A DNA stretch of 64,000 nucleotides, taken from contig JAVXUO010002910.1 in the NCBI GenBank assembly GCA_033065855.1, positions 1-64,000 on the forward strand, written 5' to 3'. Origin of the DNA: Escallonia rubra (Eukaryota; Streptophyta; Magnoliopsida; Escalloniales; Escalloniaceae). Of the stretch, positions 1 through 64,000 are shown piece by piece (the stretch's first letter is position 1; the number at the start of each line of letters is the position of its first letter). Below the pieces are notes generated by a model that had not been told where the DNA came from, ran no database searches, and was given only the letters and a program-made list of their open reading frames with translations. Position numbers and translations under genes: made by a program.

Positions 1-854
1 TATAAATATATGGTTTAACCATGATTTCATTTTCATGCTGCCAACCTCAACTTATATGCTGTTGCGCTAATGAACAGACTGATGGAGAGCATTCTCATCA
101 ATTGCTATTGGATGGTGCTCTATTAGCATATTTCATCTTGGAACTAAAGAGCCAAGGTTCGCCACAAATTCTTACTCTTTACTTCTAGTTTATTGACGGG
201 GTGCTATGTTTTCTAGTTTATTTTTTATCTTTTTGATGCACAAATTTTCGTCGTGCCTTACTTTTACTGCTGTTTACTTCCGTTTGCTTGAAGAGGAGTA
301 GAGTTGAATGTGAGCATGTACTTTTGAAGTGAAATATCCAACAAGTTTAAAATGCATGTAATTTAAGCAGGTAATGAACCCACATTTTGCATTTTGATTA
401 GAATTAAAGGTTAAGAAACAAAAAAGTACATATTGAAGCTTTTAAGTTTGGAAGTTGCACTACAAAGCTGCCTTAACATGTCAGTCCTCTAGGCTTTATA
501 TAGGCTGTAACAACCACTAGTATAACCTCCTTGTGTCCTGATTTAGGTAACCCTTCAATGAAATCCATGGAGATGCTACTCCATAATTGATTTGGGATAG
601 GTAAAGCAAGCCTCATCCTTGCACTGATGTTTGTTTATAAACGCAGCATAGTACTAACACAATTTATCACACATCACAGATGTTTGTGTTTTTTTAATGC
701 ATATACACTCAGTTATATTGAACTTAACATGATTTTTTATCTTCATCTTTAGTAGATGTTTGACATAACATAAAAACCAAGAAAATTGCTGAGAGAGCAC
801 AGCAGAACTTTGAAGCACTTCAAAGTTCAGGAGCTTCCAACCAACACCCCACAC
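1..854. other. Non-coding AT-rich stretch
   Basis: No gene, repeat terminus or RNA gene is recognised here. Short open frames exist on both strands but none resembles a known protein. A short stretch near 315-340 resembles sequence at 12615-12640, too briefly to interpret. Confidence 0.4.
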
Positions 855-869
855 CCCCCGCGCGAGCAC

Positions 870-950
870 GAGTGCTCTGCTTAAATGGAGGTGAGGCTAT
901 GTACATCTGACCCTTCTCAAACCCTGTAGCAGTTGGAGTCTCGTGCACAG
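870..950 (+). mobile_element. Au-like SINE, 3' part
   Basis: The stretch contains the diagnostic 3' half of plant Au-type SINEs: a GGCTATGTACATCTGACCC-like segment, then TCAAACCCTGTAGCAG and a TCGTGCAC-like end. The tRNA-like 5' half with its pol III boxes is not recognisable, so this is a truncated or decayed copy. Similar pieces lie at 1062 and 59393, all on the same strand. Confidence 0.65.
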
Positions 951-1061
951 GGCCAAGCTTCTATAGGATCACCAAATGGCAACCAATAAAAGACAAATTT
1001 GATTGTGAGATAAAGAAACAGAATTGTAGGGTTATGTCAACACCACAGTTTAGTGGCTCCA

Positions 1062-1178
1062 TCATGACCTTGAAAGTCACGAGTCAGAAATACGAGGGTC
1101 TCTGCTAAATCGGGCATAAGGATACGCACATCTAACCCTCCTCAAGCTCTGTAGTACTTGGAACCTCGTGCACTTTTT
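1062..1178 (+). mobile_element. Au-like SINE, decayed
   Basis: A second Au-like SINE piece lies about 110 bp after the first. It shows a decayed B-box region (GAAAGTCACGAGTCAGAAAT) followed by the GCACATCTAACCCTCCTCAA and CTCGTGCAC blocks typical of the family 3' end. It differs at many positions from its neighbour, so the two look like independent old insertions rather than a recent duplication. Confidence 0.65.
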
Positions 1179-1377
1179 AGCGAATTCTTTTTTAGAAAAC
1201 CATGCATTATAAGTTAACAGATGCAGTTATAAGTAATACCAATTTAAGTCTTTAGTGACAATTGGCGTGACCGAATTTTATCGGCAACTATTAGCGATGA
1301 TTAGTAAAGCATGGTTAGTAAATAAATAAATAAAATTCGAAATCTTATTTATTTGGAAATTAAGTCGACCTTTTATT

Positions 1378-2190
<813 letters not shown>

Positions 2191-2473
2191 TCAAGTATAA
2201 ATGCATAATATGCTTACTCTCTGCCTTAACATCATTCATGCACCAATTACTAGTGCGGGCATGGGAAGGAAAGGGAAGAGACAAGCCACCATTTCTTCCC
2301 CATGCAAATGGAGGAGGGGATTGAACTTTTTGACTATATCAACACGGTTCCTTTTCCCCTGCTGGGAGACAAATTGTGTTAGTACTATGCTGCGTTTATA
2401 TCATGCTTTGTAATGACACATAGTTTGTATAGAAAACCTAATCATATTTCTATGTAAACATTGAAGGTTCGCC

Positions 2474-5137
2474 ATGGCTCCTTCCGTAAGGCTGCTGTGC
2501 TACTGGGGAGGAAATGCAGTAGAAGATTCAGATGGTTATGCATATGATTGTGGACCAAAGAAGTTGATCAAGGTGGAGGGGAACTGCACATTTAATTGCT
2601 TGATGGATAAGTTGTGTAGCTGCACAAGATTGGACAAGGAACATTTCAGGTTGAAGTTGAATTGTAGGTATCCGCGGATGGTTGGAAACGGTGCTCAGAC
2701 CTTTTATATCAAAGTACCGATTGAGGATGATGGAGATGTAGAAGCTATGTTTGATCTCCAATCTCAATTCTCGCAGCTGAGCGCCATTGAGTTATTTATT
2801 GAAATGGAGGCTATTGTGACGGGATATGGTTCCTCTTCCCGGAATCTTGTGTCAAACTGTGACAGGCTATCCCCTCCGCAACGTAGCATGTCCACGCCCA
2901 TAAGGGATCTAACCTCGTTGGACATTGGTGATCATGCCACACAAAGTTCGATTTTATCTCCCGTAGACAACGATATTAGAGCTAGTTACTGTGGCGGGAT
3001 TTCCAATGTCACACCTCAGGGTATAGGTGTGACTGGTCTTGTTTCCTCTTTGCTTTTACCGCTGCATAACATGATTGACTTGGGGAATGAGGCATCAACC
3101 ATCATTGAGGCACCTAATCTGGATAATGAACATGAGAGGACAGATTCGGAAGGCGAAGAAGATGCATTCATGGATAGGCTAAATGAAGATGACGATGGGG
3201 AGGATTATGGTAACGGTACAAGTATTGAGCTAGAAGCTCAGAGACACGTATACGAGCCTAACGAGCATTTTTTCACAGACGTTGATTGGGCACCCGCTGC
3301 AGTTATTACAAGTCCTCTTGAAAGCAATCACGCTACAGTATGGCATCCCGAGCACGATGAGTTAAGAGTGGGTCTAGTTTTCAAGGATAAAAGCGAGTTT
3401 GTGAAGGCTATTTTAAGGTACCACGTCAAGCATAATTTGATCTACAAGGTGAAGCAGTCTATCCCAACTATGGTGGCTTTGAAATGTAAGTTTCCGAATG
3501 AGTGCAATTTTTATCTCCGTGCAACGTGTAAGAAGAGTCATAACTATTTTGAAGTTACACGCTATCGAGGACCTCACACATGTCCATTGAGGACGGCCTT
3601 GAACCAAGACCAACACCACGTAAACTATAGACTGATTACTGAAGCAGTCCGCAATATAGTTGAAGCTGATCCGATGGTTAGAATTAGCTCTTTAATCGCA
3701 GCTGTGAAGGAAAAATATGAATACACTGTTTCATATAAAAAGGCGTGGAAGGCCAAGGTTGCGGTTATTGCTGATTTGTATGGGAATTGGGAAGAGTCAT
3801 ATCGGGCATTGCCAAAATTTTTTGCTGCCATCCAAAAGTATAATGCCGGTACCATTGTCGAATACGACCCAAAAGGGCGTGGAGAATCTGATGCAATACG
3901 CTTTAAACGAGTTTTTTGGGCATTTAAGCCATGCATCATGGGATTTAGATTCTGTCGTCCTGTTATTAGCATTGATGGCACGTTTCTCCATGGAAAGTAT
4001 CTAGGGACCATGTTAATTGCCGTATCAGCCGATGGAAACAACCAAATATTGCCGCTTGCATTTGCTATCGTTGAAGGGGAGAACCATGATAGCTGGAATT
4101 GGTTTTTGCAGCATGTTAGAGATTACGTGGTCCCAAGCGATAGGTGTATTTGCTTGATCTCAGATCGCCATCCCGGTATCTTAAGCACTGTGAGGAGAAA
4201 CCAATTATGGCAACCACCTTATGCCCATCACCGGTTCTGCTTGAGACATATTCGTAGCAATTTCACAAAAAAATTCGGTAGTTCGGAGCTGAAGAAGCTT
4301 ATTTGGGCTGCTGGGAAGGCTACTCAAGTTCGCAAATTCAACGAGTTGATGGAAGAGGTCAAAAATCTGTCGTTAGAAGCAAAAAAGTGGTGTGATGAGA
4401 TACCCGTTGAACAATGGACACTTGCACATGATGGTGGTAAACGTTTTGGAATGATAACGACCAACATCTCTGAAGTCTTTAACAGTGTTTTGAAAGGATC
4501 TCGAGGCTTACCTATCACAGCACTAGTCCAAACCTCTTTTCACCGTTGTGTACATTACTTTAATTTGAGAAGAAACCTTGCGGCATCCTCTATGGCAGAT
4601 CAACAGCATTATGTCCCTTCCGTCATTCTTGCAATTCAACAAGCGAAAAGGAAAATTGGTTCTATGTTTGTGCAACCTTATAACACGACCGGTGATCGGG
4701 GGGATTTTTTGGTGAGAAATAGACGCGGCCAAAATGCACAGGTTGTGCGGCTTCAAGATAAAACATGTACATGCGGGAAGTTGACGACATATGGAATCCC
4801 ATGTTCTCATGTTCTAGCATGTTGTGCAGTGGCAAAGCTAGATCCTTGTGCATTTATCAGTTCCTGGTTTTCGGTTGAGGAATATAGCAAGATATGGGCT
4901 GAAATGTTTCAACCACTGGAGCATCAAGATTACTGGGAAGAATGGACCGGCTGTACATTCATGCCCCCTGCTGTAAATAGAGGGAAGGGTCGACCAAGAT
5001 CAGTCCGTTTGCGTAATGAAATGGATATTCGTCTAGAGCGGCAGCCAAAACGTTGTGGATTATGCAAAAATACTGGCCACGACAAGCGTACATGTCATGC
5101 AAGGCAGACAGCTCAAACCACAACGTTTGACACTTGA
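2474..5137 (+). CDS. MuDR-type (MULE) transposase, apparently intact
   Basis: A single-exon frame of 887 residues with the full domain order of a plant Mutator-like transposase. Residues 1-112 form the PB1-like N-terminal domain common in MULE proteins (MAPSVRLLCYWGG start). An acidic linker with EGEED and DDDGED runs follows. Residues 298-370 are the MuDR DNA-binding domain with a WRKY/GCM1-like zinc site (C338, C344, H368, C370). The MULE DDE core lies at about 495-690, with likely catalytic D501 (SIDGTF), D564 (ISDRH) and E667 (NISEVF). A SWIM zinc finger (C765, C767, C777, H779) and a CCHC knuckle (C861, C864, H869, C874) close the protein. All key residues are present, so the enzyme may be active or kept under selection. 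I found no convincing terminal inverted repeats. A domesticated MUSTANG-like gene is the alternative, but the transposon-rich setting favours a mobile one. Confidence 0.92.
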   Translation: MAPSVRLLCYWGGNAVEDSDGYAYDCGPKKLIKVEGNCTFNCLMDKLCSCTRLDKEHFRLKLNCRYPRMVGNGAQTFYIKVPIEDDGDVEAMFDLQSQFSQLSAIELFIEMEAIVTGYGSSSRNLVSNCDRLSPPQRSMSTPIRDLTSLDIGDHATQSSILSPVDNDIRASYCGGISNVTPQGIGVTGLVSSLLLPLHNMIDLGNEASTIIEAPNLDNEHERTDSEGEEDAFMDRLNEDDDGEDYGNGTSIELEAQRHVYEPNEHFFTDVDWAPAAVITSPLESNHATVWHPEHDELRVGLVFKDKSEFVKAILRYHVKHNLIYKVKQSIPTMVALKCKFPNECNFYLRATCKKSHNYFEVTRYRGPHTCPLRTALNQDQHHVNYRLITEAVRNIVEADPMVRISSLIAAVKEKYEYTVSYKKAWKAKVAVIADLYGNWEESYRALPKFFAAIQKYNAGTIVEYDPKGRGESDAIRFKRVFWAFKPCIMGFRFCRPVISIDGTFLHGKYLGTMLIAVSADGNNQILPLAFAIVEGENHDSWNWFLQHVRDYVVPSDRCICLISDRHPGILSTVRRNQLWQPPYAHHRFCLRHIRSNFTKKFGSSELKKLIWAAGKATQVRKFNELMEEVKNLSLEAKKWCDEIPVEQWTLAHDGGKRFGMITTNISEVFNSVLKGSRGLPITALVQTSFHRCVHYFNLRRNLAASSMADQQHYVPSVILAIQQAKRKIGSMFVQPYNTTGDRGDFLVRNRRGQNAQVVRLQDKTCTCGKLTTYGIPCSHVLACCAVAKLDPCAFISSWFSVEEYSKIWAEMFQPLEHQDYWEEWTGCTFMPPAVNRGKGRPRSVRLRNEMDIRLERQPKRCGLCKNTGHDKRTCHARQTAQTTTFDT

Positions 5138-5514
5138 CAAGAGTCGGCTCCCTAGCATGTTTTTGTTCATATTGTCTGCGTTGTATATTATGGTCAAACT
5201 TTTGTACAAACTAATGTAGTCCTTTGGCTGAAAACTCTATGTCATGTTCCTATTATTAGTTTTAAAACTTTTGAAAGTTTGAAGTTTATCTCCACATGGA
5301 ATGCTACACAATGTTGTGATACAAACACAATTGACAAACCTTATTTCATCATATAAGGTAGTCACTTCGTAGGCCCTTTTTTGCATGTGCCATCTCACGT
5401 AAGCAATCTTGTTTCACAGGTTAGTGATGCAAAGAAGCTGGTTATTAACGAAATAGCATTGGATAGCATTGGATGGTTATTAACAAAAGAAGCTGGTTAT
5501 TAACAAAATAATCT

Positions 5515-5920
5515 TGTCACAACTTTGAGGATGTTTTTGATGAACCAAGGGGCTTACCACCAAAAAGGCCACAGGATCATCACATACCCATTATTCCAAA
5601 TGCAACACCTGTTAGCCTTAGACCTTATAGACAAACGTAGTATGCACAGAAAACAGAAGTAGAAAAGATAGTGCATGAGATGTTGGATTCAGGGATTATA
5701 CAAACCAGCTCATTTGCTCTTTAGTTCACCTGTATTATTGGAAGAAGCACTCAACCTTTAACTGTTCTAACAGACCATTGTAGCCTGAAATATTAATTAG
5801 GCCAGAGAGTGACTTCACTACTCCAACATAAATGTTTATCTAAACTGCTGGGGTTCACCTTTGAGATACACTATAAGGCTGGAAAAGAGAACAAGGCTAC
5901 AGATGACAAACCTTGAATTG
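5515..5920 (+). mobile_element. Ty3/gypsy pol remnant
   Basis: A short fossil between the transposase and PMD genes. Plus-strand translation shows a reverse-transcriptase start (FEDVFDEPRGLPP, EKIVHEMLDSGII) and RNase H-type motifs (LTVLTDH, GFTFEIHYKAGKENKA) characteristic of Ty3/gypsy polyproteins. It is only about 400 bp, heavily broken, without LTRs, and probably old. Its place between the two genes shows that this gap has taken insertions. Confidence 0.75.
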
Positions 5921-6101
5921 TAAGCGGCATTAAGTGACAAAATAGACATTAGGTGATAAAACTTGAACTAGGTGACAAAAGTGAAATTAGGTTGACAATG
6001 CTTGAAAAGCGAGATGAAGATAATAATGAGTTTATTATTATTTCGTGCATTGTGTTTTTTCACGCTAATTAACATAGAGTTTGCATTGGTTTTTTGTAGA
6101 G

Positions 6102-9100
6102 ATGGAGGGACTAAGACATGAAGGACCTAGACAGGGGGAAATTGTGGAGCATTTGGTAAATCCAGGGCCCGTCGATCCTCATGTACTGGATTTGCAACAT
6201 TCTCATCGTTCTAGCTGTGTCTGGAATGGAGAGGTACTTGATTTTGTTATCAACTTTAATTATTCATGTTTAATTTGACTGATATAGAAAATGCATGCAG
6301 GTTGATAAGGTATTGACATGCCGACGAGCCTTAGGACCACTAGTTCGGAATCGCGGTGGGAATCGAAGGATGGAGCCACATGCCCGTGTCATGCAGTACT
6401 TGGTGCGAGTTGGTTTTTATGGGCTTTACCGGATCATGGAGGTTAGACTTGATCATGCTTTCATCACAGCACTTGTTGAGCGATGGCGGCCTGAGACCCA
6501 TACTTTTCACCTTCGTGTTGGGGAGGCTGCAATTACATTACAGGACGTGGCAGTGTTGTCTGGGCTACCCGTTGACGGTGATGCTGTTACAGGTGTTGAC
6601 ACTACACGTTCCACGGATGCGTGGCAGGAGTATTGTCATATATGGTTAGGTGTCAGACCACCTGAAACGGTCATTCGTGGAGGGTCAATACAACTTCGTT
6701 GGCTGATGGATCAATTCATGGTGTTACCAGAGGGTTCAGATGATGAGATTGTACAACAGCATGCCAGGGCTCTTATATTGGCCTTGATTGGTGGTGTTTT
6801 ACTCCCAAACCTATCTGGCGCTAGGGTTCCTCTTATGTACTTAACTTTGCTTCAAGACCTTAATGCTGCGAGTCGGCGTAGTTGGGGTAGTGCAGCTCTA
6901 GCTTACTTGTACCGTGAGATGTGCCGAGCAAGCAGGAGTTCAGCATATGAGATTGGGGGACCCCTAATTCTGTTGCAGGTAAGCTAAAGTGTTAATCTCC
7001 TTCTTTTTCTATACGATATTTTATCATTGATCATTCTTTGTAAAATACCTTATCAAATAGTTATGGGCTTGGGAGAGGTGCCCTAACATGCGTCCCGAAA
7101 GAGGCCCTGAAAGAGTTCCCCCCGTAGAGGACCGGGCACAACCTGCTGCTGTTGACATACAACATAATGAGGCCGCTGGTGATGCACCTGTTGCTGGTGG
7201 AGGCCCTCCCCAGCCGCATGAAGTCGAGCCTTTACCTCGAGACCCTTTGGGTAGGAGGTATGCCCTTATTTATGGGCTACAGTAACAGTTGGACAGTTTC
7301 ATCGGAATTGTATGCTTCTATGGTTACTTTCATGCTTGTGATAGTATGAAAGTCTATAGGAATTGTATGCGTCTATGGTTACTATCACCTTTTATGTTTA
7401 TTAACCAAACTTGAAAATAACATTGACAGGTGGCTTGTAGCACTGGAAAGTGACAGGGTAGGATCACAGTGTCTCAGGGGATACAGGGATCAGCTGGACA
7501 ATTTAAAGTCATCAGAGGTTTGGGCTTAAGTATTCACATGTGGCACATAAGTATGTAATTGGCTTGTCTAGATGTTATTTTAAAAAAATGTGCCTTTTAC
7601 ATCCCGCAGTTCATATGGCAACCGTATGACTTAGCTTCGCTACCGGAGTACTGCTTGACCGGAAGGCATGTTTGGATGACTCGATCGCCGCTTATCTGCT
7701 TCGAAAGAGTGGAGTGGCACTTCCCGGACCGTGTTTGCCCGCAATACAACATGAGCCAGGTGATCCCCTGTGATTGTGACACTGGTGGTGAGGTCCTTCA
7801 TAAGATTGATCGTCGGGGCCACCCGAACACCGACTGGGAGCTAAAACATCGTGTCTACATTGACATGTGGAATGCTCGTGCAGATACTATATACCGTATA
7901 GACGCGGCAGGAGAATATGTTGATGCAGGGTACTCTAGCCCATACATGTTGTGGTACCGCTCGATCACCCGTTTGTTGGTTGGCAAACCGGTGCAAAATA
8001 TACCATCTGGATACCAAGGAGGGCATGCTACTGTGGAGATGTTGGTATGTATCTTAGGCCCTTCCTCCATTTAAACGCTAGCAAGTATCTACATCTTATT
8101 AATGATAGTGACCATTCCCCTAACCTTCACCCTTAGTTATGCTCTAAGATCATTTTCTAGATAGAATGCTCAAGGCACAACGACATGCATCCCTTTTGAT
8201 TTACTTAGGATTGTGTGTGTACGTTTGGGGCATGCGAGCGTGTGTATTAAGGTATGGTTATGCATGTGGGTTGAATAGTGGGCAAAGAAGTCAAGCTACT
8301 GCCGAGAGGCATTAGCTGATTTTTTTTGGTGGGAGGGGGGGTGTTTGTATTTTTGTATTTTTGGGCAACTGTGCGGAATGTGAGTATGAGGGGTGTTTGG
8401 TGTGTGTAAGGGAAGAGAGTGAGTGAACCGTCTGTGTAAGTGTGCGGGTGTCCGTGAGTTTGATGTGCTGGTTATGGTGCAGTGCATAGTGATGGATTAA
8501 TAGTGGTCATTGTGGCTAGAGATCTGTTGGGCAGAAGTGGGTTTTACTGTGCGCGTGGTGGAGAAGGATTGCGTGAGGTATGTGTGACTGAGTTGGCTAG
8601 TGTGCATGTGTTCTGTGTGATATTGTGGGTGCCATCATCCGTTAGAGAGAGAATGTGTTGCGTGAATTGTGCACTATGTGTGTGTGGGAAGCAGGGAGTG
8701 CAAGGTGCATTAAGGTAGTGAACAGAAGTGCAGGTGTGTATACATAGTGTGGCCGTGGGGTGATGCTGCCTTGGAGGGAACTGGGTATGTGAAGAGGGCA
8801 GCTGTGTGTGGTAGGTGTATTGTGTGACTGTGTGTAATATAACACATGGTGGACTGAAATGGGTATGGTGAGTGAGTGGAACAAGAAGAGAAGCTACTGC
8901 TGTGAGGCAGTAGCTGTGTGAAACGTACTGATCATCTGGATCAGAAAAGATTGAACTGGGGCCAACTCAAGAAAAATGAAAATATGCCATGTGCTGAAGT
9001 AAAAACAAGAAATGACTGGTGAGAGCTTGCGTTGTGAAAGCTTAATTGTCAACAACAAAGTACTGCTTTTGGTAGAAGTTAAGAAAACCAACACTAACCA

Positions 9101-10760
9101 ACCTGCAGTGTGGTGCAGTATGAAGTGCTTCAGTGCAGTCCACTGAGTCTTGGGTGAGTTGTTGCTGAAGTCTTCTTTTGTAACCATTTGTCCAAGCAAG
9201 AAATAAGACTTGTTTGATGGAGAGAGATTTAACATGTAGAACTGGGAGTTTCTTCAGAGAAAATTTTAATTGGGACTTTACTTGGTAAAAGTTTAGTGTA
9301 ATTTGAAGTTGACTGGGTTGGTGAATTCGGATCTTGATATGGTTTGGCGGTGAACCTCATTTCAGTTTATATTTTTCTGTGAATTATTTTCTTGCCGTAA
9401 AAGGACTCGAACCAGATCTTAATGCCATTATTTATTATTGTATTTCCATCCACCTATCAGACAAAGTCCAACACGTATCTGCAACCCTTGGCCTAACACA
9501 CATCAAGTAGAACCTAAACAACAAACCAAAACAGTCACAGCAATTATCACTTTACCTTTCCTTGCATTATTGAAAACTCAAGTCCTTATCAGTTTCCTGC
9601 ATGTTTTTAAAGTCCTAAACCTAAATGCCGCGGCAATTTTTTTAGTTCCATATAATTGGATTAAGCCTTAATTCTTTTTTCATGTATGGGATATAGTCTG
9701 TACGTATTCTTGTAGTGCAAAGGGCAGGTTACTAACGAACTTGCTTATTTTGCAGGCACAACAAATCAAGCGCATATTCCACCTTGCTGATTCTACTGAC
9801 CCTAATGCAGCCATTGAATCCCTTGCAAGAATTAAGGTTGTGTGTCGAGAAGCACTGTCTGCCATTTGTGAGGCTGAACGAATCTCAGCCGGTGCACAAC
9901 CAGAGCCACGAATCCAGGATCCGACACAACCAGCTACTCAGGCCCGACGACCACCGCGGGCACGCCGAAAGGGACCGAGACCGACCACGGAGCCGGTCAC
10001 CGTAGCACCGATAGGTGCACCAGCACCAAACACTGCATCAACATCACACGTGCCACCATCAGTCCAACCTCATATGCAGGTTTTGCCCTCACCATCACCT
10101 GTAACAGCTGCAGAGCATGAGCCTTTGACATCCCATTCCACATCTAGGACACCCCCTGCTCATGGGCCATCATCTTCCACACCTAATAGATCCGATCGAC
10201 CTCATACACCAGGAGGCCCAGCACCTATATCAGCAACTGAGACAGCAGCTGTACCTACTATGCCATCCCCGCTGCTTCGTGAATCTGAGATGGAAGGTAT
10301 AGTCAAGGATATACCTTCCGAAATCCCTCCCATTTCTACTGATCCACTTGCTTGTAATGAGATGGTACAAGAACAGCTGGGACCTATTGAGAAAGAGACA
10401 CATGGGTCGGTTCCATATCACAGCTTTAGCAGTGGCGTTACAGGTGGTAGCCGAGTATCAAGTCCTGGACGAATCACTGGTCAAGGTAGAGGAGGTTGCA
10501 TTTCTGACCAGTTTTTTAATGCCATTCCACGAGCTCGACGAAGTCAACATCCCCATCGTCTTAGAGCACCTCATGGGATTTGTTCACCTGTGAAAGATTC
10601 AGTTTCACAGGTTACAGAGGAGCCTCCTCCTACGTCGTATGCTTGTGCAACACAATCAGTACGTGAGGAGCAGCTTGCAAAGCGCCCTAAACTCAAGACA
10701 TACGCCAAGAGGAATCCTCCGAGGGCAAAGAAAGGAGTACGAGCACCATGTGGAACTTAA
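6102..10760 (+). CDS. Plant Mobile Domain (PMD, MAIN-like) protein, six exons
   Basis: Six exons can be placed by frame and GT-AG borders: 6102-6233, 6301-6978, 7061-7257, 7430-7517, 7610-8044 and 9756-10760, giving about 844 residues. Exons 2-5 carry the Plant Mobile Domain: GFYGLYRIMEVRLDHAFITA, FHLRVGEAAITLQDVAVLSG, an LWAWERCP block opening exon 3, the YRDQLDN block of exon 4, and FIWQPYD with WHFPDRVCPQYN in exon 5. The last exon holds a short helical start, a long Pro/Ser/Thr-rich region and a basic tail (KRPKLKTYAKR) that could be a nuclear signal. PMD proteins include the host genes MAIN and MAIL1, which act with PP7-type phosphatases in silencing and genome stability, and many transposon-borne forms. 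The same-strand MULE gene upstream makes a transposon-borne form likely. The start codon is the first in frame, but a preceding TTTTTGTAG could be an acceptor from a 5' UTR intron. No breaking change was seen. Confidence 0.8.
8200..8940 (+). other. GT-rich insert in PMD intron 5
   Basis: The 1.7-kb last intron of the PMD gene is far larger than the other introns (67-172 bp) and contains this strongly G/T-skewed stretch. It is bounded by similar motifs: CTACTGCCGAGAGGCATTAG near 8297 and CTACTGCTGTGAGGCAGTAG near 8893, the latter able to form a hairpin. The composition resembles 1780-2000 and part of the solo LTR at 25.8 kb, so an old inserted LTR piece is plausible. No coding similarity was seen. 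Confidence 0.35.
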
Positions 10761-11005
10761 CTTTTTTAGATTAGTAGACTCATGAAAACCAGTCCCCTAA
10801 CCTTAGTACAGGCAACATGTTGACTTAGCTATTTTGAAAACATGCTTTGTAATTGTGTGGCCTTTTTGGGAAGGTGTGTACAGGTTATTTCCTTTCTGTA
10901 TTACTTCCTGTGTATGTTAACAGACCATGTGAGGAGAATTACTCATCAAAGGTCGCGACATGTGTTTAGCTACCAGGAACTTCAGCTGGCAACATCCAAC
11001 TTTTT

Positions 11006-11059
11006 ACCTGGTTTGTAATCTCTCTTAAGTCGTACCTGGTTTGTAATCTCTCTTAAGTC
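11006..11059 (+). repeat. Two 26-bp direct copies, 28-bp period
   Basis: The block ACCTGGTTTGTAATCTCTCT-TAAGTC occurs twice, starting at 11006 and 11034. It is a simple local duplication in the spacer between the PMD gene and the kinase pseudogene. Confidence 0.85.
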
Positions 11060-11127
11060 TTAACACGGTCTGAGAACTTTCATTTGGGCTCTACCTGATT
11101 GTTTCTTTGACATCATAATGCAGAAAA

Positions 11128-12475
11128 TTTGATTGGGCAAGGTGCATAGCAGTCAGGTGTATAGAGGATGTCTTCCAGATGGCAAGGAAGTAGCTGTGAA
11201 AGTCATGCAGCCTTCTGAAGATGTGATAAATTCGTAGCAATTTCAGAGATTGATATAATTACTGCTTTGCATCACAAGAACATAATCTCCTTGCTTGGGT
11301 ATACTCTTTCGGAAAACAATCTTGTCTTAGTTTAAAATTTCTATCAAAGGGAAGCCTGGAAGAGAATCTTCATGGTACACATACTAACTGGATTTGAGAT
11401 ACATGATTTTCACAGTGTTTCACAATGACTGACTATATGTGGCATAGGTGATTGACTGGTCATGAGATTACGTTTAGCTGGGCTATTAGATATGAGGTGG
11501 CTTTAGGTGTTGCTGGGGCATTGGATTATTTACATAATGGAGCTGGTGAGAGCATCATTCACAGGGATGTCAAATCTTCAAACATCCTTCAAAGCCATGC
11601 TTTTGGGGCACAGGTGTTGTAATCTTAAACATTGGTCCTTTGGTGAATTTGTTGCTGTGACTGATTGTACCATTTATTTTGGTATTGCAGCTGTCAGACT
11701 TTGGATTTGCCATGTGGGTGTCTACCATGGTTCTTACCATGTGGATTGCTCCGATGTTGCAGGAACCTTTTTAAACTTGAACTTGTTCTGAATATGTCTA
11801 TTATGGTATATATGTTGTCTTCTAACTGATAATAGTTCCTCCCATGGCAGTTAAAAGGCTCCAGAATATTTTATGCATGGTAAAATGACGGAGAAAGTTG
11901 ATGTCTACGCATAAGGCATTGTACTTCTTGAGCTTTTGTCTGGGAGAAAGCCAATTGACAATGAATATCCAAAAGGCCAGGAAAGCCTGGTTATGTGGGT
12001 AAGTTTATCATAAATGGTTATAATCTTTTATTCAACTGACTTAGTGAGTGAATATTAGTACGTGGTTGGAAATTAAGAACTGAATAGTGGAAACATGATA
12101 TAGATACAATTTAGGGATAAGAAACTTCTATGGTTTACAAGAAACTCCTATGGGTTTGTATAGACATCGTACATACTGTTAAGCATGTCTGATGGATTGC
12201 ATACACGCACGAGTGTTTGAAAATTTTCCTCTATGATTTCTTCCAGTTAGTATCAAGTAACAACGGGAGTTGATGATGACCTACAGGCGAAGCCAATTTT
12301 AGAGGGTGAGAAGGTTTTGCAGTTGTTAGATCCAAGCATGGGCAGTGAAGTTGACCATGATCAACTTGAGCAGATGGTCTTAGCTGCTAGCCTTTGTATC
12401 AGACGTGCACCTGATTCTCGTCCGCAAATTGGCCTTACTAGATGTCGGTCAACAGTGAAGTTACCAAGTTCCTGG
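11128..12475 (+). pseudogene. Receptor-like cytoplasmic kinase (RLCK VI type) pseudogene
   Basis: Pieces of a Ser/Thr kinase domain follow in order with introns still between them, so this is a decayed gene copy, not a retrocopy. About 11128-11370: GQG loop, YRGCLPDGKEVAVKVM-like residues in shifting frames, then TALHHKNIISLLGYTLSENN. About 11500-11611: [20 protein letters not shown] and DVKSSNIL. From 11691: LSDFGFAMWVST, then the VDCSDVAGTF block in another frame (about one base lost). 11851-11998: APEYFMHGKMTEKVDVYA, a stop, then [20 protein letters not shown]. From 12287: AKPILEGEKVLQLLDPSM through AASLCIRRAPDSRPQI. The wording matches class VI RLCKs, which in intact form often carry an N-terminal universal-stress domain; that part is absent. 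Stops, a frameshift and damaged borders make a product very unlikely. The 3' end runs straight into a CACTA terminus, suggesting transposon capture or an insertion. Confidence 0.85.
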
Positions 12476-12489
12476 TGTTTCTGCTTTTA

Positions 12490-12603
12490 TTTTTTTAACT
12501 GGACTTTTAGCGATGGACTAACCGTCAAAAAAATATTTTTTGACGGAAAGGAGACTTTTAGTTTGTGAAGTACCCTTCGCTAAAAGTCATTTTTGTTGTA
12601 GTG
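12490..12603. mobile_element. CACTA transposon terminus (remnant)
   Basis: Subterminal motifs TTTTAGCGATGGACTAACCG and CTTCGCTAAAAGTC precede a GTTGTAGTG terminus, the signature of plant CACTA (En/Spm) ends. No matching CACTACAA end is found to its left within the expected distance, so this is a single-ended remnant. It directly follows the kinase pseudogene. Confidence 0.7.
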
Positions 12604-12805
12604 TGTATACTGAAATACGAAGTGAAAATTCCAACAAGTATTACATAATTTGTGAAGAATGTTTGAAGTTGCTATATTTAGAAACTATTTATATTCTTTT
12701 TTTTGATTGAATAGTAAAATCATTGTATTTCCAATAAAAAAGAGAACCATGTATAAGAGCAGAAAAGTTCTTTGAGCAGAACATATTTTGCACCAAAGAG
12801 TTATA

Positions 12806-12854
<49 letters not shown>

Positions 12855-12993
12855 GAGCTGATCCGTTGCTAGCGCTAGCAGCGCTAGCACCGTCCGCTAC
12901 ATAATGTAGCGGACGGTAAATTATCGTCCGCTACATTATGTAGCGGACGGAAAAACAGCGCTAGCAACGTGCTAGCGCTAGCAATGGATCACG

Positions 12994-13056
<63 letters not shown>
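12806..13056. repeat. (AT)n microsatellite, split by an insertion
   Basis: Pure AT dinucleotide repeats run from about 12806 to 12852 and again from about 12998 to 13056. The 145-bp element between them separates what was presumably one microsatellite. Confidence 0.9.
12853..12997. mobile_element. 145-bp foldback MITE in a microsatellite
   Basis: The ends are imperfect inverted repeats of about 28 bp (GGGAGCTGATCCGTTGCTAG against GGGTCGTGATCCATTGCTAG, both continuing CGCTAGCA). Inside sit two perfect palindromes built from CCGTCCGCTACAT and its complement, plus further GCTAGCGC blocks. Almost the whole element can fold on itself. Its location exactly inside (AT)n recalls the rice Micron elements, which target TA microsatellites. 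It has no coding capacity. Confidence 0.8.
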
Positions 13057-13058
<2 letters not shown>

Positions 13059-13059
13059 C

Positions 13060-13781
13060 TTCCTTAACTGTCAAATTCGGCTAGAAATCACCACAACAAG
13101 CACCCATACTACACAGGAGCTAAATGTTAGACCCCCAATTCATGTACAATTGGGGTAAGGTAACGATAATTTTTATTCTTTCTTTTTTCCGTTAAACGTT
13201 TTAAACGGTATTCTAAAGCTCTATCGGCAGTGCATTCATTAATTATCTTTTGTTTTAACATACAATGTGACTTAGTAATCTTAATAGTACATCTCAACAA
13301 TTACATTATTGTGAATGTAATTCAGCATGACATTGTTAATCTTATGCATATTAAGTAAATAGTTTATGATGGAAATTTTACACTAAAAGTCAAAAGTAGA
13401 CCACTAAAATATTACCCTTCATTTGTTTACTGAACATCTAATCTAAAAAGGGCATTTAATGGAACGTAAATGTTACAAGTCAAAAAACACCCTTACTCAC
13501 CATTAACCTATATGGAAATATCAATTAGAAAAAGGCATTCCTACAGGGAAAAAAAAGGGGAATAACCATTTAAGTCCATGACAACTTTTATAAGCGTATA
13601 GGTATAACTTTAGATAGGGTCCAGTGTAGGTTGTAATAGATCCTACCAATTGCGCAAAGCACAAATTTGCAGCCACAGAAGTATTACACAAACAAATGCA
13701 TTGGAGAGGTTGGCTTTTTACAATGACGTGTAAAACTGATAACGGAATAAAATCCAACCACACAGTGGGCAGAGAGATATT
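13060..13781. other. Non-coding stretch, 3' flank of the small minus-strand gene
   Basis: AT-rich sequence with no recognised gene. It probably includes the 3' untranslated region of the gene ending at 13782. A short ORF on the minus strand resembles nothing known. Confidence 0.4.
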
Positions 13782-14216
13782 TCACTCTTCATTAGACATA
13801 TATTCATCAGATAAGTACTGATCATTGGTTAAAATATTGTTTCTCTCGTTTGAAGTGAGGTGCCTCCCACTAGCCTCTGCCATTTCTTCGGCAAGTTGAA
13901 GCATGTAAAATCGTTTTCTACGCAGCAACATTCGGTTATTCTCTTTTCGAATTTGGTTCACAGCTTTCTTACACTCCTTAACTTTGGGCCGTGACATAGT
14001 AAGTGAACGACGATGCAGCAAGGGTGCTCTAAGGGCGATGAGATCTTGGTGTAGTGCTTCTGATTCCGTAACTCTATGTGCCCATTCTCTCCGTAAACCG
14101 CAATAATACTCTTTCGGATCTGTATACTTCACTTCTTTGTAGTCGTCGTTCCTTTCACACAACAACCACACTTTCTCACGTCGCTGATAATTAGAACTAC
14201 CAGGAAGTCCTGCCAT
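13782..14216 (-). CDS. Unknown small protein, member 1 of a divergent paralogous pair
   Basis: A 144-residue frame of unknown function. Its product is paralogous to the one at 16368. Both share, without gaps, EW at residues 44-45, R48, E51, E53, L55, D58 and then, exactly 45 residues after E44, the motif IRKENNRM (89-96). Both then have a basic R/K-rich helix and an acidic tail, here DEYMSNEE. The 80-115 region is predicted by eye to be helical or coiled-coil. There is no signal peptide or membrane segment. The start chosen is the ATG at 14216; a TATA box (GGTTATATAA) lies about 40 bp upstream, which would leave a very short leader. The upstream region is a threefold tandem repeat, so other start sites farther up are possible. 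Conservation of length (144 and 143) and motif spacing argues that this is real. Confidence 0.65.
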   Translation of the reverse strand: MAGLPGSSNYQRREKVWLLCERNDDYKEVKYTDPKEYYCGLRREWAHRVTESEALHQDLIALRAPLLHRRSLTMSRPKVKECKKAVNQIRKENNRMLLRRKRFYMLQLAEEMAEASGRHLTSNERNNILTNDQYLSDEYMSNEE

Positions 14217-15870
14217 CAAGAGACAGTACTTCTCACCCTTTGAACACCACTAATTTATATAACCAAGCCCACACACGTAGACACCATACATTATTGTGAC
14301 AACTGGAAAAGGACAAGTGAGTGACAAGACAAGTCACTGGCCACTTACACCCTGCATGTGGTTATTGGTTGCCTCAGATAGGCCTTTCCAGTGAAATGTT
14401 ACATCAACCACGTTACTTTGTCTAAAGCAATATCCGATCTCATTTTGCTCATTTGTACGTTAGCATGTAAAAGATACTCAAGGCTGTGGAAAATTGACCT
14501 CAGATAGGCCTTAAAGTTGTGTTCAATCAGCTGATTTAAATAGGAGGCATATTGTTGTGTCGCAAATTCACATAGTTTAGATTGGTGTCTTAAATCATCG
14601 AGAAGAAAATAGACACAAGTATGATCTGAGGCCAGAATACAAGAGTCGCGACAAGTAGTTTTAACTTATTTCTCTGGTATTCTAAGGCTTTTCCAAGGAA
14701 GTATTACATCATTCTTGCGCTTTTGCATATAGTTCGTTTTTAAGCAAATAATTTATAAGACTGTCGCAATTATTTTTAACGTCGTATGCTTGGGATGCCC
14801 TTGACTAGACAAGAGACAGTACTTCTCACCCTTTGAACACCACTAATTTATATAACCAAGCCCACACACGTAGACACCATACATTATTGTGAGAACTGGA
14901 AAAGGACAAGTGAGTGACAAGACAAGTCACTGGCCACTTACAACCTGATATGTGTTTATTGGTTGCCTCAGACCAGGGCCTTTGCGGTGAAATGTTACAT
15001 CAACCACGTTACTTTGTCTAAAGTAATATCCGATCTCATTTTGCTCATTTGTACGTTAGCATGTAAAAGATACTCAAGGCTGTGGAAAATTGACCTCAGA
15101 TAGGCCTTAAAGTTGTGTTCAATCAGCTGATTTAAATAGGAGGCATATTGTTGTGTCGCAAATTCACATAGTTTAGAGTGGTGTCTTAAATCATCGAGAA
15201 GAAAATAGATACAAGTATGATTTGAGGCCAGAATACAAGAGTCGCGACAAGTATTTTTAACTTATTTCTCTGGTATTCTAAGGCTTTTCCAGCGAAGTAT
15301 TACATCATTCTCGCGCTTTTGCATATAGTTCGTTTTTAAGCAAATAATTTATAAGACTGTCGCAATTATTTTTAACGTCTTATGCTTGGGATGCCCTTGA
15401 CTAGTCAAGAGACAGTACTTCTCACCCTTTGAACACCACTAATTTATATAACCAAGCCCACACACGTAGACACCATACATTATTGTGAGAACTGGAAAAG
15501 GACAAGTGAGTGACAAGACAAGTCACTGGCCACTTACACCCTGCATGTGTTTATTGGTAGACCAGGGCCTTTCCAGTGAAATGTTACATCAACCACGTTA
15601 CTTTGTCTAAAGTAATATCCGATCTCATTTTGCTCATTTGTACGTTCGCATGTAAAAGATATGAAGGCTTTCAAAGAGGTTATTTGTCGATGGGAAATTT
15701 GTGTTCAAGTAGCTTATTTAATTAGTTGGACAGTGATCTATTACCAGAATATGAGCCTCTACTCGCCTATAACTTCTTAGTGGTTATGGTATTATAAGGC
15801 TTTTCCTGCCCAGCAATTACATCATTCTTGTGCTTTTGCATTTATGCTCAATACCGATTATGGGTTTCAT
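14217..15870. repeat. Threefold tandem repeat of a ~595-bp promoter-bearing unit
   Basis: Units start with CAAGAGACAGTACTTCTCAC at 14217, 14810 and 15406 (periods 593 and 596). The first two are nearly identical; the third diverges after about 250 bp but still shows homologous blocks up to about 15850. Each unit has the TATA-containing stretch found before the minus-strand gene. Within each unit a GGCYTTTCC...TTACATCA block appears twice, giving six copies at 14381, 14686, 14977, 15282, 15566 and 15798, about 230-305 bp apart. The array fills most of the space between the two divergent paralogues. Confidence 0.9.
14253..14262 (-). promoter_or_regulatory. TATA box of the small minus-strand gene
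   Basis: On the minus strand the sequence reads GGTTATATAAATT, a good plant TATA box about 40 bp before the ATG at 14216. The same box recurs in each tandem repeat unit, near 14850 and 15448. Confidence 0.5.
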
Positions 15871-16290
15871 ATGTACTTTAGCTACATACTTTTAAAACTT
15901 CACGTAGAGTTATGAGGTGGGTTCTCTAAATTTTTTTTGAATCAACTCGTTGCCAGATGCATTATTATTATTATTATTTTTTTGCGGTAACGTCACGTGC
16001 CTGGCATGTCCTAAACCACTAAAAAGACAAACGTAGGTACTTCCAAACTAGCACGACATATCAAGCTGACGAGCAACAACTACGCTTTGATTTTGTTATA
16101 GTTGTAGACTTTTCACGGTGAATTGTCCTTCAATCTGTTATTAACAGTTGTTAATGAGCTATTATCCTTTCAACAACTAATATATCTGCAAAGTCTTTTC
16201 ATCAACTACTTTAAAGAAACTTGCAGCGACTTGTGACATCTCAAAAAATATTAACACGTTGCATTTATTGAAGTGGACCCTTGCCAAGCA

Positions 16291-16300
16291 GTATATAAGT
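16291..16300 (+). promoter_or_regulatory. TATA box of the small plus-strand gene
   Basis: GTATATAAGT lies about 70 bp before the ATG at 16368, giving a predicted transcription start near 16325 and a leader of roughly 45 bases. Confidence 0.5.
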
Positions 16301-16367
16301 ATGTGTAGTGGATGAAGGGCAAAGGGCAACTAGCTGCTATATTCTTTGTTGTGCAAGAACGGCCAAA

Positions 16368-16799
16368 ATGACATATACTCCACGAGACATTTTTGAAGCT
16401 ATGGGTCGTTACTGGGCGGGCGAAGATGAATTTCACTATTCGTTGCGTCCAAGTTTGCGTTACTCATCACGGTATGTTAATACATTACATGCAGAATGGT
16501 CTTATCGGTTGAATGAATATGAGGTCCTTGTAGCTGATTCACGACGCATGAATATACCCGTACCTCGCCAAAAAGCAATCAACATGCCTCGGAATACACA
16601 TATGGAACTTGAAAGGGCACTGCATCGTATACGTGAAGAAAACAATAGAATGAGAGTTCGTCAAAGTAGGCATAACCTACGTCGTATGGCACGTGAAAGC
16701 TATGCAGATGGTTGCAACAACGAAGCACGTTTATATTGGAACATGAGCTTTGAACCTGATTCAGTTTCTGATGCTCCAATGTCTGATGAAGATGACTAA
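16368..16799 (+). CDS. Unknown small protein, member 2 of a divergent paralogous pair
   Basis: A 143-residue frame of unknown function, diverging from the gene at 13782. The shared core is E43-W44, R47, E50, E52, L54, D57, then IREENNRM at 88-95, with the same 45-residue spacing as its partner. A basic segment (RVRQSRHNLRRMARES) follows, and the protein ends in an acidic tail (SDAPMSDEDD). No signal peptide, membrane helix or known domain is seen. The ATG at 16368 is preceded by a well-placed TATA box. An in-frame GTG farther upstream was not used. Just after the stop, a stretch near 16911 repeats the last codons (AGATGAAGATGGCTACAAAT), a small local duplication. A DNA-binding or coiled-coil accessory protein is possible, but that is only a guess from composition. 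Confidence 0.7.
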   Translation: MTYTPRDIFEAMGRYWAGEDEFHYSLRPSLRYSSRYVNTLHAEWSYRLNEYEVLVADSRRMNIPVPRQKAINMPRNTHMELERALHRIREENNRMRVRQSRHNLRRMARESYADGCNNEARLYWNMSFEPDSVSDAPMSDEDD

Positions 16800-16929
16800 A
16801 AATGGTTAGTGTTGAGGCTGACTGGTATATCAGCGTGGTCATGTCAACCAGGATGCTTTCTTTGTAAGAAATACCACGTAAAATTTATATGTTGTATTTC
16901 CTTATGTTCAGATGAAGATGGCTACAAAT

Positions 16930-17759
16930 GATTAGTGGTCAATAATGCACGTATATAAGATGCATTCATGGCTATATATATACTTTGGTCTTGCTTGAAA
17001 TATTAATAATTATAAGTTTAACACTGGTATTGTCAAACAGCCGTTGATGCTTCAACTGTTTTTGGGAAACATTTTGCATTTTGACTGACAACATGTATCT
17101 CAACCAATGGGATACTTTCTAGCCTAGACTATAAACTTAAGGACGTGCCATTTATGGGCACGTCTTTATTAGAAGAAAGGAAACAATGCAAAGATGTAGG
17201 AACATTGAAGAACATGATCTAACTTTTGTAGCAGTAGGTGTAATTTAACTTCCTTCAAAATATTGTTCAAAGAGGCCGCATCTGCTCGAAAATGTACGAC
17301 ATGATCCAATTATGGCAGCTATAGGTATACTTTCATTAACTGATGAAGGCAATAATCATAACTATATATACTACTACTTGCCACAGGTAGAAACTAAAGA
17401 ACATGATCTAACTGTGGTTTATGCAGGTGTATTTCATTAACGAAAAATATTTTCTTGAAATCTGAAAAGAGACCCGCTATCCAGAGCAAATTCATGCTAC
17501 ACGGCCAAGAATAGAAACATGAAATCAAGAGGATAGAACATTGTGGAGAACCAGTGGTACTCTGAGAAGGAGAGAAAGAAAGAATCACGGACAATGAACA
17601 CCTTCCTATAGGAGAGAGCCACACACGCCGACATCACCAAGTAAGCACACTAAGTGCCCATATTTGAGGAGCCACACAAGCACCCATTTGCCCATATAAG
17701 CCATGCTTTGCGGCACGAGTAGTGTTAAAGTGAAAATCAAGCGTCAACTGAAAGTACAC
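16930..17759. other. Non-coding stretch with a short internal duplication
   Basis: No gene recognised. AAGAACATGATCTAACT occurs near 17209 and near 17397, with similar flanking sequence, so a piece of roughly 60 bp has been duplicated about 190 bp apart. Short open frames on either strand show no family resemblance. Confidence 0.45.
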
Positions 17760-18585
17760 AACGCATTTACGCGTCTTCTGAGTAAAGACACCTTTGGCAC
17801 GACAAACGTGGTTCAAGAACACGTTTTGTCAAAAAATGTGGTTTAAGAAACACGTTTTGTCTAAAAACGTGGTTAAAGACCACGTTTTGCACGTATATAG
17901 TGGTTAAACACCACGTTTTGTTTAAAAACGTGGTTCAGAACCACGTTTTCAGACAAAACGTGGTCAAAGACCACGTTTTCAGACAAAACGTGGTCAAAGA
18001 CCACGTTTTGTCTAAAAACGTGGTTCTGAACAACGTTTTTAGACAAAACGTCCGTCTTCTTGTTGAGGAATGGAAAACAGGTGCTCCCCGTTGACGTGCC
18101 CCTCTCACGAGCAGGAAAACCCGTTGCTTCGCTTCGCTTGGCAACTGAAGGGATCTCAGTGTCTGTCTCTACATTGCGTAAGTAGTAGATGAACTCATCT
18201 TACTTGGTGTGGTCTCTTCCTTCCATGTTGAACCTTCTCAAAAGCATGAGAAGGGGTGGATGGCATATAACCACGTTTTGTCTAAAAACGTGGTTCAGAA
18301 CCACGTTTTTAGACAAAACGTGTTCTGAACCATGTTTTGTCTAAAAACGTGGTTCTGAACCACGTTTTGAGACAAAACGTCTTCAACCACATTTTTACTC
18401 AGAAGACGTGTTTTTAAAACACGGTTTTTAATTTCCTAACAGAATATATTTTTGTTTCCAATTTTCTCTTTCAATTTTGTTTAAATTAGAAAAATAAAAT
18501 GGGAAACATATATAGAACATGAAAACGTGTTTTCAAAACACGTTTTCAACTAAGAAGTCGTGGTTTGGAACCGCGATTTCCCAAA
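17760..18585. repeat. Self-complementary array of CACGTTTT/AAAACGTG modules
   Basis: About a dozen modules of the form CCACGTTTTGTCTAAAAACGTGG or its relatives, in alternating orientation, fill 17805-18050 and 18271-18380, separated by about 220 bp of non-repeat sequence. Further AACACGTTTTC pieces lie at 18410-18580. The outer edges match each other as an exact 15-bp inverted repeat (CGTCTTCTGAGTAAA at 17772 and its complement at 18394). A transcript could fold into one long branched hairpin. An apparent ORF with repeated NVVKDHVF words is a by-product of the array. Confidence 0.85.
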
Positions 18586-18599
18586 ATGTGGTATGCGGG

Positions 18600-19680
18600 T
18601 AAATAAGTTTGAAAATGGGGTAAACAGGTTATTAAGGTTTTAATTTGTATTATTTAGGGAAAAAACTCCATAAACTAGAGTTAATGATTCAAGATCAAGC
18701 TATAATAAAATAAAATAAAAAGACATGAGCCTAGTCAAAACAAGGCCTGTACGGTCAAGTGACCAAAGAATATTGGATAGTAGGTAATGATGACATGCAT
18801 GCTACACAAAAGAAGAAAAACTCATGGGTGTGAAAAAAATTAAGTGCAGCAAATACACAGATTATGGTAGGACATGGCTGATGAAGTAGTGTGATGTTAC
18901 ACGTGACCAGAGGATGCAAAGGGTGTCCTTCACTCGTCTGTAAGTCTAGGTGCAATGCCAGAGAATGGCTTTCTTATAGACACGAAAACCGGGGCAGTAA
19001 TATAATGGAAGGTGAAGACATAAATCGAAGGGGATAAAAATAATTATCATTGATCACAATTCTGTCGCCGCAAGAAGGGTACTAACAGTTAGGGCACGAA
19101 AATTGAAGCAGCAATAAGCATTGAAATTCTCGGCCGACAACGGCACAATAATGACACAAAAAAACGATACAACTAGATTGAAGAATTAAAACATTAAATG
19201 AATGATCGATCGCCGATTCATATTTTCAAAAAGAAAAATTGTTATGAACATCAGATTAATTGGTCAAACGCTGATTTAGATTTCAAAAAAGTAAAACCCT
19301 TACCTTTGATCGCAATTAAATCCAAAATCTTGATCCCTTCAAATAAATTGTATCCAAACCCTAATGTAAAGATACCCAAACTTTCAATTAGAATTCTATC
19401 AACCACAACAATTTATGCAATTTTTACCACAAATCTCAATCTCAAAATTAAAATTAAATTTACCTCAAAGTGACGATCAAATTCTCGAAGGTTTCTTCCT
19501 AGGTATTCTCTGAAGGTTCTGAAATTTCTTCTACCCCTAAGAATATACTGTAATCGTCAGATACCTAAAGAAATATAAATACTTATATTCCTAACATAAT
19601 TAAAATTCCAAAATACCCATCACGTCCCCATATTATCTAATTTAATTTTCTTTTCTTTTCCTTTTTTTAATACGCATTTA
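18600..19680. other. Non-coding AT-rich stretch
   Basis: No gene or element terminus recognised. The minus strand of 19200-19600 resembles an A/T-rich untranslated region, but no coding exon could be attached to it. Confidence 0.4.
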
Positions 19681-19961
19681 AATATGAGGGGTCTAACACT
19701 GTTGTTGGACATACTGAGTCGGATCCGGATGATAGTACCCTCGTGGACGAGGACGACCAGTAGGATCCAGATCCTTGTCTCGACAAGCCTCGAGCCCTTC
19801 CCATCTTCCCCTCCCGTGCTCTTCTGGAGTTGTACTCCCCTCATCTCCCCTATTTATATCCCCTTCCTCCATTTGTCCCCGCACCCATGTTATATTTGGT
19901 TCACAGTTCAGAACAAATTTTGTATATATTTTATTTTTTAATTAGTATAAAATTCTTAAAT

Positions 19962-20019
<58 letters not shown>

Positions 20020-20290
20020 GGTTAAATAATTGCTGATGGATCAGCAATTATTTAATCCTAATGTGGATTGAGAATTGAATGTGAGATTTGAATTTAAGTT
20101 ACAGGTTTGGGTATTAAAAATTTTAAATTTAATTATTTTTTTAGCAACAAATTTTATTCCGTCGCTAAAAGTCTTTAGTTATAGTGTACTGAAAATCTTT
20201 TAGCGACGGAATTTTTTACCGCTAAAACTATCACCGGTGGAATTCTAACAAAGGAATTGTCCGTCGCTAAAAATCTCTTTTCTTGTAGTG
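19681..20290 (+). mobile_element. CACTA right-end remnant, copy A
   Basis: Holds the 3' tail of a CACTA-borne gene, an (AT)n tract, a 34-nt near-palindrome (TTAAATAATTGCTGAT and its complement) and subterminal CCGTCGCTAAAA/TTAGCGACGGA motifs, ending in CTTGTAGTG at 20290. The left half of the element is missing. It belongs to duplicated segment A; copy B at 34440-36122 retains more of the element. Confidence 0.8.
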
Positions 20291-21737
20291 CACTATGTAG
20301 ATTGTTAGGTATTGCTTAAAGAAAGCTAGTCTGCAACTCGTTATTAAGCACAAGAACTATTGCTAATTTAAAACTAATATATCCAATTTAATTTAACATC
20401 ATCTTTTCCCTTCTAAATCTCATATATTATGTTGTTTTTATATATATATACATTATATTATAGACTAATTTTAAGAACACACATGTTAAAATTAAGTCCT
20501 AGTATGTTGGTATATTGGTTAAGTAGTGTCTTAGATCGTTTCAAACTTGTTTTTAAATTATATAACTTACACTAATTGTTTCTGTAAAATTAAGCCAATT
20601 AGAAGTTAGGACCCCATCAAAAATAATAGTTGAAGACCTTTAAAGACACTCATATGTTAGGTATATCATTTTAAACCCTTTTTAATTATTAGATCTATTA
20701 ATATGTTTTACTTCCTACATTGCCAAAAAAAATAAAAATTTGCTCGATTAAATATGGATGGAGCAATAAAAAAAAAGTATGAAAAGGGTAAACATATGAA
20801 AAAATACGTACTAAATCTTTCTTAATTTAAAAAGTGATCAATTTTTTTGGGACTAACGAAAAAAAATGAATAATGAATTTTTTTAGGACAAAGGGAATAT
20901 TAGTATTACGACTTAGTTAATTAAACTTAAATAGCCATTATTTTTGTCGCGAGAAACTATTCTCATATATTGCCCTTTTTTCAAAAGGATTGTCTAAGCT
21001 TTATATTTTTACAATGACTGTGATAGATAAAAATGTAATATTAAGCTGTTACATTATATTTTCTTTTGTTTTAAATCTCACAAGTTATTTATGATTTTTG
21101 GTCTACGGATTGTTATTTTTATATTACATAATACTTCTGCAAGGATATAATAGTCAAAATTGAGTCTTAATTTTTTATTATATTAGTTAGGTAGAGTTTT
21201 AGAATTGGTTTTTAAATCATAATAAAATTACATTTTTAAAAATTAATTGCTCTATAAAATAAGACCACATTCAAAATAACATCAGAGACCCTTTTTGACA
21301 CATTATCACATTATATTTTCTACACTTTTATGTTTGGATGATATCTAAAAATATATTTTACTTTGCATAGAAAATAGAAAGGAACAATGTGTCGGGTAGG
21401 GAAGCAAACATAATATAATGATAATGTGATGATGTATAGCGCAATGAAGCTATGGTTGAGTCCCATTGCGTTTTTCTCTTTGCTTGTCACATATTGCATA
21501 AGAGATAGGTCGATGACATCACCAGGGCCAGCCTACGGACCATCCATCGGGCCACCTAAAGTTGCGGGAGAGATAGTGTCAAAGTTGCAGACTTACTGTT
21601 GAAGGCCCAATTGTCGACAACAAACGTTGCTCATCATAAATAGTTACTCGATTAAATATATTATTATCGTTTTCAAGGTAAGAACTGGGCAAACTAATTC
21701 ATTACTTTGCATTATTTGATGGGATTACAGAAGAAAA

Positions 21738-22115
21738 ATGCCCTGTTTGACAAGGGTTTTTTTTCCAGTTTTTTTTCAATTTTGTAAACTGGAAAAAATA
21801 GTTGCATTTGGTAACCATTTTTCTTTTTTTTCTTCAGTTTAAAAACCAGTTTTTAAATCAAGGCTGTTTTTGAAAACTCAAAAAATGAGTTTCGGTTTTC
21901 AGTTTTGTTTTTTTTTTTTAGACCATTACCACCAGCACCCTCCCACCGCCGGCAGCCACACCCACCGCAGGCCACTGGCGACCACCGCCACGCCCCACCA
22001 CTGCCACCACAAAATAAAAACTGGGTTATCAAACACCCACTTATTTTTGTAAAGGAAAAACAAATTAAACTGCTCTTTTTTTTTAGAAACTGAAAAAAAA
22101 ATGTTATCATAGAAA
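21738..22115. mobile_element. T-rich MITE-like element, copy A
   Basis: The ends are imperfect inverted repeats: CCTGTTTGACAAGGG at the left and, reversed, a GATAACATTTTTTTTTCAG-type end at the right, with more TTTTCAGTTT blocks inside. The centre is a GC-rich CCACCACC/GCCGG stretch. Typical of small non-autonomous DNA elements; the superfamily is unclear and no target duplication is certain. It ends about 25 bp from the stop of peptide gene A. Confidence 0.5.
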
Positions 22116-22137
22116 CCCATTGATAGTTTTCACAGCC

Positions 22138-22302
22138 TCAGCTCTTTGGCAACGTCAGCCTTCCTCTGAGCTGAAGAAGGGAACGTTCACAGCACTCGCG
22201 GTGATAGACACAGCACGAAGGTGGCCACCAGCCTTGAGCACCACCCATTGAAAGTGCGAGCACCACCGCTATCACCGCAAGCATCTGTAATCCCCCTGCC
22301 AT
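22138..22302 (-). CDS. Small secreted cysteine-rich peptide, copy A (54 aa)
   Basis: A 54-residue frame whose N-terminus (MAGGLQMLAVIAVVLALSMG) is a classic signal peptide, probably cut after GAQG. The mature part of about 30 residues is WWPP-x-CC-VYHRE-CC-ERSLLQL and ends LPKS. The four cysteines (30, 31, 37, 38) could form two disulfides. The gene at 45848 encodes a diverged peptide of exactly the same length with the same CC-x5-CC, RSLxQL and LPK positions, which argues for selection on the protein. A TATA box (CTATATAAGC, 22351-22360) lies about 50 bp upstream of the ATG. I do not recognise the family. Such peptides are usually apoplastic signals or antimicrobials; which applies here is unknown. 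Copy B is at 38827. Confidence 0.72.
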   Translation of the reverse strand: MAGGLQMLAVIAVVLALSMGGAQGWWPPSCCVYHRECCERSLLQLRGRLTLPKS

Positions 22303-22350
22303 CTCTAGCTCTTCTTAGCCTATTTGCGCAACCCCTGCAGGCATGCTCGT

Positions 22351-22360
22351 GCTTATATAG
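22351..22360 (-). promoter_or_regulatory. TATA box of peptide gene A
   Basis: CTATATAAGC on the minus strand, about 50 bp upstream of the ATG at 22302. The identical box occurs at 39031-39040 before copy B. Confidence 0.5.
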
Positions 22361-22946
22361 ATGACACAGCAAGAGATACGGCAAGTGATTTGAATGCCGT
22401 TGATACGGTGAATCCCATTTATAACCAAATGAAATAATTTTCCTACAAGTCCTTTGTGGAGAAATTATCATGTGTACCTCTTTGGGTAATCACTTTAAAG
22501 GTGATTGAGATCAATTACAGATTAAACCTAGATTACATCAGATTTGAAGTATTTGAAAGAAAAAAAGAAAAAGAAAATTGATTTAATCTGCTTCAATCTG
22601 TTCAGAACTGATTAAATTCAGAATCATCATTTTCTTTGACTATGATTTAGGGAGTTTCTGAAATCAGGTTTGAGCAATAAAATTACCATCACGTATAACA
22701 GACACTAAATGCCCGATTTAGTTTTGAATACATTATATGGTCACTTTGCTACATGAAACCAAATTTGACTACACTATATATGGTCATTTTGCCAAACTAA
22801 ACTTATTTTTATCCCTTTTGTCCAAACACCTTTCAACAACTTTTAATCTATTATACTTAAAATAGATCAAAGCTGTTTTTAAAAACAGATTATGATCTAA
22901 TCAAAATTACTTTTAAAAATTAATCACAACGGGCCTCTTTGTCTAT

Positions 22947-24183
22947 TGTTGCAGCTAAAAGAGAACACGGAGTGACCGCCGGGTGGGGTTCCGGCGGGGA
23001 ACGCTCCGATGCTTAAGTCAGAGATGGCTAACAATGTAGAACTCTGAGAAGCAATAAAGATACAATGTGTATGTATGTGAGCTTGTCCATACCTGGGGGG
23101 CTTAACCCTTTTATATAGTGGTAGAAGGAGGAGCCCTAGTAGGACTGGGCTTTGACCAACTCTAATCAGAGTCTAATTAGGATCCTAGAGGATCACTTGT
23201 CTATCCCTGATGATAGAGTCAGAGTCCTTTTAGGAATTTATATGATAACTGATATAGCAAGTGCCAAATCAGTATGAAGTCAATAGGGACCACGTGTCAT
23301 AACTGCCACGTGTCATCCGTAAATTGGAGGCATATTTTTAGCTATATCATATGCCCCCTGCTTTTACCAGCGTTTAATGAAGCGGGTGGAAGCACACTTT
23401 TTCCACTGGTGATAGCGAAATATGCCAAAAGAGAATCCAATCCGTTTGTCTGACATTTCAAATATCGAAAGACAGTTCTGCTCGGACAAAGTTCTGCTCG
23501 GGTAGAATTGTGCTCGGCCAAGAGGCATTCTGCTCGGGCAGAATTGTGTTCGGCCAAAGAGCAATCTGCTCGGGCAGAGTGCTCGGTCACGATTCTGGTC
23601 GGGCAGAATTGTGTTCGGCCAAAGAGCAATCTGCTCGGGCAGAGTGCTCGGCCACGATTCTGCTTGGGCAGAATTGTGCTCGACCAATGAACATTCTGCT
23701 CGGGCAGTGCTCAGTCACGATTATGCTCGGGCAGCATTGTGTTCGGCCAAAGAGCAATATGTTCGGGTAGAGTGCTCGGCCATGATTCTGCTCAGGCATA
23801 ATTATGTTCGCCCCAAAGTCACTCTGCTCGGGCAGAATGTTCGGACAGGATTCTGCTCGGGCAGAATTTTGTTCAGCCAAAGTCACTCTGCTCGGGCAGA
23901 GTGTTCAGACAGGATTCTACTTTGGCAGAATTCTGTTCGGGCAAAGTCACTCTGCTAGGGCAGAATGTTCGGACAGGATTCTGCTCGGGCAGAATTCTGT
24001 TCGTGCAAAATTTTGGTTCATTCCCACGTGTCTTATTCCCCATTAATGCATTTGAGCGGGAATTTTTCAAATTTTCAAACTCCTCTTCTCTTAGCTTCTG
24101 CCACGTAGGGGGGTAGATGAATCGTTGGGTTCCCCAAATGACGGTTACTTGGAGTTTCTCTATAAGATGAGTCTTTCACTTCA
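22947..24183 (-). mobile_element. LTR of the Tat-like gypsy element
   Basis: Plus-strand borders read TGTTGCAGCT at the left and CACTTCA at the right, next to a TTTTTTCCCC tract that would be the polypurine tract in element orientation. A TATA box (CTATATAAAA) in element orientation lies at 23109-23118. Roughly half of the LTR is the GCTCGGGCAGA array. The length of about 1.24 kb is an estimate because the partner LTR is missing. Confidence 0.65.
23470..24010. repeat. GCTCGGGCAGA minisatellite inside the LTR
   Basis: GCTCGGGCAGAATTGTG, TTCGGCCAAAGAGCAATCT and GTGCTCGGTCACGATTCTG blocks alternate about fifteen times in units of roughly 60 bp. A shorter, diverged array of the same words lies at 30255-30400 between integrase and the extra ORF. 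Long open frames on both strands here (Ala/Arg/Glu-rich) are artefacts of the repeat. Confidence 0.85.
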
Positions 24184-24299
24184 TTTTTTCCCCACTCGAA
24201 TCATTTGGAAGCATACTACTCTTCAAGTAAGTCTCTTTTCCTATCCTCTTTATGTTCAGCACTTCAAGTTTTTCATAGTTTCCTAGTTTAATAGAAAAC

Positions 24300-27200
24300 A
24301 TGTCCGAAACTTCAGCGTCTATTTCTTCTTCCAAAGAGATTATAGATATAAATAGTAGTTCATCTTCAAGTTCAGAACGAGTTCCAACTTCATGAAGTGA
24401 CGTTGGAACTTCAAATCCACAACTTCCACAACCTTTGACTTCACAACCATTACCACCTTCATCCTCTTAACCTCCACAGCCTTCAACTTCTCAGCCTTCA
24501 CATTATTTGCCTGCTAAGAATGCCTTAGGAGATGTGAAGGATCAAGTCGAAGATAAAGCTAATCCTAAGCCTTGGTATACTGCTGATGAGAAGTCAAATA
24601 AGATGTCTACCGAAGATTTGTTGGAGTTGATTCGGGAATATCCTCTTCCCGAAGGTTGGTATGCTCGTCTTCCTGGTTTGCAAGAACCAGCTAATTATGG
24701 AACCAAGTTTGAAACTGGGATCTACGAAGAGCAGGTGAAGTCTGGGTATAGGCTTCCTCTTCACCCTTTTACTCTTCGTTTCTTCGAGCATTATCGCATG
24801 GTTCCCGGGCAGCTTGTTCCAAATGGTTGAAGGAAGCTTATTGGGCTTATATATTTGGTTCAGACTTCAGGCTACAAACCAGATGCAACAGATTTTATGA
24901 GAGTGTTCTTCGAAATCTGTTTCGTCAAAGGAGTCGCCAACTGCCCGGGATGGTATTACATTCATAGTAGGCAACGACTTCTAAAGGGTGGCCCAAAATC
25001 CAACAAGGTTTGGCATTCCAAATATTTCTTCATTGGTCGTCTTGATAAGGGGGAGTTACCCTTTGACAGAGATTGGAATCCTTTCTATAAGGATTTTGAA
25101 AACCCTGGCAAGCATACTCCCAACAATCTAACTAAGCACATACTTAGTCATATTAAGATTCGGGGCAGTCTTTCCATTGATAAGCCTCTTTTGGAGGAGC
25201 AATTAGAATGGGTGAAGATTATTCCTCGCAAGCCCTTTCCTGTGTGATACCCCAGAAAATACCAGAAATTAATCCAACCGTGAGTTTGATTATTTAAGGG
25301 GTGCTATTTTTATTAAGTAGCAATATGTTGGTGATAATTAAGTGTCAAGGAGTTAAATAAGGGGTTAGTGCGATTCTGGAGTCAAAGTCTAATTTTTCTA
25401 GGTTGTGGGGCCAAAGTGTAATTTTAGAAACTTTGGAGGCCAGAGTCCAAATTTTGAAAATTGGCAAGAGGTGTCACAAAATTGGAAGAAGCTGGTCCGA
25501 ATGATGCCACCTCCAGCTTGAATTTCTGATGACTAATTCCATCAAATATAAATTAATGGATTGGGTTAACTAGAAAAAAATAAAACAAAACGAAAGGGGA
25601 AGCCTTTCCCTTTCGGGAAAGAAATAAGCATAAGAAGAAAGAAGCAGAAAAGAAAAACAGGAAAAGAACGGAGAGAAACAGAGATCAGAAGGAGAAGGGT
25701 AGAACTTCGGGAGAGAAACTGGAGAAGTTAGGGGGATTTGTTCGAAGGTAATCCCTTGTTTTTCAAGTTGTAATTCCATTGCGCGAATCAGTGTAGGTGT
25801 CGGGTGCACTGTAAACGGATGTGGAGCACTGAAGGCTTCGTGGGTGTGTGCAGGTGTGAGTTCATGTATATTAGGGTGTTCCACGTGGGGATTAGGGGGA
25901 ATAAAAGCTTGGGCCTTAGAAAGTGTAATGTGAAAATCAGTGTGTTTTGGGGTCGTGAGTGTGTTTGTGTGCACTTCAGTGTGTGCCGTGTGTGTGTGTT
26001 TTGAGTTTGTGGGTTACGGGTGAGATGGTGTGCGTTAATTAAGTGTTAAAATGTGTGTTTAAATGTGTGTAAAGTGTAATTAAGGTGATATAATGCATTC
26101 ATAACAACTTGGAATGGATTGGAGATGAATTAGGTAGTGGCTATGAAGTGGATGTGGGATGAACACCACGGCTGAAGGAAGAAGAAAGTGTGTGTGGAAA
26201 AAGGTGCAGTAGTGTGTGCCTTTGATTTGAATAGTGACTGTAATTGTCACTAAAGATAGAATTCTTTTAGGCAGTTTCCTCATGAATTTTTATAAATGAT
26301 TCGGGACAAAATTGGACAAAGTGCCAAACTGTAACCCCAGTTATTTTTGAGAGACCTATATCATGGGAAAAGTTCAGATTTTTCTGAGGTCGGGAAGGTG
26401 GGTTAACCGCTGCGAGAACTTTGAAACCTTGCAGTGAAAAATTAAAATATTAAACGAGCACGGTTTCGTGTGAAACTTTTATGAAAAAACTAGGATGTTG
26501 GGAACTTCCATTTCCCAGGATTTTGGTTCATTCCAAAGTTGTTAGCCAGTTTTGGCCGAACGGGCTTTTAAGCGCTCGGTCCAGACACCGGTTTAGGATT
26601 TTTGGGCAAAAATTTTGTAAAATACTTTTTAGCTCGAAAATTATTTCAGGACTCTTAAAATAGTGTTTTAAAGCGGTTTTGAGATTTTTCTAGTACCGGA
26701 AACAACTCAGGGGGGCATTTTGGTAATTTGCCACCAGAGAGGGGTATTTTGGTAATTTTTCTGATAAAAGTTTTCGAAGGACTTGTTAGTCCGGCAACAG
26801 TTCTAAAATGCCTGAAAGGTTGTTTTGAGGTTAATTTGGGGTGTTGTGGTGTAGCGGCCATCAGGAGGTATTTTGGTAATTAGCCATGTTGACGCCAAAT
26901 TTTTGGGAACGCGCATTATTAAATGTCCAGAATGGTGGAAGGTGAGGAATGGTGTTAATACGTCTAACATGAGGGGAGATTGTTATCGATAATAAGTCGA
27001 TAAGGCTAAATTAAGGATCCGGTTATCGGATCGAATTAACTAGCTATCATAAGATGCTATGAACGGTTAAGTGGGAAGGGGTAGAATAGGAGTGCGTATA
27101 TGTTGAATGCTGACTAACGAGCAGGATATGATTTGACTAGGTGATGCAGCTCGTTGCGATCAGAGATTGCGAGTTACTTCGGCTATAAGCCAACCAAGTA

Positions 27201-29893
27201 AGGACAATACGGTTCTGATGTGCTAATCCATTGTTCGATTAGCATGCCATGTTGATGACGTATTGTTGAATTCTTGTTGTTATGATTGGTCACCGGTAGT
27301 CGTTGTGACCGGTATACGTATATTTGAATTGTGCTGTTGAGGACTTAGGGTAGAATAATTCCCTTAGTCCGCCCTGTTGATAGAATTTAGTGAGGATGAT
27401 GGGTGTCCCAGTATGCTATGATTCGATTCGATTAGCATACCTGAAGTCGATGATGATATTGTGTAGGAGTTGTCGTGTGGTTGTTGTGAGATGCCGGCAG
27501 TTATTGATAGCCGATATCTCTTCTCTTTGAGAACACTATTGAGGACTTGTGGCAACTTCTCCCGAGTCCGCCCTATCGTTGATAATGATGTTGTTGAGGT
27601 CGTTGCATGTTGTTGTGAAATGTTGGCACTTATTGATAGTCGACATTTCTCTTATGTAAGAACGTTGTTGAGGGCTTGCGGTAGTCTTCTCCCAAGTCCG
27701 CCCTGTTGATGATGTCACGTTGAACTCTTGTTGTTATGTCTGAACACCGGTTGATTTGTTGATCCGGTATTCCTTGTTGAGCTGTGTTGTTGAGGACATA
27801 AGGTGGAATAAATTTTCCCTTAGTCCGCCCCGTTAATGATGTCTTGTTGCATGGCCATAACGTTGTTAGGGAAAGCACTCTAAATGAGCTCCCTGCCTGT
27901 TGACAGTGTCTCTTCTATTTATTTGAGACTGAGATGAACATCCCGTAAAATGGGACATCAATATGATGAGGATGGCCTGTGAAACATGATCACTGGCAAA
28001 GAGGATGTAGGGCGCGCGAGTCGAGTCTGTCATGTCTGGTCAAGTCTAGTCTGTCGTGTCTGAGTTGCATTGCATTTGATTTTCTTTTGATGTTAATGAT
28101 TTTAATGACTTGTATTTCGTTGATGTTTATCTTTTCAATTTCTTATTTTAGTGTTCACTTGCATAGTCAGTCTGTCTGTCGGTCAGTCAGTCTTGTCCAT
28201 GATGAGGTGGCAGTAATGCTGTTCTATTGGGCCTTAAAGCCGCTCAGTCTAACGAAAGAAAAATTATCGTTTGACAATTATGCTGATGTCAAAATTTATT
28301 GACTACTCTTGATTCATTGCTATCGTTGAGATGATTATTATTCCTCCGAGTCTCTTGAATCATTTGTATACGATACTCCTCGTGTTGTCTTTACTGGGCG
28401 ATTTGCGCTCATTCCTTATGTTGTATTGTGCAGGCTATGAGGTTGATCAAGGAGAACCTTCTAGAAAGGAAAAATACAGAAGCTAGAAAAGTTGAGTAAG
28501 GGAGTCAGTTGTGTGAGGTAAGAACAACTAGGAATTGTGGAATAAAGAATGTGTTGCGAGATAGGTTGATAAGAGTCCTACGACTACAGTCGTATATTAG
28601 GTTGTAAACTTTCATGTTATTTAAAGACTTGAAAGTCTTCCGCTGCAGTATGATGTATGTTGGTAAGAAATTTTTTTGTAAGGACGCAATTTGGAGCGTC
28701 TATTAATGATGTATGAGTATGAGGATGTAGTTGCTCTGTATTCAGCACAGGATTTTGAATGTGATTATGGTTGATAACTCAACCCGGTGATGTCACCTGG
28801 GTTGAGGGTGTCACATCCTGCTGGTCTCTCGATTTTTCCTCTTCCTCCTGCTATTCCTGCCATGTCATCCGCCGAGACCGTTCCTCTAGGTGTGCTTCAT
28901 ATAAGTCATTGATTTCAATTTGGTTTCAATGTTTATTCTTGTATTGATTCCTTTCTTCATTGCATAAATGGCTAGTGGAAGTGGAAAATCACCGCAAATA
29001 GGCTTTCTTGGTGTTCTGTAGAAAGCCAAGGGGAAACGGAAAAAGAAGCAGCCGAGTGCGGAGTTGTCCCCTGCTCCAAAGAAGACAAGAGTCACTCCTC
29101 ATGAACGTTCTCCATAAATCCTTGAGCGAGTGTCCATTGATGATGATCCCATCTTCCGACCGAGATGGACACTTAGGCACGATGACCTTGGGATGCCAGA
29201 TAGCCAGATCTCTGAGCAGCATCTTCTTCATGGAGTTCTTCCTCGAGACAAGGAGGTTTTCCATAATCAGACTCATGAGACCTTTGCATGTTCCTTCGCC
29301 CAGGTCGTGTATACGGTAATATCCTTTCTCCCAACTAATTTTTTTGTTCGCTTTTTCAAGCTTCCTTTCGTTGATCTTTCCAATCTTTATTCCAGATGTA
29401 CGCGAGTGGGTCTAAAATGTTGTCTCGCTTTGAGATGGCGAGGCAGGTGGCAGTCGAGGAGGCTCAGCAGAAAAGGGATACCATTAAAGAAGCAGAAGAA
29501 GCTAGCCGTGGTGCTGAAGAGCTGAGCAAGCAAGAGGTAGATTATCTTGCTCAGATTGCGACTCTGGAGAAGAAACTGGAACGAGCAAAGAGGAAGGCGG
29601 CAGAAGAGGTGACGAAAGCTCGAGACCAAGGCGTTCGCGACTTCCTGGATGGAAATGCTGGGGAAGAATGGCTGAAGAAGCGGATAGAAGATGGCGTAGA
29701 GATTTATGAGCTGGGCTTTGCGAAGCCCAAGGAGATGTTCGCTCAGCGTTTTCCTGACATTCCTTTGGATGACTTCGTGATACCTGAGATCGTGTCTCCA
29801 TCTGGGGAGACAGCTATGCCTTTAGAGGCAGGGGACACCGCAGCTTCTCTTCCCCCAAAGGAAGGCCCTTCAGGAGATGCCCCCGAGCCTTAG
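24300..29893 (+). mobile_element. Extra antisense ORF region of the gypsy element
   Basis: Fossil coding region on the strand opposite pol, lying on both sides of the nested solo LTR. The left part (24507-25242) has the gypsy-type transposon domain (EGWYARLPGLQEPANYG, YRLPLHPFTLRFFEHYRMVP, CPGWYYIHSR). The right part (about 28990-29893) includes a long charged coiled coil (LEKKLERAKRKAAEEVTK) and an acidic, Pro-rich end. Family knowledge places such ORFs between pol and the 3' LTR of Tat elements; their function is not established. The region is broken. Confidence 0.7.
25243..28815. mobile_element. 3.6-kb solo LTR nested in the gypsy element
   Basis: Starts TGTGATACC and ends GGTGTCACA, with a perfect 5-bp target duplication TCCTG at 25238-25242 and 28816-28820. 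No internal retroviral coding region is found, so it is a solo LTR, left after recombination between the two LTRs of a full element. Length and termini fit large Ty3/gypsy LTRs of the Tekay/Del kind; the lineage is tentative. It contains about four copies of a roughly 125-bp repeat with a TCCGCCCTGTTGAT core (27340-27850). It is younger than its host element. Confidence 0.88.
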
Positions 29894-30558
29894 ATTTTGC
29901 CTTTGTATCTAGGCTCTTCTGTTTAGACTGAGTATTTTGATGCCCTTTCAAGGGCTTTTGCAAAACTCTATCTTTTTTATTTCATGCTACTTTGCTTTAC
30001 TATGTGTTTCTCGTGGTTTACCATTCACACAGTATTATTTATTTTTACTTTGACTCAAACCCTTTATTCGTCACTTAAAGAGTTGACAAAGAAGTTGAGC
30101 ACCCTCGCTCGGCCTAAACTTAGAAGAAGCAAAAGCTTTGGTGGAGTGACGATGCCCCCGTTAACTTTTGTTTCTTCACGGACTTAGATCTGCAGCTAAT
30201 TCGTTTGGCCTATTCTTGTATTTTTATAAAAACCAAGAGTTATACACTCTGCTTGGAAAGAGTGTTCGGCCATCACTCTGTTCGGACATAATGTTTTGTC
30301 TAAGTTTAGCACTCTGTTCGGGCAGAGTATTCGGTGGATAATCTGCTCGGGCAGAATAATTGGCTAAGTTTACATTACAACAATGCTTAGAAAAATAACT
30401 TTATTGCTCGAGCAAAAGATAAAGTTTACACTAGATTGCTTAACAACCCATTTATTCAAAAAAATCTGCTAAAGACTATTTCTAGAAGATTGGGATTTTG
30501 TTGAGGTCTGGGCCCCTTATCCCCCCAAAAAAGAAGCATTTTGCCTTGGGGCAAGATG

Positions 30559-33500
30559 TTATTGGTAATATCTACGTAAATTCTCAGCATTCCAAGTACG
30601 AGGGATGGGTTCTCCTGAAAGTGTTCCCAGTGTATAGGCACCTGGTTTGAGCACCTTTAGAACACGATAAGGTCCTTCCAAGTTTGGAGATAACTTTCCC
30701 GTCGCTGCCTTTGGATCAGAAACTTCTAACTTGCGCAAGACCAAATCTCCTTCTTAAAACTGCTTGGACCGAACCCTCTAATTGTAATAACGCGCGACCC
30801 GTTGTTTTATAATAACATATCGTTCATGTGCTTGAGTTCGAGCTTCTTCTACTAAATCAAGACTTGCTCGGAGTCCAACTTCGTTGAAGTGCAAGGCCTG
30901 TATTGTTAGAACTCCTACCTCAACTGGCAGCATTGCTTCCGTTCCATAGTAGAGTAAGAAAGGCATTTCCCCTGTGACCGAATGAGGAGTTGTTCGATAA
31001 GCCCACAACACCTTGGGGAGTTCATCCACCCATTCGCTTTTAGCTTCATCCAGCTTCTTTTTTAACCCTTGCAAGATGCTTTAGTTCATGTTTTCAGTTT
31101 GGCCATTGGATTGTGGATAGGCTACAGAAGTGAATCTCAAATCGATCGAAAGATTCATACAAAAGGTTCAAAAGTTGCTGTTGTCAAACTGCTTCCCGTT
31201 GTCAATGACCAGAGCTCTTGGTACTCCAAAACGGCAGACCACATTTTTCCAGAAGAAATCTTCACATTTGGCTGAAGTAATGGTTGTCAGAGATTCTGCT
31301 TCAGTCCATTTAGTGAAGTAGTTTATTGCCACGATCACAAATCGTCGTTGTCCATGCGCCATAGGAAAAGGGCCTAGCAGATCCATTCCCCATATAGCAA
31401 AGGGAATCGGAGAAACAATCGCACTTAAAGGTGCGACTGGTGTATGAGAAATTGGAGCAAACTTCTAACACTTATTGCATCTTCGTGTAAATTCGATGGC
31501 GTCTTTCTACATCTTAGGCCAATAATATCCTTGCCTTAAGATTTTCTGTGCCAATGTCCTCCTTCCAAGATGTTGGCCACATATCCCTTCATGTACTTCT
31601 TGTAATGCGTATAAAGATTCTGATGGGCGTAAACATCTCAGGTAAGGAAGGCTGAAGGATTTCTTGTATAGAATTCCTTCCACTAATGCATACCGAGTAG
31701 CTTTGACACGAAGGTTCCTCGCCTCATGTCTTTCACTTGGTAATTCACCTGTGGACAAATATTTGATGATCATGTCCATCCAACAAGGTTCTTGATCTAT
31801 CATTTCAATCTCAGCTTGAGAACTGATACTGTGATCCTTGAGGAATCCAAGGTATACCGAGCGTCGAACATCTGTTTCTTCAGCGAAAGCAAGCCTTGAT
31901 AATGTATCTGCCTGAGTATTCTGATCTCGGGGGATTTGACGAATGGTGAAGTTTTTAAACTTCACAGCCGAAGTTTTAACTAACTGGAGATATTGAGTCA
32001 TTCTTTCGTCTTTGGCCTCATAATCTCCTAAGACATGATTGACCACCAGTTGGGAATCACTATGAACTGATAGCGAGTCCACCTTTAAGGCATGTGCTAG
32101 CCTTATCCCCGCGAGAAGAGCCTCATATTCTGCTTCGTTATTTGAGGCTTAAAATCCAAAGTGAAGCGCGTACTCAATAATAAAACCTTCTGGACTTATA
32201 AGAATAATTTCGGCTCCACTACTACCAACAGCTGAAGAACCGTCTACATAAAGATTCCAAGGATCGGTAACCTCAGAAATCACCAACTGAGGGGGTTTTT
32301 CAGGTAATGTACACTCGACAATAAAGTCTGCTAGGGCTTGAGCTTTAATTGATGTGCGAGGTTTATATTGGATATCAAATTCCCCCAACTCGACGGACCA
32401 GTTTACCAATCTTCCTGATGCCTCCGGGCTCAGTAAAACCTTTCTAAGTGGTTGGTCCGTCAGAATGACAATGGTATGAGACTGGAAATACGGTTGAAGA
32501 CGCCTAGCTGATATGATAAGGGCTAGTGCAATCTTTTCGATCTTCGGATATCTTGTCTCTACATCTTGTAAGACTTTGTTGACGTAATAGATGGATTTCT
32601 GGACTCCATCCTCCTCTCTGACTAAAACAGCGCTAATTGCGACTTCGGTGACCGAGAGGTACAGAAACAAGTCTTCTCCAGGAAGTGGTTTCGAAAGTAG
32701 GGGCGGAGAACTCAAGTATGTTTTGAGTTCTTCGAACGATTTCTGACAATCGTCCGTCCAAACAAAATTTTTCGCTTTCCTGATGGCTTTGAAGAATGTT
32801 AAGCATCGTTCAGCGGATCGAGCCATGAACCTTCCCAAGGCTGCGACCCTTCCTGTTAACTCTTGTACTTGTTTGATGGTTTTTGGGGACGTCATGGTTT
32901 GAATGGCTTTGATCTTTTCTGGGTTTGCCTCAATTCCTCGTTGAGAAACCATAAAACCCAAAAATTTCCCTGATGCAACTCCAAAAGCGCATTTGAGTGG
33001 GTTCAGCTTCATTTTATACTTTCGAAGGATGTCAAAAGTTTCCTTCAAGTCCTTGACATGGAATTCAGACTTTACACTTTTGACGAGCATATCGTCAACA
33101 TAGACTTCCATGTTCTTTCCGATCAAGTCTCGAAAGATCATGTTCACCAGGCGTTGGTAAGTTGCCTCGGCGTTCTTGAATCCAAAGGGCATTACTTTAT
33201 AGCAGTATAACCCTCTCTCTGTGATGAACGAGGTTTTGGAGACATCGTCCTCGTGTATCATAATCTGGTTATAACCAGAATATGCATCCATAAAACTAAG
33301 TAATTCATGGCCCGAAGTAGCGTCATAAGAAGATCTATCCTTGGGAGCGGGTAGCTATCCTTCGGGCATGCTTTGTTGAGATCTGTGTAATCGATACATC
33401 TTCGCCATCTGCCGCCTGACTTAGGAACCATGACAAAGTTGGCGATCCAATCCAGGTAGTAGATCTCTTCGATGAAATTGGGAGTTAGAAGTTTATTTAC

Positions 33501-34318
33501 CTCTTCTTCAATCTTCTCCTGTCTTTCTGGTGCAAAAGTCCTCTTCTTCTGCTTAACAGGTTTTTGGATGGATCAACATTTAGCCTGTGGGTAATGACCT
33601 CGGGATCAATTCCAGGCATGTCTGCGGTTGTCCATGCAAAGACATCCGCATAGGTTCTCAATAGGTTCACCAGCTCGAGCTTGGTGTCTTCCTTAAGATT
33701 CGAACCTATCCGAATCGTTTTGTTTTCTTCTCCGGGATATACTTCAATGCTTACAAGATCATCAACTGGTTCTCCCCTTTGCATCTTTGTATCTTCCCAG
33801 AGGTCTTCGATAATGAGTGCTTCATTGTTCTTCGATCGGCATGAAGTCACGTAGCACTGACGAGCTGTAGTCTGGTATCCTTTCACCTCTCCAATCCCAT
33901 GTTTCGTGGGGAACTTCATCTTGAGGTGATAAGTCGACACCACAGCCTGTAACTGATTGAGTGCTGGTCGTCCCAATATGGCGTTATATGCAGAGGGGAC
34001 TTTTACCACCACGAAATCAAGCATGAAGTTGGCTTGTGTCGGAGGTGTACCGATCGCAACTGGGAGTGCGATAATACCTTCGACTGCAACTGGATGATTA
34101 GAGAATCCATACAACGGGGTATCCATCTTTCGAAGACGGTCCGTCGGAATGTTCATCTTCTTGAACGCATCGTAAAATAAAACTTCTGCGGAACTCCCGT
34201 TATCAACCAAAACACGCTTTACCTCGAAGTTCCCAGCTTTGATCGTGATGACTAATGGGTCATCATGAGGAGTTTTTACATCTTTTGAATCTTCATCGGA
34301 AGAGGAAACATAGAGTTA
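30559..34318 (-). mobile_element. gypsy pol region: protease, RT, RNase H, integrase
   Basis: Minus-strand coding remains. Protease-like region at about 33497-34318 (LVDNGSSAEVLFYDAF). Reverse transcriptase and RNase H at about 31507-33500 (MDAYSGYNQI, EVYVDDMLVKS, LYVDGSSAVG). Integrase at about 30559-31500 ([17 protein letters not shown] near its start, MDLLGPFP, VVCRFGVPRALVIDNG, WAYRTTPHSVTGE). All are typical of plant Ty3/gypsy polyproteins. The region is a broken fossil with several breaks. Nothing suggests host use. Confidence 0.85.
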
Positions 34319-34439
34319 CTCCCATAGAGGAGGGCCAGAAGTAAAAAATCACATAATTCAGTACTTGACACTTCAATGATTCTAATAATTATTACTGTTC
34401 ACTTATTTAATCATATTAATGCTATTCTTTATTAGGATC

Positions 34440-36122
34440 CTGGAGTAGTCTAGCAAAAATGAAGATCGACGTCTTTGTGAAGGGTTGCTTCTTTGAGCCA
34501 CGACTGTACTGGAAGGACTGGGATGCCGGGACAAGGGAAGCCTTGTGGGAGGAGTGGCTAGTATGGTTTTCCTTTTTTTAAGCTATTATTCATTTAATTA
34601 GTACCTTATATTTAAATTAATCGTACTAGTCATTTAAGCAAATACCTTACATGAGGAGTTCGAGTTTGAGTCGCCTGAGCAACAAGCATTGAGGCGGTAG
34701 GCTTTTTTTTGCCTACATCGGCAAAAATATCAGCGATGGCTACATGACGCACGGAAGCGGGTGAGGAAAATGCTACCTGAGGGTGTCCTGATGGAGGAGT
34801 GGAAGGGGTATCTCCCTCATTGGATCTCACCATCTGTATGGGGGCAGATGGTTGATAGGTGGATCACTGATCCAGTCTGGGAGGCGAAGAATAAGAGTGG
34901 GAGGATCCTACGCGCACGCGCAGGGGATGGGAGGGGGGGGGGTTTCGGTGCATCACGACGTCGTCCGATATAGGAATGCGGCTGAGCATCCGAACCTGGA
35001 GAAGGATGAGGTATGTGCTTTGACGTACACGATGACACATACGAGGAAGAATGATAAGGATGACGCACATCGGGTGGGGGACTTCGTTTCAGATACTTTC
35101 CAGTAGATCGATGTAAGTTACAAATTAATTTTGTTTCTAGTTAAAATTTCAGTGATGTATTCGATGTTTGTGGCCTTAATGTCTTCAATGTCAAATCCTA
35201 TTTTGAAGGCCTGATATGCACAAGTCAGGGGGTTCTAGGTAGTAGTCCGGATAGCCATCAATGTCCACAAGTACGAATATGAGTACCAGGGGATTGAAGC
35301 GATAGCTGGATACACCGGGGGTCGTCAATATGCCAAAAGGGCACGTGCGCGGCCTGCCTGGCACGACTGCACGTGACGTGATAGGAGCGTCCCCACCCCC
35401 TGCTGCCCCTCCACAGAACAGTTATACCTGGACAGGATCCATTGCATTGCTGAGGAAGTGTTCAGAATGATCAGGGCTCAGGGTCAGGTACAAACACTAT
35501 ATACGATTGTTAAACACTATATATGATTACGATCGAGATTAATGCCTCCGAGCCTTTACTTGCTGGACACTGTTGTTGGACATACCGAGTCGGATCCGGA
35601 TGATAGTACCCCCGTAGACGAGGACAACCAGTAGGATCCAGATCCTGGTCTCGACAAGCCCCGAGCCCTTCCCCTCTTCCCCTTCCGTGCTCTTCTGGAG
35701 TTGTGCTCCCCTCCCCTATTTATATCCCCTTCCTGCACTTTTCCCCGCACCCATGTTATATTTGGTTCACAGTTCAGAACAAACTTTGTATATATTTTAT
35801 TTTTTAATTAGTGTAAAATTTTGAAATTTGAATATATATATATATATATATATATGGTTAAATAATTGCTGATGGATCAGCAATTATTTAATCCTAATGT
35901 GGATTGAGAATTGAGTTTGAGATTTGAATTTAAGTTACAGGTTTGGGTATTAAAAAAAAATTCATTATATTTTTAGCGACAAATTTTATTCCGTCGCTAA
36001 AAGTCTTTAGTTATAGTGTACTAAAAATCTTTTAGCGACGGAATTTTTTGCTGCTAAAACTATCACCGACGGAATTCTAACAATGGAATTGTCCGTCGCT
36101 AAAAATCTCTTTTCTTGTAGTG
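34440..36122 (+). mobile_element. CACTA right-part remnant, copy B
   Basis: Carries most of a CACTA-borne accessory gene, then an (AT)n tract, a 34-nt near-palindrome at about 35867 and subterminal CGTCGCTAAAA motifs, ending in CTTGTAGTG at 36122. No CACTACAA left end was found, and the left side runs into the gypsy element near 34318. The last 550 bp match copy A at 19681-20290. The gene inside is related to that in the complete CACTA element at 49806-55867. Confidence 0.82.
34459..35640 (+). pseudogene. CACTA-borne PF03004-type transposase gene, decayed
   Basis: Three exon-like parts. 34459-34560 encodes KIDVFVKGCFFEPRLYWKDW. About 34655-35106 encodes FEFESPEQQALRR, a stop, AFFAYIGKN, then in other frames PHWISPSVWGQMVDRWITD and YTMTHTRKNDKDDAHRVGDF. 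About 35205-35640 encodes the Ser/Gly-rich C-terminal part. The core matches the plant Ptta/En/Spm transposase family (PF03004), an accessory protein of CACTA elements. Against the better copy at 54109 there are at least one stop and two frame changes, and the acceptor before the second exon is changed (GAG for CAG), so no normal product is expected. The catalytic TNP2-type transposase is absent. Confidence 0.75.
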
Positions 36123-38387
36123 CACTCTATAGATTGTTAGGTATTGTTTAAAGAAAGCTAGTCTGCAGCTCGGTTATTAAGCACAAGAACTATTGCTAAT
36201 TTAAAACTAATATATCCAATTTAATTTAACATCATCTTTTCCCTTCTAAATCTCATATGTTATGTTGTTTTTTTTTACATATACATTTTATTAGAGAGTG
36301 ATTTTAAGAACACACATGTTAAAATTAAGTCATAGTATGTTGGTATATTGGTTAAGTAGTGTCTTAGATCGTTTCAGACTTGTTTTTAAATTATATAACT
36401 TACACTAATTGTTTCTGTAAAATTAAGCCAATTTGAAGTTAGGACCCCATCAAAAATAATAGTTGAAGACCTTTAAAGACACTCATATGTTAGGTATATC
36501 ATTTTAAACCCTTTTTAATTATTAGATCTATTAATATGTTTTACTTCCTACATTGCCAATTTTTTTTTTCCTCGATTAAATATGGATGGAGCAATAAAAA
36601 AAAGTATGAAAAGGGTAAACATATGAAAAAATACGTACTAAATCTTTCTTAATTTAAAAAGTGATCAATTTTTTTGGGACTAACGAAAAAAAATGAATAA
36701 TGAATTTTTTTAGGACAGAGGGAATATTAGTATTACCAATTAGTTAATTAAACTTAAATAGCCATTATTTTTGTCGCGAGAAACTATTCACATATATTGC
36801 CCTTTTTTTCAAAAGGATTGTCTAAGCTTTATATTTTTACAATGATTGTGATAGATAAAAATGTAATAATAAGCTGTTACATTATATTTTCTTTTGTTTT
36901 AAATCTCACAAGTTATTTATCATTTTTGGTCTACAGATTGTTATTTTTATATTACATAATACTTTTGCAAGGATGTAATAGTCAAAATTGAGTCTTAATT
37001 TTTTATTATATTAGTTAGGTAGAGTTTTAGAATTGGTTTTTAAATCATAATAAAATTACATTTTTAAAAAGTAATTGCTTTATAAAATAAGACCACATTC
37101 AAAATAACATCAGAGACCTTTTTTGACACATTATCACATTATATTTTCTACACTTTTATGTTTAGATGATATCTAAAAATATATTTTACTTCGTTTAGAA
37201 AATAGAATGGAACAATGTGTCGGGTAGGGAAGCAAACATAATATAATGATAATGTGATGATGTATAGCGCAATGAAGCTATGGTTGAGTCACATTGCGTT
37301 TTTCTCTTTACTTGTCACATATTGCATAAGAGATAGGTTGATGACATCACCAAGGCCAGCCTACGGACCACCCATTGGGCCACCTAAAGTTGCCAGAGAG
37401 ATAGTGTCAAAGTTGCAGACTTACTGTTGAAGGCCCAATTGTCGACAACAAACGTTACTCATCATAAGCAATTACTCGATTAAACATGACATTCTTCTGG
37501 ATTGGCGGAATGATCAGTCTCACATGATGCACTGACAAATTCTTTGGATACTATTTTGGTTTTGACGCTTTGGTAAAGATTTTCCATTTTTCAAGTTCAG
37601 TTTTAAAAGGCATCAACTTCAAATACCATTCCTCAACTCTTTGTCAATATATTGTTGGAATATAATCACTTATTTTGATATATAGGTGTGTTCTTTTATC
37701 GTTTTCAAAATGCTACTTAAATTATTGCCATTATTTCTATCATACTTTAAATATGTTTCCAGCAATCTGATATATGTGTCTCCTATCTTTTCCATATTGA
37801 GTATTGCACTTAATCCATATGAAAACGGAAAATGTTGGGTATTGCACTTAATTCTTTTGATATTATATGCTCTTTGAGTCTTTGTGTAAGGAGATGGAGT
37901 CAACCTCGCAGAAATCACCATGGGGAAAAGGAAAAGGCTACGCACCGAGTGAAGAATAAGATATATGAAATCAGTTAAAGTATTATTCAACTTTTAGAAG
38001 AAACATACTCGTCTTTTGCAAAAGAATAACTAAATAACTAAATATTCTTTTTTTTTTATAATTTTCAATACGCAGTTAATGCATGAAAAAATGCTAAACA
38101 AAATTATGAAAAGAAAAAAAAATCGACGAACGGATTTAAAGTGATCAACGCTTCTACCCCCGTCAATCTTCGGTCTCGGGTTTACTTCAGCACATAATCA
38201 CCATGACACCATATGTATGTCAACTTTCACGACATCACTTTTGTTTTCGTTCCCTTCTCCACTTGGCCTTAGAAAAAATTAAAAAGATACAATTACTATA
38301 CCAAATATATTATTATCGTTTTCATGGTAAGAACTGGGCAAACTAATTCATTACTTTGCATTATTTGATGGGATTACATAAGACAAA

Positions 38388-38793
38388 GGGCCCGTTTGAC
38401 ATGGCTTTTCTTTCCAAATTTTTTTTTCAGTTTTGTAAACTGGAAAAAATAGTTGCGTTTGGTAACTATTTTTCTTTTTTTTTCTTCAGTTTAAAAAATC
38501 AGTTTTTAAATCAAGGCTATTTTTGAAAACTCAAAAAATGAGTTTCGATTTTCAGTTTTGGTTTTTTTTTTTTTTTTTTGAGACCACTACCACTACCACC
38601 CTCCCACTGCCGGCAACCAGCTCCGGCGACTGTCGGCGGCCACCGCCACCGCAAATCGCTACAAAAAAAAGAGAAAAAAACTCAAAAAAAAACTGGATTA
38701 TCAAACACCCATTTGTTTTTGTAAAAAAAAAAAATTTAATTGCTCTTTAGGTTTTTTTTAGAAACTGAAAAAAAAAATGTTGTCAAACATAGC
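38388..38793. mobile_element. T-rich MITE-like element, copy B
   Basis: Left end GGGCCCGTTTGACATGGC, right end in reverse GGCTATGTTTGACAACA, with matching T-rich TTTTCAGTTT subterminal blocks and a GC-rich centre. It is the cleaner of the two copies and better shows the inverted-repeat structure. Superfamily is uncertain. Confidence 0.55.
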
Positions 38794-38826
38794 CAAAAGT
38801 TAAAACCATTGAAAGTTTTCGCAGCC

Positions 38827-38964
38827 TCAGCTCTTTGGCAACGTCAACCTTCCTCTGAGCTGAAGAAGGGAATGTTCACAGCACTCGCGGTGATAGACAC
38901 AGCACGGAGGCGGCCACCAGCCTTGAGCACCACCCATTGAAAGTGCGAGCACCACCGCAAGCAT
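38827..38964 (-). CDS. Small secreted cysteine-rich peptide, copy B (45 aa)
   Basis: Copy of peptide gene A within duplicated segment B. The original ATG position reads GTG here, so translation would have to begin at the next in-frame ATG (38964), giving 45 residues. An in-frame 9-bp loss in a GCGGTG repeat also shortens the signal region, but MLAVVLALSMGGAQG is still a plausible short signal peptide. The mature part keeps CC-VYHRE-CC, with S-to-P before the first cysteine pair and R-to-H after the second. The TATA box at 39031-39040 is unchanged. It may be functional or on the way to becoming a pseudogene. Confidence 0.55.
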   Translation of the reverse strand: MLAVVLALSMGGAQGWWPPPCCVYHRECCEHSLLQLRGRLTLPKS

Positions 38965-39883
38965 CTGTAATCCCCCTTCCACCTCTAGCTCTTCTTAGCC
39001 TATTTGCGCAACCCCTGCAGGCATGCTCGTGCTTATATAGATGACACAGCAAGAGATACGGCAAGTGATTTGAATGCCGTTGATACGGTGAATCCCATTT
39101 ATAACCAAATGAAATAATTTTCCTACAAGTCCTTTGTGGAGAAATTATCATGTGTACCTCTTTGGGTAATCACTTTAAAGGTGATTGAGAACAATTACAG
39201 ATTAAACCTAGATTACATCAGATTTGAAGTATTTGAAAGAAAAAAAGAAAAAGAAAATTGATTTAATCTGCTTCAATCTGTTCAAAACTGATTAAATTCA
39301 GAATCATCATTTTCTTTGACTATGATTTAGGGAGTTTCTGAAATCAGGTTTGAGCAATAAAATTACCATCACGTATAACAGACACTAAATGCCCGATTTA
39401 GTTTTGAATACATTATATGGTCACTTTGCTACATGAAACCAAATTTGAGTACACTATATATATGGTCATTTTGCCAAACTAAACTTATTTTTATCCCTTT
39501 TGTCCAAACACCTTTCAGCAACTTTTAATTTATTATACTTAAAATAGATAAAAGCTGTTTTTAAAAATAGATTATGATCTAATCAAAATTACTTTTAAAA
39601 ATTAATCACAACGGGCCTCTTTGTCTATTAATTAAGCCAATCACATTTACTCCAACAGATTTGTATTGCATTGATTTTGATGTTTTAAACGAACAGTCGG
39701 CATTATATCATGGGGATATTATATGTTCAACTTTTCTCATTGCGACTAAAGAGCATGGGTCTGAACTTTACCAAAATAGATTGAATATATATATTGAGCA
39801 AATCTGCGGAACCAACTAAGAAATAAAATCTCTTCATATCATCACATACGCAGGGGCGGAACTACGGGGGGTGACAGGGGGGG

Positions 39884-42800
39884 TAGAGTTGTCATTTGGG
39901 CCGGGGGCCCCGCGGGCCGGCCTGTTTTGGCCCGTTTTTGGCCCGGGCTGGCCCGGCCCTCCAAATGAACAGTAGAAGCCCGAAAAAGGGGGCCAAGGGC
40001 CTGGGCTTGGACCAGGCCGCGATATGGATCAAAAATGGCCCGGCCCGGCCCGGGTTTGGCCCGGCCCGGGTGGCCCGGGTGCGGCCCGGATTTGGCCCTG
40101 GTTTGGCCCGGGCTTTTTGGCCCGGCGGCTGGCCCGGTTTCTGGCCCGTTTTTGGCCCCACTTGTTTTTTGAAAATCTACTTTTCCCCCCCTTTCTTCCA
40201 CCCCTTTTCCAAAATTCCACTTTTACCCCCCCCAACAGCTATATAACGGCTAGTTTGGGGGGTATTTTAGTCTAACCAATTTCTTTCACTCCTTTACACT
40301 TTTACCCTCCCCAACAACTATAAACGGATAGTTTGTAGGGGTATTTTGGTCTTTTGTGAAGTTTCTAAAATCTATAAATTCACACCATTTCTCTCTAATT
40401 TTTCACACCAATCTTCTTTCTCTCTTCTTACTCTCACAACAAGCTTTGCTACTATTTTCCTCTCCAATTACTACTCTTGCTAATTACTACTAATTAGTAT
40501 TCTTGTTATTTACTAATTGCAAATTTCTTTCTACTCTTGCTAATTACTACACTAGTCTTGCTAAATTTTTTTTTTAATTACTAACACTCTAATATTTGTT
40601 ACTCGTTCATTCTTTTAATTGTTATTTCTTATTACTACTCTTATACTTGTGTATTTAGTTACTCTTACAAAGTTTAGCGTGAAATATGGCTGGATTATTG
40701 AAGAAAATGAGGCGTGCATCGTCATCACGAAAAACGTCATCATCGTCGCAAGCACCATCACCAGCACAAGCGCCAGCGCCACGGCCAGCACAAACACCAG
40801 TCCAAGCACCAACACAACCATTCGTTCCTGGACGAATGAGTACAGGCTGTATGATAGATACCCAAGCCAATTGGGAGTTCAATCAAAACATTCCAAATTT
40901 TACATACACGCCTGATGAAGACCCCCCGCATTATAGTCAAGGACGCAGCTCGGTTGGCGAAGCTACTACTCCGTGGCCTAATCTCAACCCTACCTCCAGT
41001 CATGATGAAGAAGGGCCGAGCAATGCCTCCGGTAACGTTCCAGACGTCCAAAGGGGAAAAAAAAAACCCGAGTGTTGGAATCATTTCGACGAAGTTACGG
41101 TGGACGGCATCCGAAAAGCTCGATGTAAGTACTGTCTTAAATTATTTTCGGCTGGTAGTGGTAATGGACATCTTAACAGGCATTACCCTCAGTGTGCACC
41201 TCGACAAGGCCACGTCGAACCTACCCAAACCCAGTTATCTTTTGACGGTAGGTTATTTGTCTATAATCAGCGAGAGCAAAGAGACGGTCTCGCTGAATTT
41301 GTTATTCACGATGAACAACCCTTTTCTTTTGCCGATAATCCAAGGCACTCTAGATATATGAACTCCTACGTTCAACCTTTGTACAAAAAGGTTCATAGAA
41401 ACACAACGAGGTCCGATGCACTCCGTCAGTACAAGGCTGCCAAAGCACGCCTTATCGATTATTTCGATAAATTTGACGGTAAAGTTAGTCTTACTTCTGA
41501 TATTTGGCAATCTCCTTATACTTTTGTTAGTTATTCTTGTGTGACCGCTCATTGGATTGATGCATATTGGGTTATGCACAAGAGAATCATCGCTTGCGAG
41601 AACTTCCCTTATCCGCACGATGTAATGAATATTGCTACTCTTATATTACAAGCATGCACAACATTTAAAATTCTTAATAAGATTATGAGTGTTAGTTTTG
41701 ATAATGCTTCTAACAATAAAGTTGCTGTTGCGGCTTTAAAGGAGACGCTTCAACCTGTACTTCAGGGTGAAGTATTTCATACAAGGTGTGTTTGCCACAT
41801 TATTAATTTAATTGTTCAAGATGGTTTAGCTGCTGCAGGAGATATTCTTCAGAAAATGAGGGGTATGACAGCGTATGTCAATAGCTCGAGTCCGAGAACA
41901 CAACAATTTAAAGCGTTGTGTGTTCAATATAATATGCCTCGCAAGAGAGCATTTACAGATGTGGTCCACAGGTGGAACTCTACGTACCACATGCTTTTAC
42001 ACATTCTGGCATACCGAGAAGTCTATACGCATTTTCTACTAACCCAGTTCCCATCCGGCTTGCCAACTCAAGAGGAATGGCAGATGGCCATATACCTAGC
42101 TGAATTTTTGGAGGTATTCTACACGTCTACCAATTTATTGTCTGGTACGTACTATCCTACCTCTCCTCTCGCTTTAATAGAAATTCTGAAGATGGCTACA
42201 ATGCTAACAAAATGGAGATATATAGGACCATTTAAGGATATAGTAAAAGTGATGGATGCAAAGTTCAATAAATATTGGAAGAAACTGCCTGCTATTTTTA
42301 CTGTTGCTACTTGTTTAGATCCTAGGTTAAAGTTGCATGGCGTGAACGCCTCGATACAGGAGATATCGAAATTAATGTGCTACAAAGCAGATGACACAAC
42401 CGCACTCACAGCGAAAGTGAGCGGGAGGTTTGAGGACTTGTTCAACCTCTATCGTAATTCTGCTGACATGCGCGGCCGAGCTACATCATCATCAACTGTT
42501 GAGAGGTATTATGCGCCATACCTTCAAGGCTTTGAACATCTAGTAGCAAGACAACTACCAGGTGAAGGTACTTCTAATTCGGGAGGTTCGTATAATTTTT
42601 CCTCTTTTAATGAGATTGGTGTATATGCAAATACTGATCATTATTCTGATTTATCAAGGCAAGAACAGGTTAATTTTAACTTGTTAAATTTTTGGAAACA
42701 AAATCAAAACATGTATAAAACTTTATCCCAAATTGCACGGGATGTACTGCCAGTGCAAGCCTCCACGGTTGCTTCAGAGTCGGCATTTTCAGCAAGCGGG

Positions 42801-43472
42801 AGGGTTTTGGATGACAGGAGGAGTCGTCTTAACCCCGAGTCGCTCGAGCTATGTGTATGTTGGAAGGATTATCTTGATGCGAAATACCGCGAGCAAGATA
42901 AACCGATTGATGATAGGAAGAGCAGTGACTCGGATATTGAAGCACTTCCAGATGATTAGGTAATTTGTTTTTATTTTCCTCTTTTCATCCTTTTGGTTGA
43001 CGCTGCAGATTTCTTGATCTTTGATTGCTGATATTTTGGATAGACATAATTATTATTTTGATTGTTAGAGTTTTAGGAATAATTTTTTTTCATATATATA
43101 AAATAAATTTTTACAAGCAAAAAATATATATTTTCGTATATATAAAAAAATAGGTAACTTCGCCTGTTTGTTTACAAGCAGCCGGTCCGAAGCCCGGATA
43201 AAAGGAGGAGGGCCTATGCACATTTATTATTTTTCTATGTAAATTGTTATGTGTTAAAATTGAATAACATGATAAAAAAAAAAAGGGCCTGGGCCCGGCC
43301 CAAGCCCGGCCCTAAATATTGGGCTTAGGGCCTGGGCCTGGACCAGGCCTAGGATTCACTGCGCCAGGCCCGGCCCGGCCCGGCCCGTTTTTCCCCTCCC
43401 TCGGCCCGGCCCGTTTGCAGGCCCGATGGGCTTGGGCTGGGCCGGCCCAAGCCCGGCCCTTTGACATCACTA
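39884..43472 (+). mobile_element. Autonomous-looking Ac-type hAT element
   Basis: Ends TAGAGTTGTCATTTGGGCC (left) and TAGTGATGTCAAAGGGCC (right, reversed). The flanks are G-rich 8-mers that agree at 7 of 8 positions; the exact end is ambiguous by one base. Both subterminal regions (39900-40150 and 43285-43465) are packed with GGCCCGG words, presumably transposase-binding sites. It contains an intact transposase gene. A TATA box (TCTATAAATT) lies at 40371-40380. It sits inside the Tip100-like element. Confidence 0.85.
40686..42959 (+). CDS. hAT (Ac-like) transposase, 757 aa, intact frame
   Basis: One uninterrupted frame. The N-terminus is basic (LLKKMRRASSSRK) and then Ala/Pro/Gln-rich. Residues about 128-172 form a BED zinc finger (C147, C150, H166, C170). 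The RNase H-like core follows, with likely catalytic D272 (TSDIW) and D339 (SFDN). The hAT C-terminal dimerisation domain occupies about 685-740 (LPVQASTVASESAFSASGRV, DDRRSRLNPESLELC). Length and order are normal for Ac-family transposases. The promoter-like TATA at 40371 gives a leader of about 280 bases. With intact ends on both sides the element could be active, or was recently. A domesticated hAT gene (DAYSLEEPER-like) is unlikely because the terminal repeats are still present. Confidence 0.93.
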   Translation: MAGLLKKMRRASSSRKTSSSSQAPSPAQAPAPRPAQTPVQAPTQPFVPGRMSTGCMIDTQANWEFNQNIPNFTYTPDEDPPHYSQGRSSVGEATTPWPNLNPTSSHDEEGPSNASGNVPDVQRGKKKPECWNHFDEVTVDGIRKARCKYCLKLFSAGSGNGHLNRHYPQCAPRQGHVEPTQTQLSFDGRLFVYNQREQRDGLAEFVIHDEQPFSFADNPRHSRYMNSYVQPLYKKVHRNTTRSDALRQYKAAKARLIDYFDKFDGKVSLTSDIWQSPYTFVSYSCVTAHWIDAYWVMHKRIIACENFPYPHDVMNIATLILQACTTFKILNKIMSVSFDNASNNKVAVAALKETLQPVLQGEVFHTRCVCHIINLIVQDGLAAAGDILQKMRGMTAYVNSSSPRTQQFKALCVQYNMPRKRAFTDVVHRWNSTYHMLLHILAYREVYTHFLLTQFPSGLPTQEEWQMAIYLAEFLEVFYTSTNLLSGTYYPTSPLALIEILKMATMLTKWRYIGPFKDIVKVMDAKFNKYWKKLPAIFTVATCLDPRLKLHGVNASIQEISKLMCYKADDTTALTAKVSGRFEDLFNLYRNSADMRGRATSSSTVERYYAPYLQGFEHLVARQLPGEGTSNSGGSYNFSSFNEIGVYANTDHYSDLSRQEQVNFNLLNFWKQNQNMYKTLSQIARDVLPVQASTVASESAFSASGRVLDDRRSRLNPESLELCVCWKDYLDAKYREQDKPIDDRKSSDSDIEALPDD

Positions 43473-43557
43473 GGAGGGGTGCTTTTCAGGAATTGCACGG
43501 GACCCGTTCCCCGAGACCCCGTCCCAATTATTAGTACTTGGTATTCTTAGTTTGAAC

Positions 43558-44147
43558 TAGAGGTGAGCATTTAAACCGTTGAAACCGATCCAACCGTGAA
43601 AACCGAACCAACCAATCCGTCTATTTTCAAACCGATCTAAAAATCAATCGGTTTGGTTTTTTTTTCCCAAACCGTACATTCGGTTCGGTCGGTTCGGTTT
43701 GAATTTTTTTGAAACCGCATAAACCGAACCAACCGTATATAATATAACATATCTATATTTTTATATAATCCTAGTTATTTTTTACTAATCTTAGTTATCT
43801 AACTATTTATATAAAATGAGATAAATCCTAAATCTCTTAACGTAACACACATTTTTCACTTACCGCCTACATCTCACTAAGTGTTATTAATTATGATTAA
43901 AAAATTCAGTTTTTTGGAACTTATTAGTATGTATAAGTTATTAATTTTTGGGCCTAAACTTGCCCAAAATTGAGTTTGGCTCAAATCGATTAAATCGTCC
44001 AAATCGAACCGTTCAATCTGTTCAACCCGTAGAAACCGAACCGTTGAAACCGAACCGTTCAACTTTTTTTTCTCCAAAACCGAGGTTGGTCAGTTCGGTT
44101 TGGTATTCAGCCTCCAAACCGAACCAACCGAACCGTGTTCACCCCTA
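43558..44147. mobile_element. 590-bp non-autonomous hAT (MITE)
   Basis: Ends TAGAGGTGAGCATTTAAACC and, reversed, TAGGGGTGAACACGGTTCGG, with a perfect 8-bp target duplication GTTTGAAC at 43550-43557 and 44148-44155. Both subterminal regions carry many AACCGAACC words. The AT-rich centre has no coding potential. It is inserted into the body of the Tip100-like element. Confidence 0.9.
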
Positions 44148-44707
44148 GTTTGAACTATTAGTATAGGACTCGAGTAAAGCTCAGGGAGTTAAAACATGAA
44201 ATCAAAGAAAACTGAATAAACAATGAAGATAGTAACATATGGGCTGTTTGTTTTGGGGTGAGGATAGCATATTCTAATTTACTGTGTCGCTTTCTTGCAC
44301 CCTATCAGTTCGATACTTTACTGGGGACATGCAATAAAGAAACATTATGACAGGTCAAACCTCCATATGCTGGTCAAACCTCTCATTTTTTCTCTCATTT
44401 TATCAAGTTAATGCAGGCACGGGGAGGTTTAGAATTAGACCAGCACCTGCATTGGTGGCTCCAACTGCTTATCATAACTCCTCATCAGCTATTGTGACTC
44501 TATGAGGTAATACATCAATTTTAGCACTTGCATTCCTTTTTTTTTTTTGTATTTGTAAAGAGTCTTTAATGGCTCTCGTGAAACTTAATAATACTTTTTG
44601 TATGCTTTTTAAGTACACTTTGTTTTTAATATTATTTTAATAAAAAAATTTGGTGAATTCGATATAATTTTTGCAGCCCCTGAAAAAAATTCTTGGTTCC
44701 GCCCCTG

Positions 44708-45840
44708 CACATACGTACTCTTGGAGCACCTTTTTAGTGTTTTATGGAGCGTTTTTAACCCTTTGATGTATGGGAAGAAGTCATTCACTTGCTAATTGAT
44801 TTCTGGAATTAAATTGATTGGTGTGGTTATTTGAATCATTCACATAAACCCAATCAACTACTTGTATTGATTTATTTTGATGCTTCCTCCGGAAGGTCGC
44901 CCCTTCTAGCGTCGTGTGGGAGCAGTTTAGGCTTAGTGTGTAGGTAATGTGAGTAGATATTACATGGTTCTGGACCGTTGGTCCAGACCAATTTTGAACG
45001 TTTGGATGTGGAGGGCCGATGCGATAAGAAGTGGGGCTTAGGGAGGCATGGGATTATTACACACTATATACCCAACGGTCATATAGATAATTTAGGTAGC
45101 AGGAAAACTCAGAGCACATTGAATAATGAGCAAATTTTTTACGCATACACTTATTTTTTAGCACATTTTTTTGTCTTCGTATCACATAAACTTATTTGTG
45201 AAGCATTTCTAGAGCGGCTCACTTTTGCAACTAATGGTAATATGGCGATCAATAATCATGGCTACTTGGGCAGGAGAGGTTGTAGGCTCCTGATATAACC
45301 TCGGTTTGCAGCCAAAACTTTCCCCCTAGTAATTACTTTGCATCATATTTCAGAACAAAAATTCTAGTATGGTAGAACAAAAATTCTGAGGTAAATTCTG
45401 ACTGGTAGAACAAAAATCCTGACTGGTAGAAGGTTAAAACTATCTTGAACAAATAAGCCTGAGGTAAATCAAATAACAAATAAGCCCGAAAAGAAAATTA
45501 GATAAACAAAAGTGTCCCAACGGCCTCTTGTTAATTAAAATGAATTTTGCTCGTAGCAAAAACTTGCACATGCATGTCTTGTGCCTTCGCTGACAAATCT
45601 TTTTACCTCTCATTTCAGGAGTACTGACTTTGAAACAAGTGTTTTTGCTTTTCAGTCTAGAAGTACTGATCAATATGTAACAGAGAGAGATAAAGATACA
45701 TTCAGCATAAACACAACCTGCAGATCATAACATTGGATTCATGAATTGAGTAACATGAACATTATTGATAGAGAGAGAGAGAGAGAGAGAGGAGAGCTAG
45801 AGGGCTCATTATCGAGCCCAAGAAAGTGCTAACAGAGCGC
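44708..45840. other. Intergenic stretch with one short hairpin
   Basis: No gene recognised. TCTGGACC-GTT-GGTCCAGA at about 44970-44990 is a perfect 8-bp stem. A (GA)n tract lies at about 45772-45792. The minus-strand end probably includes the 3' region of peptide gene C. Confidence 0.4.
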
Positions 45841-45847
45841 TATCTAG

Positions 45848-46012
45848 CTAGGGTTTTGGCAGGCCTTGAGCTTGAAGTTGAGGAAGTGAACGTTGACAGC
45901 ATTCGGGGTTATATCCACAGCACGGTGGCACACTAGGTGTATTTTTCGCAGCCACCACCGCCATCATCATCAGTACAATCAGCACCATCACCTTCACTAA
46001 AAATCTCACCAT
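45848..46012 (-). CDS. Small secreted cysteine-rich peptide, copy C (54 aa)
   Basis: A 54-residue frame with signal peptide MVRFLVKVMVLIVLMMMAVV followed by AAKN, then TPSVPP-CC-GYNPE-CC-QRSLPQLQ and the end LPKP. Cysteines 31, 32, 38 and 39 reproduce the CC-x5-CC core of copies A and B, with shared Y, E, RSL, QL and LPK; roughly half of the mature residues are identical, but the signal sequence is almost unrelated. This pattern, a conserved core with diverged DNA, suggests selection. A (C/T)ATAAT-type box lies at 46121-46130 and a pyrimidine/purine-rich leader precedes the ATG. The gene is transcribed on the same strand as A and B, 7 kb from B. Function is unknown; a secreted signal or defence peptide is the natural guess. 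Confidence 0.7.
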   Translation of the reverse strand: MVRFLVKVMVLIVLMMMAVVAAKNTPSVPPCCGYNPECCQRSLPQLQAQGLPKP

Positions 46013-46120
46013 TCCCCCCCTCTCTCGCCTTCCCTGTCTAGATGAGAGTGGGTGAGAGCTCGCATACAATAATACGTACTAGGTGTTGTTGTAGTGTGGA
46101 AAGGTAAGAAGAAAGGGTCC

Positions 46121-46130
46121 TATTATAGAG
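46121..46130 (-). promoter_or_regulatory. Possible TATA box of peptide gene C
   Basis: CTATAATAGG on the minus strand, about 110 bp upstream of the ATG at 46012. Confidence 0.35.
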
Positions 46131-46289
46131 CTGGTCGGCTGGTCACATACTTGTAATTGCTTGGAAACTCAGGCTCCCCTATTATCTTAGCTCAACTTGG
46201 ACTGAAGACAAAAAGACAAGACTCTTTTCTTCAAAGGATTATTTTGAAAAAGACAAGACAAGACTCTTTTCTTCAAGGCATTCGTTGAC

Positions 46290-46710
46290 TTGACTTGCGG
46301 CTCCTCCATGACTGAGAGGCGGTAGCTCCTTTTTGTAGAAGTCAGTCTTGCACTAAAATCAACTCCTAGAAATTGAGTACACTTACCATGGAATTATGTG
46401 TGGATGCCTAAACTCGCGCCTTGAACGTTTATTAAGAAAGTATATATATGATATCTACATTGGCACTTGAACTGTTCAACCATTTTCAAAGAACTATTCG
46501 ACATTGTAGACCCTTTTGGTCAAGCAAAGCATGGTTCATAAGTCATGGAATCGACTGAACTTCAATGATGCAAAACACAAGTTACGGTGGGCCAGATAAC
46601 GTTCTCGACTGACAGGGAGATTTTTCGTATCCGCGAAGAGAAGATAAACTTCAGAATCACCCGAGGGCTCAAACACAAACTTGAGGGGCATACACGAACT
46701 ACTCCTAAAA
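46290..46710. repeat. Tandem unit 1, left part
   Basis: The block starting TTGACTTGACTTGCGGCTCC and running through GGAATTATGTGTGGATGCC and GGTCAAGC to the GTTACGGTGGGCCAG and AGAAGATAAACTTCAGAATC words recurs at about 56070-56400 (unit 2, partial) and 57205-57600 (unit 3). No known protein was recognised in it. Confidence 0.8.
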
Positions 46711-46894
46711 GAAAGAAAAAACAACTATCCATGTGAAAATGGAAAACCACCAAAAATCATTGGAACAGAAGAAGCTAATCATCAAATATTGGAGTAATTG
46801 CTGATCAATGCCTCGAAGGAGAAGGAACGAAAGAGAAAGTAATAAAAATGAGAATGGCGACTTGTGTGGAGATAGGGGAGAGAGAGACAAAAAC

Positions 46895-49773
46895 GCGGTG
46901 ACGTACTTCCAAAACCTTTTCTCGTTTTCAGGACCACTGGATCAAGCTGCAGGACATTCTTGACACTATTTCACCCGATATCTCCCAAAAATGAAGCATC
47001 GCCTAGCTCTTCCTTTTTTCGCTTTTGAGGTATACTTTGCCCTCTTTTCTTTGTATCCTACCAAGTCCCTAGATCCCGATCGTATCCCTCCACTATTTTT
47101 CAACATTTTTGGCATATTATCGGAAATGATGTGATCTCTATGGTGTTAGCTTTCCTGAATTCAAGTTCCTTTGCTAGAAAAATTAACTACACTCATATTG
47201 TGCTAATTCCAAAGTGTCAAAATCCAGAAAAATTGTCACAATTTTGGCCTATAAGTCCTTGTAATGTCATTTATAAAGTAGTCTCCAGGACTTCAGCCAA
47301 CAGATTCAAAGTTGCTCTTCCTTCTTGCATTTCTACATGCCAAAGTGCGTTCATACCGTGTCTTCTTTTTCAATAATAATGTGTTAGTAGCGTATGAATT
47401 GAATCAGTATCTAAGTTCGGGGTAACAGATGGGATAGAAGCACTTAAAATGAGATATTAGCAAGACTTATATAGGGTGGAATGGATTTTCTTGAGTGCGA
47501 TGCTAGAATGGGTTTTGACAAAAAATGGATAGCTCAAAAATTCTTGTGCATTTCCACAATTTCTTATTCCATCTTATTGAACAATAAGCAATTAGGTTAC
47601 TTTTTGCCTAACAGGGGACTTCGTGAAAGAGATCCCCTTTCTCCTTATCTTTTTCTAGTGTGTGCAGAAGGTTTTTATGCTCTCTTTAAGCTACCGAGGC
47701 AACAAATTCCATTCATGGTGTCAAGGCTAACCGAGATTGCGTTGCCATTTCACATCTGTTTTTTGTGGACGACAAACTGTTATTCTTTAAAGTTACAACA
47801 GAGAAAGCTGCAGAAGTACTAAGAATATTAAAGCTTTATAGCGTCGGGCCAGCATGTTAATTGTTTTTCAGAAAAACATACACCAGCTGCGGCAAAGGAT
47901 GCCGTAAGTAACTTGTTGGGAATCCAAGTTGTAGATTTGCATGAGAAGTATTTGGGATTACCGGCGGTGGTAGCTAGGAAAGGTACAAAAGTGAGGTGTA
48001 CAGCTCCATCAAGGAAAGAATGTGGAGGAAAATAGAAGGATGGTCGAGTAAATTTTTTCAAAGGCACAAAAAGAGATACTTATCAAATCAGTTTTACAAG
48101 CGACCCCCCATATGCTATGGAATGTTTCAAACTACTGAACTATTTATGCATGGAGCTAGAAGGCACGATGAGCAATTTTTGGTGGGGCATGGACAACGGG
48201 CATAAGAAGATGCATTGGATGAGTTGGGCAAAACTTTGTTGTACAAAGGATGAAGGAGGTCTATGATTTGGTTGTCTCAAAGCTGTCAATTTAGCACTAC
48301 CGGCAAAACAAAGGTGAAGGATGGTTACAAATCATTGTTTTTTTTACTCTTTTGTAAGCTTAGAAGGCAACTTCTCCGAGGCTCAACTTGGCTCTAGACC
48401 GTCACTAACTTGAAGAAGTATCATGGCTGCTAAACCAATCTTATTAGGGGGAACGAGATGGAGGGTTGGAGACGGAAGAAGCATACAATTATCGCATAAT
48501 AGGTGGATACCCTTACTAGTTACTTGTAAGGTTCAATCATCTGCTAGGCATTTATGCAAGGAAGCGGCATTTGAAGAGTTGATTGACAAGGATACTAGAA
48601 AATTGAAAGCATATCTTATTAACCAACAATTTCAGCTCCATGATGCTTTACTGATTAAGAAAATCCCCATCGGTAATGCTTGTAATGACTAGTTGGTTTG
48701 GCATTATCCAATAGACGGCCTATTCCCCTGCTACCGGTGCTTATAGGGTGGCGATGGATCAAGGACTAACGCAACAAATGAATCTTGATACATGAGAAGC
48801 TAGCCACAATAGTAAAGCAACATGGAACTTCTTTTCGAACTAAAAGTCCTGAATAACCTCAAACTTTTTGAGTCGCATGCTTGTTTGAATATACTACCTA
48901 CCATGGGAAATTTTCAAGAAAGGAAGGTACCGACTCAATTGGATTGTCCAGTATGTGGAAACGACGAAGAAACTATCTTCCACGCTCTTGGGGATTGCTC
49001 CATGGCTAGACGAGTCTAGGCACTTTGCTCTCAGATCCTTTACACTTACAAAACAGGATCGCATTTGAAGTTCGAAGAATGTTGCAGGCCGTGGATGGAT
49101 TGGAGATAGAAATGCTGGTAGTTCTATGTTGGCAATTACGATGTATTAGGAAGGAAATCATTTTTTGTGGAGCTCAAACAAAGCACCGGATATACACAAA
49201 AACAACCAGATTCATTAAGAAGTACATAAATGCACAAATTCGTATCCGAAAAATGATGGGCATAGTACCAAAGGTATGGCAATCACCCTTAAAAATTTTG
49301 TCAAGATAAATTCTGATGCGGCATTATTTCAAGAAGATCGCTCTATGGGATGTGGAGTAGTTTTAAGAGAGTATAATGGTACGGTAATGACAGTTACGTC
49401 CAAGAAAACTCCATTAATATAGAAGCAGAGCATGCAGTTGTGGTGGCAGCTTAGGAAGCGGTTAAATTTGGTTTGGATTGTGAATTTTGGTTTGCTCAAC
49501 TTGGAGGTAATGCGTCAATTCAGAGGAAAATCTACGAGTATTGTGTGCATTATAGAAAACTCCAGGAACTTAGTTCACTGTTATAACTCTTGTATGTTTC
49601 GTTACTATGCGTACCGGCAATCGTGTAGTCTATGAATTAGCGTGATTTGCACATAACGTAATGGACTTTAAAGTGTGGATAGAAGAAGCATCGTATGCAT
49701 GCCATCCTCAAATATTGTAACCCTCGACATGAATAAACACTATTCTCTTTGATCCAAAAAAAAAGTTATTTGC
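46895..49773 (+). mobile_element. L1-type LINE, 5'-truncated and decayed
   Basis: Plus-strand pieces of a plant L1 ORF2. Upstream linker and RT start (YPTKSLDPDRIPPLFF, HIVLIPKCQNPEKLSQFWPI). RT palm with LRERDPLSPYLFLVCAEGF, where the usual LRQGDP is changed, and FFVDDKLLFF at the catalytic FADD box. Then WWGMDNGHKKMHWMSW and WRVGDGRSIQL-type thumb and linker pieces, a CCHC-like CPVCGNDEETIFHALGDC, and an RNase H piece (FVKINSDAALFQEDRSMGCG). It ends in an A-tract at 49766-49773. The endonuclease domain is missing and there are many stops and frame changes, so it is inactive. It belongs to tandem unit 1; its 3' end recurs at 56410. Confidence 0.87.
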
Positions 49774-50039
49774 ACCAAGTCCAGGCGTCAAAGGCAGTGG
49801 CCCATCACTACAAGAAAAGAGGGAATTAGCGACGGACTTTTAGCGACGGACTAAATTCCGTCGCTAAAAGTCGTTTCAGAGACGGAAATAACCGTCGGTA
49901 AAAGTCCGTCGGTAAAACTATTTAACAACGGAATTATTCTGTCGGTAAACACACCCGTCGGTGAAAGTAGGGTTTTCCCGACGGACTTTAACCGACGGGT
50001 GTGTTCCGTCGGTAAAAGACTTAAAAAGATCAGATCCCC

Positions 50040-50440
50040 TTTCTTTTCTTTTTCCCGTTGCTCTCTCTCTTTCTTTCTCCCGTTGCTCTCTCTCTCTTTC
50101 TCTCTCTCTCCCTCTCTCTCTCACCGGCGATATTGCTTCTGTCGCCATCCCCGTCAACCTAGCCCCGGACGGAATAGAGCCTGCCACCGCCACTGCCGCC
50201 CATCTTCAAAACCGAAGGACCGCCGCCACCACTGCCGCGCTGCCACCACTGTCGCGCCGCCACCACTGCCGATCTGCCGCCACCACTGCCGCGCTGCCAC
50301 CACTGTCGCGCCGCCACCACCGCCGATCTGCCGCTACCACTGCCGCGCTGCCACCACTGTCGCGCTGCCACCACTGTCGCGCCGCCACCACTGTCGCGCC
50401 GCCACCACTGTCGGTCTGCCACCACTGTCTGCGACGGGTA
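50040..50440. repeat. CT tract and CCACCACTG minisatellite in the CACTA element
   Basis: A (CTCTCT)n tract (about 50055-50130) is followed by about fifteen copies of a 15-bp word, GCCGCCACCACTGCC and variants with TGTCGCG, arranged in a roughly 60-bp higher order (50215-50440). Open frames through the array encode simple His/Thr/Ala repeats and are not credible genes. Confidence 0.85.
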
Positions 50441-50449
50441 TGGGCTTTT

Positions 50450-51135
50450 ATCCAGAATACCTGTTGTTGCCGTGTGGGCTGAAAGTCTTAGCCTAACTAT
50501 CAAATACTTTCCGGCCTCTACTTTCAATGTCTAACGTGGGTCACCATAAGGCCCAATCTGTTTCTTACTGTAACTTATTTGGTTGTTGGTCTTCGAAATT
50601 TTGTTATTCGGGTAGCAGTAGTATATTTGTAGCGCCCTTAGTATATGCTTCAAGGTTAAACAAAGGTTAATTGCCTTGTCGGTGTATGTAGATGCATGCA
50701 ACCGTAGGATCCCTCTTGTGGACTTAGTAGAAGAATCTACGCAATCCCTTGACTGGCCGGCCCATTGAAGTCATTTGGGATGTCTCAGTATATTCCCCGA
50801 CAAAGTCACAATATTCACGCATGATATCGTCATAAAAAATTCGTTCTTAAAAGTTGAAAATTTGACGAAGAAGTATGAAATGAAGCATTGAAAATTTGAC
50901 GAAGAAGTATGAAATGAAGCATTGAAGCAATGTCATAAGTGGGAACCACGTACACTCGAGTCCGACTTTTGTTACACTTTTATCTTTGTTGACGAGATAT
51001 GATAGGTGGTTACCGTTAATGACGTTCGAAAAACTCCCGTAGCGAATAAAAATAAGAAATCTTCTGAAGTAAAAAATGGCTGCATAGGCCAGCTCTCTCT
51101 CAGTACTAAGTCAAGGCTTGGAGAAGTATTTGTTC
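50450..51135. other. CACTA interior without recognisable gene
   Basis: Non-repetitive sequence apart from one short duplication of TTGAAAATTTGACGAAGAAG at about 50855 and 50890. No coding similarity was recognised. Confidence 0.4.
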
Positions 51136-51139
51136 TTTC

Positions 51140-52095
51140 TAACTGCACCCTATACCCTAAACCCTAAACACTAAACTAAACCCTAAACTGAACCCTAAAA
51201 TGAATGCCCTAAATTGAACTAATTGAACCCTAAATTGAATGCCTCAAATCAACCGAACCCTAAATTGAATCAATAGAGCCCCCTAATTGAACCCTAAATT
51301 GAAGCAATTGAACCCTAAATTGAATGCCCTAATTGAATCGAACCCTAAACTAAACTAATTAAACCCCTAATTAAACCCTAAATTGATTGCCCTAATCCAA
51401 CCGAACCCTAAATTGAACTAATTGAACCCTAAATTGAATGCCTCAAATCAACCGAACCCTAAATTGAATCAATAGAGCCCCCTAATTGAACCCTAAATTA
51501 AAGTAATTGAACCCTAAATTGAATGCCCTAATTCAATCGAACCCTAAATTAAACTAATTGAACCCCTAATTAAACCCTAAATTGATTGCCCCAATCTAAC
51601 CGAACCCTAATTGAACCCTAAATTGAATGCCCTAATCCAACCGATGCCTAAATTGAACTAATTGAACCCTAAATTGAATGCCTCAAATCAACCGAACCCT
51701 AAATTGAATCAATAGAACCCCCTAATTGAACCCTAAATTGAAGTAATTGAACCCTAAAATGAATGCCCTAATTGAATCGAATCTTAAATTAAACTAATTG
51801 AACCCCTAATTAAACCCTAAATTGATTGCCCCAATCTAACCGAACCCTAATTGAACCCCAAATTGAACCCCCTAATCCAACCGAACCCTAAATTGAACTA
51901 ATTGAACCCTAAATTGAATGCCTCAAATCAACCGAACCCTAAATTGAATCAATAGAACCCCCTAATTGAACCCTAAATTGAACTAATTGAACCCTAAATT
52001 GAATGCCCTAATCGAACCGAACCCTAAATGAAACTAATTGAACCCTAAATTGAATGCCCTAATACAATCGAACCCTAAATTGAAATAATTCAAGC
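51140..52095. repeat. Telomere-like (CCCTAAA)-derived array in the CACTA element
   Basis: It opens with ACCCTAAACCCTAAAC, close to the plant telomere repeat, then continues as GAACCCTAAATTGAATGCC-type words. A higher-order unit marked by GCCTCAAATCAACCGAACCC starts at about 51241, 51440, 51680 and 51920, so the period is about 240 bp in the later part. It is an interstitial array, not a chromosome end. Confidence 0.88.
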
Positions 52096-52439
52096 GCATC
52101 GGATATGTGAATTTTGAACATTTTTTTCCCATTTGAACATTGATCATTTGTTTGATAATTTTAGGTTGTTAATTGTGCGTTTTAGAATTGTGATTATTGA
52201 TCGATGATTTTAGGTTATTAACTGTGCATTTGAAGTAATTGCGATTATGAATTGATGATTTTAGGTTGTTAATTGATGATTTTAGATTGTTAATTGTGCA
52301 TTGAGCATTTGAGATATTGAGATTATTGACGGAGGATGGGACCCAATTGGATTGAATGTGTGATTTTTGTTAATTTTTATTGCATTGAGCATTTGAGAAT
52401 TGAGATTGTTGACGGAGGATGGGACCCTATTGGATTGAG

Positions 52440-52700
52440 ATACCTGTTAGGTAGTTCGGACACGGACACCATGTCTGATCGACGGTGTCCGACATTTAGA
52501 AAACAAATTAACGTATGCCGATGTGTCTGGAGGTGCGTGTCGGTGGGCATCGGACACGTGTCCGGAGGCGTCAGACAGGTGTCCAAAGGCGTCGGACACG
52601 TGTCGCTATGTGTCGGACACGTGTCGGTATGTGTCGGACACGTGTCCGGAGGTGTCAGACACTTGTATCGGACACCATATCGACACCCTATATGAGGTGT
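52440..52700. repeat. GTGTCGGACACGTGTCCG palindromic array
   Basis: About eight copies of GTGTCGGACACGTGTC-like words, many containing the perfect palindrome CGGACACGTGTCCG with a central CACGTG. Inside the CACTA element. Cys/Arg-rich open frames here derive from the repeat. Confidence 0.85.
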
Positions 52701-52789
52701 CGGAATTGAGGTTGTTGAATGTGCATTAAATTTAGGTTAGTTAGGTTAATGCGACATTTTTAGCATGCACCCCCTGGAATCTAATCGTG

Positions 52790-53660
52790 GCTCCAGCGCT
52801 GGCTATAATTAGCCCTAATTAGTCCTGATTAACAATATTTTAGTAAATCAATTAACCCTAATTAGCGCTAACGAGCCTAATTAGTTTTAATTAACCCTAA
52901 GAACCTGATGAAATTCAAATTAGCTGTAATTACCTCAAATTAGCCCAAATGAACCCAATTATGCGCATATTGATTGTAGTTAGCCTAATTAGTCATAATT
53001 TGTACTAACATAACCCAATTACGCCAAACTAGCGCTAGTTAGGACTAATCAACACTACTCGGCACCATCAAAACCCTAATTAGGACTAAATAACCCTAAT
53101 TAGTCCTAATCAACCCTAATTAGCTATAATTATTCGAAACTAGTCCTCATTAACATTAATTAGCTCTAACATAACCCAATTAAGCCTAATTAGCCCTAAT
53201 TAGGACTAATCATCACTACTCGGCACAATTAAACCCTAATTAGTCATAATCAACCCTAATTAGCTATAATTATCCGAAACTAGCCCTCATTAACATTAAT
53301 TAGCCCTAACATAACCCAATTAAGCCTAATTAGCCCTAATTAGGACTAATCAGCACTACTCGGCACAATTAAACCCTAATTAGGACTACATAACTCTAAT
53401 TAGTCATAATCAACCCTAGTCAGCTATAATCATCCGAAACTATCCCTCATTAACATTAATTAGCCCTAACATAACCCAATTAAGCCCAATTAGCCCTAAT
53501 TAGGACTAATCATCACTACTCGGCACAATTAAACTCTAATTAGGACTAAATAACCCTAATTAGTCCTAATCAACTCTAATCAGCTATAATTAATAATCGT
53601 GTCTTGTTCCCTAATAACCCAGTTAGCCCTAATTAGCCCTTGTACATCCCATAATTACTC
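52790..53660. repeat. CCCTAATTAG array in the CACTA element
   Basis: Words such as ACCCTAATTAGGACTAA and TAGCCCTAATTAG recur, with a longer unit marked by CACTACTCGGCA near 53050, 53215, 53355 and 53515 (period about 140-170 bp). CTAATTAG is itself palindromic. No coding region. Confidence 0.85.
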
Positions 53661-54108
53661 CATGTTGCCCAGAGATGGTTCAATTACTCGTTGTTTACAA
53701 ACGAGTAATTCTTTATATTAATTGTTGTTTTGAGAAGTCCATTGGCAATGAGATGGTTCAACTCGTTGCCAAAGATTTATATTTAATGTGGAATTGATAA
53801 CATATGCAACGATCATTCTGCAATTTTGATATTTCGGAAAGATTCTTGCATATCTTATCAATTTCTGAACACATGCATGCATAAAAACCCTTAGTTCCCG
53901 TTCAAAGGTACTCATTACAAAGTAATGCCTTGTAATGAGCCTTTGGATGTCCAGTTTGGACAGTTTGGAAAAGCTAATTGTTTATAAAACAGTATTTTGA
54001 CTCATGCTTTATGTTCTATGTCGTGGATATTTGGTACACGTTCTCGTGTGTTTCTCCGGGTGCATACAGATCTGGTGTTCTAACATCCGTCAAACCTTCC
54101 TGGAGAAT

Positions 54109-55195
54109 ATGGCGAGGACGAAGATCGGCGTTCTTGTGAAGGGCCGATTCTTCGAGCCACGCCTGTACTGGAAGGACTGGGATACCGCTGCGAGGGAGGC
54201 CCTATGGGAGGAGTGGCTGGTACGGTGAAGTATTTTTTTCAGCGTTAGTAAATGTTAAATTACAGTTTGTTTTATGTTGTTAATTTGTGTTATTGAATGC
54301 ATTACAGGAGGGGTTCACGTTTGATACGCCTGAGCAGGCAGCAGGCTTTCTTTGCCTACATCGGCAAGAATTACCGGCGATGGCTCCACGATGCACGGGA
54401 CCGGGCGAAGAAGGCGCTGCCCGCGGGTGCCCCGATGACGGACATGACGAAATATCCCCCACATTGGATATCTCACCGTGTATGGGGGGAGATGATAGAT
54501 CGGTGGGCTGCGGATCCAGGTTGGGACGCCAAGAGTAAGAGCGGGGCTGAGAACAGACAGAACAGAGATCCGACACACACGGGGGGGTCGGTGCCACACG
54601 ACATCGTCCGACATATGAACGCGGTCGAGCACCCGGATCTAGAGGAGGATGAGGTCATAGCTCTGACCTATACTCAGACGCACGTGCGGAAGAAGGACAA
54701 GGACGAGACGCACCAGGCGGGCGACTATATTTCAGATATTGCCCGGCGGATCGATGTGAGTCAATTTATTTAAGTTAATGTTTTTTCTTTCTATCCTCGA
54801 TGTCTGTTTCGTTAATTAATGCCCTAACATATCGTTAAACCACTATTTTTGCAGGCCTCGTATGAACAGCTAAGGGGGTCCGAGCAGCAGTCCGGACAGC
54901 CATCAGCGTCCACTAGTACGGCTGCGAGTACTGGGGGGTTGAAGCGATGGCTGGATACGCCGGAGGTCGTGAATCGGCCGACTGCCTAGCACGACTCCTC
55001 GTGCCGTGATAGGAGCGTCCTCACCCCCTGCTGCCCCTCCACAGACACCGGCTCCTCGGCCTTAGTTGAACGAGGAGGATATCGAGCGCATTGCTACAGT
55101 GGTGTGCCAGATGATGAGGGAGCAGGGCACTGCTGGACCGGCCGCCCCGGCCGCCTCGCAGGATCCAGATCCGGGACTCGGGAACCCCTGATGAG
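54109..55195 (+). pseudogene. CACTA PF03004-type transposase gene, near-intact but frameshifted
   Basis: Exon 1, 54109-54219: ARTKIGVLVKGRFFEP and YWKDWDTAAREALWEEWL. Exon 2, 54308-54755: the core with FFAYIGKNYRRWLHDARDR, KYPPHWISHRVWGEMIDRW, RDPTHTGGSVPHDIVRHMN, LTYTQTHVRKKDKDETHQAG. Exon 3, from 54855: SYEQLRGSEQQSGQPSAS and a C-terminal helix (NEEDIERIATVVCQMMREQG). The order fits plant Ptta/En/Spm transposase PF03004. Exon borders are clean GT-AG. A loss of about 11 bp near 54335, judged against the copy at 34655, shifts the frame at the start of exon 2, and an early stop lies near 54989 in exon 3. So it was probably working until recently but is not now. Confidence 0.78.
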
Positions 55196-55439
55196 CCCCG
55201 TCCCGTGCCCGTTCCTAGCTTCCCCCCCCCCCCACCCCCCGCGCCCGGCTTGGACTCTTCTCCCCTCTCCTAACCGGCTATATCTGGTTCCCAGCTTGTA
55301 CATGTATGAGTTTTTTTTATAATAAATATTTTTTATAATTGATTTGTATATATTTCTTTCTGTATTGATTATTGTGCGTTGTTGTTGCGAATTGAAAATT
55401 GTATTAAAGGTTTAGGTAATTGAAAAATAAAAAAAAAAT

Positions 55440-55867
55440 TCAAAAAAAAATTGACTTTTGGCGACGGATTTATTCCGTCGCTAAAGTATTCCTTTCAATC
55501 AGTTATTTAGCGATGGAATATTCCGTCGCTAAATAAGATTTTTAGCGACGGAATATTCCGTCTCTAAATATTTAATCCGTCGCTAATTAGACAAAAAAGA
55601 AAATAAATTAAAATTCTAAAAATATAATTAGCGACGGAATATCCGTCGCTAATGAAAAATAAATCCGTCGGTAAACATCGCATGTTTAGCGACGGATTTA
55701 AAAATTCCGTCGCTAAACTATTAGTGACGGGCTTTTATACGAGGGATTTTTAGCGACGGTGAATCCGTCGCTAATTCTTTTAGCGACGGATTTTGGGCTT
55801 TTAGCGACGGATTTTGGGCTTTTAGCGACGGATTTCCCCGTCGCTAAAAGTCTGTTTTCTTGTAGTG
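55440..55867. repeat. CACTA right subterminal repeats
   Basis: About fifteen TTTAGCGACGGA/TCCGTCGCTAAA words in both orientations within 430 bp of the right terminus. In CACTA elements such motifs bind the accessory transposase protein. The left end (49826-50030) has fewer, partly in the CGTCGGTAAAAG variant. Confidence 0.85.
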
Positions 55868-56069
55868 CATCCGAAACCTAAGGGCAATCACTTGACATTT
55901 AAACTTGTGTGGTTGTAATGGAAAATGTAAAGAGTATATATAATAGGACGGAAAAGATTAGAATTTGATAGGGAAATTTTGAAATAAATTTACAGCTCAG
56001 TAGTACAACAAACAGCAGCCACCAACTTAGACTTTAAGGAGGCGCTTATCATTGTAAAAAAGTCATGCA

Positions 56070-56620
56070 TTGACTTGACTTACAACTCATCCACTCCTCC
56101 ATAAGGATCTGATTACACAAGCTATGAGATGAATTTGACTAAGAGGCGGTAGGTAGCTCCTTTTAGTCTTGCACTAAAATCAACTAGTAGAAGCATAACA
56201 CATGGGTCACAAGGGAAGCGGGCAAGAAACTAAGCACACTTTCCATGGAATTATGTGTGGATGCCAAAATTCACACTTTGAACGTTTATTGAGAAAATAT
56301 GATATTCAGTTAGCACTTGAAAAGTTTTCATCCATTTTTAAAGAACTATTCAACATTGTGGACCCTTTAAGTCAAGCATGGTTCATGATAACTATTTAAC
56401 TTAGTTCATTATCATGACTTTCGTATGTTTTCGTTGGTTAGGCGTCCCGACAATTGTCTAATCAATAACATAGCGAGATTTGTTATGAAATGTAATAAAC
56501 TTTAATTCTAAGTGAAAGAGAGAACCATACTTTGTTATGTCTGATATTCATAAAGATTGTAACCCTCCAAACATGATTAATCACCAGTGTGTGTGTGTGT
56601 GTGTGTGTCATTCGCATTAA
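56070..56620. repeat. Tandem unit 2 with LINE 3'-end remnant
   Basis: Left block (about 56070-56400) matches 46290-46540. Next comes about 180 bp (56410-56590) similar to the LINE 3' end at 49570-49740 (GCGAGATTTG, TAATAAACTTTA, TTGTAACCCTCCAAACATGA), then (GT)n at 56586-56609. Then comes the same flank that follows the LINE in unit 1. Thus the unit once held the LINE and lost most of it. A 65-residue open frame at 56202 is not supported by unit 3. Confidence 0.75.
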
Positions 56621-57204
56621 GTCGAGATGTCATAAGACAGTGGCCCAATCGAAACCACGTCTAAGGGACTGGCCCAATCGAAACCTAAGGGCAAAGTTTT
56701 GACGTTTTTGCTTTGACGTTTATACTTATGTAGTTGTTGTGAAAAATATAACGAGCATATATAAAATGTTGGTAATGGTAATCAAGGAAGACGTAGAGTT
56801 TGAATACGGAAATTTTGAAATGAGTAGCAATAGAGCTTAGTAGTAGAACAAATAGCAGCCACCAACTTAGCCCGTACGCTTACCATATTTGTTTTTTGTT
56901 TTCATTTTCATGATTTTCATATTCAGTTTGAAAATCCATTCATGTACTTTATCAGTTTCATAAAAAAAAAATTAGTTATTTTTTCTTATACTGGGTTAAG
57001 TTTTGAGTGAAAAAAGCTGAAAACACCTTTTAGGTGTTTTCAGTTTTTTGTTACTATTTGAGTAATTTTATCCAAAACGAAAACAGAAAATGGTAAAAGT
57101 ACGCAAAAAAAGAATCTTTTTCATCATCATTGCTAAAAACAGAAAACGAAGATGACAAGCGTACGGGGCCTTAGAATTTCAGGAGCCGCTTATAATTTTA
57201 AACC

Positions 57205-57620
57205 AAGGCATTCGTTGACTTGACTTGCGGCTCCTCCATGACTGAGAGGCGGTAGCTCCTTTTTGTAGAAGTCAGTCTTGCACTAAAATCAACTCCTAGA
57301 TGCCTTATGCATATACATGGGTCACAAAGGGAAGCGGACAAGAAATTGAGTACACTTACCATGGAATTATGTGTGGATGCCTAAACTCGCGCCTTGAACG
57401 TTTATTAAGAAAATATATATTCGACATTGTGGACTCATTTGGTCAAGCAAAGCATGGTCTTGGAATCGACTGAACTTCCACGACGCAAAACACAAGTTAC
57501 GGTGGGCCAGCTATCGTTCTCGACCGGGTGATCTTTCGTATCCGCCAAGAGAAGATAAACTTCAGAATCCTCCGAGGGCTCAAGCTGCCAAGTATCTGGT
57601 ATGCCCACTCTATGGCACAG
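57205..57620. repeat. Tandem unit 3
   Basis: Matches 46290-46710 closely, including GAGGCGGTAGCTCCTTTTTG, GGAATTATGTGTGGATGCC and GTTACGGTGGGCCAG. No LINE is present at the corresponding place. Between units 2 and 3 (56640-57200) the flank seen around the CACTA insertion recurs. Confidence 0.8.
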
Positions 57621-59392
57621 GTCCAAGAAGCTTACTCTGCAAAGATAGGATTATCCGGAAGGTTGAGGGATAAAAAGTGGGATAAAAAGTCTTGATTAAA
57701 GCCTTCAACCAAGCTATCCCCACGAATGTTACATGATACCCTCGAATAAGATCAGTAGAATGATAAGCCACTCGAAAAGCACAAGGTGCTGCTGGCTTCC
57801 TGCTGAGAAACAACTCCGGTGAGCTAACTTCTGGAGAAAGATGCTACTATGAACTTCATGAAGCTAATTATTAAGAGGCTGAGGCCATTCACGTGGCTGC
57901 CAAAACGACAAAATCTCATCACTTCAATCCCACGGAATTATTCAAGCTATATGAAATAAGTCTGGACCCTGGAAATGTAGCCACTTCATTCAGGACACCT
58001 GCAATATGCTTCACTCCAGTCCCCAATGCAGTAGTGAATATGGACCTGGAGGCCCCACAATGGCAGCTCCCTGGATGGCAAGCATGGCCATCAGAAACTC
58101 CCTCCGACCCACCCCAGTTGTTGCTCACCCGCCCTAAAGAGCTCAAGCCCATCTGCTCGAAAGACCTGGAGCATCTCGGAATAGGATAGCTTTAGATTGT
58201 GTTCTGTTCTTCTGCGGTTTTCTTTTCCTTGTGTAGTAGCTCTTATGATAACCAAAAAAGGTACTGTGCTACTTTTGATACTTGCATCCCCGCAATCCCC
58301 CAGAACATATCATTCTCTAGGCTGCATCCAAGGCCGTACAGATCCTTAATGCTTACCTGACTCACCAACCCCCACCACACACCAAAACAAGCACTTTTTG
58401 AAGTTGCTACACATGGAGCGTATAGCAGCTGGGAACACGTGCGATGTAGGTTAAAAATGAGGTCTCGACAAAAGCACCCTCGACAACAACTGCATGCTAA
58501 CAAGAAGTCTCTGGGCTCTTACAATGATAAGTTAGTATTATGTTGTCTCTGCTATGATCTGCCCAAGAATACATAATATCTGGGAACCAATTGAGAAAAT
58601 ACAGCACTGTTTGTTATCTATATAACAGGACTGAACAAGCCTTCACCAAAGTCACAAGTAACAAGTACAATTCTAATTCGCATAACCTAATTCAATAAAA
58701 ATTGGGTCAGTAAACTAAGAAGGTCCCAAGTCCATACTCTGTTGACAAAAACCAATAAGGTAACTGCGCAACCTGCATATTCAGTACTCAGAAATGACTA
58801 CAAATTCTAGTTCAACCAAAAACTAAAACAAGCAGAAAACCCATGCAATTCATTCTTCTCATTACTTGGCACTTACAGTCATAAAATATACTTGAATAGA
58901 GCAGCTTTAAGACGACCGCCTTTTCCAGAAAGAAAAGCAAGTTTTAGGCACAATGACCAACCTAAACGGGTCGAATTACATGCTAAAAGGTATATACATA
59001 TTGGGTACACAAAATAAATCCAGTAAATCACCTCAGAGCTTTATATGTTAACTAGTAGTATAAACCAACATGCACGACCCGATACTCAAGCACGAGTGCA
59101 TATAGTTGCTTATTTCTCACAACTGTACACTATGCCCTCACTGTGACAAATAGATCTATCATCCATACGTACTTTGTCAATGTAATTTAGCACCTGAGCG
59201 TATATCAGTGCTGATACTGCCAATTCTTTGTTGTTAATTTTTTGTCCGCTAAATTGAAAAGCCTCAGCATGATAAAGAAAGGAATTTGCGCTCTCTTCTC
59301 ACCCCTCACCAACTCAGAAAGTAATTTTGCTAAACAGTAAGAAGAAACGGAGAAAAAATACAGAGTTCAAATGTAGACTAATAGCCTTCGTT
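57621..59392. other. Non-coding or decayed stretch
   Basis: A 98-residue frame at 57893-58189 and the sequence just before it (AAGFLLRNNSGELTSGE in one frame) faintly recall a plant RNase H-like domain of LINE type, but several frames are needed and I do not call a gene. The rest shows nothing recognisable. Confidence 0.35.
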
Positions 59393-59545
59393 GGAGGGTG
59401 AGCCTCGGCGCAACTGTAAGTATGCTCTATTATGGCCTGGAGGTCAAGGTTCAAAATGCGTAAACAACCGCTCTGGAAAAGCAAGGGTAATGCTATGTAC
59501 ATCTGTCCCTCTCCAGACCCTGCAATATCAGGAATCTTGTGCATG
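59393..59545 (+). mobile_element. Au-like SINE, nearly full length
   Basis: Starts GGAGGGTGAGCCTCGGCGCA, the hallmark Au 5' end with the pol III A-box, has a B-box-like GGTTCAAAATGC near 59450, then TATGTACATCTGTCCCTCTC and CAGACCCTGCAATA of the 3' half, ending near TTGTGCA. It is the best of three copies in the window. The target duplication was not resolved. Confidence 0.85.
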
Positions 59546-59559
59546 TGCATGTACGACAC

Positions 59560-60839
59560 ATTGTTCTCTGCAAACTGACTATTTTCGGAATGCTACCGTC
59601 ATGCAGAAAGTGAGCATTTTCATTACACCCATGGTGCCTGACATGTCCTATTGGGTAGCTTGAAAGCATAATGGGGTGTTTGACCTCCAATGTGGAGTTT
59701 GGGACTTCAATAAGATTATGTTCTTTTACCAATTTTAATTCTGTAAGGAGATGATCATCCCACTCCTCAATTGAACTCGCTCACTACAAACTGGAACTAT
59801 TCATCTGAGGCAGGGTGGAGTGGGTTAGCTCAATATTGGGGAGGGATTATCAATTCCCTTTCTTTAAGCTAAGATCATCACTAAGTAGGATACTTCATCT
59901 GACACCTCCGCCCCCAAAAATCACCAAAAAGAATGATGGAAGAAAGACCAGGCCAAGAGATGGAATAGAATCGAAGTCCTTGATACATGTTAAGGTGGAG
60001 GTCATAAATACAAGATAAAAGCATTCATACTTATAAGTCCTAAGCCATTGGAGTCCTTTTTTTTTTTTTTTTTAATTTGTTGGAATACATTCTCGTCGCA
60101 AGCAGTTCAGAAAACCAAAGATAGCCTTTGTGTCCAATCTTTATGATAATACTAATAAGTGATATTATAGCATTCATTCACCTCATAATTGGACAGGGAA
60201 AGTGAAATCTGTGAAGAGATGACATATATTGTCAACTTCTTGGACAATAAGAGAATAGACTGAACATGGCCTAAAACAATAATATTAAGCTTAAGAAAAA
60301 ACAAGTAGAGCCAAAAAATAATAGCTTCAATTCTAAACACACCCAAGAGTCTTAAAACATGGCAATTCAGATGAATCTAGCCAAAAAATAATAGCTTCAA
60401 TTCTAAGCACACCCAAAGTGATTTAGCCATTTTTTAACAATAAAGGTTCAAATGCTTGGAACTGCAAGCTCACAGGCTAAAGGCTACTGAGAATAAGCAT
60501 CCTCAATCAAGGTCAACAAAGATGTTTAATATGGTTTGATCAATTATATTTGTGAACATTTAAATATTGTCGTTCGCCCTCAACGGATAATTCTTTATAA
60601 AGCAAACTATCCTGTATCAATAACACCTTCCACATACATAATATTATTCGATGTGTAACTTGACTACAAACCCATTCACACAGAGTGTGACCCCGTCCAG
60701 AATTTACAAAACAGAAATCCTTCGTCCAAACAACGCCAGCCAGGGCTAGCCCAACCCGCCTGTAAGAACCGAAAGTATTTGTACTAGTCAATAATACAAA
60801 ATTTCATTGACCGGTGATATATTCAACGTCGCAACTAAA
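59560..60839. other. Non-coding stretch
   Basis: No gene recognised. A poly-T run lies at about 60058-60073. AGCCAAAAAATAATAGCTTC with its flank TCAATTCTAA occurs twice, near 60308 and 60379, a local duplication of about 40 bp. Confidence 0.4.
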
Positions 60840-62370
60840 GCAGGTTCAAGTGCTGTGGTATGGACCAAGCCCAACTTAAAGGTCCAACAAACTAGTCTGA
60901 TCAACCGTTATGGGTCAATTATGTCACATGTCAGAATCAAGTCAATTTTTGACCAAGAATAATTTCAAGATTAAAGGGGGACAAAATCTCTTTAATCATG
61001 GGTTTTCCGAAATTAGGAACCGTCTTACTTATAAATAAAGGACTTGGGGTAGAGAAGGACACACAGTCTCACAATCAAAATCAAAATCAAAGCTCTGCTA
61101 TAACTCTGTCATCTCACGCTTTGTGCTTCATTTGAAGAACAATACGCACTACTTCAATCGAGCACTTCCAAGACACGAAGACTATTTTCTTTTTTTATCT
61201 TGAATCAAAGAAGAATTCGCCTTCAACGCTGGTGATTCTATGTTGGGAATTTTTCCAAATTTGATTCTTACCTTATTAAAGTTTGCACTACCAGGAATAA
61301 TTTGCAAAAAGAATCAATCAAATTGATTGGTTTGAGAAATATTAACTCTCAAATATTGGCATTTAATAAGGTTGAAAATAATCATGAAGTGGTTTCACAT
61401 AGCTTGGGAAATGGAAAAGTTAAGGGTATTTAAATGACCATGTGACATACCATATTGTTCTAGAAACACATGGTATGCATGGCCATGCACTTGCACATGT
61501 GCGGTGCACCGCACCGCACACGCGCGAGCACGCGACTGCGGCGGCAGCGTAAAGGCGCTATTGGCGCTTTTAGGCGCACTTTGCACTTCGCACGTGCGCA
61601 TCGTCGCTAGGAGCCCTCGCCCCGAGCCCAGCCTTAACTTTTGCGACAAATTCAGCTTGTGAGCTGCAACTTGAAACTGAAACAGTTTATTTTGAAATGG
61701 CAACTGCAATTGGTGTCTTTTCATTCAAATGTTGCACCTCTATTCTGTGTCTACAGATTGTGACTGTTAAGTGACATCTGCAGAGTCACTTAACTGCCAC
61801 AACTGTTTGCACCTGTTCTTGGCACCCTTTGGTGTCTATAAATAGGCTGATGGTCAGATCATATTTTACACTTCGAATTTCTCTCTTGCTCTCTCTCAAA
61901 TTTCTGTCTGTTGATTGCATTCTGCTGTGATCAATAGTGTCTCGCCTGTTTTATCTTGGGAGGCAGATTTGCTGCTACCCTAAGCAGATTATAAGGGAGC
62001 AAATACTGTCTTAAGGAAAGAGTGCAACGCATTCGACTCAGGCATCTTCAGTCCAGATTCTCCATACTGCCTTTATTTCCAACATTCTACAAGTCAAGGA
62101 TAGCCACACTTGTTCGGGATAAAGCCTTAAAGCCCTAGATCAAGTATCGTTTCAACAATCTGTTAACCGCAAAGATGGAAAAAATCAAAGTCCGCCTTTC
62201 AAGATCAAACTGTTTAAGCCCTAAGAACATTATCGAATCAAAGGATTTTTACATTTATTTTGCGTAGAAATCAGTGGTGTAACCCTTCAATTTTTGATAA
62301 ATTAAATTTTGTACAATTATTTCTCGTCTTGCAGTCTAGACACAAAATTTGTGTGTATACCGCCATAGAA
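60840..62370 (+). mobile_element. Probable LTR remnant interrupted by a solo LTR
   Basis: A TATA-like ACTTATAAATAAAGGACTTG near 61028, followed by an A/C-rich leader-like stretch and, beyond the nested solo LTR, a T/A-rich region ending with TAGACACAAAATTTGTGTG, together look like an LTR of a Ty3/gypsy element. Borders and target duplication were not found, and no internal region is attached. Low confidence. Confidence 0.35.
61241..62084 (+). mobile_element. 844-bp solo LTR, copia-like
   Basis: Starts TGTTGGGAATTTTTCC and ends TTTATTTCCAACA, with inverted TGTTGG/CCAACA tips and a perfect 5-bp target duplication TTCTA (61236-61240 and 62085-62089). A TATA box (TCTATAAATAGG) lies at about 61836. 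Size and tips fit a Ty1/copia LTR. There is no internal region, so it is a solo LTR. Its interior has a GC-rich CGCGCGAGCACGCG stretch. Confidence 0.85.
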
Positions 62371-63315
62371 ACCCACGAAGTTCCTGCCCAATCTGGTGTA
62401 TATTTAAATATCAAGCCATCCAAAGAACACAGCCAGCAGATCGCCTAACAAAGACCTCCACAAACTCCATCACACGCCAAACAGCACTACCGATGCTCGA
62501 CCCACCTCCTTGAAGCACGGACTCACCTTCTTCAACACAGAGGAGCCTGAATGAAACTTCAACACAAAGGAGCTAATCCAGCCACCTGCCATGCTCAACT
62601 CACCTTCTTCTTGAAGCACGGACTCAATCAGGATCAGTTCCACCCCCAATCACCATCGAACAAGACACCTCCATCTGACCTCTGCTCCGACGAATCAACT
62701 CTAAAGGCATGAAGAGAGATTTCTTGAAGGAGAAGAGCCCAAAACAAAGAATAAGAACCCCAAATCCATGGCGGGAAAAGGAAATCCTCTAAGAGGGATA
62801 ACGACAAGGAAGAACAAAAGGCGCGCGCGCGAGAGAGAGAGAGAGAGAGGTGGCTAGGGTTTCAGAGAGATGTCAGAATAAGAGAGCACCTTTCATATAT
62901 TGCAACTAAGTAGAATCATGCCTGCAATCTCTAACCTTATCCAAAGTAGTTTGGAATCAAACTTCATGTTTTCCTAATAAAAGCAAACCATACCTATTTT
63001 GCAAGAAGTTGTTTGTGAGCTTTGTATGAGAGAATTACATTCCAAGCTAAAGCAACAACGTTAGCAGCAAGGACCTGTAACAATGAGCAAGCAAGGAAGA
63101 GAATTGGCATTCTGATACAACCTACTGGGAAAAAAGAACAGAGGCATAAACAAAGCTGATAGACTGATATGCAACCCAAGAATCAAACGGGGACTTTATT
63201 TGAAACATTAATGGTTAAAGAATGAAAGATAAAGATTTAGAACCTGATGGTACTTTGACATCATACAAACACAAATTTTTCCTATTCTGGCTCAACTCAA
63301 ATTTTTTAAAGCATG
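62371..63315. other. Non-coding stretch with GCGCGC(GA)n
   Basis: A locally duplicated block (CTTGAAGCACGGACTCA near 62510 and 62622) and a GCGCGCGCGAGAGAGAGA tract at about 62821-62850. The minus strand of 62700-62870 has leader-like composition with a short open frame after GCCATGG, too short to call a gene. Confidence 0.4.
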
Positions 63316-63376
63316 AAGTGCGAGCCGTCAGGATGATAACCTTAATTTAAGGTTATCATCCTGATGGCTCGCACTT
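63316..63376. repeat. 61-bp near-perfect palindrome
   Basis: Two 30-bp arms around a single central T at 63346, with one mismatch. The left arm begins AAGTGCGAGCCGTCAGGATG and the right arm ends CATCCTGATGGCTCGCACTT. The right arm ends exactly where an hAT-type terminus begins (63377). Confidence 0.95.
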
Positions 63377-63615
63377 TAGAGATGTCAAACGGGCCGGGCG
63401 GCCCGCGGCCCAGCCCGACCCAGCAAAAAAAAAGGCCGGCCCGACCCTGTTATGAACAGTGTAGGCCCGAAGTTTTAGGGCCTTGGACCTGGGCTTGGAC
63501 CAGGCCAAGGTTTCAGAAAAAATGGCCCGGCCCAGGCCCGGCCCTAAAAAAGCCCGAAAAAGAGGCCCAAAATTGGCCCTGTTTTGGCCCAAAATTAGCC
63601 CAATTGACAGGCCCT
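63377..63615. mobile_element. Short GC-rich hAT derivative
   Basis: Starts TAGAGATGTCAAACGGGCC, closely matching the ends of the Ac-type hAT at 39884. It also shares the internal words GGGCCTGGGCTTGGACCAGG and AATGAACAGT/TATGAACAGT with that element's left subterminal region. The right border is probably near GCCCAATTGACAGGCCCT. No 8-bp target duplication was found. It is an internally deleted relative. Confidence 0.75.
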
Positions 63616-63845
63616 CCCCACACCCGCCTCTGCCTTAAATGCAAATATGAATGTTGAGTGAAAACCCATCCATGATCATATAATTCCTCCATCTCTCTCA
63701 TCACTTTACTGTAAACTCCCTATTTGTCTCTCTCTAGCTACCACAGTTAAGCACACCCACAAAACGAACGCACGCACACACACAAAACACACACTCATTT
63801 GTTCTGTAAGAGTGTATCCGGGGAAAACAGACGTTGTTGAGTGAA

Positions 63846-64000
63846 ATGTTGGGAACTGAAGATAGCAAGTCCTTCACTCAGGCCAATGATGCTGGGAGTG
63901 CAGGCCATGCTGAAGTTGTCATTCCAGTTGAGGAGGTCATTCTCTGTTCTTCATTTCGTCTTTTTCATGCACTGCTTTCTAAATTCTAGTCAATTGTTCT
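63846..64000 (+). CDS. Possible first exon of a gene running off the window
   Basis: After a CT- and CA-rich leader-like stretch (63690-63800) the ATG at 63846 opens MLGTEDSKSFTQANDAGSAG and then HAEVVIPVEE, followed by a possible but weak donor (GAG|GTCATT) near 63935. Reading on without splicing meets a stop near 63990. The composition (acidic, Gly/Ala/Ser) gives no family. The gene model cannot be tested inside this window. Confidence 0.3.

Follow-up and report, generated by a model that had tools for sequence, protein, structure and literature searches.

Three short frames on the minus strand

The window, a stretch of 64,000 nucleotides from an Escallonia rubra contig (JAVXUO010002910.1), carries three short frames, here called A, B and C, whose translation identifies the minus strand as the coding strand in every case, plus-strand readings of the same stretches being interrupted by stops (Table 1). 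A reads PPSCCVYHRECCERSLLQL...LPKS, B reads PPPCCVYHRECCEHSLLQL...LPKS and C reads PPCCGYNPECCQRSLPQL...LPKP. A first-pass annotation made from the letters alone had described three frames with a common motif on one strand, two of them of exactly 54 residues, with an LPK ending. All three are indeed there; A and C are each translated into 54 residues (B into 45), and LPK is found near each C-terminus, followed by one further residue. In the alignment, A, B and C share the position of their stop codon with a fourth copy, D, which lies elsewhere in the genome.

Table 1. Coordinates of the peptide frames and neighbouring features in the window
Feature	Position	Strand	Remarks
Copy A, intact CDS, 54 residues	22138..22302	-	leader 22231-22302, predicted mature part 22141-22230
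CC-x-Y-x-x-E-CC core of A	22189..22215	-	pattern search
TATA box of A	22352..22359	-	TATATAAG; 57 bases upstream of the A ATG; consensus match, kept in both A and E
Duplicated block carrying A	19696..22947		matches the B block in two pieces, 93% and 90%
MITE-like repeat	21769..22109		ends about 28 bases past the A stop codon
Copy B, 45-residue frame from internal ATG	38827..38964	-	
CC-x-Y-x-x-E-CC core of B	38878..38904	-	pattern search
TATA box of B	39032..39039	-	
Duplicated block carrying B	35567..39629		37488-38302 without match in the A block
Similar MITE-like repeat beside B	38402-38427 and 38770-38795		outer arms
Copy C, intact CDS, 54 residues	45848..46012	-	leader 45947-46012, predicted mature part 45851-45946
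CC-x-Y-x-x-E-CC core of C	45896..45922	-	pattern search
TATA-like site of C	46120..46127	-	TATAATAG; 115 bases upstream of the C ATG; weak, consensus match only

A DNA pattern for CC-x-Y-x-x-E-CC occurs four times in the 566-Mb genome and never in a reversed control; the occurrences are A, B, C and one spot on contig C79, which sits in a GT-rich stretch with stops nearby. With a looser pattern, CC-x-(residue with a T-codon)-x-x-E-CC, the genome had 23 matches versus 6 in the reversed control: A, B, C and D account for four and the C79 spot for one, and distant members of the family may be present among the 18 others.

Duplication and loss

On sequence grounds B arose recently from A by tandem duplication, 150 of the 156 aligned CDS bases being identical. 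Nine leader bases are missing from B, and a GTG stands at the place of A's ATG, so that the frame of B begins at an internal ATG; upstream of the GTG an in-frame TAA is reached with no other ATG between. Being a near-identical tandem duplicate of A, B does not count as independent evidence. The proposal of a three-member family thus holds in that the copies are related, but not in the sense of three independent members, B being a young copy of A whose original start codon is gone.

Further copies exist beyond the window. D, on contig C886 (17440-17607), is an intact relative of C. E, on contig C2583, is an A-type pseudogene in which a tyrosine replaces the fourth cysteine; it also has a stop and, further along, a new cysteine. 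A dead relic, F, was also found, and C886 has a site without the A-type gene. The copies are distributed over three contigs that are connected to one another by homology. A six-frame search of the whole genome with A as the query scored five candidates; the matches listed up to E 10 were A, B, E, D and C, all five belonging to the family.

A's TATA box is common to B and to the pseudogene E. In the C-D pair, BLAST similarity stops 6 bases above the ATG, and the promoter may therefore have been replaced in that pair.

Age of the family and constraint on its core

The mature parts of A and C align at z 11.8, with none of 5000 shuffles as good, in a test that is biased for this pair by the copies having first been noticed through their shared motif; the outcome was the same for A and D. 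Genome-wide, the match of C to A as a query is modest (E 0.004), and A and B are absent among the matches listed at E 0.001 when C is the query. From these alignments, A and C are judged to be old relatives.

This comparison bears on the possibility that the frames arose by chance or travel as passengers of transposons. MULE, plant mobile domain, hAT and reverse transcriptase genes are found in the surroundings, and a MITE-like repeat adjoins both A and B. Yet the diverged loci are homologous and share frame, stop and core, and the listed peptide matches are confined to the three linked contigs, whereas the MITE-like repeat is dispersed. The A-C comparison largely contradicts such an origin, which we regard as very improbable.

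Substitution rates, computed on codon alignments made by hand, differ sharply along the peptide. Between A and C the leader has a dN/dS of 1.4 and the mature part one of 0.19; the corresponding A-D values are 1.1 and 0.20. The first-pass annotation had anticipated a ratio below 1 under selection, and the A-C mature part lies well below it; it had also placed the greatest divergence in the leader, and this too is borne out, because the A-C dN reaches 1.70 in the leader against 0.28 in the mature part. Of 14,920 neutral trials for A-C, 187 had no more amino-acid changes than observed; for A-D the count was 37 of 14,920. In a neutral simulation without indels, no trial out of 40,000 at d=1.3 retained the ATG, the frame and the four cysteines together, and 1 of 40,000 did so at d=0.72. 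Taken as a record of past substitution, these comparisons indicate an old constraint on the core. Counting against it, the 24 core changes between A and C are spread over the codon positions as 7, 8 and 9.

The recent C-D pair behaves differently. Purifying selection was not detected in it, the dN/dS of 1.57 being no different from neutral (32% of 9305 neutral trials had no more amino-acid changes), and its CDS is no more conserved than the flank (145/165 identical bases versus 380/428 in the 3' flank). Such figures, together with the losses in B, E and F and the gap on C886, could mean that the family was once selected and that selection is now relaxed, the ancestor having worked and most or all present copies drifting toward loss. 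Against this, A, C and D have all retained the frame, their four cysteines, the ECC-x-RSL stretch and the LPK ending, and the C-D CDS has suffered a single indel, of 3 bases, versus seven over 428 aligned bases of flank. The features kept between C and D nevertheless weigh little here, because ATG, frame and four cysteines persist by chance at the C-D divergence in 3629 of 40,000 neutral trials. We consider relaxed selection an appreciable but minority prospect. The earlier idea of selection on the peptide core finds support for the past, in the A-C mature ratio of 0.19, but not for the present-day copies, given the C-D ratio and the dead copies E and F. On this evidence the family is real by descent, with a putative function today.

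Predicted secretion and the form of the peptide

The intact genes A, C and D are each read as a single exon of 54-55 codons. A hydrophobic leader of 22-24 residues comes first and closes with a site of the signal-peptidase type, namely AQG|W in A, VAA|K in C and VAA|N in D. In the predicted mature peptide, of 30-33 residues, five residues separate two pairs of adjacent cysteines, and the tail has the form RSLxQL...LPK. All four cysteines of the mature part are found in A, B, C and D. The 8-residue hydropathy peak of the A, C and D leaders is 3.5-3.6, with the -3/-1 site downstream of the peak; B has a marginal leader of 15 residues, with a peak of 3.2. The cleavage rule, used in place of SignalP, is permissive, allowing 6 possible sites in A, 2 each in B, C and D, and 5 in E. 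By hydropathy and this permissive rule, A, C and D have the secretory leader expected of plant small secreted cysteine-rich peptides.

Alternatively, the hydrophobic stretch could be an anchor, the products being short membrane proteins with a CC-x5-CC head on one side. Residues 8-22 of C are hydrophobic throughout, and a single-sequence AlphaFold model of C (mean pLDDT 72.2, pTM 0.38) has helices at 2-24, 30-33 and 36-48, the first of which would suit an anchor; the model is too weak for a fold search. Under the permissive rule, sites of the -3/-1 type nevertheless lie beyond the hydrophobic segment in A, C, D and also E, and the leader sequence changes freely between A and C, though the hydropathy peak and the -3/-1 site are kept. 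We therefore hold an anchor to be improbable.

Comparison with known families

The first-pass annotation knew of no described plant peptide family with this motif, and the libraries searched here yielded none. Pfam returned no family up to E 10 for A, B and C, the RALF model included, and NCBIfam, a prokaryote library, none up to E 1 for A, C and D. In the PDB, C had no match and the family profile a single non-significant one (E 0.58). At the gathering score Rfam had no match in the window, and ARAGORN found no tRNA genes. Searches with one short pattern gave 3 matches in viral contigs and 29 in prokaryote genome contigs; tblastn confirmed none, so that no relative was seen in either set, as expected. 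The motif letters retrieved only unrelated subjects from the literature, judged by title, and no such family was found in the open-access literature, mostly at title level.

RALFs are secreted plant peptides with four cysteines, which are not known to stand in vicinal pairs. The present family resembles them in its predicted secretion and its four cysteines, and differs in that these form vicinal pairs and that A, B and C lack a match to the RALF model. Vicinal cysteine pairs can bind metal, and a small metal- or redox-binding peptide, its pairs held as thiols rather than disulfides, may be imagined on that basis; however, the secretory leader would predict oxidation in the ER, there are four cysteines only, and A, B and C have no Pfam match of any kind, which makes this a slender prospect.

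Cysteine-rich peptide hormones carry 2-16 cysteines (PMC11756074). Plant small secreted cysteine-rich peptides as a broad class share with this family a leader, a short mature peptide and a cysteine number in that range, here four; the family differs in its CC-x5-CC layout, with no other cysteines in the mature part, and in the lack of a Pfam match (A, B, C). A similar layout is that of the T-superfamily framework V peptides of cone snails, in which CC-CC is closed by two disulfides between the pairs (PMC7216822). The likeness, two pairs of adjacent cysteines with a few residues between them, is one of layout only: these are animal peptides, with CC-x4-CC in those listed versus a five-residue loop here, and no homology is claimed.

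Interpretation

The reading that we favour, with a probability of about 0.6, is that of a small, local gene family evolving by birth and death, which encodes secreted cysteine-rich plant peptides, probably apoplastic signals or defence peptides. The leader would be cut off in the ER, the four cysteines would form two disulfides joining the two pairs, and a compact knot with its tail would be released to the apoplast, where the peptide might act as a ligand or in defence. More tentatively, and with less than even odds, this may be an undescribed old family of plant peptides, built on a two-disulfide CC-x5-CC knot serving as an apoplastic ligand or in defence, in which the leader and the N-terminal part evolve fast and the knot and SLxQL...LPK are held.

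Genes this short are often missing from plant annotations. If the copies are expressed, the peptide layout would be new, and since one genome contains a diverged pair, a recent pair and also dead copies, function could be tested directly with a synthetic peptide and by removal of the gene. If they are not, they would offer a clear example of a peptide family that is dying.

Frames, motif and copies in the genome

The three frames named by the first-pass annotation are indeed present on the minus strand of the window, and A and C both have 54 residues, as it had claimed, while B has 45. In the searched genome (566 Mb, 3222 contigs; the window is C2356:1-64000), the DNA pattern for CC-x-Y-x-x-E-CC occurs at four places, compared to none in the reversed control. 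Three of them are A, B and C, and the fourth lies on contig C79 in a GT-rich stretch with stops near on either side. The motif is not due to chance. The mature (cysteine-bearing) parts of A and C align with a score of 76 (shuffled mean 21.3, z 11.8), and those of A and D, an intact relative of C, with a score of 79 (z 11.8); none of 5000 shuffles scored as high in either case. A looser pattern search returned a near-identical pair, C902:37630-37656 and C1998:25496-25522, that could read CCASVNECC.

With C as the query, a protein search of the whole genome at E 0.001 returned C and D (E 8e-20), A and B being absent from these matches. The same search with A, up to E 10, returned five places: A, B, the pseudogene E (1.5e-9), D (2e-4) and C (0.004). 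D has 55 residues and is identical to C at 41 of 54 aligned residues. E is of the A type, but tyrosine replaces one of its cysteines and residue 47 is followed by a TAG. The relic F, of 14 residues, was found at E 0.11 in a three-contig search, and the DNA around it is 87.8% similar to that around E. Both flanks of B match C886 (14916-15336 and 15346-16072), which lacks, between these matches, the 739 bases corresponding to window 38359-39097, gene included. The tally is thus intact A, C and D, B with a lost start, pseudogene E, relic F and one gap.

C886 and the reversed C2583 share an overlap of about 7.5 kb at 99%, and both match C2356 in permuted order (C2356:99930-133339, C2583, C886:1-17613), reflecting a rearrangement or a misjoined contig. 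Ten of the 44 open stretches of at least 110 codons in the window were run against Pfam; among these ten are a reverse transcriptase, a plant mobile domain and transposases of the MULE and hAT types, a content in keeping with plant DNA.

Positions of the frames, their relatives and neighbouring features (window coordinates unless a contig is named)
Feature	Position	Description	Upstream box
A	22138-22302	intact	TATATAAG, 57 bases above ATG
B	38827-38964	lost start	TATATAAG, 57 bases above GTG
C	45848-46012	intact	TATAATAG, 115 bases above ATG
D	C886:17443-17607	intact	TATATAAT, 48 bases above ATG
E	C2583:10483-10653	pseudogene	TATATAAG, 63 bases above ATG
F	C2356:125153-125194	relic	
Duplicated block with A	19696-22947		
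Duplicated block with B	35567-39629		
MITE-like repeat, directly past stop of A	21769-22109		
MITE-like repeat, directly past stop of B	about 38402-38795		
hAT transposase, between B and C	40683-42956	758-codon stop-free stretch	

Duplication of A and B, and gene anatomy

In the coding sequences of A and B, 6 of 156 aligned sites differ and there is one gap of 9 bases; a single site differs in the 258 bases upstream, and 50 of 339 do in the MITE-like repeat. Gene conversion or uneven mutation may be the cause of this uneven identity. The duplicates are 98-100% identical above the genes (22303-22947 for A); on the other side, identity is 85% in the repeat, 82% in the 28 bases past the stop and 96% in the far flank (19696-21659). 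The repeat has at least 54 matching stretches genome-wide, with 40 of 4336 candidates scored.

B has GTG where A has ATG. ATG is likely the older state, since E has it at that place too. An in-frame TAA lies four codons above the GTG with no ATG between; therefore only an internal ATG remains, leaving a leader of 15 residues.

The TATATAAG box is common to A, B and E. The genes can be read without introns, and A, B, C and D share the end point of their frames. A, C and D reach hydropathy peaks of 3.5-3.6, against 3.2 for B and 2.9 for E, and sites of the signal-peptidase type follow the hydrophobic run (under a permissive rule giving several sites per protein). The predicted mature peptides are weakly basic by hand count (A +3, C +2, D +1). 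A weak AlphaFold model of C alone (pTM 0.38) has a leader helix and helices at the cysteine pairs (30-33 and 36-48).

Selection

Ratios were obtained by NG86 on codon alignments set by hand. Between A and C, the comparison proposed by the first-pass annotation, dN/dS is below 1 in the mature part (dN 0.28, dS 1.46, ratio 0.19) but not in the leader (dN 1.70, dS 1.20). The ratio is 0.20 for the mature parts of A and D, 0.64 for A and B, and 0.97 for A and E (whole frame, stop skipped). From the first CC, the A-C core has 24 changes in 24 codons (7, 8 and 9 by codon position); its 10 amino-acid changes, against a neutral mean of 14.2, were as few in 187 of 14,920 stop-free trials, and those of A-D in 37 of 14,920. 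Substitutions alone argue moderately for old constraint, and the case becomes stronger once start, frame and cysteines are included: of 40,000 neutral simulations each, none retained all of them at d 1.3 and one did so at d 0.72, in a simple model without indels and for copies picked out by motif.

The comparison of the youngest pair, C-D, lends no support to present use of the putative peptide copies. Its ratio is 1.57 (17.5 nonsynonymous, 3.5 synonymous changes; leader 1.65, mature 1.43), and amino-acid changes were as few in 32% of 9305 stop-free neutral-placement trials. Retention of start, frame and cysteines says little here, because 3629 of 40,000 neutral trials at this divergence also retain them. 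The coding sequence (145/165 identical) has no extra conservation over the 3' flank (380/428), and BLAST similarity stops 6 bases above the ATG.

Known families and proposed function

Pfam returned no family for A, B or C up to E 10, nor NCBIfam for A, C or D up to E 1; PDB gave no match for C and one, non-significant, for the profile, and Rfam gave none in the window. The family may exist in other plants, unannotated or as hypothetical proteins.

The leader would direct the peptide to the ER, where the two vicinal cysteine pairs would most likely bond to one another, 1-3/2-4 or 1-4/2-3, giving a tight bead and a free tail. Cone snail peptides of the CC-CC type are reported to have both patterns (PMC7216822); the likeness is one of layout, in the two vicinal pairs. 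An apoplastic ligand or a defence peptide would fit the small size, the rapid change in the leader and N-terminal part, the conservation of knot and tail between A and C, and the birth and death of copies.

The first-pass observation of three frames with the CC-x5-CC motif was right, and its reading stands in part: judged by sequence, these putative peptide genes are a real family by descent, with a new layout within a known broad kind, the small secreted cysteine-rich peptides.
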